Assembly (NCBI GenBank): GCA_963930775.1
Contig: OZ005703.1
Coordinates: 2,666,001-2,730,000, forward strand
Direction: 5' to 3'
Length of the DNA: 64,000 nucleotides
Origin: Cliona cf. orientalis
Taxonomy: Eukaryota; Porifera; Demospongiae; Clionaida; Clionaidae
Below are positions 1-64,000 of the stretch, piece after piece (position 1 is the stretch's first letter; each line of letters starts with the position of its first letter). The notes beneath the pieces were generated by a model. The model was not told where the DNA came from, made no database searches, and saw nothing but the letters and a program-made list of their open reading frames with translations. A program made the position numbers and the translations under genes.

Positions 1-2409
1 ACATCACCTTAGTTCCTGAGTACTCCTATGAAGTCAACTGCAATCATAGAAATTTAATGGGAGGATTCAGAGGAATACAAGGTATTTGGATTCATTTTGG
101 CACACCAGTAACAGTACTAGTTCAAGAGCAGCTGTCAAACACTACTCTGGTAAATGTCTATGCTATGGAGGTGGATACAAACAATTGGAAGTTGGTCTTT
201 CAACCATTTCAAGAATCAGACAGTGGGGTATACACCTGTAGAGATGGGGCTAGTAACAGCGTATCATTGGACATTAGACCAGGTATAAAGCCATTGGCTA
301 ATTACTTATACTAAAAGTGGCTAGGCTATTCCGTGCATTTAATTTATTGTTTTTGATTGAAGAACTTTTACTGACACATAGGCAATCCCACGGTTTTATC
401 CTCAGCTCCTGAACTAAGCTTCCGTCATGGAGCTCAAATAGGCAGTCGTCCAACTCTGGTAGCATTTGTATCAGGCAATCCTCAGCCCACTGAATCAGAT
501 ATCATCTGGTATTTCAATAATCAGTCACTCCCCAGTAGTGACATCCTAGAAGATGGTAGTGAGCTTTTACTACCTCGCTACATTGGGTTAGAATTAGCGG
601 GGAGATACACATGTCAGGTGACTACGTCTGCTGGGACAGCTTCCGATGACTTCTTATTCACCGTCACACGTGAGTACTACAATAATTCATCATGCAACAT
701 GTGTATGTAGCAATTCTATGAATATTTCAGGTCAACCTAATGCTGTATTGTCCCCTATGGATGGCCAGCTAGTTGTAATTAATAATAGTGTGGCTATGCT
801 AACTTGTTCAGACTCTGTAGGCATCCCTACCCCTTTATTCAACTGGACCTATGGGGGCAATCCCAGAAATAGAGTCATTGCAGGTACTGCATGTTATAAT
901 ATTATTATACAGCTATATATGCATAACAAACAATAGTAACATTATCAGCAATTATGTACACAGATAATCATGTTATGATTATCAAGAGTACTAATGGGCA
1001 GTCTTCTTCATCAGTGCTGATTATTGATCCCATCCTTACCAGCGACAGTGGTAGGTACACTTGCAGAGCCTTCAACGATGCCGGACAATCTTTTCAAGAA
1101 ATTTATGTTGAAGTTCTGAGTCAGTGTAAGGTTGATTCATGGCAATCTTGAATGTTTAAGTGACTTTGAATTCCTTCTTTCCTTCATACACACTGTCATG
1201 ATCTCAGTGAAACCAAATCTCGAGCCATACCTATCATCCACTCCAGTACAAATCATACTGCAGGGGAGTAATGCTACATTACAGACCCTACTAGTGGATA
1301 CCAACCCCATGGATATTATCGTTCGATGGCTATAGGACCCTCCAGGGAACTCATTCCTGAAAGCCAATACGGCAGTTTTAATACCAATAATCGTACAGTG
1401 TACACAGTTACTGTGATAAATTTGACCTCGTCCAGTGAAGGTGTTTACACATGTGAAGTCGAAAACAGTATCGGAATATCCACTGTAAATTTCACGCTCT
1501 TTGTTATTGGTGAGTTATTAGTAAGCATTCATACATAAGGCATGAATATTCAATTAAGGAATGTGAATCACATGAATGAATATAATATACGCACGCCCAC
1601 AGGTGGTAAAACATTAACTACTATGGCCATGGGAAAATTAAATATTATGCTACTGCGAATACTATATAATATAGTCTCTAATAATAATGTGCATCCCAAT
1701 AATTATAATATTTTTTTGGTTTTATAGTGTTACCGTATTTACTAATAATAAAAATACGCATTAGCACAAGAAAATTCGCGTTCTAGGATTTTTCATAGTA
1801 CATCTTAATGAAGCGCGTGACTGTACCATTACCAGAAAATCGCACGAAATCTAAGTTAAAATCGTAATTATTTTTTAGATTATGTTCTATATTAGTTACA
1901 AGTTGAGCATAATGAAAATGTATTGGTAATATAATATACTGCATCTTGCGAATTATTTTTGAACATAATCTGTCATCTCCACCCATGCATTAGATATTAT
2001 TATACCGGTATAATGCAATATTCATTGTGCTATTAATAATGCCTTCAATTAGGTATAGCAACACTGTTCCAATCAACCACATGTGCTCCAAGTGCTCTTA
2101 CCACCCAACAAAGTAAGGAAGTCCTGTTTTAGCTATTATTGTAAATTAATTTCATTGTATATAGCCCTGGGCCCACTATACCAACAGTCTAGTAGTAATT
2201 CTGCAGCAGCAGTAGCTATTTCGGTGCTTGTAACCTTTATCACCACCCTTGGAGTGACTGCTCTTCTTAGTTCAGTCATCACATACTATGTAATGAAGAG
2301 AAGAAACACACAGCCTCTGCCCAGAACAGCAGCGATGCAAGAGCAAACAGTTTACGAGGAAGTTATAAACATGGGAGAAAATGTTGCATATGGTCCAGTG
2401 GTATACTAA
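1..2409 (+). pseudogene. Ig-domain receptor, copy 1 (3' part, frameshifted)
   Basis: Single-pass receptor whose 5' end lies outside the window. Exons read as 1-282 (Ig1), 382-669 (Ig2), 731-883 and 949-1125 (Ig3), 1208-1509 (Ig4), 2059-2112 and 2165-2409 (stalk, transmembrane helix, tail). Exons 1-5 match copy 2 at 15.4-17.0 kb closely. Ig4 carries a 2-nt insertion (TA near 1333-1336) that makes a TAG stop after VRWL; the reading continues in another frame. Exon 1208-1509 is 302 nt against 297 in copy 2, which is 5 nt longer and confirms the shift. Copy 1 has no Ig5 or FN3 exons. The last exon encodes a hydrophobic segment (AISVLVTFITTLGVTALLSS) and a tail with TVYEEV and VAYGPV, fitting ITSM and ITIM patterns. 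It may be a pseudogene, a null allele or an assembly error; the other exons look intact. Confidence 0.75.
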
Positions 2410-2727
2410 AAAATGTACAAGACTGGACAGTTACTACTGAGCAGTAGAGAGTAGAGCAGAGATACATACTACCGGTATTAATATGCACACGAATACACAT
2501 TGCCATACATTTGCATATTATTATAATATTATTATACAGCTGCCTCATATTATTATTATGCAGACCTTCTCATTGTTTTCAACATTATTAATTTTTTATT
2601 GTTGAAAAACATGGAAGACAAATAATTATAATATACACACGCATGATTAAGACCACATAATAATCATAGAGTCGGTAGACTCTGTATACGTAGGGATGAC
2701 CCGGATATGCCATATAATATGTAATTA

Positions 2728-3144
2728 CATCCCGAGTCCCAATCGGCAACAATAATTCGGCCGACCGATGAGTAATTGATGACGAAAGTAATGATAAAAT
2801 GATGATGAAATTGCTGTGAAACTGTTTCAAAATGTTTAGCGCGCATGAAAGGTTGTTGGGACCCAGAATTCAAACTTAGCGAAGAAGACATCGTGAACTA
2901 CCCGGATGAGATATGATGATTTTCTTAGTTCGCTTTCTTTGGTGAGCTCGCACTCGGGGGGGATTAATTTCCCTGTTCAGTCTAGCAAATGGCAGGTGGA
3001 GGTCACATCCGGGTCAACCAGCTCAAGCCGTGTGCCCCCATATACGCGTATACGGAGCATGTGCAGTTTGTCAATGTGTCCTAGTTCGAATTATGGCGGT
3101 GTACAGTAGCGCAGTGCAATACTTTTCATGAGGGACTCGGGATG
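2728..3144. mobile_element. MITE, CATCCCGAGTCCC family, copy A
   Basis: A 417-bp element begins CATCCCGAGTCCC and ends with the inverse GGGACTCGGGATG, flanked by TA on both sides. The interior matches the element at 4518-4902 over most of its length, including a segment ending with agctcgcactc and one containing gtttagcgcgcat. TA flanks and short terminal inverted repeats fit a non-autonomous Tc1/mariner-type element. No transposase frame is seen. Confidence 0.75.
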
Positions 3145-4277
3145 TAGTCTAAGTTGTTCATACATCAAAATATCAAAGTTACCTATTACTCTGACAACAT
3201 GCAAATGAAACATAAATATGACCAGAATGTATAATAATATGTACATTTTGGCCAACAAGTGCTGGTCCAGGATTACATGCAAATTTTCTCTTTATTGTAA
3301 GTTCTGAGGCTAAAGGAACTTTTAGCACTCCCAAAAGTGATCAACAACTAGATATCTGAGCTGTTTGCTCAATTGCTTCCTTCATTTGACCACAGACTCA
3401 TGTCGCATGAAACAAAGTTTTCTATTTTAAGCACACATTGTGTATGCACACTATACTAAGTCTTCCTTGAGCAGTTGAAAAGCCCATTATTCAACTTCTT
3501 TAAGAGGCTGCCTATTATTCAAAATATTATTCATGAATATTTGCCCCAGGCCTATAGTGTGTAGATGCATCAGAGATGCCACTCGGCATCACTGTTTAAA
3601 TAGTGTGGATAATAGGTGCTATATAGGCAGTAGGCTGAGTTACGTAGCTACATAATATTATTACAAATCACGTAAATTATATATATTATTATACGGAAGC
3701 TAAGAAAGGCAATTTCACTCGTTTCCGCAACCTACATCCCGCAAACATGCCTGGCCCAGTGAACTCTGCAGAATGGGGATTGATGCGAGTTGTGGAATCG
3801 AACAATCAATACAAGCCCCTGGTATAATACATTCTACGTATATACTCACATGATCATAATAGCTTAAGCTATGCATGGATCACAGATTGTTATGATCACA
3901 TTATTAATAATAAATTATGTTAAATTGATTATTGTTGATCTGATTCAGTGCAATTCTATATTATACCAGTATCATTTTCCCAAAAGTAAACACAGTTGAC
4001 ACTACTAACATTGACTATAGCTACTGTAACAAGCTTAAGTATAATAACAATACATATTACACTGGCTCAAAAGTAAGATTTCCTTTATGTCATGCTTACC
4101 AAAACATGAGCAGAGGATAGGGCAGAGTTTTTGTAAAATAAATGAAATGTGTAGAAAATTTTGCCTTATCCTACACATATCCTACATGCATGAAATTCGA
4201 GTATTTATCTATATAGTATTATGTATGTATAGTGTCTAATCAGAATATTGAGTTAAACAGTCATTAAAAAATTCAAC
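3145..4277. other. Non-coding stretch upstream of the orphan exon
   Basis: No convincing exon. From about 3845 to 4010 the sequence is partly similar to the region upstream of copy 2 (about 14870-15005): shared pieces include cacatgatcataa and tttcccaaa followed by gtaa. This suggests the promoter region was duplicated together with the signal-peptide exon at 4278. A 26-codon ATG frame at 3746 is not supported by anything else. Confidence 0.5.
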
Positions 4278-4371
4278 ATGGCTTCAGCCAGGATCAATTT
4301 TTTCACTCTGGTGTATGCACTAGTGGTAAAGTTTGTGGTGATCTCAAGCCAAAGCAGAATCATATCACAAG
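4278..4371 (+). pseudogene. Orphan signal-peptide exon of the Ig receptor family
   Basis: The ATG opens a 31-codon exon, MASARINFFTLVYALVVKFV..., ending at a good donor (AAG|GTACGT) in phase 1. It is a clear paralogue of exon 1 of copy 2 (MASARFIFFSLVHVLVVNFV..., 15061-15148), which ends in the same phase. No Ig exon follows on this strand before 15400; the interval holds MITEs and the minus-strand RAD17 exons. It is either a relic of a third family member or an alternative first exon for copy 2 spliced over RAD17. Confidence 0.7.
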
Positions 4372-4517
4372 GTACGTAAGAATGGGCCTGGGGGAGGGAG
4401 CTATGTAAACAATGCTCGGATACCATGACGATAGCCATGTACGCAGTCATAGCTACAGCATAATGAATATCATGATCATTGACTGGAATTGCCGATAATC
4501 ATGCCATTACATTATTA

Positions 4518-4902
4518 CATCCCGAGTCCCAATTAGAAAAAAACAATTCGGCCGCGCGATGAGGTAATTATGATGAAACCTATGATGAAACCTATGATAA
4601 AATGTTTAGCGCGCATATGACAGGGTGTTCGGACCCAGAATTCGAACCCAGCGTAGAAGAGATCGTGGACTATCGATGAGATATGGTGATTCTCTCAGTT
4701 CGCTTTCTTTGGCGAGCTCGCACTCTGGGGGGATTTCCCTATACAGTCTAGCACATGCACATGGCAGTGGAGGTCCAACGGGTCAACCGGCTCAAGCCGC
4801 GCGCCGCAGTATATGCGTGTACGGAGCATGCGCGCAGTTTATCGATGTGTCCTAGTACAGTTCGAATTTATGGCGGCTACTTTTCATGAGGGACTCGGGA
4901 TG
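4518..4902. mobile_element. MITE, CATCCCGAGTCCC family, copy B
   Basis: A 385-bp relative of the element at 2728-3144, with the same CATCCCGAGTCCC / GGGACTCGGGATG ends and TA on both flanks. Both copies are followed by a similar sequence (tagtct..aagttgttcat), so either the mobile unit or the target was larger than the inverted repeats alone. Confidence 0.75.
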
Positions 4903-4924
4903 TAGTCTCTAAGTTGTTCATTAT

Positions 4925-5447
4925 GCACTCAGTAACAATTTATTTTTTTGCGGTTATTAGGTAATTATGAGGTAATCTATGAGGTAATTATGAGAAAATT
5001 CAGGGCCTCGATGGAGCCCTTCTGGGACTTGAAATTCAGTGAAATATGTAGAGTATCTTGCACGTGTACCCAGCGAATACCTTAGAAGCAGCGTGTTGCC
5101 TTCTCTGACGAGCAGCGACGGCCGAACTTCATGCGTTCTCTAGGCTGACGTAATCCCGTGGATAAATATAGATAGCCCTGCGCTATATATAGCACGCACC
5201 ATGAGCAGCATGCCACCGGACCAATCTAGCTGTACTGCGCTGTTGAGTTCTTCTTAGCTTTGAAAATTTTCACTATCGAGGTCCAGAGATACTCTCAGAT
5301 TCCCAATGATCCAAGGCTAGTCTGCGACTGAGGTATCGCATGCTCCGGCATCGTACTGTACAGCCCACTATATTGACGACCTTTACCACATACACCGTTT
5401 CAACTATGCAGCTACTGAGTGCATGGTCAAGTTTTCATATCTATGAC
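4925..5447 (+). repeat. Dispersed repeat, also at 45.0-45.5 kb
   Basis: This stretch matches 45030-45535 in the same orientation with scattered substitutions and small indels. Shared landmarks are cagtaaca, agaaaattcagggcct, ggccgaacttcatgcgttct, cataatcccgtggataaat with variants, and tggtcaagttttcatat near the end. It has no long reading frame. In this copy it directly follows the MITE at 4518-4902. Confidence 0.7.
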
Positions 5448-6238
5448 AAGTACACAAACAATTGATAAAATTGTAGAATGAAGTAGGGATCGATGGCAGG
5501 ATCAAAAAGTACATAAACAAGATTAATTTTGTAGGGATAATCACATTCGCTATATACATCTCTGCATGGTAGTATTAACTCACAAGAAATTTCTTACTGA
5601 TTCTCATGAGGTATTAGATACTATATAGATTTAGATTCTAAAATGCAACACTATAAAATTAAATATGGAATAGTGATGTAGCATTCTATCATGTTATATT
5701 ATGTAGTTTTAGGGTAAATTATTGTACAAATTTTTAATGTTGCATCAAGTACACTAATTTCATTCCCTCCCGGGACCATAGGCACTGATACACATAGTGG
5801 ACACATTATTTGCACTAGCATAATATCCATCTATGTTAAGTTAAACATACATTTTCTCACTAGTTAACAATTGTTATGGTCATGGTATGATAATATGGTA
5901 TATGGAGGTTAAGTGCCACGCCCAGTGCTCACCTTATTAACGACTAGTTAGCCCTCAAAGGCAACCTTTTGGCAGGCAATTGTCAGCTGGAATGCTAAAC
6001 TCATGTCTGGGAACAGGAATAGTAACGGGTCAATAAATTAAGCCATACTTAGAATACCTCCGTTCTTAGTATAACATCAGAGTAGGTAGCAAATTGGTGA
6101 GTGCTAAATTTAGAAAATCTTAAAAACTTTAATAGTGAGATGAGCACATACACTCATAGTGCAAAGGTGAGCAGATTACAATTTGGTGTGGCAGACTCCC
6201 TAAACATAAAATTCATTCCAAAGTCTTGCACAATGTAC
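5448..6238. other. Stretch with no recognisable gene
   Basis: This is where the next RAD17 exon would be expected on the minus strand after the exon at 6239-6367. I looked for a phase-2 exon encoding the AAA+ continuation and found none. The sequence is AT-rich with no long frame. Confidence 0.5.
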
Positions 6239-9200
6239 CTTATATTATTGTGAATGTCCATATTATTGATGGCTGTCTTAGTGAAGAGGTTGCTGGAACT
6301 GGCTCCACTGCGGTGGCTCTCTGACACAATGAACACCAGCGGATACAACAGTCTATTGCCAACAGACCTACACAGAGGAAATACTCCGTGACCCACTCTT
6401 CCTTCTATCTAGATAATTATGTGGATAGATTTTAGCATGACCTCTGCTACCTTTTTTTTAATCTAACCACCAATCCTGTTCAGGATCAGTACTGTACCTA
6501 ATCTAAGTGGTCCACACAGAAATACTATGTCATAAGCAACTGTCAAATACCAATTTAATACCACATTTCTTCTAAGAAATCGGCACAAAATTAATAAATA
6601 TGTTAAAGCCTAGCCCATAGGTAAATGTTTAACATTCCACCAAATAGTACATGTGCATTCTAATAGCACACCAAAATTGGAAGCTATTGACCATAGTTTG
6701 GTAATGGGTGTCAAAATTATTAGGGGTGCTGAATCTTAAAAGAAATAGTTGCTACTAACTTACGCCATGACTTGGTGGAACTTGGACGGATCACGAAGAA
6801 ATGCATTAGGAAACTCCTGAACAAAGAAAACAGATCTTATGCATTATTATACTAGCTATACCATATATCTGAGAATTTTCACTGGACAAAATATCACCAA
6901 GCCCAGCTACCTAACTTTGCATTACAGAAGTGTTCAGTGGAATAAAATTCATGTTAATACATAAACGTTGCCATTTTTTCTATGTAATCATTAATACAGG
7001 ACAAAACATCGCAGACAAAAATTTCACCAACAAGAGCAGATGGCAAAATTGGTGAAAATTACTCCTGGGAGAAATTTTTTACCAACTCAGCATTAAATAA
7101 TATTACTCACCTCAACTAACACAATCTTCTTTGATCTTTGATTAGAGACTCCACCCCCTGAGGTCGAAACTCCGCCCACCATCAGACTAGGGTACCTATT
7201 GGCTCTGGTCAGGAAATCCTGGAACTGCTTAGTCTGTGACTCTGGAAAAAGCACAAGATCTCCAGCAGCACCACCACCTGGGGGGATGAACTTTCATCAT
7301 ACACATATCCACATCAATACTCTGAGCTCAGAAGGATTATCCACCCACATAGTGGTCTATTAGGCAATCTATACTACATTTTATGTAAAGAACCAAGTTA
7401 CCCCTGATGCATGCATGTGCCACAAAATACCATATTAGTGATGCGGTAATTTGCTCAACTGTTTAGGAAGTCCTAAATATATATGTACACGTGTAGGAAG
7501 GCAATTCTGAATATTTCAAGTTTTCACTGATGAACAATTAACTCAGTGTTTCGTACAGTGCAGAGAAATATGAATCACTAGAACCATTATTACACATAGG
7601 ACCATGCATGCAGGATGACTTTGCCCCTTCAACATGGGGTCAAACACCACAAAACTTTCTAATGATCAACTATACAGAATGAAACACACATCATATCAGC
7701 ATATCACGTATCTGTAACTACATGAACGTACACAGTTAGTCTCATTTCTATGCCCCACATGTATTACGCTCTAATGAAATTGCTAGTCTGTTGTGTAATC
7801 CTTCTTGTCGTGCTAGAGATTCAGCTTTCTCAATACTGTTGCCATTGACATAAAATTTCTTAGTGGCAAATCCTCTGCCTACACACCCACATGTGGATAA
7901 TTCATTAATAAAGAAATCTTGAGTTAATCTCAGTGAGCATTTCAAAGCATCATCCTGCTTTTTTGATCCCTCACCGTTGGTAGCCATTTGCTTTTTTATA
8001 CCGTCAAAGTTTGCTTTGAGATGTTCAACATCTTGACTCACTTTTTCAAAAGCTACTGTTGCAGTATCTGCGTTTGATTTTAGCTGATGGATTATGCTTT
8101 GCATCTGGGTTACGCTGTCAGATAATTCACCACTGAGCTTAGCTACCTTTATGCTAGACTCATTTATTCCTCCTTCCATTATCTGCTGACTCTGACGTAC
8201 TCTTTCAACTTCCGAATGAAGTCTATTTTCCATGCTCTCCTTCAGTCTCTTCTCTATCAAGTACTGACTGCCATTAATTTTCTCGACCGTAGAAGAAAGG
8301 TTGTTCATGGCCTGCTTTAGTTCCTTCTCTATCAAGTGCTGGTCATGACGAACATTTTCAACTGCAGATGAAAGGCTTTTGATGGACTCCCTTAATTTTG
8401 TTGAATTGATATCGTGGCTTATCTGTTCAACCTCAGACGAAAAGCTGTTTATAGACTCCCTTAATTCCTTCTTTGTCAAATTGTGATCGTGGCTCATCCG
8501 TTCAACTGCAGATGAAAGGCTACTAATGGACTCCCTTAATTCCTTCTTCAGTGATTTATGATCGTGGCTAAACCGTTCAACCTCAGACGAAAGACTGTTC
8601 ATGGTCTCATTTAGCTCCTCTGTCCAGTTATGAATTTCTTCAATCCTAGAATAATGGTTGTTCGTGGCCTCCATTAGTGCTGTGGGAAACAGGTATGCAA
8701 TACTCAGGGCACCAATCAATACCACTACAAATAGTGTCCAGTATTGTGCTGCACGGCTTTGTTTCCTCTCAATTTTCTCTATTTGCTGCTGTATTTCTCG
8801 TAATTTCTTGTCACTTTGCTCTCGCTGTTGTCTTAGCTCTCGTTTGAGCTCATCTATGTCATTTTCTTTCTCAGACAAACTGTTCTTCGTGAAGGTCTTA
8901 AAAAGCAAAAGATGGACACTTGCGGCTTCCCTCATGTGCACAGCCAATTGGTGCTGTGGTTTCTTGACATCACAGCCTACGGAACTATACTCACACTCAA
9001 TGTCGCGATTTGGACAATCATTTGAAACATGGTCTGCCATTAACTGACGTTCACTTCGATACAATTGACAAAGCGTACATGGAATATCTTGAAACTGACA
9101 CCCTTCAAGCAGCTTGTCAGGTAGGGGATCCTGGTTGAGGTGATGTTCGAGTTGCGCAAGCTCTCCTGTCCACTTGCATCCCTTCTCCTGGTGTGGACAA

Positions 9201-12200
9201 TGCACCTTGTAGCCATTCAGGGTTCGCTCCAGCCACATGTTATCAGATAATGTGAACATCCGACCACAAAGAGGGCATGGCTTGTGACTACTTGCTACTC
9301 GACCAATACACACAGCACAGAAGCTATGTCCACAGCAAGATACCACCTTGGGTTGACAGAGAATGTCCAAGCAAATAGGACATTCTGCTGGTATTTCACT
9401 TGGAGGCTGCTTGACAAAGCTTACTGGATAGCCTCTGCTTGAATCCATGTTTTTTATTAGAGAAAACGTGTAGGTGCGGTCATTTTCTAATTGAAGCACA
9501 TAAAATATGATGCTATATACTGTGGTGCCATGGCAGATCATATGACACTATAAATATACAATACGGTAACCATATTTAGATAATTATGCCAAGTTCATTA
9601 TCCTAGCTACACAAGTAACCCAGCTAGAGGGGAAAGCGAACATCATATAGCTATTATATTATATGGTAGGACTAGATTGGCTTGCGAGGTATAGTACGAG
9701 AATCCAACCAACATATATTGTAAACTGCAAACTACAAGCATCCATACTATGATAGCCGAATATTTTATTTAGCCATGCTCACTAATACATGTAACATTAC
9801 GAATCTCAATAGAAATAGGATCTAATGATTATACGTACAGTAAGTTGTTCTCACAGAATGCTGATTTAATGTCACAGAACAACACTATCATAACAAAAAC
9901 ACTAGAAAATAACAGCAACATTGAAGCGACATTTCATGCTGATCTCTCCGAGTTTGTGTCGGATACAGTTACCTCGTCCTGGATCCATGGAATACATAAA
10001 ACACAATCTCAGTAAATCAAGTACAATATCGGATTCCTAGGGACAGGTGGAGGCGGTGAAACTTAGCAGACTTTTCTTACTCCGAAATATTTAATTAGCT
10101 GAACTGGTCCCAGGAGCTGTTTTTAGAGCTGTATATACTATAAATAGTTGCCTAGCTAGCTGAACTGTTGAATACTCTTCCTCCTATGTGAGTGCATGGT
10201 GACTAATAGAATACAAGGAATCTCACTTTGGAAATACATGACAATGAGGTACATATATACATGTAGCTGCTAAAGTGGTAACAGATATAGACACATGCAT
10301 AAAACAATTTATTGAAATCCTGCAGCATGCTAGGATTTTGGTTCTCCACTCCCTTTCGTCTCTAAACTTTGCATCCTTAGAAGAATCTCCTTGACTGTGT
10401 TCAAATCATTTCCTATTCCTTCAACAACTTGATTAGTTTTGCTAATTGTCAGCTTTAGCTCAACCATTTCCGCTTGAAGTATTGTCTTGACCAGAGCAAC
10501 TCTATAGTCTAATTGCTGTACTTGTCTGTCTATATCAACCTTCCTCACACAAAGATCACTCAATTGCTCTTTATGTAAATCTTGACTGCAGCTAAATTCT
10601 GAATGCCATGTCTGGTACCAATAAGCATGTACTACGCCGCCAGCCACCAGAAAAAAAAACAATATCAACATCCAGATGTGCTTTTTTGATTGCTGATTTT
10701 GTTCAGAAGCTGGTTGTTGGACTTGCTGCGACTGCTCAGTGTGCTGTTGCTGTTCTACATCCTTTACCTTTCCCTGCTGTGCTAGCTTTTCATTCATTTT
10801 TCTGTCCTGTTGAAGTACCTTCAATTGCTCTTTAATAGCATATATTTCATCACCTTCTTGGGATAAGTGATGCTGAACGAACTTGGAAAGAAGAGATAGA
10901 TGGGTACCCATTGCCTTACTCATATGCATATCTAATTCAAGCTGTGATCCCTGAAAATCACAACCCACATACCGATATTCACATTCTATTTCACGTTCGG
11001 GACTGCTGCTGCTCAAAATGTGGTGTACCGTCGGCTGACATTGACACTGATACGATTGGACGGCCTCACAATGAACCTTCTGAAATTGACATCCAGTCAG
11101 TAGACCATCTGTAGTAGATTGCAGGTTACAATGATTCTTCACTGCCTCCCTGAGCCCTCCAGTACACTCAGAGCCCTGCTCTTTGCATGTACAATGGACA
11201 CTAATCCCTCCCAACGGCTGTTTAAGATGCTTATCATCAATTAATTTTGTCTTCTGACTACAAAGCGGACATGACTTTTTACCACTCTCAATTTGATCGA
11301 TACAAGCAGCACAAACACTACGCCCACAACATGCTGCTAACTTGGGGTCACAGAGAATATTCAAACACACTGGACATTCAACCTCAGTTTCTTCAGGAGA
11401 CTGATTGTCTCGGTAGCCTCTTCTTGGATTCTGAACAGCCATCTTTACTTCTTAACAGTAAACTAAATCCGTCTACAAGAAGGCGTGATTTTTGGAACAC
11501 AATAGCGATCCACTGGCATGTCACAAGACTAAGTATTCATATCATCTTACACTTGTTATTCCATTAATTTTTATTGTAAGTGATCTCAAGATATCAATAG
11601 TTATTACGTCTGCACTTGTGCATAATACACATGCAGTCCCATGATCACATTTATATTATTCTTAGACGATACAAGCACTGCTGCACGTGATTGTTGTATA
11701 TTTGCAATGGTATTTACATGTAGGAACCCACCAAGCAGGGAATAGCTTTATGTACACAAGTGTATGTTCAGTTGAACAGTTGCCACTACTCTTACTAAGG
11801 GTGGACACAGGTCAGAGTGCTATTAAGCAAAGCAGACTGCCCTTTACCTGTGTTCTGCAACATTCTATTGAACATGCACATTATTTTTTATAACATCCTG
11901 CTTGAGCAACTGTCCAAAAAAGTCGTTAGCTTGCTTGTAGCTCCCCTTGCAAGACTTGAGAAGATGAAGTCAGAACCTACTAAATGTACCTTCATGATGA
12001 CCACTTGGACAATATCTTCTCACGAATTGAGTTGCTTGCCTATTAAACTGCAGGCCACTGAATGTAGATCATCACAAAAATACCCAGGTATCTGCCATGT
12101 TCTCATCACTTATCGTGCACGCACACAATATAAATTTGCAATTCTTTTTAAATTAAAGGGGTTCATATAGCATCAGAAAAGCACACACAATAAAGACTAT

Positions 12201-14711
12201 ATACCATAATAATATTATCACGGTGAAAATTGCTCGACACAGTTAATAATAATATAGTTCAACTTCATCAGATTAACATTAGATTCTGGTCGGTTTCTAC
12301 CAGTACCAAAGAATCCTCCCCCTCTGCATGCTACGTAGTAGCATCAGGCGAAATAGGGGAGTGGGCATATTATGTACAAAAAATAATATTATATGTGTGT
12401 AACAACCGTTACCAATTAACCAGTGAATGCCACATGGATGAGCGATCCCATTAATCTCATTAAGAACACAAGCGCACTATAATTAACATGACGTCAATGT
12501 GCAAAACACAAATACAGTACATGTATTACATCAATACCATGTGGCGGGTAATTTTCGTGGGTGCTTATTTTCATGGAAAGTCCAAAAAGGCCCTTCGTGG
12601 TTTTATTTGTGACTAGCTAGTTCTATGGCCTATGGCACAAAGGCCCCTCTTCTTTGTGCACTCGGCCCTACAGTTCTGACAAATTCTGAGCCTTGTATTA
12701 GTAATTAAATTACTCACAATCTATATATACATGTACATGCGCATGTATACATAATTACATGTACGTACATGTTGATACATGCACACACAACATCCACCAA
12801 CCTTGGTTCCATGCTGTGGAGGCTCCCTCAGTGCTGGGGTTCACCCATTCAAGAATTGAGAAGCCCATATCCTGCGCTAAGGCACGGATGGTGGCTGTCT
12901 TACCACACCCAGGGGGACCTGACATCAGCAATATGGGGTGGCGAGCATGCTAAAACAAAGAGACACACCACATATATACCAATAACTCAGGAGAGCAATG
13001 CCTTAGAATGATGCTTTAGTATAGTCTACATGTACTTGTATATGTACATGTACATGTATACCATACATCTATCCATGACCCTTGGTTCTCAAAGCTAGGT
13101 ATCTAGCTATGCAACTCTGCTTTTGAAGATACTGTACATCTGGCTTGGTAGATGTTTACAAATCTATAAACCTACCGATGACAGAGCAAACTCGAGCCAT
13201 TGCTGTACCTCACCAACTTTCTTCTTGTGTACAGCAAGATCAGCCTAGAATATCAAGAATATTATACCAGCACTTGGTTATGTGGCTAACACACTCACAG
13301 CAGCCATTGGCTTGTGCTTATCCACCCAGGGAGCATCATCACCACCAGGGAGGGTACCTGCATGCAGGCCAAGCAAAGCACTCAGAGTTGGTAAAGGGTC
13401 ATTAGATCATAGCATACTGCATATTTGATCCACTACTGATAAGTATCTATGTCTCATAGTCACCTATAAGATTTTCATAGTCACCTACAAGTTTTGCCCT
13501 CTGGCTCTAGTAATACAAAGCTATATGATCTAAACTTGTTAGATACTGTTTAGTCAGGTTTCTATGTGATTTACATGTAGAAGACCTCAGGGCTCTCATA
13601 AAACCCTCGCTTCGCTTGGGATTCTATATAGAGTCCTTCGGTCTTCTAAATCACATAGAAACCTCCTAAATGGTGTCTAACTAATATATAGAAATATTTG
13701 TCACACAGGGCGAATGTAACCCCAAATCAAATACCAACCAGCAGTCAGAGGTGAGGCAGAGTTCTTAGACCTCGAGCTTGAGTGGGAGTCACTGCTACCA
13801 GTGCTCTCATTAACCTTTATCCTACGGACAGTCTTTCTGGGTTTATGTGTAGCACTAGGTGGAGGGAGGGAGTGGGAGGAGGTGAGAGAGGGGGGAGGTC
13901 CACTGCTACCCTGGCAACTGCTGACTGGCTGCTCTTACTGAGAGCTGAGGACATCCAAGCAGACAGCGTCTACGGGAAAAGCAAGTACTCACAAACTTGT
14001 ATGCAGCAACAATCCAGTACCATTCCCAATATTTCAATCTCACTTGAGTGGAACAGAATTGGCCATGGAATAAAATACAATGTACATATATACCCACAAA
14101 ATAAGTATACTGTTGGCAGCACTGTAATATCCATGGTGGCAAATAGTGGCTCAATGCACATGCTAGCCAGGAATAGGATGATAAGATTGCAAGACTTTTA
14201 ATACTTCAGAACTGCACTTAAACATGTTTGAAGTATTATATATATAGCCTCGTCTCCAGGCCACTCTCACGTGTAGCATTGAAAACGTAGGAGTGGCCTG
14301 GGGATGAGGCTATGCTTGAAGCGCTATAATATTATATAAATCCATGCTTGGAGGGAATGGTACGCCTGGTGGCCCTGGCCTACGTTCGTGTTTGATTAAT
14401 CAAAAGCAGGTAAGCTGCTGAATTATTGAAGGATTAATTTCTACTGAAGTTAGTACTCATTTCATAGTTTGCACGTGATTACAGGGCTGGTATGCATGTA
14501 CCCACCAATCAGATGGTGAAAAATATCAAGTTGAAATTCAGTCACGCCGCGGAATCACGAATAAAATGCTTATCTAACTAAAACTTGCACAATAGATCTA
14601 TATACTTACCCGACCCTTTTTCATGGCTGGGGTTGTGGCTAGGGGACCGTGCAGCTGCAAGGAAGAAGAGGTCGAGGAAGAGGATGGCTGGAAAAGGTCG
14701 TCGATGTGCAT
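6239..14711 (-). CDS. RAD17: Cell-cycle checkpoint clamp loader RAD17, N-terminal half
   Basis: RAD17 is the large subunit of the nuclear clamp loader that places the 9-1-1 ring at damaged DNA. Exons on the minus strand, in coding order: 14711-14610 (start MHIDDLFQ), about 13900-13735 (Ser/Pro-rich, acceptor uncertain), 13380-13299 (APWVDKHKP), 13244-13176 (ADLAVHKKK), 12949-12802 (Walker A GPPGCGKT, then EWVNP), 7277-7111 (KKIVLVE), 6816-6764 (EFPNAFLRDP), 6367-6239 (PLVFIVSES). Phases agree across all junctions. These match the human protein in order through the central AAA+ region. The rest, roughly the C-terminal half, is not found down to position 1, where Ig exons lie on the other strand. 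The 5.5-kb intron between 12802 and 7277 contains two intronless TRAF-like genes. The locus may be truncated, or continue beyond the window. Confidence 0.82.
6874..7060. repeat. Inverted-repeat element in a RAD17 intron, related to 62991-63159
   Basis: The ends are inverted (aattttcactgg... / ...attggtgaaaatt). The interior shares accaagcccagct, taggacaaaa/caggacaaaa and ttcaccaa.aagagc with the copy at 62991-63159. It looks like a small non-autonomous element within the intron between RAD17 exons 6 and 7. Confidence 0.55.
7748..9448 (-). CDS. Membrane-anchored RING/zf-TRAF protein with extracellular coiled-coil repeats
   Basis: An intronless 566-codon frame. I chose the ATG at 9448 (MDSSRGYPV) because paralogues begin at the equivalent point; an upstream in-frame ATG at 9541 adds 31 unlike residues. 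RING Cys/His run from C23 to C61, with CCGHSFC keeping the usual His. Zf-TRAF-type Cys/His fingers extend to about residue 180, then a charged coiled coil, a transmembrane segment at about 237-258, and a long coiled coil of about 25-residue tandem units (SLSSAVER.SHDH..TKKELRES). The part after the helix carries many N-glycosylation sequons (NWT, NET, NLT, NST, NLS, NGS, NES), suggesting RING inside and coiled coil outside. There is no MATH domain. It lies within the large RAD17 intron on the same strand. A ubiquitin-ligase role is plausible from the intact RING but not shown. Confidence 0.88.
   Translation of the reverse strand: MDSSRGYPVSFVKQPPSEIPAECPICLDILCQPKVVSCCGHSFCAVCIGRVASSHKPCPLCGRMFTLSDNMWLERTLNGYKVHCPHQEKGCKWTGELAQLEHHLNQDPLPDKLLEGCQFQDIPCTLCQLYRSERQLMADHVSNDCPNRDIECEYSSVGCDVKKPQHQLAVHMREAASVHLLLFKTFTKNSLSEKENDIDELKRELRQQREQSDKKLREIQQQIEKIERKQSRAAQYWTLFVVVLIGALSIAYLFPTALMEATNNHYSRIEEIHNWTEELNETMNSLSSEVERFSHDHKSLKKELRESISSLSSAVERMSHDHNLTKKELRESINSFSSEVEQISHDINSTKLRESIKSLSSAVENVRHDQHLIEKELKQAMNNLSSTVEKINGSQYLIEKRLKESMENRLHSEVERVRQSQQIMEGGINESSIKVAKLSGELSDSVTQMQSIIHQLKSNADTATVAFEKVSQDVEHLKANFDGIKKQMATNGEGSKKQDDALKCSLRLTQDFFINELSTCGCVGRGFATKKFYVNGNSIEKAESLARQEGLHNRLAISLERNTCGA
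9449..10329. other. RAD17 intron between two nested genes
   Basis: AT-rich spacer between the two TRAF-like genes. I see no exon, RNA gene or clear repeat in it. Confidence 0.5.
10330..11442 (-). CDS. Membrane-anchored RING-like/zf-TRAF protein
   Basis: An intronless 370-aa frame starting MAVQNPRRGYRD. The RING-like region (about residues 23-61) has all Cys positions, but the His is replaced: CCGRSVC where the neighbouring paralogue has CCGHSFC. Degenerate zf-TRAF fingers follow to about residue 180, then a Gln-rich coiled coil, a transmembrane helix at about 256-276 (WMLILFFFLVAGGVVHAYW) and a coiled-coil C-terminus. There is no MATH domain. It sits in the same RAD17 intron and on the same strand as the gene at 7748-9448, its closest relative in layout. 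With the altered RING, ligase activity is doubtful; an adaptor or dominant-negative role is possible. Confidence 0.85.
   Translation of the reverse strand: MAVQNPRRGYRDNQSPEETEVECPVCLNILCDPKLAACCGRSVCAACIDQIESGKKSCPLCSQKTKLIDDKHLKQPLGGISVHCTCKEQGSECTGGLREAVKNHCNLQSTTDGLLTGCQFQKVHCEAVQSYQCQCQPTVHHILSSSSPEREIECEYRYVGCDFQGSQLELDMHMSKAMGTHLSLLSKFVQHHLSQEGDEIYAIKEQLKVLQQDRKMNEKLAQQGKVKDVEQQQHTEQSQQVQQPASEQNQQSKKHIWMLILFFFLVAGGVVHAYWYQTWHSEFSCSQDLHKEQLSDLCVRKVDIDRQVQQLDYRVALVKTILQAEMVELKLTISKTNQVVEGIGNDLNTVKEILLRMQSLETKGSGEPKS
11443..12801. other. RAD17 intron, no gene seen
   Basis: The remaining part of the large intron. Several short frames exist, but none has domain features or fitting splice sites. 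Runs of TACATGTA-like palindromes appear near 12730-12780. Confidence 0.5.
13538..13681. repeat. Hairpin element in a RAD17 intron
   Basis: The arms of about 42 nt are inverted: gttaga..ac...tttag and ggtttctatgtgattt on the left pair with aaatcacatagaaacc and ctaaa.ggtgtctaac on the right. Both arms also contain agaagacc/ggtcttct. It forms a snapback about 144 bp long and is probably a short foldback MITE. Confidence 0.65.
14245..14312. repeat. TAGCCTCGTCCCCAG-type foldback element 1
   Basis: The left arm tagcctcgtctccaggccac pairs with the right arm gtggcctggggatgaggcta around a short loop. It belongs to a family with members at 24243, 41122, 52916, 62875 and 63328. It lies in RAD17 intron 1. 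Confidence 0.75.
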
Positions 14712-15060
14712 GCTTGTAGGTCAAAGGTCATCCCCAATAGTACTGCGCATGCATACTGTAGCTGCATAATAATTGAAACTTCTCAGTATTTAGCCATAAT
14801 ATGGTTATTGAAAACAAGTTTTCATTAAAAACACATGGAGGGGAATATATAATCTATGAGTGTATTCACATGATCATAACAAGCAAGTTGCATCATGAAT
14901 CATACCATATGATAGACTATGACTGGGTATGATCTAATACTATTGTTGCTCAGTGTAATTACAAACTGGATACCGGTATGACTTTCCCAAAGGTAATCAC
15001 TATAATAATATTATTATGAATATTGACTATACATGTAGTGTATCAGACTGCAAATCCAGC

Positions 15061-17489
15061 ATGGCTTCTGCCAGATTTATTTTCTTTTCTCTGGTGCATG
15101 TACTAGTTGTAAATTTTGTGGTGAGCCAAAACAGAATCATGTCACAAGGTAAGAACTTAGTCTTAAACTAATGAGGGCTGGGGGCTAAAAATAGCTGCTA
15201 CAGTTGATTCTTACATACTATGACCAATACTCACCTGAATACAAGGATCATAGTTAGCTAGCTAACTATGATCTCGGTATCCGAGTATTGATCATATTAA
15301 GCTAACCGTATGATCCTCGTATCCGAGTATTGGTCATAGCTATAATATAGCTTAGTGAAATTGCCAACAAATATTATGCTACAATGCATTGTATACTAGA
15401 TCTCCAGTTAACTCTGATTGATCACAATTCTCAGCCGATGCAAAAGGTACCTCTTACTGTTAATATTCGAAGGAATATCACCTTAGTTCCTGGGTGCTCC
15501 TATGAAGTTAACTGCAATCATAAAAATTTAATGGGAGGATTAATATTCACTGGATGGTTTCATTTCAATGACACACCAGTAACAGTACTAGATCAAAAGC
15601 AGCTGTCAAACACTACTCTGGTAAACATCTATGCTATGGAGGTGGACACAAACAATTGGAAGTTGGTCTTTCAACCATTTCAAGGATCAGACAGTGGAGT
15701 ATACACCTGTAGAGATGGGGCTACTAGTAACGTATCGTTGGATATTAGACCAGGTATAAAGCCACTGGATAATTATTTTTACTGAAAGTAGCTATTCTGT
15801 GCATATTATTGTAATAATTATTATACAATTGATTGAACTTAGATATTATTACCAACACGTAGGCAATCCCACTGTTTTATCCTCAGCTCCTGAACTAAGC
15901 CTCCGTCATGGAGTTCAAGTAGGCAGTCGTCCAACTCTGGTAGCATTTGTATCGGGCAATCCTCAGCCCACTGAATCAGATATCATCTGGTATTTCAATA
16001 ATCAGTCACTCCCCAGTAGTGACATCCTAGAAGATGGTAGTGAGCTTTTACTACCTCGCTACATTGGGTTAGATTTAGTGGGGAGATACACATGTCAGGT
16101 GACTACATCTGCTGGGACAGCTTCCGATGACTTCTTGTTCACCGTCACACGTGAGTACTACAGTAATTCATCAACGTGCAACTCTATGAACAATATCAAT
16201 ATTTCAGGTCAACCTGATGTTGTATTGTCCCCTATGGATGGCCAGCTAGTTGTAGTTAATGATAGTGTGGCTATGCTAACTTGTTCAGACTCTGTAGGCA
16301 TCCCTACCCCTTCATTCAACTGGACCCATGCGGGCAATCCCATGAATAGAATTAATGTCATTGCAGGTATGACATAATTATATTACAGCTATATACATGC
16401 GTAGCAAATAGTAGTAACATTATCAGCAATTATGTACACAGATAATCGTGTTATGATTCTCAAGAGTGCTAATGGGCAGTCTTCTTCATCAGTGCTGATT
16501 ATTGATCCCATCCTTACCAGCGACAGTGGTAGGTACACTTGCAGAGCCTTCAATGATGCTGGACACTCCTTTCAAGAAATTTATGTTGAAGTTCAGTGTA
16601 AGGTTGATTCATGGTAATCTTGAATGTTTTGGTAACTTTTCCTCCTTCCTCCATACACAATGTCATATCAACATGATCTCAGTCAAACCGAATATCAAGC
16701 CGTACCTTTCCTCCACTTCAGTACAAGTGGCCATGGGGAGTAATGCTACACTACAGACCCTACTAGTGGATGCCAACCCAATGAATGTTACCGTTCGATG
16801 GCTAGGACCCTCCAGGGAACTCATTACTGAAAGCCAATACGGCAGTTTTAATGCCAAAAATCGTACTGTGTACACAGTTACTGTGATAAATTTGACCTCG
16901 TCCTGTGAAGGTGTTTACACATGTGAAGTCGAAAACAGTATTGGAATATCCACTGTAAATTTCACACTCTTAATGTTTGGTGAGGGACTATTACACTACA
17001 GTATCATACTAAAGGGTAAATTTCAATCGTGTTGATATTATTAGTTTTCTTTTGTAACAGCACCACCTACCCTCTGTCACATTGATGGATCGAAAGGAGT
17101 TAAAACAGTCATTACTAGAAATCGAGGACCACGGGTCACATTGATAGCATATCAACATGGAAGTGTACCTTCAATCATTGCTGAAAATATATCCTGGAAT
17201 AAAACAACATTTGAGCATGAGACTAAGCTAGAATTCGAAAATTCTACCAAGTACATGAACAGTATTACGAATTCAGATTATCGATCACTCCTTAACTTAA
17301 CGATTATGTCACCATCATTCGAAGATTCTGGCTTGTATACTGTCACTATCATTCATGAAGCTGGTGCAGTCAATCTGAGTTTTCAACTTGAAGTATTAGG
17401 TATAATTATTATGTAGTCTAAGAAGTTTGCACATAGAGAAGGATTAAGTATAATTCTTTACTTCTCTAGAAGGTATCTCTCTCTAGACT

Positions 17490-17530
<41 letters not shown>

Positions 17531-18881
17531 TCTCTCTCTCTCATCGATGTACCATAGATCCTCCACCCCCTCCTATTATGCTCAATGCTACACTAATAGC
17601 TCCTTGTGTGATAGAAGTCAAGTGGGAATTGTCTGATGATCCACTTAATACTACTGCAGTACCAGTCTACATCCTTGTAGAAGTGAGCCTCTCCGATCCA
17701 ACTGAATGGATAGATATTGGTTACTTTCTTGTTAATACCACCAAATCTAAGATAGACCTCTTCTTACAAGGAGTCCTGAACAGAACAGCTATAGCAAATG
17801 AGTTGAGTTTACGTGCTCGTAGCGGCACTGATGCTGGAAACATCGGTGTAGGAGAATACTACACAGAAAACTCTACATTTTACATCTTCAGAGAAAGTAA
17901 GCATAATCAATGTTACAGATGTTAAATTAATGCATGTTTAATTTGGACATAAAATTTAATGTACGTAGGTTATAATAGTCTGCTTCATGTGCGTTGTGTA
18001 ATCCATGATGATACATAATAACATCCATAAATATTATTGAATTGCACGGGCTATATTTATCTTACATTAATAATATTTATAATAGTACCTGATCCTCCTA
18101 CTGGATTGAGAGAACTAGAAGTGTCTAATGAAACAACAACACTACAATGGATACCTCCAGCAATTTACAACTGCACAATTTCAAATCAACTATCCAGCAC
18201 ATACGCATGCAATAGTATCTCATACTTAGTTACTTGTCAGCTTGTAATGGAGTCTACTTCAGTAGCAATACCTGACGAATTGATAAGCGTTGAGGTGCCT
18301 GGTGATAAAACGTGTGCCACTATTACTCTGAGAAAGGGTAAGACATACAAATGCTCTGTTCAAGCTCAGAACCAATGCCAACTGCTCTCAAATCACAGTG
18401 ATTCAATAGAAATCCATATTCCAGGTAAACTTGTTCACAGCTTTTCTAATTCTTATGATTCATGATTCCCCAATAGCAGAATCTGATGATGTCTCTTTAC
18501 CTGCTAAAACCAACATTATGACTGTGATAATTGGAGTTTTGTTCAGTGTTGCAACACTACTATTTTTGTCCATATTGGTGGTTTATTTCACGTTGATCGT
18601 ACAGCACAGGAGGTAAATGATAATTAAATTTTAAACCGTTAACAATAATTAAAATTTTTTATGAGCACATAATAATTATAATTTTAATCAGATCAAAAGC
18701 TACTGTATATTTGACATCATCAGCCACACCTACCTTGCAAACTCCCCCAAGTAATGACTCACCGCACACAGATGATGACGAGGCTATCACATACACTACA
18801 TTGAAAGAGTTGTGCATTCAATTAGCAGATTTCAGAGAGCAGGGCCTACCAACTGCACACTGGGACCAAGAAGGACACTGA
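15061..18881 (+). CDS. Ig/FN3 transmembrane receptor with ITIM-like tail, copy 2
   Basis: A complete 898-aa type I membrane protein in 11 exons: 15061-15148 (signal peptide), 15400-15753 (Ig1), 15863-16150 (Ig2), 16208-16366 and 16427-16597 (Ig3), 16683-16979 (Ig4), 17061-17399 (Ig5-like), 17558-17896 and 18086-18424 (FN3-like), 18480-18612 (transmembrane), 18692-18881 (tail). All internal junctions up to the transmembrane exon are phase 1, typical of shuffled extracellular modules, and the total length is divisible by three. Ig1 and Ig3 have paired Cys; Ig2 and Ig4 lack the B-strand Cys, and Ig5 lacks both. The helix is VIIGVLFSVATLLFLSILVV. The tail contains ITYTTL, fitting the ITIM pattern [IVLS]xYxx[LIV], plus VYLTS. 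The ligand is unknown. Copy 1 at the window start is its paralogue. Confidence 0.88.
15216..15346. repeat. Compound inverted repeat in receptor intron 1
   Basis: Three related arms lie here: atgaccaatactcacctgaa..ggatcatagttagct, its inverse agctaactatgatc..ggta.ccgagtattgatcat, and a third agctaaccgtatgatcc..gtatccgagtattggtcat. They can pair alternatively. It may be nested foldback insertions. Confidence 0.55.
17499..17541. repeat. CA/CT microsatellite in a receptor intron
   Basis: An (AC)n run is followed by (CT)n directly upstream of the acceptor for the first FN3 exon at 17558. Confidence 0.85.
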
Positions 18882-19071
18882 ATTATACAGCTATAGTATA
18901 GAACCATCGTACACAACTAAAATTAATGCAATGTACTTGTTTAGATTACGTATAAGCTTATACAATTCTAGGGAATGCCTTATCGCGCATGCTCATAATT
19001 CGGATGGGTGGGGCTCGTGAGGCCATCCTGCGCCGCAGTGCACCCACACAAATCACATGATTAGCGATAAG

Positions 19072-20481
19072 ATGGCCTCGAAGCAACAATTGGCGTGTGG
19101 CTACGACTGTAAATTCGTGGAGGAGCCAGCCAAGGAGCTCCAAACGGAGTGCTCAGTTTGTCTCCACGTGCTCTGCAAGCCAGATATGGTGAGCTGCTGT
19201 GGGGAGAAATTCTGCCACAGCTGCATCGAGCAAGTGATCAAGAAGAAAACGCCCTGCCCTCACTGTGGCAGTACCCAATTTGACACAATGACGGACAAGA
19301 AGCTGGAAAGGGAGCTGAATGCACTCAAGGTGTACTGCACGAACGAAAATGAAGGTTGCAGGTGGGTGGGGGAGTTGAGAGACCTGGAAAAACATCGTAA
19401 CTCTGTGAATAAGTCTACTTTTGCCGACATCAAGAAAGGATGTGAGTATGAGAAGATTCTATGCTCCAAATGCAAGAGAGAGGTACAGAGGTCACTGTTC
19501 GGTGACCACCTATCGAAGGGATGTAGAGTGCCAGATGGTGAATGCCAGTTTAATTTTGCTGGCTGTAAAGCGAAGGTTTCCGTTAAAGACATGAAACAGC
19601 ACCTTGAAGAGAACATGGCAGTTCATTTGTCACTTATCACGGATCTGACTCGTAACCTATCCAGTGAGAATGCAAGGAGCAGAGAATTACTGGCAAGACT
19701 CTCAACTGAAGCAGAGGACAGACAAGTGCAACTACAACACCATGATCGAGGAGAAGTTGTTCAGCAAGTTGCTGGTGAAGCTTTCGTACGGCAGCCTCCT
19801 CAGAGAAGACATCGAGGAAGATCGATAAGTTTGTGGGTCGGTGGTGCATTGGTGATGGTTCTTTTGAGTGTGTTTATTGGTCAAAATAAGGACACAGTGA
19901 TCAACATTGTGGGAGATTTCATGACATTAAGGGGAATCAATCAGGATCGTGATATTATGTTTGACCATTCTGAAATAACGTTAGCTCTTACCGATCTAGA
20001 AAGCAAAGTAAATACCATGGAAAGGGATATGAACACTTTAAAGCGGTCTGTAAATGATAATCTCAACAAAATTCAAGTGACAGTGGAGGATGTAAGGAAG
20101 CTAGGAAAAGAAACTGAAGGTTGGAGTACTGTGTCAAAGAACGTTGAAAATCTGAAATCTCAAATACCGGTATCTGATGATCTCGAGAAAAAGTTAGATG
20201 ACTTATCAAATGATGTATCCAATCTTGCTCAGACCATTAAGAATTTTGTCAATAAAGAAGATCTGCAGATGCTGAGGCAAAGATTGGACACACTAGCTGG
20301 ATTACAGAGAGAGCTTGATTCACTGAGAATTAAAGTAGATAGTTTACCACGTCCGTTGACTCGAGATGAAATAGCTACACTTGTCTTGGCAGAGCTCGCG
20401 GCACATCGACCTCCCCACCCTCCACCTCATCACCACCACCACCATGGTCACAAACATGGTGGATGCAGAGGACATCATTAG
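19072..20481 (+). CDS. Membrane-anchored RING-like/zf-TRAF protein with His-rich C-terminus
   Basis: An intronless frame. Start taken as MASKQQLACGY at 19072; an upstream in-frame ATG at 19057 adds five residues. The RING-like region contains CSVC, CCGEKFC (His replaced by Glu) and CPHC, and zf-TRAF fingers follow (GCRWVGEL, GCEYEKILCSKC, GCKAKV). After an acidic/basic linker comes a transmembrane helix at about residues 252-271 (LWVGGALVMVLLSVFIG), then a long coiled coil. The C-terminus is Pro/His-rich with six consecutive His followed by GHKHGG, a possible metal-binding tail on the far side of the membrane. No MATH domain. It lies 190 bp downstream of receptor copy 2 in the same orientation but is a separate transcript by structure. 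Confidence 0.88.
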   Translation: MASKQQLACGYDCKFVEEPAKELQTECSVCLHVLCKPDMVSCCGEKFCHSCIEQVIKKKTPCPHCGSTQFDTMTDKKLERELNALKVYCTNENEGCRWVGELRDLEKHRNSVNKSTFADIKKGCEYEKILCSKCKREVQRSLFGDHLSKGCRVPDGECQFNFAGCKAKVSVKDMKQHLEENMAVHLSLITDLTRNLSSENARSRELLARLSTEAEDRQVQLQHHDRGEVVQQVAGEAFVRQPPQRRHRGRSISLWVGGALVMVLLSVFIGQNKDTVINIVGDFMTLRGINQDRDIMFDHSEITLALTDLESKVNTMERDMNTLKRSVNDNLNKIQVTVEDVRKLGKETEGWSTVSKNVENLKSQIPVSDDLEKKLDDLSNDVSNLAQTIKNFVNKEDLQMLRQRLDTLAGLQRELDSLRIKVDSLPRPLTRDEIATLVLAELAAHRPPHPPPHHHHHHGHKHGGCRGHH

Positions 20482-21138
20482 CTATAGATTGTTGAGTGGA
20501 GTGGTACTAGAGTGTTCACTGCATGCGCATACAAGCTAAAGTAGATGGTAGCTATTATTATAGCTTCAAACTCCCTGCATTATGCTTGACACTATAATAT
20601 TATGTAGGCCTAATACATTGATAAGTATTGTTAACTAGAAAATATGATGGCCTCAATTCCTCTCCTAGCCCTTAAGTATTATGCATTGTCCCTTTACATT
20701 ATTCTCTGGTATTGTGTCAATCTTCTTATCAGTACTGTAAGCTCAAAATAATAATTATTATTATACTGCAGCCCTGATCCAAAAATTGTTAGCTATGCGG
20801 CCCTAGCTGTAGGCTAACTCAGTATCCGTAGTTTCATCGAAATATCTAAGTTGGAATGCAGGCCTGTATTACGCATGCTCGGACCCAAATCGAATGAGGA
20901 AGCCCCTGTACTTGAGTGTATCGCGCGTAGGCTGGGCGTAGGAAGGTAGCTGGACCCTACATGGTGAGTGGAATATTTTTCGGATAGAGCCATATGACCC
21001 CATTCCACTGACTTCATATTATAAATAATATTGTTGATTCACTGTCAGATCATAATAGAGTACACTTCCAACTCATGGGGACAGAGACTCATATGATTTG
21101 CTGTGATGAGTCCTATGTGAATTTATAAAATCTAGACT
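20482..21138. other. Spacer between two TRAF-like genes
   Basis: AT-rich, with no supported gene. It presumably holds the 3' UTR of the upstream gene and the promoter of the downstream one. Confidence 0.5.
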
Positions 21139-21954
21139 ATGGAAGGAAAAAGGCAAGGATATGCTGTTGAATTTGTTCATAACCCCCCAAAAGAAGTACA
21201 AACGACATGTTCAGTCTGCCAAAAAGTTCTCTTCCAGCCCAAAATGGTTGACTGCTGTGGTGTCCGCTTTTGTGCTGCCTGTCTCATGGTCAAGGGTGAG
21301 TACTCGTATGGAAGGCCACTATGCCCTGAGTGTGGCCAGCCATTCAACTCTATGCCCGACAAACAACTAGAACGTAATCTCAACGACTTTGATGTACGCT
21401 GTATCCACCGAAAGAAAGGTTGCTGGTGGACGGGAAATCTTGGCTCACTTTCGAAACATTTAAATGAAAATCCTAAATCAGAATGGGACTTGTATGATGG
21501 ATGCTCATATCAGTCAGTAAAGTGTACTCGCTGCAAATCACCTTGTCAGAGATCCCAGATGCGTAACCACCTTGAAGAATTATGTAGTCGGCGTGATTTG
21601 GATTGCTATTACAGGAGTGCTGGTTGTGATGTCCGTAAGCCAAAACCTGAGCTTGAAAAGCACGCAAAAGAAGCTTTTGTTGTTCACCTATCACTGGTCA
21701 CCGATCACTTAAATAAACGCATCAGCCAGCAGGAGCAAAGTATTATGCGTTCAACTTCACAGAGTATGCAATCTACAAAACGTGATTTGGAGGCAGCAAG
21801 GGACAGAGAGATTCGGTATGTTCAAATTCAGCTGAACGAGCTAAAGGAAAAGCAAAATGTGTTCTGTGTAGGTGTGATAGTAGTAGCAATTTTTATAGTT
21901 TTTTCCATCATTGTTGTCTTTGGACATTTTAATGAAAAATTAAGTAAACTGTAG
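21139..21954 (+). CDS. Tail-anchored RING-like/zf-TRAF protein
   Basis: An intronless 271-aa frame starting MEGKRQGYAVEF. It contains CSVC, CCGVRFC (RING His replaced by Val) and CPEC, then zf-TRAF fingers (GCWWTGNL, GCSYQSVKCTRC, GCDVRKPKPELEKH), a short coiled coil, and a C-terminal transmembrane helix at about 241-262 (VGVIVVAIFIVFSIIVVFG) followed by only about nine residues. The layout is that of a tail-anchored protein with the fingers in the cytosol. It is the closest relative of 25244-26044, sharing the AVEFV..PPKE.QT.CSVC and CQRS segments. No MATH domain. Confidence 0.87.
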   Translation: MEGKRQGYAVEFVHNPPKEVQTTCSVCQKVLFQPKMVDCCGVRFCAACLMVKGEYSYGRPLCPECGQPFNSMPDKQLERNLNDFDVRCIHRKKGCWWTGNLGSLSKHLNENPKSEWDLYDGCSYQSVKCTRCKSPCQRSQMRNHLEELCSRRDLDCYYRSAGCDVRKPKPELEKHAKEAFVVHLSLVTDHLNKRISQQEQSIMRSTSQSMQSTKRDLEAARDREIRYVQIQLNELKEKQNVFCVGVIVVAIFIVFSIIVVFGHFNEKLSKL

Positions 21955-22585
21955 GTTTTATAATAATGCTGTATACACATATAGCTTGCCGTTTATAATA
22001 ATATACAATGTGTCACTGTCATGCATAATGCTATAAATAACTATTCGCTCAAATTCAACAAGGATAAAATCAAAGAGTCTCAGATTACAATGTGTGACGC
22101 ATGGGTGTGGCACATGGGCGTGGTACAGGAAGTGACCGCAGCTGACATACAGCGACCACAGAACTGGTTGAACCAGATTCTATAGACTAGTTTAGTCTAG
22201 TTTTTGCTTGTAAGATGTCAGATGCTATTTTGATGTAAGAGTGAATGATATGGCAACTCTGTTATACCAACCGTTGGCGCAAGCAGCAGGGTGTTACAAA
22301 TGAATACTGTAGCTAGGGTCCCCAATGGGATTTGCATTATTATAATTATGTTTGTATAATAATTATTATTATAATTTGAAGCTGCTACATTGATTTCATG
22401 CATGAAAAGTGGTGCATAGGCACTTAATTGTCGGAGACAATAATATTATTATTCAATGTATATATACGAAAAGGAGTAGATGGATGGTAATAATATTATT
22501 ATGCATAATTAAGTTTAAGGATTGTATAAATCTGTAATGTCACATAATTTTGTGTAAAAATTGTGATGTGGAATGAATTGAGTCT
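21955..22585. other. Convergent intergenic spacer
   Basis: It separates the 3' ends of the genes at 21954 (plus) and 22586 (minus). Repeated ataatattattat runs are present; no gene is seen. Confidence 0.5.
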
Positions 22586-23971
22586 TCAAGCAAATCTGTA
22601 GCAAAGTGAAAGTTCAATGGTGTCATCGACACTACTACTGTCCAAATTATCACAAATGTGGATCTTCTCTATAAGGCAGCGGGGACCATCATATTCACCA
22701 ATCCGTTTACACCCAATAATGCACCCAGAAGAAAAGCAATGCAACCGCAGGAGTCTCCCTGCATTAGACGTACGAGATCGTTCCATTTCTCGTTTTAGTT
22801 TCAAGTTGATCAAAGTCACTTGGATTCCTTTCCAGCCATCGCTTATAAGTGGGGAGTGAATTGGCCACGTCAGAAGATGATCATACTCGCCCTTGAGGAG
22901 GTATAGCGACACATCTCCACTAGCTAGAACTCCGATACACATTTTGTAGCCATAACCTTCCTTGGGATGAAGGTGAACATAGAAAGGAGGGCTTATCCAC
23001 TCTTCGCTGGTGTACTTTGAGTACGAATCCACAAGCAGGCTGACTTCATCAGATTCTGATACCAAAGCAAAGAGTTGCTCACTCAAGATAGACCGTATCT
23101 CTTGTAAAGGTTGTCGGTGTTGAGGAGGGCACAGTGGAACCAGGGAATCAATGTGATTGGAAACAGCTCTCATCTTATCAACCATCACTTGGTTTCGCTT
23201 TCGCTCCAACTCATTTTTCTCTCTTTCAGATTGCAATGACAGCATTGTCAGCAGTAAGTGCTGCTGAATAGCATTTGTCTGATGTTCATCCACCTTGGAA
23301 CGTATTGGTTTCTCCTTGCAGCCAACCTTTTCAAACGGGCAGCTAACTGGTTGATGTGTGCACACCTCTTGGTGTCGCTCCACTTCTTCATGATTCTGTG
23401 ACAAAGTTTGCCCACAGCCTTGAGAGCAGACGACGACAACTTTCTCACATACTTTATGATGTTCTTCAGTCATCCACCTATACGTACCCCTAGCTTCTCC
23501 ACAGTGTCCACAGGTAACTTTTCTATCTGGGCACTCTTCGCTCTCATGCTTGGTTCTATCTTTCTTCATAAAGCGGCTACCACAGCCAAGTATACACGTC
23601 ATATACACACAATCACAGATCTTATTTACATGATCACCAATTGATTTCACTTGCCCCACCCACTTACAGCCATCTTTCCACTGAGGACAGTGTGCATCCA
23701 GGCTTGAAATTTTTCTTTTCATATCAAGATCACGCTGGTGGCAAAATTCCTCCCCCTCTGCTCGACAATGAGGGCATCTTTTCTTATTGAACGCACTGAA
23801 CGAGTGCTCGAGACAAGACACACAGAAGCGCTGACCACAACAACCAGTCAAATGAGGATCTCGGAATACCAGGCGACAAATACTGCAAATGAACTCATTG
23901 CGCACTTTCTTTACGAACTTGTAGTCGTAGCCTCCGTAGTTAGAAGTCGCTTTGCTCACGCTGGCCATCAT
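22586..23971 (-). CDS. TRAF-type protein with RING-like, zf-TRAF and MATH domains
   Basis: An intronless 461-aa frame starting MMASVSKATSN. The RING-like region is CSIC, CCGQRFC (His replaced by Gln), CPHC, and several zf-TRAF fingers run to about residue 235. A coiled-coil stretch precedes a C-terminal MATH/TRAF-C-like domain with the family signature GYGYKMCIGVLASGD..LYLLKGEYDHLLTWP. TRAFs trimerise through the coiled coil and MATH domain and link receptors to ubiquitin and kinase signalling. It is the only one of the six paralogues here with a MATH domain and the only one without a transmembrane helix, so it may represent the ancestral layout. The expected final beta-strands of MATH are diverged. 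Confidence 0.9.
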   Translation of the reverse strand: MMASVSKATSNYGGYDYKFVKKVRNEFICSICRLVFRDPHLTGCCGQRFCVSCLEHSFSAFNKKRCPHCRAEGEEFCHQRDLDMKRKISSLDAHCPQWKDGCKWVGQVKSIGDHVNKICDCVYMTCILGCGSRFMKKDRTKHESEECPDRKVTCGHCGEARGTYRWMTEEHHKVCEKVVVVCSQGCGQTLSQNHEEVERHQEVCTHQPVSCPFEKVGCKEKPIRSKVDEHQTNAIQQHLLLTMLSLQSEREKNELERKRNQVMVDKMRAVSNHIDSLVPLCPPQHRQPLQEIRSILSEQLFALVSESDEVSLLVDSYSKYTSEEWISPPFYVHLHPKEGYGYKMCIGVLASGDVSLYLLKGEYDHLLTWPIHSPLISDGWKGIQVTLINLKLKREMERSRTSNAGRLLRLHCFSSGCIIGCKRIGEYDGPRCLIEKIHICDNLDSSSVDDTIELSLCYRFA

Positions 23972-24242
23972 GACATTGTGTGTCAGAGTATGGATCAGGT
24001 TTAGCTTAGGCTAGCTGGCAGCGCTGCATGTGACAATCGTGTGATCAACATCATAAGGAGGCGGGGCTGGCATGCTTACCCTTTGGCCTTCAAGCTAGCT
24101 ATAGTAATATACAATTCCCACAAATCCCAATGAGGTTTGAAGCCCAAAGCAGAATTAGTATGCTGCATGAATTTATCCTACTGGCACCACAGACAACATC
24201 ATACATTTATTATGCAACAACTAGCTAGCATACCAACTACTG

Positions 24243-24350
24243 TAGCCTTGACCCCAGCATCCCCGATCTTTTTCAATGCATACGAGAAAAAAGTCACTTG
24301 TATCCACTTCGCGTGCATTGAAAAGATCGGGGAGGCTGGGCACAAGGCTA
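24243..24350. repeat. TAGCCT-type foldback element 2
   Basis: The left arm tagccttgaccccagcatcc and ccgatcttttcaatgca-like sequence pair with tgcattgaaaagatcgg, ggaggctgggcacaaggcta on the right. It is 108 bp long and starts and ends like the TAGCCTCGTCCCCAG family. Confidence 0.7.
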
Positions 24351-24412
24351 CTACTATAGATCTGCTGCTTGTGGAGCAACGCTTGACAATCACTAGAGCT
24401 CTGTAGAGCACA

Positions 24413-24993
24413 TACCCCGCGCGCACATTGCGCAATCTATAGATTCTGAATTGCTTTATGTGCATGGTTATAATAGTTTTTGTGAACTTCAGAAAATTAG
24501 TGGAAATGCTGCTTAACTGTACAATGTCGTAGCTACCGGAGGTCCCAATAACAAAAGCACTCTCTCTGCACCAGATCTAGACACTAGGAGATATGAACTG
24601 ATACGTCCAAATTGTCTGTTGTAATAGTAATAAGCTGTCTTATATTATCTTTCTCTTCCATAGGGCTGCAGATTTCAGCTCCTTCAGCGGATTCGATATA
24701 GATTCAAGAACATTATTAATTTCGACGATCTTTACCAGTCTGCATAATAATTGTCGGCTACTTAGTTGTGCGCATGAGCAGACAACACAATGAGCATGTA
24801 TTATTCATTGAGTAGGCACTGTCGATAGGCGTGGCTACGTTAGCTAACAAAAAGGCACTATTTGTGACGCCCGTGGACCGTATCCATCGATTTGACGCAC
24901 ACTGAAGCCAGTTTTTCGCCGAATTCGATTGATTTGTTGTGCTTACGAGTCGCTTAGATGTCTACATCTCGAGATATGGCGATTTTTGTGCTC

Positions 24994-25026
<33 letters not shown>

Positions 25027-25066
25027 CGACCGATTACTTTACCCCCTTGCGCATGCGCGCGGGGTA
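24413..25066. mobile_element. Non-autonomous element with TACCCCGCGCGCA ends, copy A
   Basis: The left end taccccgcgcgcacattgcgc is mirrored at the right by gcgcatgcgcgcggggta. An inverted-orientation relative lies at 48377-49139, with shared interior landmarks (cgaattcg, acatctcgagata, gacgatctttacca, ttgtgcgcat). A tandem acgaca tract lies near the right end. Confidence 0.7.
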
Positions 25067-25243
25067 ATAACTACAATGTCATGTATATGAAGTGAATGAT
25101 AAAAGGGTACTTAGTGCTGCCAAAAATTAATTAAAAGGGGGGGGGGAGGGAGGGGAAGTATTGTGAATCAGACCTCCAGATCAATGTATTGGTCTGGTTC
25201 ACGAAATTAGGGTCTAGAGTGCATAATTTGAAGATCAGAAAAC

Positions 25244-26044
25244 TCAGTAACCTACAGCAATACCGACCAGTACCACCACAACTGCTGAAAGGGCTAAAAT
25301 TCCCCATTTGAGTTTGTCAATTTCCTGGAGACATTCAGCATGCTTTCTCCTCAAACCCTCCAGATTCGCATTGACTACTTGAATCTCACGAGTCCTCTCT
25401 GATGTCAACTCCCTTGTTGCCACCTGTGCATTAATCTCCTGCTGGGTGATGAGGTTGTGAATGTGGGAAACGGCCAGGGACAAATGAGTCGGCACAGCTT
25501 CTCTCATGTGCCTCTCAAGCTCAGGCTTCGGCTTGCGAACTTTGCACCCAGCATATTTGAAGTGACAGTCCAAATCACGTCTGCTACACTTATTTTCAAC
25601 GTGGTCACCCATTAAAGATCGCTGACACGGTGATCTACAACGAATGCACTTGACTGCTTGAAATGGACATCCCTGCCTCAAATCCTGCTCTGACCTAGGT
25701 CTCTCGTTCAAATGCTCTAACAGCGAACCAAGCTTGCCCTTCCACTTACAACCTTTCTGCTTGTGGCTGCAGTAGACTTCAAATCCGCTCAGAGTTCGTT
25801 CCAGTTGCTTATCGGGCATGGAAGTGAAAGGTTGGCCACAGAGCGGGCACAGCTGCTGCCTGCCCACCGACAACTCAACCTCAGACAAACACGACGAGCA
25901 GAAACGATAGCCACAGCAATCGACCATCTTGGGCTGCGCGAGAACTTGTAGACACACGGAGCACTCTGTCTGTAGCTCCTTTGGAGGCTTGCGCACGAAC
26001 TCTACGGCGAAGCCCTCTCGCTTTCCTTCTCTTCTTTCATTCAT
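25244..26044 (-). CDS. Tail-anchored RING-like/zf-TRAF protein
   Basis: An intronless 266-aa frame starting MNERREGKREGFAVEF. Its CSVC, CCGYRFC (His replaced by Tyr), CPLC region is RING-like. Zf-TRAF fingers include GCKWKGKL, CPFQAVKCIRC and GCKVRKPKPELERH, followed by a coiled coil and a transmembrane helix at residues 247-266 (WGILALSAVVVVLVGIAVGY) that ends the protein. That is a tail anchor with no luminal part. Its sister is 21139-21954. No MATH domain. It is divergent from the beta-trefoil gene, with only 230 bp between the two start codons. Confidence 0.88.
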   Translation of the reverse strand: MNERREGKREGFAVEFVRKPPKELQTECSVCLQVLAQPKMVDCCGYRFCSSCLSEVELSVGRQQLCPLCGQPFTSMPDKQLERTLSGFEVYCSHKQKGCKWKGKLGSLLEHLNERPRSEQDLRQGCPFQAVKCIRCRSPCQRSLMGDHVENKCSRRDLDCHFKYAGCKVRKPKPELERHMREAVPTHLSLAVSHIHNLITQQEINAQVATRELTSERTREIQVVNANLEGLRRKHAECLQEIDKLKWGILALSAVVVVLVGIAVGY

Positions 26045-26274
26045 GCTCCACTGTCCAAGTACAGCTGCAGCTGGTGGGCATGGGCGAAATTATGGCCGTG
26101 GACCTGGCCCCCGGGGGCGGAGAGATACATGTTAGCCCCGCCCTTCAATTGGTGGTGGGCGTGACTAGACTATTAGCACGTTATATAAAAATTGCGATCA
26201 CGTTTCGCTGTCAAATCTCTCCCTCTAGCTCTAGTTCTCTCTCTCGATCCATACGCTAACCGTCACTCTGCAGG
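26045..26274. promoter_or_regulatory. Putative bidirectional promoter
   Basis: 230 bp separate two divergent ATGs. On the plus side a TATA-like ttatataaaaa at about 26180-26190 lies some 85 bp before the ATG at 26275. Inference from spacing only. Confidence 0.45.
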
Positions 26275-34477
<8,203 letters not shown>

Positions 34478-35463
34478 GTGTCACATGTGACTGCATGGTA
34501 GTACGCTAGTGCTGCTTGAAGTTTGATAGTGTGGGCTTGAGGGGTGGTTATGGGGGTCTAGTGTTAATATTAACTTGGCAATCATGTGAATTGCTTGATG
34601 TTGAGCATAGTGTCTTTTCTTGGCTACTGCATGACATTATACAAATCTGAGGTTGCCACTAAAAATCAACCAGTCCTAATCTACGGAAGTGTGTGTTGAT
34701 ATTGGCCCTATCCCATGTACTCCATAATAGAATGTCATGCTATCTTATATCATCCCGACAAAATTAATCAATCGTTACATAATGCATTGCATTTTGCAGG
34801 ACTCCACTAAATTGATTTCTCCATGTATAGAACACAGTACTAATGCTATGACTTGCTCTTACAGTAATAATGCAAATTAATTAATGTCCAGTAGGAGATT
34901 ATAGTTGCACTAAAATTTATAAAGTTTGTTGCCCTAATAATAAGCAGTTTTAATTCTTTTTTGTGTTTATCATTAATTATTATTTTGAATGCAATAATAT
35001 CAATAATACTCTTGCTGATCATGAGTTTGAAGTGCTACCAGAAATTAATTTGCAAGTACAGTGTGTATGAATTAAATAATATTGAGATTGTGCATTAGGC
35101 CACTCCAATGAGATTCATTGTTTCTCATCACCCGCCCGCCTACTTTTTTGAGCAGCACTTCTAAACTCATTACTCATTATTTGGTGCCTGTTGGTTACGA
35201 TTGAAGCCATTGAGCCACCTGAGCATTGTGAATTCTTACTGCGCATGCTCAAGAATACTGTTTTAGGTAATGGTCGTCAAAACGTAACGCTAGCGTTACA
35301 AGTGCCAGGTATGTCTGTATGGTAAAGAATAATATGCTAAATTAATAATGATAATGACCGCCCGCCCGCATCCTCCAGGTGATACTGAGGTGATGAGAAA
35401 CAATGAACCTTATTGGAGTGGCCTTATGCTTCCATGCATAATACCATGATCATAATAATCATC
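34478..35463. other. Convergent intergenic region
   Basis: It lies between the 3' ends of the beta-trefoil gene and WDR83. AT-rich, and contains the MITE at 35098-35423. Confidence 0.55.
35098..35423. mobile_element. PIF/Harbinger-like MITE
   Basis: The left end ggccactccaatgag...ttgtttctcatcacc is mirrored by ggtgatgagaaacaatgaac...attggagtggcc. Both ends are flanked by TTA, the 3-bp target duplication expected of PIF/Harbinger. A weaker relative with gtttctcaggcccgcccgc lies near 50440-50500. Confidence 0.7.
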
Positions 35464-38306
35464 CTAGTCCGAGTCTTGTTGGTCCTGCCATCCCGCTACC
35501 TTCCAGACCTTGACAGGGCCATAGGAGCCAGCTGTCAGCACACACGGCTGCTTGCTGTGGTAGGCTAATGAGTAAACAACACAGGGTCTCCCCCCTGATG
35601 ATGAAGGCTTAGAGTTGTGGATGGTATGGATGAGATTACCCTATAGTGAATAAAAAATAATTAATTTTAATAGTGGTAGGGTGAAATGAAGAACAGTCTA
35701 GAGCCTATAGCAAAGTACATTACTAAGTCTTTTTTTTTGGTTTGATATCGAACTCGTACTGATACTACAATCATGATGTACTAAAGACTTCATTATTAAA
35801 GCTGTATCACCAAGCTGCATGAAAACGAGCATAATACCCGGCCTACAATGTCCTAAATTTTGAGCTGAAGTAAGGGAATACAGTACATGCATAGCTGAAA
35901 CTTTTTGCCGGGAGAAAAATTTTAAGTTTTACCTCGACCAGGTCCCAGAAGCAGACTCTCCCATCCTCTGATCCACTGACCACATAAGCATCGTCATGAG
36001 AGAGACAACTGTCCAGCTTGTACTCCGAGTTAGAGTGACCTTTATAGCTATGGATATGATTAAAATCCAGGACAACCACATTACATGCAGCAGTTCTTTG
36101 ACTTTAATAGGGTTGCATGCACATGTTCGATACATGCATGGAGGTGTATTAATTTTTGTTGATGGACTTTACCAACAAAATGATAGTTATTACTAGACCA
36201 GTTGAATAATAACACCCTGGAGCAGAAAGCTGACATGGCTGGTCAACAGGCCGACAAATTAAAACACACTAGATGACATTGTAGTTGTGAAGCTTGTGGC
36301 CATGCCAAACATAATAAAGCAAACTTGATGGATCCATTGTGCTTTAGTTTGCTCAGTTGCTTAGATTGTGGTGCATATTAAATGATTTTTTAGTGGACAA
36401 GAATTGATTATTTTATGCTTGCACATAGGGTAGGGTAAAAACTATTATGGAGGTACCTATTCAGCATTTCTCCATTGTCCTTGTCCAGTAGCCGCAATCT
36501 GTTGTCCAGAGATGAGACTAAGACGCAGTGACCATCCCTTGAGAAACTAACACTAGTTACTGGCTCTGCACATGAAACGCAATCAATCAAGATAAGACTC
36601 ACCACTTGCACAGCGATAGTATTTTAAAACTTACGTCCTATAGTATCCGTAAATAACTTTCCAAATCTTATGTCATATTTTCTCACCATTCCATCCACTG
36701 ACCTGGAATAGAAAATTAATAAACTAGATATCAAGTTATTGACACTATAAAGTCAAATATTGCACAATGATTAGCTAAGTATGTCTCAGCACATTTACAT
36801 TCAGCTATAGTCTACGTAACTATTGGGATTGCGAAAGTGTCTAACTACATATGTAAGGTACATGTAGTTGATTGCATGTATGGTCACCCAGTGAGTATCT
36901 CAGAGGAGGAGAGCTGGAGAGAGGTGACGCTGTCCTTGGCCTCACCCAGCACCTGAACGGGGTCATAGGTCCGTGTTCGACAGTCCCATACACGCACACT
37001 TGAGTCATAAGATCCTATGAGCAAGAAGTGTAGTCTTGGTAATGGGCCACATGCATCATCACATCGAATGGGTTTTAGTAGGGGTAACGTGAAGAACACC
37101 ATAAGGACACTTTTGTTTGCAGGTACTAAATTAGCGAAATTAGAGATTTGCCTAGTTTTTGCTAAAAATTGTACCCACGAATATTAACTTTTTCGGATAA
37201 ACAGAATGTTAAAATGAGTACCCATTAAATGCGCTATTTCCGAAATCCACTAAACTTTGTACCTGCAATTAATCGCAGCCTTAAAGTATGTAGTTTCTTA
37301 ACTCACCAGAAATGATGAGAGTTGCTTCTTCATTAAACTTTATACAGTTTATTCTCTGCACAGTACCAAAATCCAATACTTCACTAACATTACCATAAAA
37401 ATAATAACAGATGTTGCATTGTATCCACTCACACTGAGGTGTCCTCTAAGTTTCCTGATTGGCTGGCCTGTACCAACATCGGTGAGGAAGACAATCTTAT
37501 CAGCTCCACCCGATGCAATGCGACTGTTATCCCAAGAACTAAATGATTTAGTGGTTGCAATGCATACAGGAGGTGAATTAGTGTCGGCCATGCGAGGGAA
37601 TGGGCCTTGGCAATAGGTTCTGGGCCGGAGGCACATTCTATTCTCATTGGTTGTTAATTAGTCAAAATGTACATAACTACTAATAGTCTAAAATGTACAT
37701 AACTACTAATAGTCTATTACTATGGCAGTGACACAATATATACTACAGATCTAGTATAACTTTTGATTTTCTTGCCATAATAATATTTTACGTTTGTGGT
37801 TCACACCTACGTAACAACTTTGGCAGCGGTCAATGTGAAGGAGGTCAGTGTCATTGGATCAAGGGTCTATATCAAAGCCCTTGAGTATCAGGCAAGGGGA
37901 GGGCTATTATTATAAGCCACATGCACTCACGTACGCATCAGCATCCAAGACTTCAGCGCCATGTCCTGAGTATGTTTTGATCCGTAGTCCCTTGTGGGGG
38001 TTCCACAGCCTGACAGTCTTATCACTACCACATGTCAGACAATAGTTACCATTTCCTACACATGATATGAGTATGATGGTACATGTATTAAAATCCTTAG
38101 AGGAACCACCCCAAATGTTTGCTCAATGTAGCATCATTAGCATAGAGCAACCTCACACTAAATAATTTGAGAATCATGGAACTAGGAAGGATATATACAG
38201 CCTTGAACTGACATAATTTTCTCAACTCACTGTTGAGGCGTACTGATCTCACAGGTCCCTGGTGACCGGACAGCTCAAACGCAAGTTCGGTTGGCAAACC
38301 AGCCAT
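35464..38306 (-). CDS. WDR83: WD-repeat protein WDR83 (MORG1)
   Basis: A seven-bladed WD40 scaffold of the MAPK organiser/spliceosome-associated type. Nine exons in coding order: 38306-38231, 38055-37935, 37538-37433, 37355-37307, 37014-36888, 36702-36635, 36565-36457, 36047-35933, 35640-35464. They give 315 aa, the same length as the human protein. Diagnostic segments are FELSGHQGPVRSVRLN, CGSDKTVRLWNPHKG, DSSVRVWDCRTRT, VSSLDNRLRLLDKDNGE, YKGHSNSEYKLD and SGSEDGRVCFWDLVE. A second ATG lies three bases upstream of the chosen start (38309). All junction phases agree. The gene is divergent from RAD23. Confidence 0.95.
37655..37716. repeat. Short tandem duplication in a WDR83 intron
   Basis: The unit aaaatgtacataactactaa plus tagtct occurs twice in direct repeat. 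Confidence 0.7.
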
Positions 38307-38537
38307 CATGGCTATATAGTTTGGTACTTTTGCTTTTACACACTTTAGGTAAAGATCGACAAGTGAAACCACGCCCATTGTTCATGTTGGGCTCGACAAA
38401 TGCGGGGAAATCCCTCAATTAAACCACGCGGCCACGTCATCGTACACGCGGGCAAGAATTTTGTTGAGCAGCTTGTGGTCTTCAGTCTGTTCTCTACTCT
38501 TCTCTGCTGGAGCGAGACGTCAGAAAAGCTAGCCGCC
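38307..38537. promoter_or_regulatory. Putative bidirectional promoter of WDR83 and RAD23
   Basis: 231 bp between two divergent ATGs, containing a GC-richer patch (ccacgcggccacgtcatcg). No TATA box is obvious. Inference from spacing. Confidence 0.5.
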
Positions 38538-41500
38538 ATGATAATTACAATTAAAACCCTCCAAACGAAGACCTTCAAAGTGGAGATAGATGAGTCAGAG
38601 ACGGTATGTTTAATAGTTTAGTATGCTAAAGTAAAGAACCACGCCATAGTGAAATGGGTTTTTAGAGTACAACATTGTACTGCTGAAACACTGAGGGGCC
38701 AGGCCGTGGCAACGCAGGTAGCAGCTAAGAAGTCGAACAAGGTTTACCTTCAGCTAGGTTCTGTCTGGCTTGTTGCCTACATGGTAGCTTGGTTTGAAAG
38801 GTCATTTTTATATTCTAAACTGCTGCTTATAATATTGTGGTAAAGAATACACTTTTTGAGTGTGCATTCAAATGCTTAGCTGGAGTACCAGGTACATGGA
38901 GCTCCTTTATTTGAATTGAACACATGGTGGTGGGCTCTTATTAGAATACTTGCACTGAACCTGTATGTCAATAGTACACATGTATGTACCTGTACACGCA
39001 CACACACACACGCACACACACATCATAATGTGCTACATGTCTCTCTTTAGGTTCTTGCCTTCAAGAACAAGATTGAAGAAGTGCAGGGCAAAGACTACCC
39101 AGCAGCTGCTCTCAAGCTCATCTACGCTGGTCAGTGCTCTCTTTATTAACAGGGTTCTCCTCAGAAGAAATTTAAAACATAGCGGGTGGGTGTGGCTTGT
39201 GCAGAACTTATGACCATATCAATCATTTTGGTTACCACGTCAATGATATTGGAAGCATAGGTGGGGCCGCTATGCTGAAAGGACCTGGAAGAACACTGAG
39301 TATTATCGGTGCACTGGCTACCATGATGCTGTATGCTTCACTGCACGAATCTGATATCGTAACTTTTCCCATGGGTGTACTGATGTTGCAGTGTTGTGTG
39401 AATTGCTTTGTGAGTGCTTGTGAATGAACATAAATTGCATCATCATGCTGTAATGATCAGGCATACATGACTCATGCACAATATCATGTACATGTACTTA
39501 CAGGCATAATACTAATAGAGTATGTCTATGCCCATACACGTATGCAAAGTACTGGAGTATGGTGTGGTACAGTTGTGCTTCTTATGGAATAAGAGAGTTC
39601 ATGTAGTACTTAATCCAGTCTGTAGTGTATTGCATACATGAAGGTGTACCTCCAGTGAAGCCTAGGACTGGGAGTGGTTGGAACTTCATGTGTACCTCTG
39701 TATGGTTTTGCAGGGAAGATATTAAACGATGCACAGCCTCTGAGTGACTACAAGATTCAGGAGAATAGCTTTGTGGTGGTGATGGTCAGCCGAGTGAAAG
39801 CAAAACCTCCTGAGGTGGGCACTAAATAACCTCCTTGCACAATATCTGAAACACTATGACATCATATTGTTTTAACTCTTTCACATTCTTTATGTACATG
39901 TGTGTATACTTTCAACTACAGAGTTCTGCTAGTAAACCGTCCCAAGAGACTACCACCTCTGGAGAAACTTCAGCTACTCAGCAAACGTAAAAATATACCT
40001 TGTACTCAATCTCTCTCTCTCTTTCTCCATCTCTGTCCTCTAATCCCTTTATCCTTCCCCCATTTCTAAGCCTTCACAATTAGTTTGAACTCAATGTAGT
40101 AGATCAAAACTCATAAGGTTCGATGCTTCATCTCCTTTAGTTGTAATTGCACATAATTATGTTGCAGCAGAAAGATTTCTCAGTTTTCATAGTATACACT
40201 TTGTCAAGTCCGTTCAATACACATAGCAATGAGCCTCTAGAGTGAGTCTTAACAATCACATTTCATCTCACACACACACAGTTCTACAAGTTCTTCTGAG
40301 ACCACCCAGCCTCAGGCTCCGGCTGAAGGAGGGGCTACACCGGCTGCCGTAACCACGCCCACCACTACCTCCACAACTACAACTAGTACCACGGCAACTG
40401 CTGAGTCGGCGGGTGGGGACAGCGGTAGGATGGAGACAACTGACAGTGCAGCGGCAACGTCTGGCGGACAGCAGCAGGAAGGACAGACTGCTGGTGGTGA
40501 TGGAAGCTCTGCTAGTGGGTGGTCCCAGGCCTCATCCACACTAGGTCAGATTGAGGTAGTGATTGGAAATATCTTATCTTATCTGCGGGGTGACTTCAAA
40601 GTAAATGTTTTGTGTGCATGTCTATGGGTGTGCATATGACATATACATCCTAGGAACCAGTTCATACCTAGCCACTTCAATTCTCAATCTCAGCGACTGT
40701 GTGACTCAACTATGACATACTTTATAGCTGTGGCCGAGGTCCTCCAAAGAGTCGTTCCCTAGTTAATTCTACAAGCCCTAGATCTCAAGGATAGGCTCCT
40801 TTGTCGCTCTGACCCCTTTTGCTTTGTTGGAATGGGTGTACCTGCGCCTGGGATAATTTTCCTTAGGATTTGCCGAAGATTAATTTTCGTGTATCTACCA
40901 TTTGTGTGATGATAATTAATTTTTTATATTCCTAATCTCTCTCTCTCTCCCTCAGTTACTGGTGAAGCATATGATCTTGCTGTTGCTAACCTAATGGGTA
41001 TGGGGTTTGAGAGGGAGCAGGTGGTACGGGCTCTCCATGCCAGCTTCAACAACCCGGAAAGAGCTGCAGAATATCTATTTAGTGTAAGTTGTCGGCTAGA
41101 AGGTGTCGTAAAGCCTTTAGTTAGCCTCGTCCCCAGGCCACTCCTACGTTTTCAATGTTGAACTGGGGATGAGGCTAGCCTTTAGTAACATGTTTTATTG
41201 CAAAAAAGAACTACTGAACATGTCATAGACTGTACTGCTGTTTTCCTGCTACCAAGGGGTTATTGAACAAAATTAATGTTTATTCGCTGGAATTCAAATA
41301 GGCAATTCTTTCCAATTAAGGAGCACTTTCCTGTGGTTTAGGAAGTTGCAGCATTCCTTTGCGTAACCCACAGCCACTCTGAGGTGTGCTGTTGGATATA
41401 AGGCGGGCAGGGTAGGTGAGTAGGTTAACTTACCTGGCATAGGGGATACCGTGATCAAGCAGGCGGTTCCTCCGGGTGGAGACTTGTGCATTGCACTTGG

Positions 41501-44500
41501 CCAAGTTGAAGCCTGCGATCTCCCCAAACGTGGGAGGCTCGGATGCGCAATTTTTGGTAGTGGGGGACTGCGTTCGCGCGTCCCCCTTACATCCAACAAT
41601 ACAACAACATCACACAGCATTAGCATGCAAAGTTAGTACCATACCCTTGTAAAGAGCCCCACTACGGAATGCAGCAAGTCCCCTTACACATGAGTATTGA
41701 AACAACAGCACAATGTCGTTGTGTTTAGAGTGTATTGCATGTGGCTGCATCTACAAATAATACTTTCTACTTACTTGATGAAAAGGGGTGAGCACCAAAT
41801 GAAATCCATTGGGTACTGACACCACAAGTGTGCCCTATTGTGTTTTAGGCAAGCAAGCTAAATTGTACTATCATGTGTAAGAGATTGATTGTAAATGGTC
41901 AATTACCGTAGTCTCCCGGGCAAGCGCCCAGGTAACTGTTTTGCCCAGTCGAATGGCAAGCGCCCACTCCCGGGTAAGCGCCCAGGTAGGCTGCTCCTAG
42001 ATCAACATGGCAAGCGCCCATCAAGAAAAATTTACAAGATCACTGTCTCTACACAGCGATAACAAATACATAAACTCTAACGCAGTCGATGGGTCCGAAG
42101 ATCGCTTGATTCGAGAAGAAATCCCGAGGGATCTCGAGAACGGCGACGATGACGATGTCGACGATCTCGATCCCTTCTCTGATTCAGATGACTAGCTAAC
42201 TTTCTCTGGCAGCTTGTGTAGTTCAAAGTTGAAACTTTTCTCCTTTCATGGTACATGCAGTCGCTTCGCATTAAAAGGCAAAACGCGCAAGCTTGCGCTC
42301 TATATAGAGCACTTACCACAAGTCTAGCTTACTGCCACGCCCACAAGATTGGCTCCGCCTATAATCCAATTTTTGCACATGGTAAGCGCCCAGTATGGCG
42401 AAATCAGTGAGTTATGGTAGAGTGCCCATGGGCGCTTACCCGGGAGACTACGGTATTTGCATAGTAATTAGCGGTTACTAAAGAGGCAATGACTATTGTT
42501 TCCACTTTATTATGGGCAGTAAGGTTGTAACATTCCTTTACGTAACCCACAGCCATTCTGAGGTGTGCTGTTGGATATAAGGCAGTCAGGGTGGGTGAGT
42601 AGGTTAACTTACCTGGCATAGGGGATACCGTGATCAAGCAGGCGGTTCCTCCGGGTGGAGACTTGTGCATTGCACTTGGCCAAGTTGAAGCCTGCGATCT
42701 CCCCAAACGTGGGAGGCTCGGATGCGCAATTTTTGGCAGTGGGGGACTGCGTTCGCGCGTCCCCCTTACATTCAACAATTCAATCACACAGTATTGGTAG
42801 CTACATGTACATATACATAAGACTAATAGATCAGCTGCTATAATCCTACACTACACAAAGTTCTTGATACCAATGCCTACTGAATCGTTGCATTTCATTA
42901 CCAGGTTTCAATTAAGAATTGATGACCTTGTTTTACTGCATTATGGAGTGACTTGGTACAAATTTGGGATCTTGAGGGCTGTAGCCAGAGGGTGAAATGG
43001 AGGGTGGCTATCCCCCTTTTTGACCAGTATTATTTGACGTGTTCTTTTTTTTTTTTAATCACAAGAATATTTCGAACTTCCAACCACCACCCCCTTCAAA
43101 TTAGGAGCTGGCTACAAAACTAGCAATCTAAAACTACGATCAAGGGAATTGATAATATCACAGTAATAACAGATTAACATGTAATTTTTGTGTTATACAG
43201 GGCATTCCAGAGAATCTTTTTGAGCAGCCAGCCTCAGGACAGGCTCCTGGAGGAGGGGGAAGCGCTGGGGGTGATGAAGAGGCCATGTCCGTCTCAGGAG
43301 GACCCCCACCCCCTCCCGGTCCCGCTAGTGGTAGCGGTGGGAGAGGAGAGGGCCAGTCCACTCCGCAGCAGCCAGCAGCTCCATCGGGTAGGGGGGGAGG
43401 ACAGCAACCTGGACAAGCCTCCAGACCACCACAGCAGCAGCAACAGAGAGGAGGTCAGGGAGACCGTGAGTGACCCAATGAGCATAATTTGTGTAACTTG
43501 TACATGAGCATAATAATATCATAGAAGATTGTATAGCAGACGAGTTGCCATGTTGTAGCTGAGTGTTAGTTTAGAGATAATAATGCTAGGGTGATGTAAA
43601 CCATCGATGGGGGAGCCTTCACTCACAGCATAGTAAAGGGTTGCCCCCTCTATTATCTTCGATCCAAAGTACATGTACAAGTAGCCATCGTCATTTAATA
43701 ACTGACCACAATCTATTGTCACTATAAAGATCAAGATTAAGAAAGGAGGAAAAATATATTAAACAGTAAGTATTGTGTATGACGTTCCCAGTATGTCTGG
43801 AGCTTTGGCCCGGGCCCCTATGAGGCTACAGAATTGTCTGGGCTGGCTTGGACCCGCTTTCTTGGCCCATTACAGAAATTAGATCATACCTAGACTTAGA
43901 CTACATGGCCTTATTGCTGCAGAAACTTTTCTTGTGTACTGATGCCTTACCTTTGCTTGTTTTTTAGCCGTCTACTCGAGCTGGATGAGAGCGCTTGAGC
44001 TGCATCTTTTGGTGAGCTACATTTGGAGTTAGCGCGGCCAACGTTGACGATCTTTACTGCAATGATTATGCACATGCGCTATGAGCTAGCGAACACGTGG
44101 ACGACGTATCGCTACATACATACATACATAAGTACAGCGATTTTCTCGTAGTACTGTGAGGCTCCCTCAGGCTCGCCCCAATTATAATACGTTTCACTGA
44201 AATTCATTGTAGTGTTCTGTGTGCACACACAGGGTATACATGTACACACACTTGTACACACCTACACACACGTTGAACAGAAAACCCACTTCAGTTTCTC
44301 CGTCGTATTCCTCAGTTCCAGAGGTTGAGAGAGCAGGTGAGGAATAACCCCACCATGCTCCAAGGACTCCTACAGCAGATTGGACAAAGCAACCCTCAGC
44401 TGCTCCAGGTAAACTGGCAACAGTCACTAGGCACCAAACACAATGTACATCATTCCTGATTTTCACCCACCACCCAAAAATGGAAAGTATCAGTAGCTAT

Positions 44501-44520
44501 AATAATTGACCATTAATTTT

Positions 44521-44558
<38 letters not shown>

Positions 44559-45779
44559 AAAAAGGACATGGTCATGCTTGCTTCCCTTCAAAGCATTTAC
44601 AACTTAACTGTGCAGCTTGTCTACTGTGGATCGGGGAGCAAAGCTTGTGTTGTGTACCTGCAAACATCACTAACACACACGCACACATACACACTTTTCC
44701 AGGTGATTAGTCAGAATCAGGAAGCATTCATTGCACTTATTAATGAGGAGCAAGGAAGTGAGGGGGGCCAAGGGGGCCAGGGGGCCGCTGGACAAGGCCC
44801 TCCCCCTCCAGGGGCCGGTGGTGGTGGCCCCTTCGGTATGCCAATGACCATTCAAGTCACTCAAGATGAAAAGGCAGCCATTGATAGAGTAAGCAGACAG
44901 AGCTTGTGAGATGATTATGTCTACTTATGTGTGTAAATTATTGATAATCTATTAAGCATAGCGTCTGTACCTTGTCCAGGGGCGGTCACAAATTTTTTTA
45001 TTGTGCTATATAATATTATTATTATTACGTGCCCAGTAACAGTTTACTTTTCTGTGGTTATGAGGTAATTATAGTGTAATGTATGATGAAACCTATGGTG
45101 TAATCTATGAGGTAATTGCCAGAAAATTCAGGGCCTTCATGGAGCCTTTCTGAGACTTGAAAATCTGTACAATGTCATATGTAGAGTATCTAACACATGT
45201 ATCCAGTGAATACGTTACAAGCTGAGTGCTACTTTCTCTGACAAGTACCGCCGGCCGAACTTCATGCGTTCTCTTGGATGACATAATCCCGTGGATAAAT
45301 AAAGCTAGCCTTGCGCTATAATATTATATAGCACGCACATAGCGTGCCATGCCATGACCAATTCGATATTCAGAAGCTGTATGGCGCTGTCGAGTTCGTC
45401 TCCTGTGATTGAAAATTGTCAGTGTCGAGATCGAGAGACGGTCTCAGATGCCATCTCTGCGATTGAGGTGCCGACATCGACCATTATGCAGTTACTGAGC
45501 ACGTGGTCAAGTTTTCATATGCATAAAAAATTAATCTTTAGAATCTGATAAGAATCACCCAAATTGCAGGAGACCGATTTTGACCTATTCGAATGATTTT
45601 ATCATGCCCATAAAAAGATCACTTTATCTCTCTCTCTCTCTCCCCTCTCCCACTCTCACTCGCAGCTGAAGGCTCTTGGCTTCCCTGAGCACATGGTGAT
45701 CCAGGCCTACTTTGCCTGTGAGAAAAACGAAGATCAGGCTGCCAATTTCTTGTTTGAGCAAGACCCAGAGGATTTCTGA
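38538..45779 (+). CDS. RAD23: UV excision repair / proteasome shuttle protein RAD23
   Basis: RAD23 carries ubiquitinated cargo to the proteasome and stabilises XPC in nucleotide excision repair. Exons: 38538-38603, 39051-39129, 39714-39814, 39922-39986, 40282-40544, 40956-41083, 43201-43465, 43968-44011 (weak), 44316-44408, 44703-44888, 45666-45779. They give about 467 aa. The order is an N-terminal UBL ([32 protein letters not shown]), a Ser/Thr-rich linker, UBA1 ([20 protein letters not shown]), a Pro/Gly/Gln-rich linker, the XPC-binding STI1 region ([20 protein letters not shown]) and UBA2 ([20 protein letters not shown]). The exon at 43968-44011 fits in phase but its sequence does not match the usual start of the XPC-binding domain. 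Intron 6 holds two U1 snRNA genes and a transposon remnant. Confidence 0.95.
41122..41176. repeat. TAGCCTCGTCCCCAG foldback element 3, partly deleted
   Basis: The left arm tagcctcgtccccaggccac is complete; the right arm ends ctggggatgaggcta but has lost the ggagtggc part. It lies in RAD23 intron 6. Confidence 0.7.
41351..41425 (+). promoter_or_regulatory. Conserved U1 upstream element, copy 1
   Basis: About 75 bp upstream of the first U1 gene are almost identical to the same interval of the second copy (42531-42604): cattccttt.cgtaacccac, then tctgaggtgtgctgttggat and ataaggc. The position fits a snRNA proximal sequence element at about -50 to -70. Confidence 0.65.
41426..41588 (+). ncRNA. 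U1 spliceosomal snRNA, copy 1
   Basis: 163 nt, the usual U1 length. The 5' end AACTTACCTGG pairs with 5' splice sites. Then come gataccgtgatcaag (stem-loop I with the U1-70K loop), attgcac (U1A-binding loop of stem II), the gatctccccaaacgtgggag stem III, the Sm site AATTTTTGG, and stem IV gggggactgcgttcgcgcg..ccccc. Same strand as RAD23, inside its intron 6. It looks intact and potentially functional. Confidence 0.96.
41906..42453. mobile_element. Pogo-like transposon remnant between the U1 genes
   Basis: The terminal inverted repeats are about 24 bp (CCGTAGTCTCCCGGG... / ...CCCGGGAGACTACGG), with TA on both flanks. An interior frame (42007-42195) encodes a short protein ending in an acidic run, [16 protein letters not shown], reminiscent of the acidic C-terminus of pogo/Tigger-type transposases. 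The rest of the transposase is absent. The sub-terminal word aagcgccca is repeated several times near both ends. Confidence 0.75.
42531..42604 (+). promoter_or_regulatory. Conserved U1 upstream element, copy 2
   Basis: Near-identical to 41351-41425, with a few substitutions. Beyond this block the two loci are unrelated, which marks the functional or duplicated boundary. Confidence 0.65.
42605..42767 (+). ncRNA. U1 spliceosomal snRNA, copy 2
   Basis: Essentially the same 163-nt sequence as copy 1, differing at one visible position (ttggcag for ttggtag, just after the Sm site). All U1 landmarks are present: AACTTACCTGG, gatcaag, attgcac, AATTTTTGG and the GC-rich 3' hairpin. Both copies are followed by a similar short tail (tacat.caacaat). 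Confidence 0.96.
44524..44556. repeat. Poly-C tract in a RAD23 intron
   Basis: An uninterrupted run of about 33 C followed by aaaaaaa. The length may be unreliable in the assembly. Confidence 0.9.
45030..45535 (+). repeat. Dispersed repeat, partner of 4925-5447
   Basis: Same orientation and order of landmarks as the copy at 4.9-5.4 kb. Sits in the last intron of RAD23. Confidence 0.7.
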
Positions 45780-45993
45780 TTAACAACAAAATTATGTTCT
45801 GTAATGTGTAGCAGCTGCTCTGATATGTTCTCATAGCTCACGCACACAATACTATTGTACTAGTATGCTATTCCATATTTACTTGCTTGTGCTTACATGT
45901 ATTATAGCAACGGTCTTGAATTAATTTTAACCAGGATTCCTACTGCGCATGCGCACTTGTTATGACAGTTTCTCACACGTCAAATCAAAGCTG

Positions 45994-47797
45994 ATGATGT
46001 CCGCTCCTGGCTCGGCCGCTCAAAGAAGAGAAGAGGTAAGCGAGTTGTTCGGTAATAAAATTTGAAATTATGCATGGCTGAGGAGATAGATTACGATCCT
46101 TGAGGCTTCTATGAAACCGAAATATGACATTAAGCTTCAGATAATTTTCGGAGCGATTCACACCATGCACTGTACTGCTACCAAAATTAATTGTGTTTCA
46201 GCCTCAAGCATGAGCATGCAACGATCGATTATCTATGATATCAGCATGTGTAGGGGCTCACAGGGAGGGAAATTAAAAAGGGCCAGAGGTGTAAGATTAT
46301 AACTTTACTGAAGTTCATGTTTAATATAATATAGGGAGATATAAACTTTGGTGTACAATCATACTATATTGGTCTAGCCTAGCTAGGATGTAACGGGCTA
46401 TTCCAGATAATGAGGATACACCCCTATGGAGGAAGGTTGATTAGTATTGTAGGGTCAAAATTTAAGGTGATTTAATGACGTATTGAGGGTATTTTTATGG
46501 ATTTTAATGAGGTATTGTAGGCACCCTTGTAGATAGTAATGAAGTATTGAGGGGGCATGGCAGTGAATAGATATAGAGTAGCTAGTCGGGGTATGGAGGA
46601 ATTATTATTAGTTTTGTAGGGTGAAATCGATATTACTGATTAGTTTGTTAGGGTGAAATGAGCAAATTGATTAGTTTTGATGGTTATTTTTGCACTTTAA
46701 TTGGTATTTAGGGTAATGAACACAAATCTCTTCCTCCATAGGGGTGTATGCCTATTATCTGGAATAGCCCAGTTACAGTTGATTTTATGACACTGGATGT
46801 GAATATATCACATGACAGCCATCATTACCGTATTACCTCTAATTTAATGGACACCAGAAAAATAATTATTTTGGCCAAATTATGTCCGCTATAATTAGAG
46901 CACATGAAAATAGTTGGCATTCAAAGTGTCCGATGAATATTATTAGAACACATGCACTTTCACGCATGCGCATTCGGTCAAATGGACGTGCGATCGAGCA
47001 GCTGCAGAGATTGAGAAAATGAGACGGTACCTGGAGCTCCCTGTTCATGGTGGGAAAGAGAACAACTCGCCTCCTTCATACATCGATATGGGTATAGGTA
47101 GCGCACTAGTGTGAGCTGTCCGCATTAGAACGATGTCCGAATAATTAGAACAACAAAAATTCAAACTTCATTGACTGTCTGGTGTAATTAGAGGTAAAAA
47201 AATAATTCGAAATAGTATCCGGATAATTAGAAATATCCATTAAATTAGAGGCAATACGGTAATTTTATAATACAAGATTGCTGTCTATATACATCTCGGT
47301 TTTCTATCTCTCAGGATGGAGATAAGTTTGATGTGACGGAAGACGAGTTCAATGAGTTCTGTGAGGGCAATGACGAGATCCTCCTGGAGGTACTATCGGA
47401 GCAGGATGTTATTGGGAAGGAGGGAGTGGGTGGAGATCTCAACCCGGCCTTGCTCCACCCATCACTACAGGCTGCCGTCAGGTATGAGAACACCTACCGC
47501 ACGGAACCAACCACAAAATTCTATCCGAGCAAAGTCTCAGAAATCATAAGAACACATCTGGAGCAGTCACTGGGAGAGGTTACATACGACCAACGGGTAT
47601 GTATAATAATTTGTCTGATCAATACATGACGCTGTACATGTACATGCTCAAGATTATCTAATGCACTATAATAGTGTATTATCGCGCCGCTATGCGGCGC
47701 TCATAAGCTCCTGGTATTATAGTACCTTTCTGAAGCAACCAATAGTTTTAGCAAAGGTATACGAAAATTGGATGACAACGGACTTCTTGTGTGTGTG

Positions 47798-47834
<37 letters not shown>

Positions 47835-48212
47835 GAGGTTTTTTGTGAGCAAGCCTATTCATTCATTAATTTTCACCAAGTGTATTATATAATATTATAC
47901 ATGTATTGTTAGTACTACTAATTATAATAATTGGTAGCGTCTGCAATACAGCAATGTCTAATGACCATGCAGGTGTGCAGCAAGCTTGCGTGTGAGCTGA
48001 GCGAGAGCATCAAGGATGAGGTGAAACAGAAGCTGAATCTTCCTCGAAGAAAGCTAGTCTCGTTTGTGACCATAGGGTCACTGCAGGGTCAAGGTGCAAG
48101 GATTGTCAGCAGGTGTGTCTGGAACGAAAAGGCCGATCGCTATGCCTCTTCAAGCTACAAAAACTCAACTCTTTTTGCAGTGGGAATGGTTTTCGCTGTG
48201 TTCCTCGAGTAG
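45994..48212 (+). CDS. Tctex1-type dynein light chain
   Basis: About 187 aa in three exons: 45994-46035 (MMSAPGSAAQRREE), 47315-47596 and 47973-48212. The C-terminal two thirds is a Tctex1 domain: NTYRTEPTTKFYPSKVSEII, then LPRRKLVSFVTIGSLQGQG, SRCVWNEKADRYASS and a final FAVGMVFAVFLE strand. This family binds dynein intermediate chains, in cytoplasmic or ciliary dyneins. The acidic N-terminal extension (DEFNEFCEGNDEILLEVLSE) makes it longer than classic DYNLT1 and closer in layout to the TCTEX1D/DYNLT4-5 group; I cannot decide the orthologue. Intron 1 carries two inverted-repeat elements. Confidence 0.9.
46395..46770. mobile_element. MITE with long inverted repeats
   Basis: The left end gggctattccagataatgag + gatacacccctatggaggaag is mirrored at the right by cttcctccataggggtgtat + gcctattatctggaatagccc: arms of about 40 bp. 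The interior repeats short words such as tttgtagggt and attagttttg. No coding capacity. Confidence 0.78.
46826..47261. mobile_element. Tc1/mariner-like MITE, CCGTATTACCTC family
   Basis: The arms of about 25 bp (accgtattacctctaattt... / ...aaattagaggcaatacggt) have one mismatch and are flanked by TA. The interior contains several aattaga.c words in both orientations. Confidence 0.75.
47788..47833. repeat. GT microsatellite
   Basis: A (GT)n run of about 40 bp in the second intron of the Tctex1 gene. Confidence 0.9.
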
Positions 48213-48376
48213 ACTCTGGCACAACTATAATTATTATACACTGTACATTGCACTACATTAAGTTACTGTGACATCATGTCATCAGTAGACACACATCCAA
48301 AAATTTAGTTGCTCAAGCTTGAACATTTGGTTGCACAATGTGTGTAGCTATAATACTCTAATTTAGAGCTCCTAAT

Positions 48377-49139
48377 TACCCTGTGCGCATGTGCAAGGGG
48401 GTAAAGTAATCGGTTGTATCTTTGTTGTTGTCGTCATCGTTGTTGTCGTTAGCACAAATATCGCCACATCTCGAGATATAGGCGTCTAAGCGACTCGTAA
48501 TCACAACAAATTAATCGAATTCGGCGAAAAATTGGCTTCAGTGTGTGTCAAATTGAGGGATACGGTCCACGAGCATCAAAAATAGTGCCTTTTTGTTGGC
48601 CACCGTAGCCACACCTATCAATAGTGCCCATCAATGCATATGCATACCAACTGTGCTTTCTGCTGATGCGCACAACTAAGTGGCCAAGCATATGACTGGT
48701 AAAGATCGTCGATGTTCTAAATAATGCTCGTGATGTCTATAGTGACTGAAACCTGGAACCAATCATAATGTAAGACAGCTATACTACTATTGTTACAAAA
48801 ATATAGGTAGAAATTCATATCTTCCTAGTCTGGGCTAGGTCTAGGTGCTGGCCTTTCTGGCAGCCAGATATAATTTCATCTTCTCATCCTCGCATATAAG
48901 TGGGTGAGATAATGGCTTAGCTGACGCACTATCTAGAAGTAACTTCTCCCTATTCCTATCTACATACTGAGTCATTGAAATCGACTCCAAGAAAATGGAG
49001 ATGTGGTTACCAGCAGATAAACTTGCATTCTCAAGCGAATGGCGCCCAGTAGGCTAAAGCAGCACTGATTTCTACTTCTCTGAAATTACAAAATGCACCG
49101 AAAGTAAATCTATAGATTGCACAATGTGCGTGCGGGGTA
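48377..49139. mobile_element. Non-autonomous element, inverted relative of 24413-25066, copy B
   Basis: It starts ttaccctgtgcgcatgtgca and ends gtgcgtgcggggta, the inverse of copy A. Interior blocks appear in reverse complement relative to copy A. It occupies most of the gap between the Tctex1 and COMMD9 3' ends. Confidence 0.7.
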
Positions 49140-49376
49140 TGTGCTCTACAGAGCTCTAGTTGATATTCTGAAACAGGACTAATGAGAAGAATATTGTGGG
49201 CATGCTCCAATCCATTGCTTTAGTAAAACTCTTTCCATACACTTTAAAAATTGTACATAGAGAGGGAAGGTATCCCTGATGCTCCTTTAGAAATATGTGC
49301 CATTACAACACAAGTATATACCACACACTCATAAGCTTAAAATTTAATTAAACCTGTTTACTAATACAAAAATTAT

Positions 49377-51648
49377 TCATGACTTAGCAACAGAGGATAG
49401 TTGGTCTCTGATCTTGCCGAGTCCATCGAGCATGGTGTCGAGGGTCTCCCGGGAGAACTCCACATTAACACTCCTCATGGCTGGCATCACGTCACGATGC
49501 TGGGCTGTGTCCTCAACCTGTGGCAAGGGAAAGGTTAATGCATACCATAGTGTACAATTTAATAAATTTGATGTCAATAAATTTGATGTCTGGTTATTAC
49601 AGTGGATTGTTCACATCATTTACAGTATTAAGCCAGCTGGAAGAGAATAAAACCCATGGCCTCCTACTTTTAGCTGCAGGTGCTTTGGTCACATTTGCTA
49701 TCCCCCTCACCACCCCCCCCCCCCACACCTCTCACAGCCACCTGAGCGTTAATTCTCCAATAAGATATTCTGACAAGACGACAGACTAACCTTCATCTGT
49801 ACTATACAAGTTGGCTGGGCCATTCTGGCGGCACTGTCAGAGGACGTCTTCACATCCACCCTCCAGTCAAAGTTCACCAGACGTGGAAGGGAAACTGGAA
49901 GCATAATGTAAAACATACAATAGTACATGGACTATATATACTCAGTATGGCAGAAGGCGTTGTCTGGCTACTAGAGTTGCATGTGTACATGTATATACCT
50001 TGATCATTGAGAGCTTGTGCCTTCCAGTCAGGGCTGCATGGAGAGGAGAGGTGGGAGATAGAAATATAACATCATACATCAGTCATTGCAATTGATGTTA
50101 AATTTATAATAGGACTCACATGTTTTTGGCAATGAGGTCTGACAAGAGTCCTTTGAGATTCTTGTGAAAATCACCTAAAGAGAACAAATTATTAAACGTT
50201 TATTACGTATTACTTTGGCTGCATTAATATGTGAATGAGTAAATAAAGAGTACCATCGCATGCTTTGAAACAAACCTGGGAAGAGGGCGCTGATGCTGGC
50301 TGTGTCACTAAGCCCCTCATAAAGCACTGTCTTGACCAACACCATCAATGCTGAGAAAAGCTACATCATAAGTACAATACTATATAAAAGTTAGCATTAT
50401 GAATACGCACACCATAGATACTCAAAAAGTTACATATAAGGCCACAAAATAAAATTAATTGTTTCTCAGGCCCGCCCGCATCGGATTTTCCACCCCACAT
50501 GCGGCTTTTTTAAGGGGTTGGTGTACATTTTGTCTGGTAGAGGTCATCATAGCCACATGTAAGTACTATAATTGGCGCGTGGCATCACGTACCTCGCACT
50601 ATTGAACCCATTATCCTTGGCCTTCGAGGCGACCCATCCTCTGCAGCTACAGTTTTCACCAGAGTATTAAATGGTGAGGTTGAACTTAACTTGTAATAAC
50701 CCAGTAGTACCATACTATAGCTACTCGAGTGAGTGTTTTGAGGATATCTGTGTACACTGTGCTTGCCAGACACAGTGTACTATTGCTAGGAAACTGAGCA
50801 AAACTTAATGACTGAATTGTGGTTATATCAGACTCTTTTGTAGTTAACTCTTAATGTGTATGTCTTTTCCGGAACTTTCTATGTACATTCAATGTTTGAA
50901 AAAAAAAACCCAATTAAAAAAAAAGCCTCATCCCCTCATCGATTTAAGGAAAAATATGCCCGAGAAACAAGTAATTTTTTTTGTTCGGCCTAATACATGC
51001 ATATGCAACACACCTTGCTCGTTTCAGATGGTTGTATGTCCAGTGTCTTTGCTGTTGATGCCATCACCATATCAGGAACTGGATGTGTGGAATGCATGGG
51101 GGAGGGGGAGGGTGGAGGGAAGGTGTATTAGAGATGATAATTCTCTAATGTCATATCCCTCAATCGAAGGAAAGTGGGGTCTAGTGATCTTTCATACAGC
51201 ACATGAAATGCACAACATACAGGGTTGGCTATACACATGTAAGGCATTAGAAATCTCAATACCAATAGGACGCAATTGTATACAAGACCACCAGCCTTCT
51301 CTGTCCTTGGATTGAGGGGTGTGGTACACAAGACTATAGCCACAACGTATTAAAACGTAGTTGGTCTAGCTGATAACTACCAGTAAATCATCAGCACCAT
51401 TAGATTGAACTTTATGAATTAGTACTATAAATACTGTATGGTATTACACGTTAAACATCAGCCCACCTTTTCCATTCCTGTGCTGAAACGTCTCTCTGCA
51501 AATGTTGACTACAATGGCTTTTGATTGAGCCTGTGGAAGAAATGGATTTCCATATGATGAACTAAAGATATCTTTCTCCATGTGACTACCACTATACCTT
51601 CAAAAGGAGCTGTAGCGGAGCGAGCTCTTCAGCGCTGAGACTAGCCAT
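49377..51648 (-). CDS. COMMD9: COMM domain protein COMMD9
   Basis: A subunit of the Commander complex, which with the CCC and Retriever assemblies recycles endosomal membrane proteins. Exons in coding order: 51648-51598, 51530-51467, 51051-51014, 50360-50276, 50174-50120, 50033-49999, 49894-49791, 49517-49377. They give 190 aa (human 198). Start MASLSAEELAPLQLLLK. The COMM domain at the C-terminus reads LPRLVNFDWRVDVKTSSDSA and ETLDTMLDGLGKIRDQLSSV, very close to human COMMD9. The 38-nt third exon is supported by phase and by similarity (TLDIQPSETSK) only. Confidence 0.93.
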
Positions 51649-52069
51649 GATTGCTGCTGAGCTGGCTGGCTTCAAGGTTGATCCTGATGTGCTTTAATTA
51701 GAATGTCAGCCCCACCCACTTTCCACACTTTTTGGGCTAGGTGTGGGCTGGTATATTATGTCAGATTAATGCAGGATTTAAAAGTCATGAACCATGTCAC
51801 ATGACAATGGTATAAGGCTTTGGACTTCAAATCCTCTAGCATCTGACATGTGCAATTATCTTGCATGTGTGATAATTTACATGGTACGTGCTGAACTCAC
51901 ATTAATTCCAATTTTTGATGAGCACATGCCAAGGTATTCCAGGGGGATAATAATTTTTGAAGTGGCCAAAATTTGACATATTCATCATACAATAATCAAG
52001 AAGGATAATAGTGTTTGTTGGGACAACTATATTATTATAGCTACACTTTTGAAGGATAGAGAGATAGAG

Positions 52070-52137
<68 letters not shown>

Positions 52138-52683
52138 GGATAGATAGCACTGTTGGTATGTGACTGTTTACGAGACTGGCCGTGTGGGAGGAAACGCAGC
52201 TGCAGTGTAATTAAGGCAATATTTACTGCATGTGGATTACTAACTAAGCAGTTTGGGACTAGATTATACCACTTTTGACATGACATGTATTAATATCTCG
52301 GCTCAGATCATTCTCAGATTTCTAAGTCTGTGGATAGATACGAAAGTTAACATTAATTAATAAGGTAGAAGTGGTAATTGGTAATGTTCAATACCGGTAT
52401 TCCTTGATGACTCTGAGAGAGAGAGCATGGGATGGAATCCATAAAATTAGCATCAGGCTGATTCTGTAAACTTATGACACCGGATATGGTTTATCAACGT
52501 GATTATCTATGGTGCAACACATGGAGCATGCAATAAGATAAAGGGGTACCCCCAGAGACAGTGGGTGGGGCTGCAACTACGCATGCGCCAGTTTAACGTT
52601 TAATTACTGAGCAGACAGAGCACGATGGAATAGTACACCCCTCCCATTGTGATTCGAACCTGCTGAAACCCCTCGGCTGAAAC
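51649..52683. other. Intergenic region with GATA repeat
   Basis: It lies between divergent COMMD9 and the third Ig receptor. It contains the GATA microsatellite at 52060-52146; no gene is seen. Confidence 0.55.
52060..52146. repeat. GATA microsatellite
   Basis: About 20 tandem GATA units, preceded by gagagata variants. Confidence 0.95.
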
Positions 52684-55600
52684 ATGGAGCTAAAATTGTC
52701 ATGGCTACGATTCCTGGTGACTCTTGCGTTTGCAGGAGCAGCGCTAATCAAGTGTGACGGTAAGTTTGTCGGCAATTATTCGGTTGACTGATTGTTTTTT
52801 ATTGCCTTTGACAGCTGATTTTACTCAAACGCGACCGCGCTTTGTTTGCGTAGCCTAAACATTGATAAGATTTGTATTGTGTCCGTAGAGTATTTTACTA
52901 GTTGTATTCATTCTGTAGCCTCGTCCCCAGTCACCCCGACTCCCCAGAAAAAGATCGGGTGACTGGGGACGAGGCTGTCGCAGCAAAGGTGATCTTGTAG
53001 CTAGATCTACCAAGACTAATTGGTCATAATTAAATGTTAGTGCATGTACACATAGATTATCATGCAGCTAGCTAGCTAGCACTCTGATCCGAAACTGAGC
53101 ATCTGGATCACACTATTGTTAAAGTATGTTGATGCAAGCAATTCAAGTTGCTCTGTAGCACAATCAATTATCAATCTGCCCTCATACCTTCATGATATCA
53201 TGGTCACCTCAGCGGTGCGCCATGAATATCCACTGTACTCTGTCTTGGAGAACATGCAGGTGTTCAGGGATGATAACATTATGCATGTGCACACATTTCA
53301 TATGCCCATTGAGCAAGGATAACTGTAGTATGCATGACATTGTTGTATTGTTCACTACTGTGCATGCGTGGGTCCTGCTATAGTTGATTTTATCAAGGGC
53401 TTATAGACTCCTTGATTTTATAATAGACGAGCAGCGTGATTTGTTATGGAACTGTCGCAACAATTAGAATTTCCTCATTTTTATCGCTTTTACCCTCACA
53501 TACGCACACATGCATACACACACGTGTATGCAGAAGTCCAAAGAATCTATCAAAGCAGAATATCTGTGACCAACAACAATCAAGTCAGTGTTGATACATT
53601 TGAAGTTATAGGACTTGCGAGTGTCGAACTAGGAGCTGATCTTTCTGGTGCAAGTCCACCTACGTACGTCTTTGACTGCAACACTACACTCAACAATGGT
53701 ACAAATATTACCTGGCGTTTTAACAGTGAAGCTCCACGCTTTGAAATAGGCCCAATTCCCAACTCCCAGAATGGAAGGAGATTATCAACCTCAGGTATCA
53801 TGACAAGTGATCTGGGTGTGTACACCTGTCTGGACACCTACATAAATACCAATGTATCCATTAACATCACACAAGGTGAGAGATTATGCTTATCGCTGTG
53901 AGTTCACTCGTAGCTACAAATGGGAACGTTTTAAGTGCACAAGTAGAAAGATCAGTAGAGCTCATGTATTAATAGCAAGAGAGTCAGCTATTTTATCACC
54001 TTCTCAACTGACATGGGTGGGTGGTATAATGTTGTTGTTATGTTCTCGTTTGCAGATAATCCAGCAATTCTGCCCGTGAATAGAGTGCTTCGAATCATGG
54101 AAGGTACCGCTGCAACGCTGCAAGTCTACGTGTCTGGCTATCCACTTGTAACTAGCGATCAAATCCACTGGTATAGACCGAACGGCACCGAGATATTGGA
54201 AGGCCACGCTACATTTCAAGATGGACGTAAGACTATGGTCCTTAGTGAGTTGCAGTCGACTGATGGAGGCCTGTATCGCTGTGAAATCACCACTAGCTAT
54301 GGAAACCGCAGCACCTTGATTCAGCTGGATGTATATGGTATGAAGACTACTTGATGCAATAATACACAAGAGGGAATTTCCTCTTCAAATTTGTTGGACC
54401 CACATGGTGGTTGATATTGCATTCAGTGTACCTATTGCATTATCCTTTTTGTATATAGGATGCTGAATGATCACTCGACCCTGAAGGCCTTCCTATTTGG
54501 CATGCATCCAGCCATGTGTGCTGTATGTGTAGTTCGTGCATGTATGCATGCTGGAGTATTGGCACCTGTAGTCTATTCACAGCAAGTTCCTCACGATACT
54601 ACTAGTCACGATTATCACTCACTACAATTGCAGTCTTGGCAATTGGCATGCTCAAAGATGATGGATACATATTCTATGCTTACACCTGCATTGTCTTGTG
54701 TACCCACATATTTATGAATATCTGCATATTTGCTATTGTACAGGTCAGTCTCCACTACGAGTGTACCTGGGCAGAATATTCGGTTCACCAGTGGAGGTTG
54801 AAGTATTTCCCGTCCAAGGTCTGGCTACCGTTGAGCTGGTCGCAAATGGGCCAACCTACTACCTTGACTGCAACACGTCCAGGAACGATGGATCGGGGAT
54901 AATGTGGCAGAAAGTTGACGGTGAAAATCGCTTCTCAGTCAGTGACGTGGCCAGTAGTGCTAGCAAGAGGCTGAGCCTTGCTCGACTTGCTGAGAGCGAT
55001 CTGGGTCTCTATGAGTGTTTTGATAATCAATCTGGTGCTGGAGACAGGGCTATTGTCAACATCACAACAGGTAATTATTTCAGTAGGATTGAGCAATCTG
55101 GCTTCTGTTGCTTAATTTGAGAAAGTACAACCATGAACCAATTAGGCAACAATCACAATATCCTTCTTTGTACAAGATTACCTGACCATAGAACTGCCTG
55201 TAGTCACCTCAAGTATGTAATTCAGTTGCTTTATGCTGCTATTCACCAAATTGTCCTAATTTCCATACCTTATATGGACTTTTGTGGTCCACTTCAAAAG
55301 CCTATGACTATACCAATTGTACAGATAATCCTGCTGTGTCAGCAATAAATCAAACAGTGGAAGTGCTGGTAGGTGGTCAAGCTCTACTGCAGGTCTATGC
55401 GTCTGGATACCCGTTGATCAGCAGTGATAGTATCAGCTGGTACTGGCCGAATGGCTCCGTCATCCAAGAGAATGAGGCTGAGTTCATGAATGACGGGAGG
55501 ACATTGTTTCTAGTCAACGTTCAGTTGATGGATGCCGGTGCGTATCGCTGTGAAGTCACTCTCCCGGGCACTGGTGGAAATAGGAGTGCTCTCATTCAAC

Positions 55601-58600
55601 TAAGCATTCACAGTAAGGATTACAAAGCAGAAAATGTATAATTATATACTTGGTTTTATGCTTGGTTTGTAAAATACGCAGAAGGGTATAATTATGAGCG
55701 GTCAAATTCCGCTAGATTTTGTTCTCTGAGTCTAAGCTAGGCATAATAATAATAATTGGTCATGGTCAATCCACTAGATCTACTCCCCTTTTGCTATGTA
55801 TACTGCAGTGCTGATAAAATTGCTGTAAATTATCCAAACTGTTATTAAGTTACCATGGGAGCACCTAATAATTGAAATAACTATGCAATAGTTCCTTTTA
55901 GAATTCCAGGAGCTTCATTATTAAATTTAGCCTTAGTACATGGATCAACCACAGCAATTCCAGTAATATGATTTCAGTGGGATTTAAGGTTCAAAAACAG
56001 GATATTCATAGCTGTAGGATGACATAATTAGAGTATGTATACATGATCAATAGTCCAGATGTGGAGCAGATGCTATGCATCAATCCTTGAACAATATTTG
56101 TGTAAACTGGTTGTCTCTTTCCATTCCTTTACGTACGTGCAGCACACTCTCTCATCCTCTCTCATCCCTCGCCCATTGTCCGTGCTCTTGAGTGGAATGA
56201 TGCAATGCTGTCTTGCAATGCCGATGGTGTACCTCCACCCAACATCACATGGGAGAAAGAAGGTGGAGCTACCCCACCCACAACTACCGAGGTTACCACT
56301 CTTCTGAGTGGTACTCCTACAACTGTAAGTAATTTCTTGTCAAAGTTTGAACTATAGCTACTATATTTAATATGTATTATTATGGAGAGACTATTGCCTT
56401 TGAAGTGGGCGTAAAGTGAGCCAAATATGAGTAGTGGATTCTTACCCCATTACCAAATTAACTGTGTTTTTATAACAATTGTATTGGCTTGATTGTTACA
56501 TGTAATATACTGTGTGTGTTAACCATGCACTGCCATTCTCACTTTCATGACTGAAATAATAATATTATGTGCTAGCAAGTAACCATACCATGATATGATG
56601 GTCATTCTGAAAGATAATCATGTGTTGTATCTCTATTCAGGTGACCAGTGAATTGACATTCAGTGGTATCCGATACAGTGACGCTGGCAGATACAGGTGT
56701 GTGGTTGACAATGGTAAAACTCCACCAGTCAGTTCAAACTACGCTCAAATCAGAGTCACTCGTAAGTCAATTATAGTTTAATTTCTTTCTTAAGAGATGA
56801 ACTGAATCAGTAATAGCTATACTACCATTGTTTTGAAAGGAAAAAGCATTCCATGACACTGTCTTGATTACTAGCCACGCAAAAGTGTCGAGAATTTAAA
56901 CCCCATCATTCACAATGGGGGAGGAACTAGTCAACTCTAATTGAAAATAATTTTGTAACATTATAGCATTGCCCTATCTCAAAACATCCCAACTCTCATG
57001 GGACCATCTCCATAATATTATGTACTTCATCTCTGCAGCTCGACTCATAGTGCGTATCAACATCAGCGGTGAGCCACGCCCATTTCAAGAATCAATCACG
57101 GTACCCGAGGGAGCTGATGTCGCTATAGAGTGCTTTGGATCAGGTGACCTACAGTGGACAGCCTCCAATGGGCTAGAAATACCAGTTATCAGGGATGCTG
57201 AGTCCGACTCAAGCAGTATCTACCAGGTCTATATCAGTTCTCGAGATGCCCAACTTCTTCAAATAAGAAACTTTTCCAGAAGCCGTACTACAGCTGGGTA
57301 TACGTGTAGGACTGACCTCACTATCCAGAGAGGAGCACGGGTGGAAATAACTGTGACCCTACATGGAGGTATGTGTACTTAATGCACGATCTCATGGTGC
57401 CTCAAGTCTCGTATGCATCTCGTCACATGTGCTGCAATGCCTGCACAAATTTGTAAGCCTTACCTTAAAAATGCTTTTATGTGGCACAGGGTGTGGTATT
57501 CATCTCCCCCCAAATAAGCAAATTTGGGTCATATTTCACCACTTAGAGTGCAATAGATTAATTATTAATAAGGGATTGTCTGAGAGTACATGTACAGTAG
57601 AACCTGACTCTCTATGGACTGCTTCCGACAAACCGTGTACCCCTGATTGACTTTGCCGTAGATATTAAATTTTGCAACCTCTTAGCTATAGGGATGAATA
57701 ACCTCCTATCTTCAAACAACAGACAGAATAATATTATGTGGGTACCCAAGCCTTAAAATCTGGGGTTGTTTCTACAGAGGACAATAGTCCTGCACCTTCT
57801 CTATTCAGAAGTTCTATTGTAAAAGGCAAAGCTAACAATGGGTGAATGGCCTGGCACACGTTTGTGATCACAAGATATTTTATAATGCAACTCTATGCAA
57901 TGTAAATAGCAGGTGCATTCAGTATCCCTCTACTATAATAATAAATATCTCACCAATTTAACTTAATGCACGTGTGCCTATGGCGGTGAGTATTCAGATC
58001 GACAAATTAGCCTTTACCAATACCAATGGAGAGCTATTTCACAAATTTAATGCTTGCCAAAGTTATCCGCTATGTTATGGTGTAATAATAATAATACAGT
58101 GGAACCCCTCTAAAGCGGATACCATTGGGACCAAAGATTTTATCCACTGTAGCGAGGTGTCCTTAGCTCAGGGGTTAGTGATTGACCATGCCCCGCTTAC
58201 AGTCGTGGCCAGCTATGATAAAGCACTACCGTGGATGACGAAAGTGACCGTATTGATGAGAGATCTGCCAACTGACAGCTTCTAAGCAAGAATTTGATAC
58301 ATACTTAGGCTTTACTGTAGCTACTGATTGCTGAAACTGACTATTTTAATGGTGGGTGTGGCTAACTGTCCGTTATGCGAGGTTGTTCACTATTGCGCAG
58401 ACCCGAACAGGACCAATTTAAAGTAAGTGTCTGTTATACGGAATAGCAGGGTGTCCGCTGTTGAGGGGGTTTGACTATATTATTGAAGTCTATGGAAATA
58501 CAATCCGGGCATTCAGAATTGTCCATTATATCGCAGGTGTCCACCAGAGTGGGTGTCCACCATTGAGGAGTGTTCGTTAAGCGGGATTCCACTGTATAGA

Positions 58601-59157
58601 GTTATGCAGATTGTGGTAGTCTGTTGTGCTAAAACCCAAACCCAAACCTTCCCTCCCTTTACCTTTACACTCATCCATGACTGGCATACTGGCCATTATT
58701 GTTATATGGCATGAATAATAGGTCGTAATTATTATGTTAGTGACTTAAAGTCTCCTTGCTTTCAGATGAGATCACAGAGGACACGAGAACAGAGCCAATG
58801 AGAGACTCAGAGAGCGTTGCAGCCATCATCGGGGGAATAGTGGTTGTAATCATACTAGCAGTGATGCTTGTACTTTTCGCAGCAGTTATACTGCTAATTC
58901 TCATCAGGAGAAGAGCGAAATATATCGTCCAGATTAGTGCCATGCAAGCATCTGAAGAAGCACGAAGAAGCAATGGAAATCTCTCCATGTCTAGTAGTCT
59001 AAAGGAAAAGCCGGAACTCTCTGATGAGAGTGTACACGAAGAAACCAAAGTTTCTGAAGGAACAGAAGGAAGTATTCACACTAGTACTGAGGAGAGTGTG
59101 GAGAAACAAGAACAGAATGATTATACAGGCACTGGGCAATTTAATGAGGTTTTATAA
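52684..59157 (+). CDS. Six-Ig transmembrane receptor
   Basis: A 779-aa type I membrane protein in nine exons: 52684-52759 (signal peptide MELKLSWLRFLVTLAFAGAA), 53534-53875 (Ig1), 54056-54337 (Ig2), 54744-55070 (Ig3), 55325-55612 (Ig4), 56143-56324 and 56641-56761 (Ig5, split), 57039-57368 (Ig6), 58766-59157 (stalk, helix, tail). Phases agree; most junctions are phase 1. Ig1/Ig3 resemble each other, as do Ig2/Ig4, showing an internal two-domain duplication. Ig2 and Ig4 lack the B-strand Cys (LQVYVSGYP, LQVYASGYP) but keep YRCE. Ig2/Ig4 also resemble Ig2 of the receptors at 1-18.9 kb. The helix is AAIIGGIVVVIILAVMLVLF; the tail is long and acidic, ends NDYTGTGQFNEVL and has no clear ITIM. Ligand unknown. 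Confidence 0.88.
52916..52976. repeat. TAGCCTCGTCCCCAG foldback element 4
   Basis: The left arm tagcctcgtccccagtcacc pairs with ggtgactggggacgaggct around a short loop. In intron 1 of the third Ig receptor. The inner part of the arm differs from the other members. Confidence 0.75.
58097..58594. mobile_element. Pogo/Tc1-like non-autonomous element
   Basis: The left end CAGTGGAACCCCTCTAAAGC is mirrored at the right by cgttaagcgggattccactg, with TA on both flanks. The interior repeats tgtcc, gtgtccac and cgctgtt words. It lies in the last intron of the third Ig receptor. A related fragment starting acagtagaacctgactctct lies at about 57595. Confidence 0.75.
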
Positions 59158-60073
59158 TTTTCATAATAATTCATTCTCACTAGCCCCATCAGATGTATTC
59201 TACACTACATGCATAATGATACTTATTATTGTTAATACTGGGCATGTGCAAAGTAGCTGGAGCTGGATGGGGGGCCGGGGGGGGGGGGGGGGGGTGCGGT
59301 GGGTGATTGTGGACAACCCTTACTGACTGGTGCAGGCCAGTTCAATGTAGGGGAAAACAAGATGGATGGGTAAGCCCCTTAGTACATGAATAAAGATTAA
59401 ATTCTTGTTTATCCCACATTATAATGTGGGATAAAGAAGAATTTAATCTTTAGTTGCCTAAATACCGAAACCCAGCACTCATATCACATGGTATTCAACT
59501 CTTAGTATAATAGATGATGACATTGTGCACACTGCCAATTACATGGAAAAGAGTATTGTAAACCTAACAACCAAGGGGGTAGCTAATTATAAGTTCACAT
59601 ATCACTGGTACACCACTTAGATTGCAATTGTCATAATATTATTATGAGAGTTCATGTTCTAGTGACTTTCAGACCTGGGCCAGTGATCTGTAACTAAGCT
59701 GTGATTTTTAGCTAAACTAGTAATTTTTTATGCTTGGATGGTTCCAATACAGCAATAATAATATATTATTATATTATTAGCTATTAATGTGATAGAACTG
59801 GTTGGTACAATAATAGGGATATACCCTTGCGGTTAGTTGTCAGAGTAGTGTGGCTGCAAAACAACAGGCACAGCATATCACTGACCGGATGCAGCTCTAG
59901 AAATTTCAAGTGATTATGTTATTTACTGCTCAAAAATATGACTTCTCTCAGATTCCATGGCAGCTAGGACAAACAGCTAGTAGCTAACTAGCTATTAAAG
60001 TGCTTCAAGTAGATAGCCTATTGCATTGTCCTTAAGGATTAAGAAAAACAAATCTACAGCTCGAAAGTTCAAC
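59158..60073. other. Intergenic region
   Basis: It contains a poly-G run (59279-59294), a near-perfect palindrome (59393-59452) and AT-rich DNA; no gene is seen. Confidence 0.55.
59393..59452. repeat. 60-bp near-perfect palindrome
   Basis: aaagattaaattcttgttta + tcccacatta on the left pairs with taatgtggga + taaagaagaatttaatcttt on the right, with almost no loop. Origin unknown. Confidence 0.85.
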
Positions 60074-62169
60074 ATGCAGTGTTTTAGTACGATTGGATTT
60101 AAATCATTTGAGCTCCTCAAGGACCAAACTATTGGAATTGGATCCTATGGAAAAGTATGCAAGGCAAAATGCGACAACCTCTTGTGTGCTGCAAAAATTT
60201 TGCATGAAACTCTTTACGATCCGAAATCCTTCCACCCGATTCCTACCAACGACATCGGCATGAAGCCTGTCAGAAAGTTCGAGCAAGAGGTGGAATTTCT
60301 TAAGGAGATACGACATCCAAACATCGTCCAGTACTTAGGCATTTACCATGATGATGACACGGGCCTACCAATTCTTCTAATGGAGCTAATGGACGAAAGC
60401 TTGACAAGTTTCCTGAAGAGATCTTTAAAGCCAATTCCATACCACATCCAAGTCAATATTTGCCATGATATCTCTCTGGCACTCTCATTCCTTCACTCCA
60501 ATAAAATTATCCATAGAGATCTCTCTGGCAACAATGTGTTGCTTATCAGTAATAGCCGAGCAAAAGTGACCGATTTTGGCATGGCAAGGCTGGAAAATTA
60601 TCTTACGTACACTACGTGCCCTGGCACAGATGTCTACATGCCTCCAGAAGCAGTTGCAGAAAATACAACTTACACAGAAAAGATTGATTGCTTCTCATTT
60701 GGCGTTGTGGTCGTTCAAATCATAACAGGGGAGTTTCCAGCACCTCAAGAGAGACTCGTCCCAATCAGTGGCTCACACTATGAGCCTGGGATTCTTCAAA
60801 AGATCGTACCAGAGGTTGATCGCCGAAAAAATCAGCTTGCTAAGATCGATTCAAATCATCCATTCCGATCATTGATATTGAGGGAAACAATGCTCCAACT
60901 GCTATGTACAGATTCAATGGTGCATGTACAAACGGCAGGAAAGTATATTTTCGTGATTCGAATCGTATTTATGCTTACGATACTACGAGTTGTGATTGGT
61001 CTCAGCTACCTGATTGTCCTTACAGCGAATGCTCCCTAGTGATCATCAAAACCCTGCTCACTACAGTCGGTGGTTTCAATCGCTGCTTGAAGATCACCAA
61101 TAAGCTCTTTAGCCTCACCGGAGATGATGAAGGACAGAACTGGAATGATGTCTTTCCACCAATGCCAACCAAACGTGAATACGCGGCTGCACTTTCAACC
61201 GGATCATACCTGATTGTTGCAGGAGGAGAAAAGGCTGGGGAGGTGGTGCTTCAGACGGTTGAAGTGATGAACATTGAGACTCGCCGCTGGTCGGTTGTTG
61301 CTGACCTCCCTGAACCACTAAGTCAACTCTCGATTACCCTCTGCGATGATCGTGTTTATCTCCTAGGAGGAAAAGATGCAAGTAGGAAGCCATCTCAATC
61401 AGTCTATGCTTGTAAGATTCCTCAGCTATTGGAAACCAGTAAATCCAAGCCCGTTTGGAATAGACTGACCAATCTTTTTGTCACCAACTCCACTTGTGTG
61501 ACCTTCAGTGGTCACCTGCTGGCCATTGGAGGAGAACACTGTGACTCAACTGGAAAACCTACCACTGCAGTTCAAAGGTATGATCCAATCAGTAACTCCT
61601 GGAAGGTCGTACTCCCTCCATTTAAACTTCATACGATTTTTGCTACCTGAACATGTTCTTCTGCTTTCTAATTGCACAATTTTTCGTTCAAGTTCTTTGC
61701 ATCGTTGCTTTAAATACTGCATACTCTCTTTTTCACCTGCTATGACCTTGTCTTTTTTCATAATTTTAGTTTCTTTCTCGGCAATAATCCTCTCATTACG
61801 TTCAATGGTTTTCTCTTTATCTTCCAGGCGATTTGCTTGCACTAGTATGGTATCCTGGAGGCCTTGAACTTGCTGAGCATGCTGTTTCTTCAGTAACTGT
61901 ATTTCTCTTTCTCTCTCTTTCTTTATAGCCTCAATGCTTTCGTTGTAGCTACTCCGGATTTTCCTTTAGAGCAGCTATGCACGAACAAATCTTTTGAGCT
62001 GAGGGACGTTCAATATCTCTGTCTTTGAGGCAGCGGTCAAATGCTGACTATTCGAAGCAAGTGCTTTGCGGCTGTCCTTCCAGATAACCAGCTGATGGTG
62101 GTGGGGGGTTGCTCGGGAATATATGGTCCAACAGATACTGTGGCATTCGCTCAGAATGTGAAGCAGTAA
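60074..62169 (+). pseudogene. Kinase-coiled coil-kelch gene, internally rearranged
   Basis: The kinase part (from ATG 60074) has GIGSYGKV, the AAK lysine, IHRDLSGNN, DFGMAR and PPE motifs: a tyrosine-kinase-like serine/threonine or dual type. Kelch repeats (LIVAGGEKAGE, VYLLGGKDA, LLAIGGEH) follow from about 60881, but in a different frame, with no intron between. The expected middle piece (end of the kinase C-lobe with CLKDRDIERPSAQ, then a coiled coil with KEREREIQLLKKQHAQQ and ERKIVQLE) is present in inverted orientation at about 61612-62048, inside the kelch region. The last kelch piece (RSKCFAAVLPDNQ to stop) resumes at about 62049. The inverted piece also has a 1-nt frameshift near 61953. 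As it stands the gene cannot encode the full protein. Intronless. Confidence 0.85.
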
Positions 62170-62522
62170 CTTAAGTAGCCACTTGGCTAGTTATACTCCT
62201 TTATATATAGCATTAAGTGCCAACAATAATATTTAACATTACTCACGATTTTTGTACATCTATGTAACTACGTACTGTGCAATGTTGCATGAGGTGCAAA
62301 TAATATTATACGCATTCAAAATATTTGTGAATTGAAGATCATGAATTTATACATAAGTAAGCAGAGCAGCTAGGAAGATAAAGGATATGGTGGCCATGCA
62401 CCCACCATAATTAGCAGCGCATGACATGCTCAGCAAGTTTCGCGCATGCGCACACTGGGATTCTTTGACGACCCATTACCAACCGATGATCGTACTCTGA
62501 ACTTTTGCACCTGACTGAACAA

Positions 62523-63969
62523 ATGGAGGACCGCAAAAGGAAGATTAGCGTTGAAGGACCTCCTGGAGGGGACGAGGATGAAGTGATTGGACCACTGCCA
62601 GTCGGAGAAGGAGGAGGAACAAAGAAAAGAAAAGGTGGGTCCCATAACGTGGCGGGAAATTTGAATCCTACTCTAATAAATGCCCACCATGTGGAGTGCA
62701 TTGAATTTTATTTCTTCTATACAGTACTTCCCTATGAGAAAGTGTACCTCGATGGCTTGCCGTGTGCTGAGATGTATGAGAAGAGTTACATGCACAGGGA
62801 CATCATCACTCATGTCCTTTGTACCAAGTTAGTTCACCCAGTTTGATGAATTACACGAGTCTCTATACATAATATAGCCTTGTCCCCAGACCCAATTCCC
62901 AGCTTTCACATGATGCAAGCTGAAAGTGGGAATCTAATACTGAAAATATCACGGAGTCTGGGAATGAGGTTATGTCTGTGCACTGTGGCTGAAAATTTTT
63001 GCTGGACAGAACATTCACCAAGCCCAGCTGCCTTTGCAGTATTTGGTTGAATAAGTTTTCGCCATGCTGTAAAGGTCGCCCTATCCTTTGAGTAATCATA
63101 GCATAGGACAAAAAAAAATTCACCAATAAGAGCGGGTACCAAAATAATTGGTGAAAATTGGAAGTGTGTATGCATGTGCATACATGTACATGGTTGGAAA
63201 TACATAATGCACTAATACATGTAGTAAGGTCACAGTGCTACTTGGACCAGCCACTAATGTTATTCCAAGAGTATTGTCATATCAATCACATAACAACATG
63301 TGTCCCATGCTGAGGGTGGGGTCTGGTTAGCCTCGTCCCCAGGCCACTCCCATGTTTTCAATGTTGCACGCGAAAACATGGGAGTGGCCTGGGGACAAGG
63401 CTAGAGTCTGGTAACATAGAGAATCTCCTCTCTTTAGCACTGTACATATATGTCATAACGTATCTTAGGACTGATTTCATTGCTACATTGTATGCCATCA
63501 TAGCCTTTTGCTACATTAAATTTTTGTGTTGTAACGTAATGTACATGTACTTTAGGACTGACTTCATTGCTACTGCCAGCCAGGATGGCCATCTCAAGTT
63601 TTGGAAGAAGCAGGAGGATGGGATCGAGTTTGTCAAGCACTTCAGAGCACATCTTGGTTAAAAGAGCATGTATCATGCACTGAGCTCAATTATGAGCTCC
63701 ACCACATCCTCAGGCTGGCTAGTGGGCCCTATTTCTACATGTACTTTGATCAAAATATTATAGCAATTAACTTTAGGGGGTACCCTCTTTATGCAGATTT
63801 ACGGGAGTGCCTCAGTGTTCAATAATTATTAAGTTATGCTAATGATTAATTATTCTCCTTCCCTCCCAATTAGGAAAGATTGTGTCTATGTCAGTGAGTG
63901 CTGATGGAATGTTGCTGTGTACTACTGCAGATGACAAATCACTTAAGGTGTTTGATGTTCTCAACTTTG
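62523..63969 (+). CDS. PPWD1: PPWD1, N-terminal part (runs off the window)
   Basis: Peptidyl-prolyl isomerase with WD repeats, a spliceosome-associated cyclophilin. Four exons are seen: 62523-62634, 62725-62827, 63556-63656, 63874-63969, with agreeing phases and a donor (TTTG|GTAAGC) at the end. Recognisable segments are a basic/acidic start ([20 protein letters not shown]), [62 protein letters not shown] and [13 protein letters not shown]. The cyclophilin domain would lie beyond position 64000. Confidence 0.93.
62875..62972. repeat. TAGCCT foldback element 5, diverged
   Basis: The left arm tagccttgtccccagaccca and right arm gtctgggaatgaggtta pair imperfectly; the inner arms attcccagctttca / tgaaagtgggaat also pair. 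Intron 2 of PPWD1. Confidence 0.6.
62991..63159. repeat. Inverted-repeat element, partner of 6874-7060
   Basis: It shares accaagcccagct, ataggacaaaa, ttcaccaataagagc and the end attggtgaaaatt with the copy in the RAD17 intron. Confidence 0.55.
63328..63403. repeat. TAGCCTCGTCCCCAG foldback element 6
   Basis: The best-preserved member: tagcctcgtccccaggccac + tcccatgttttc on the left pairs with gaaaacatggga + gtggcctggggacaaggcta on the right. A repeated gtctggt on both flanks may be the target duplication. Confidence 0.8.
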
Positions 63970-64000
63970 GTAAGCATCTTTGCTATGTGCATCAATATTT

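Follow-up and report, generated by a model that had tools for sequence, protein, structure and literature searches.

Putative membrane-spanning TRAF-like proteins, with and without a MATH domain, in the sponge Cliona cf. orientalis

TRAFs are soluble proteins whose C-terminal MATH domain, in the cytosol, docks onto the tails of receptors of the TNFR, IL-1R and TLR types. Can a TRAF-like protein be placed in the membrane by a helix of its own, and is MATH given up in exchange? This question is raised by a gene cluster of Cliona cf. orientalis (assembly GCA_963930775.1, contig OZ005703.1). We analyzed a window of 64,000 nt, positions 2,666,001–2,730,000 of the forward strand, in which the segment 7748–26044 holds six single-ORF RING/zf-TRAF-type genes (Table 1). 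The ORF check, in which all frames are open, together with Pfam and alignment, agrees with the initial annotation on the number and position of these genes, and searching all six frames of the window revealed no seventh RING-zf gene. The term intronless, as used for the six genes, means a single open frame in genomic DNA; long single frames are frequent across the RING/zf-TRAF family of this genome, so the single-frame state is nothing special to the cluster. For P0001, the second Met (residue 32) is the likelier start over the first ATG by comparison with the related gene L001.

Table 1. Positions of the six RING/zf-TRAF-type genes and their features in the 64,000-nt window.
Feature	Position	Strand	Remark
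P0001, TM-TRAF: RING + zf-TRAF + coil + predicted TM + long coiled coil	7748..9541	-	597 aa from first ATG
P0001 predicted TM segment YWTLFVVVLIGALSIAYLFPTAL	8675..8743	-	hydropathy; 12/5000 shuffles as high
P0001 tandem repeat, 75 bases (25 residues), 3.3 copies, in coiled coil beyond TM	8357..8599	-	
P0002, TM-TRAF: divergent RING/zf region + predicted TM + short coiled coil	10330..11442	-	370 aa
P0002 predicted TM segment IWMLILFFFLVAGGVVHAY	10621..10677	-	hydropathy and shuffles
P0003, TM-TRAF: RING + zf-TRAF + predicted TM + coiled coil + His-rich tail	19057..20481	+	474 aa
P0003 predicted TM segment ISLWVGGALVMVLLSVFIG, RRHRGRS just before	19825..19881	+	hydropathy and shuffles
P0004, TM-TRAF: RING + zf-TRAF + predicted C-terminal tail anchor	21139..21954	+	271 aa
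P0004 predicted tail-anchor segment CVGVIVVAIFIVFSIIVVF	21865..21921	+	0/5000 shuffles as high
P0005, RING/zf-TRAF/MATH paralogue without helix, outside TM clade in RING-zf tree	22586..23971	-	461 aa
P0005 partial MATH match, sole MATH-coding stretch found in window	22856..23011	-	six-frame search
P0006, TM-TRAF: RING + zf-TRAF + predicted C-terminal tail anchor	25244..26044	-	266 aa
P0006 predicted tail-anchor segment WGILALSAVVVVLVGIAVG	25250..25306	-	15/5000 shuffles as high

Domains were called with Pfam at E≤1, and each family's own cut-off was applied. Five of the six genes carry zf-TRAF (PF02176) above the cut-off, and P0002 has no PF02176 match at E≤1. A RING-type model exceeds its cut-off in P0001 and P0006, while the RING matches of the remaining four fall under it (for P0004, best E 0.011). 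The RING-zf region, Cys pattern included, is nevertheless alignable across all six genes. As for MATH, we also searched with a profile built from the Cliona genome itself. P0005 reaches 26.5 bits in Pfam, under the cut-off of 27.4, and i-E 7.1e-7 with the genome-built profile. No MATH was found in the other five genes by Pfam, the genome-built profile or the six-frame search; outside P0005, the best MATH score anywhere in the 64 kb is i-E 8.1. Within the window, the six frames show no hidden downstream exons that would add MATH to the five genes, a counter-case raised by the initial annotation.

These five genes encode strong hydrophobic helices, a feature foreign to the soluble TRAF family and present in five of the six genes. 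The helices were called by Kyte-Doolittle hydropathy over 19 residues, in place of a trained TM predictor, with the tail of each protein shuffled 5000 times as null model and 55 helix-free, MATH-bearing family ORFs of the same genome as controls. Peak values range from 2.14 to 3.34, and 0 to 24 of the 5000 shuffles match the observed peak across the five proteins; among the controls, one of 55 ORFs reaches 1.6 (value 1.62). Accordingly, Pfam, the genome-built MATH profile and hydropathy confirm five genes with a helix and without MATH. Their TM codons are variable, with pN 0.60 between P0001 and L001 and 0.56 between P0006 and P0004. Since the TM sequence is poorly conserved, it appears that only hydrophobicity is retained, and separate helix gains or swaps among these genes and their closest relatives are possible.

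We then compared the cluster with the rest of the family, for which the genome contains at least 150 zf-TRAF matches. The initial annotation had proposed a tree of the zf-TRAF region, and we built one from the RING-zf region of 71 of the 94 family ORFs, with 23 short or partial ORFs dropped. As a result, the five window genes form one clade of eight rows with L001, L003A and L003B (support 99/97), whose members outside the window are located on the same contig and on another one. This distribution supports the helix as a trait common to the clade rather than a set of isolated accidents. L003A has a weak helix, its peak being equalled by 118 of 5000 shuffles. L001 has the order RING-zf-TM-MATH-TM in a single open frame (MATH i-E 2.6e-13), and L003B encodes a TM segment and then MATH (1e-28) beyond one in-frame TAG. 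Moreover, L028, a gene outside the clade, reads RING-zf-TM-MATH in a single frame (MATH 4.4e-34), and its zinc-finger stretch is longer, like those of soluble relatives such as L025; its helix is apparently independent of the clade's. A single origin for all TM genes including L028 is disfavoured: the starred branches require two changes (AU p 0.038).

The idea that MATH was simply swapped for membrane placement is not supported in that form: L001, L003B and L028 carry helix and MATH together. As MATH lies beyond the helix in these three, gaining a helix and losing MATH can be told apart as two steps, and on this comparison the absence of MATH is not the defining trait of the clade. Probably, a helix first arose in the linker ahead of MATH, and the loss of MATH followed. 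P0005 had been suggested to show the ancestral form. In the RING-zf tree it groups with L023/L036 at a wide distance from the five, a position that makes it poor evidence for an ancestor; the AU test leaves room for a clade uniting it with the five (p 0.082). In a MATH tree, poorly resolved because it has too few columns, P0005 falls into one unstarred group with the MATH domains of L001 and L003B, and the common descent of the latter two is left unsettled.

Which side of the membrane would each part face? Basic residues lie ahead of most helices, with equal counts on the two sides in P0004 (2 and 2) and nearly none in L003B (1 and 0). N-glycosylation sequons number 18 in 1303 aa on the C-side of the helix vs 5 in 1564 aa on the N-side (Fisher p 0.0024), and the C-side is also richer in them than the stretch that follows the zinc fingers in soluble relatives (49 in 10849 aa; p 1.7e-4). 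The excess comes from four proteins; P0001 alone has seven C-side sequons, P0002 and P0003 have none, and without P0001 the p value is 0.045. When sides were flipped protein by protein, 4 of 64 arrangements were as extreme. We favour an arrangement with the RING cytosolic and the MATH or coiled coil exoplasmic. Because the charge and sequon patterns put the post-helix part on the exoplasmic side, the layout is probably more than tethering. Past the helix, P0001, P0002 and P0003 each show coiled-coil periodicity that none of 300 shuffles equals.

The two sides also differ in conservation. In blastn comparisons of the pairs P0001/L001 and L003A/L003B, DNA identity is 84–86% in RING-zf and 88–92% in a 3' element, and the middle between them gave no blastn match in either pair. 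For P0001/L001, RING-zf has pS 0.24 and pN 0.10, as expected of a region under purifying constraint. This pattern suggests a constant inside and a variable outside. In separate scans, a TNFR cysteine-rich domain matched none of 89 scored candidates, its control also matching nowhere, and TIR gave 36 matches.

Taken together, we tentatively read the five genes, at a little short of an even chance, as part of a TRAF-like protein family whose members would cross the membrane once, N-in/C-out (type II-like), and be putative one-component E3s. A soluble RING-zfTRAF-linker-MATH protein would have gained a TM helix in its linker, which would leave RING/zf cytosolic and send MATH to the exoplasmic side. 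Copies would then have diversified: some kept MATH outside, P0001, P0002 and P0003 dropped it while retaining or expanding a coiled-coil ectodomain, and P0004 and P0006 were shortened to a tail anchor. The exoplasmic part may bind or cluster, with the coiled coils oligomerising the protein, and clustering would gather the cytosolic RING/zf modules for E2 recruitment and ubiquitin chains; neither a separate receptor nor a cytosolic MATH-tail contact would be needed. Tail-anchored forms may serve as membrane-placed partners or modulators. A further-reaching version, possible rather than probable, sees one-component receptors made from TRAFs, with the RING/zf ligase module inside, one helix, and a fast-varying MATH/coiled-coil recognition part outside. 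In this version the helix would have entered between zf-TRAF and MATH on what look like at least two occasions in a single genome, within a large family where several gene pairs keep RING-zf while the C-terminal part diversifies.

Rather unlikely, in our estimation, is that the helix does no more than dock a RING/zf ligase at the membrane of the ER, mitochondria or endosomes, for protein quality control or turnover, in the manner of TRIM13/TRIM59, the post-helix part being a ligand-free lumenal leftover. RING proteins with TM helices form a large, well-known class, of which humans have 49 by prediction (PMC4021871). The five genes combine a RING with a predicted TM helix, as transmembrane RING E3 ligases do, with only P0001 and P0006 exceeding a RING cut-off, and just 10 and 1 residues follow the helix in P0004 and P0006. 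Sequons and charge cannot separate the plasma membrane from the ER, and the sequons are equally compatible with an ER-lumenal side. However, several members keep long coiled coils, or MATH with sequons, past the helix, and a variable post-helix side next to a constant RING-zf suits recognition over housekeeping.

Membrane-bound decoys, whose weak RINGs would pair with soluble TRAFs through zf or coil, hold them at membranes and damp signalling, seem improbable to us. P0002, P0003 and P0004 do fall under every Pfam RING cut-off, four of the five TM genes lack the His that canonically serves as fourth RING ligand, and the at least 150 zf-TRAF matches of the genome offer proteins to regulate. But this His is replaced nearly family-wide (5 of 71 members retain it, P0001, L001 and L003A among them), and 68 of 71 have an additional Cys as well, so that the replacement may represent an alternative zinc site, not a loss. 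We consider it more improbable still that the helices are artefacts, namely hydrophobic stretches never inserted or lying in unspliced introns, or that the genes are pseudogenes. Part of the family may indeed be decaying, since L002 is a frameshifted P0002-like copy and L003B is stop-interrupted. The last ~75 codons of P0001 have their match in a frame-broken element that lies downstream of L001, which may mean a recent origin of the P0001 C-terminus; this tail was rejected as a dispersed repeat, with only two copies, itself counted, in 362,500 bases. The TM codons are unconserved in two pairs, and a polyA-like signal within 600 bases past the stop occurs in P0002 only, which we judged uninformative. 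Against this stand the five frames open throughout, the constraint on RING-zf, the segregation of the helices with one clade, and P0002/L002, in which the TM is identical in protein and changes less than the whole (dN 0.016 vs 0.057, few changes).

The preferred reading, a family of membrane-spanning TRAF-like proteins, can be set beside known systems. TRAFs are textbook cytosolic adaptors that depend on a receptor, and such a clade, with relatives keeping MATH past the helix, would be a case of adaptor and receptor merged through simple helix gain; a system constant inside and variable outside would let one ask how animals with large TRAF repertoires recognize microbes or self. Among the matches listed in the open-licence PMC literature, exact phrases included, nothing on point was found for TM-TRAFs. 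Like TRAF1-6, the Cliona genes have an N-terminal RING and TRAF-type zinc fingers, and among solved relatives, P0006 and P0005 score highest with TRAF6 chains; unlike TRAF1-6, the TM genes have a helix, with MATH missing or beyond it. TRAF7 and PDZRN/LNX are RING/zf-TRAF proteins without MATH, with WD40 or PDZ instead and no membrane helix. TRIM13 and TRIM59 have a B-box where the Cliona genes have zf-TRAF, and no long ectodomain; the Pfam tables of the six genes (for P0001, the best 25 of 39 families) contain zf-TRAF and neither B-box nor astacin. Meprins, which are astacin proteases bearing a MATH/TRAF domain outside the cell, have no RING and a different membrane order. With their RING, zinc-binding module and hydrophobic C-terminal region, and no obvious C-terminal domain besides (PMC4021871), TRIM13 and TRIM59 are the nearest known layout for P0004 and P0006, and we infer a separate origin. 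Meprins share with the layout proposed for the Cliona proteins a MATH on the exoplasmic side, which for meprins is hypothesised to have been taken over from a TRAF in the chordate lineage (PMC3503706). The meprin and Cliona MATH domains would then be independent exports, and if this is true, the export of MATH to the exoplasmic side happened more than once.

All six single-ORF RING/zf-TRAF genes (P0001–P0006) proposed in the initial annotation were found at their positions in the window, C15:2666001-2730000 of an assembly of 216.8 Mb in 149 contigs. Five of them exceed the Pfam cut-off for zf-TRAF, the exception being P0002, and a RING-type Pfam model passes in two (P0001 and P0006) and stays under its cut-off in the remaining four. 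Pfam MATH was detected in P0005 alone, slightly under the cut-off (26.5 vs 27.4 bits), and is backed there by a profile built from the same genome (i-E 7.1e-7). The two models agree that the sixth gene has MATH and the other five have none, as had been claimed. No other MATH of note occurs in the window: with the own-genome profile, the runner-up has an i-E of 1.9 among ORFs of 60 aa or more and of 8.1 when all six frames are searched with masked stops, and therefore the objection that downstream exons add MATH is without sequence support within the window.

To place these genes in their family, zf-TRAF was searched in the genome. Of 504 candidates, 150 were scored and every one matched, which makes this number a lower bound; the list contains no place on C15 and is thus incomplete, having missed the window genes themselves. 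Besides at least 150 zf-TRAF matches, 36 TIR matches were counted genome-wide, many of them on C8:0.25-1.06 Mb. TNFR_c6 had no match in six frames, but a TNFR control likewise matched nowhere, so that this result does not show its absence. The family sample comprised the window and 40 loci (362,500 bases), and 94 ORFs in it match a RING-zf profile; outside the sample lie, among others, the C5 loci, the C4:1.6 Mb cluster and the C2 loci past 1.75 Mb. MATH is present in 58 of the 94 (own-genome profile, i-E<1e-3), and Pfam TRAF-mep_MATH in 57 of the 76 ORFs from this set that were aligned (E<=0.01). Since short or split frames account for many of the 36 ORFs that lack MATH, absence of MATH alone is not unusual in the family; its combination with a helix is. 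P0006, P0001 and L001, used as queries, all point to the same closest relatives beyond the window, at C15:2654k (locus L001) and C7:1.556 and 1.560 Mb (L003 genes A and B).

Helices were called from hydropathy values rather than by a trained TM predictor. The Kyte-Doolittle peaks over 19 residues are 3.34 in P0004, 2.53 in P0006, 2.31 in P0003, 2.26 in P0001 and 2.14 in P0002, and were reached by 0, 15, 20, 12 and 24 of 5000 tail shuffles each, respectively. P0005 peaks at 1.13, and one of 55 MATH-bearing family ORFs without helix reaches 1.6 (1.62). The peaks stand far above shuffles and controls, in support of the single predicted TM helix in each of the five MATH-less proteins. A peak of at least 1.6 anywhere was seen in 16 of the 94 RING-zf ORFs, namely the five window genes, L001, L003 A, L003 B, a piece of L002, L028 and six more (L006, L015, L010, L012, L036 and L009), among which L012 alone exceeds 2.0 (2.13). 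We rejected L012 as a TM gene: the hydrophobic end of this 165-aa ORF begins where its relatives L009 and L010 continue differently, and was judged a frameshift tail. The weakest TM member is L003 A, whose counted peak lies at the ORF end (118 of 5000 shuffles equally high), with a shorter sub-threshold hydrophobic stretch, WIVLLLLGGIVHAYMY, upstream. L002 contains a close copy of P0002, 91.8% identical in DNA over 2.8 kb (flanks included), whose reading frame shifts after the RING and ahead of the later zinc-finger part.

Features in the window and in related loci of the same genome
Feature	Coordinates	Strand	Description
P0005	window 22586-23971	-	sixth window gene, with MATH and without helix
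Ig/FN3 receptor-like exons	window 15351-18700: Ig 15760-16377, 16499-17035; weak fn3 18031-18465	+	between P0002 and P0003; resemble a single-pass receptor
Ig-type exons	window 53440-53901 (weak), 55204-55641	+	within 53440-61650
Protein kinase ORF	window 60017-61039	+	after the Ig-type exons
Kelch repeats	window 60844-61650	+	overlap the kinase ORF in a different frame
L001	C15:2653524-2654882		453 aa, one frame; RING-zf, helix, MATH (i-E 2.6e-13), second C-terminal helix
L002 copy of P0002	L002:536-1737 (C15:2660536-2661737)
L003 gene B	L003:6173-7834 (C7)		RING-zf, helix, in-frame TAG, then same-frame 237-aa ORF with MATH (1e-28)
L028	C17:2361106-2362857		584 aa, one frame; helix and MATH (4.4e-34)
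L004/L005	C9:429-448 kb		tandem soluble TRAF-like genes

Of the 94 ORFs, 71 went into the RING-zf tree after removal of 23 that are partial. The five window genes, L001, L003 A and L003 B form one clade of eight rows (support 99/97), in which P0001 and L001 are sisters (100/99). P0005, offered as the possible ancestral form, was placed elsewhere, with L023/L036 on a long branch, although a joint clade with the eight was not rejected (AU p 0.082). L028 stands apart, starred branches forcing two changes of the TM label, and its union with the eight was modestly rejected (AU p 0.038). Among the matches listed, only one other stop-free match (C3:2042523) aligns through the L028 helix positions and is itself without helix.

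L001, L003 B and L028 carry both helix and MATH. In L003 B, the MATH part past the TAG is well preserved, and the TAG may be a recent break, read-through or an assembly error. The linker from zf to MATH measures 168 residues in L028, 150 in L003 B and 81 in L001; for the 55 control MATH ORFs, its median length is 50 (quartiles 35 and 93). The simplest reading is that the helix arose first, in the linker, and that MATH would have been lost later in P0001 and other branches; re-acquisition of MATH, or several helix gains within the clade, are still conceivable. A quick MATH tree (143 columns, 89 rows) leaves this order undecided: L003B is the row with the shortest path to L001, and the two share an unstarred group (89%) with P0005, L038, L039 and two L023 rows.

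Between P0001 and L001, the DNA is 84% identical in the RING-zf and 88% in a 3' element. Their middle part yields no blastn match, and a sliding comparison puts identity there at background level; L003 A and B give 86% and 92%, again with no blastn match in the middle. At codon level, pS is 0.24 in the RING-zf vs 0.77 in the coil for P0001/L001, and 0.16 vs 0.33 for L003 A/B (0.66 in 30 codons around the helix). Either RING-zf gene conversion or C-terminal exchange would fit. A constant RING-zf with a variable C-part can occur in soluble relatives too, and other pairs are opposite: in the C2 cluster, dS is 0.14 in RING-zf vs 1.4 in MATH for L008/L009, and 0.30 vs 0.08 for L013/L008. Pairs were limited to RING-zf dS <0.6, with 72-110 MATH codons and at most 61 pairs computed per cluster. 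The tandem L004/L005 genes yielded the C9 pairs, where MATH dN is 0.20-0.30 vs dS 0.20-0.34 in the six pairs that four of the five genes form with each other (RING-zf dN/dS about 0.25), and 0.35-0.40, below dS of 0.67-0.96, in four pairs with the fifth gene; their MATH, the binding domain, is a candidate for relaxed or diversifying selection. The final ~75 codons of P0001 (in window 7731-7974) lie within the shared 3' element, and this tail may have turned coding recently, because the element that it matches, some 1.2 kb downstream from L001, is frame-broken.

Past the helix, heptad-type periodicity is strong in P0001, P0002 and P0003, at a level that none of 300 shuffles of each attains, and P0003 ends in a His-rich tail. 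P0001 is strongly periodic ahead of its helix too, and this gene contains a 75-base repeat in 3.3 copies. The simple heptad score is not high in P0004 and P0006 (136 and 62 of 300 shuffles, both before the helix) or L028 (64 of 300). In the 15 residues on either side of the helix, basic residues before/after number 5/1 in P0003, 4/1 in P0001 and L001, 2/0 in P0002 and 3/0 in L002, and P0006 has five before and one residue in all after; the bias is absent from P0004 (2/2), L028 (4/3) and L003B (1/0). Sequons (N-X-S/T, no P) were counted in the six proteins with a substantial C-side: 18 in 1303 aa past the helix vs 5 in 1564 aa before (Fisher p 0.0024), and 49 in 10849 aa past the zinc fingers of soluble relatives (p 1.7e-4 against the TM C-side). 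Within MATH, there are 6 in 358 aa past the helix vs 40 in 6584 aa of soluble relatives (p 0.03). The counts are uneven (P0001 7, L003B 5, L028 4, L001 2, P0002 and P0003 0), with leave-one-out p from 0.0002 to 0.045 and 4 of 64 per-protein sign flips equally extreme. Together, sequons and basic residues provide moderate evidence for a predicted N-in/C-out topology, under which the second helix of L001 would return its last residues to the cytosol.

RING ligand positions were set by alignment to TRAF6 in 71 rows from the window and 40 loci, where His is expected as the fourth zinc ligand. That His is present in five rows, two rows fall outside the pattern, and 68 have an additional Cys directly before the third ligand. 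His replacement and extra Cys are thus family-wide, and are compatible with either presence or loss of E3 activity. The helix codons are not conserved (pN 0.60 for P0001/L001, 0.56 for P0006/P0004). We tentatively favour a one-component membrane TRAF-like E3 over three rivals. An E3 tethered to an organelle, in the manner of TRIM13/TRIM59, is possible and less probable; a membrane decoy is unlikely, and artefact or decay is more doubtful still. What we propose as one-component membrane E3s would represent a new architecture variant with a putative function, judged from sequence and hydropathy in part of the family of one genome.

The receptor-like exons between P0002 and P0003 are accompanied by a hydrophobic helix, TNIMTVIIGVLFSVATLLFLSILVVYF, in the open stretch after fn3. 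In the sponge Halichondria panicea, TRAF genes are described at constantly high expression, and the LPS response includes TRAF2/5/6-annotated genes (PMC8242945, in part). Among the listed titles and abstract openings of open-licence papers, none names a transmembrane TRAF-type protein, and passages of PMC6321704 and PMC11229196 contain nothing on TM-TRAFs. According to excerpts of PMC8195603, TRADD-N expansions occur without matching MATH expansions in the same organisms. Transmembrane RING ligases are themselves a known class (PMC4021871, excerpt), and exoplasmic MATH is known from meprins, for which a TRAF co-option in chordates was hypothesised (PMC3503706; meprin TRAF domain, PMC9848320; both in excerpt).
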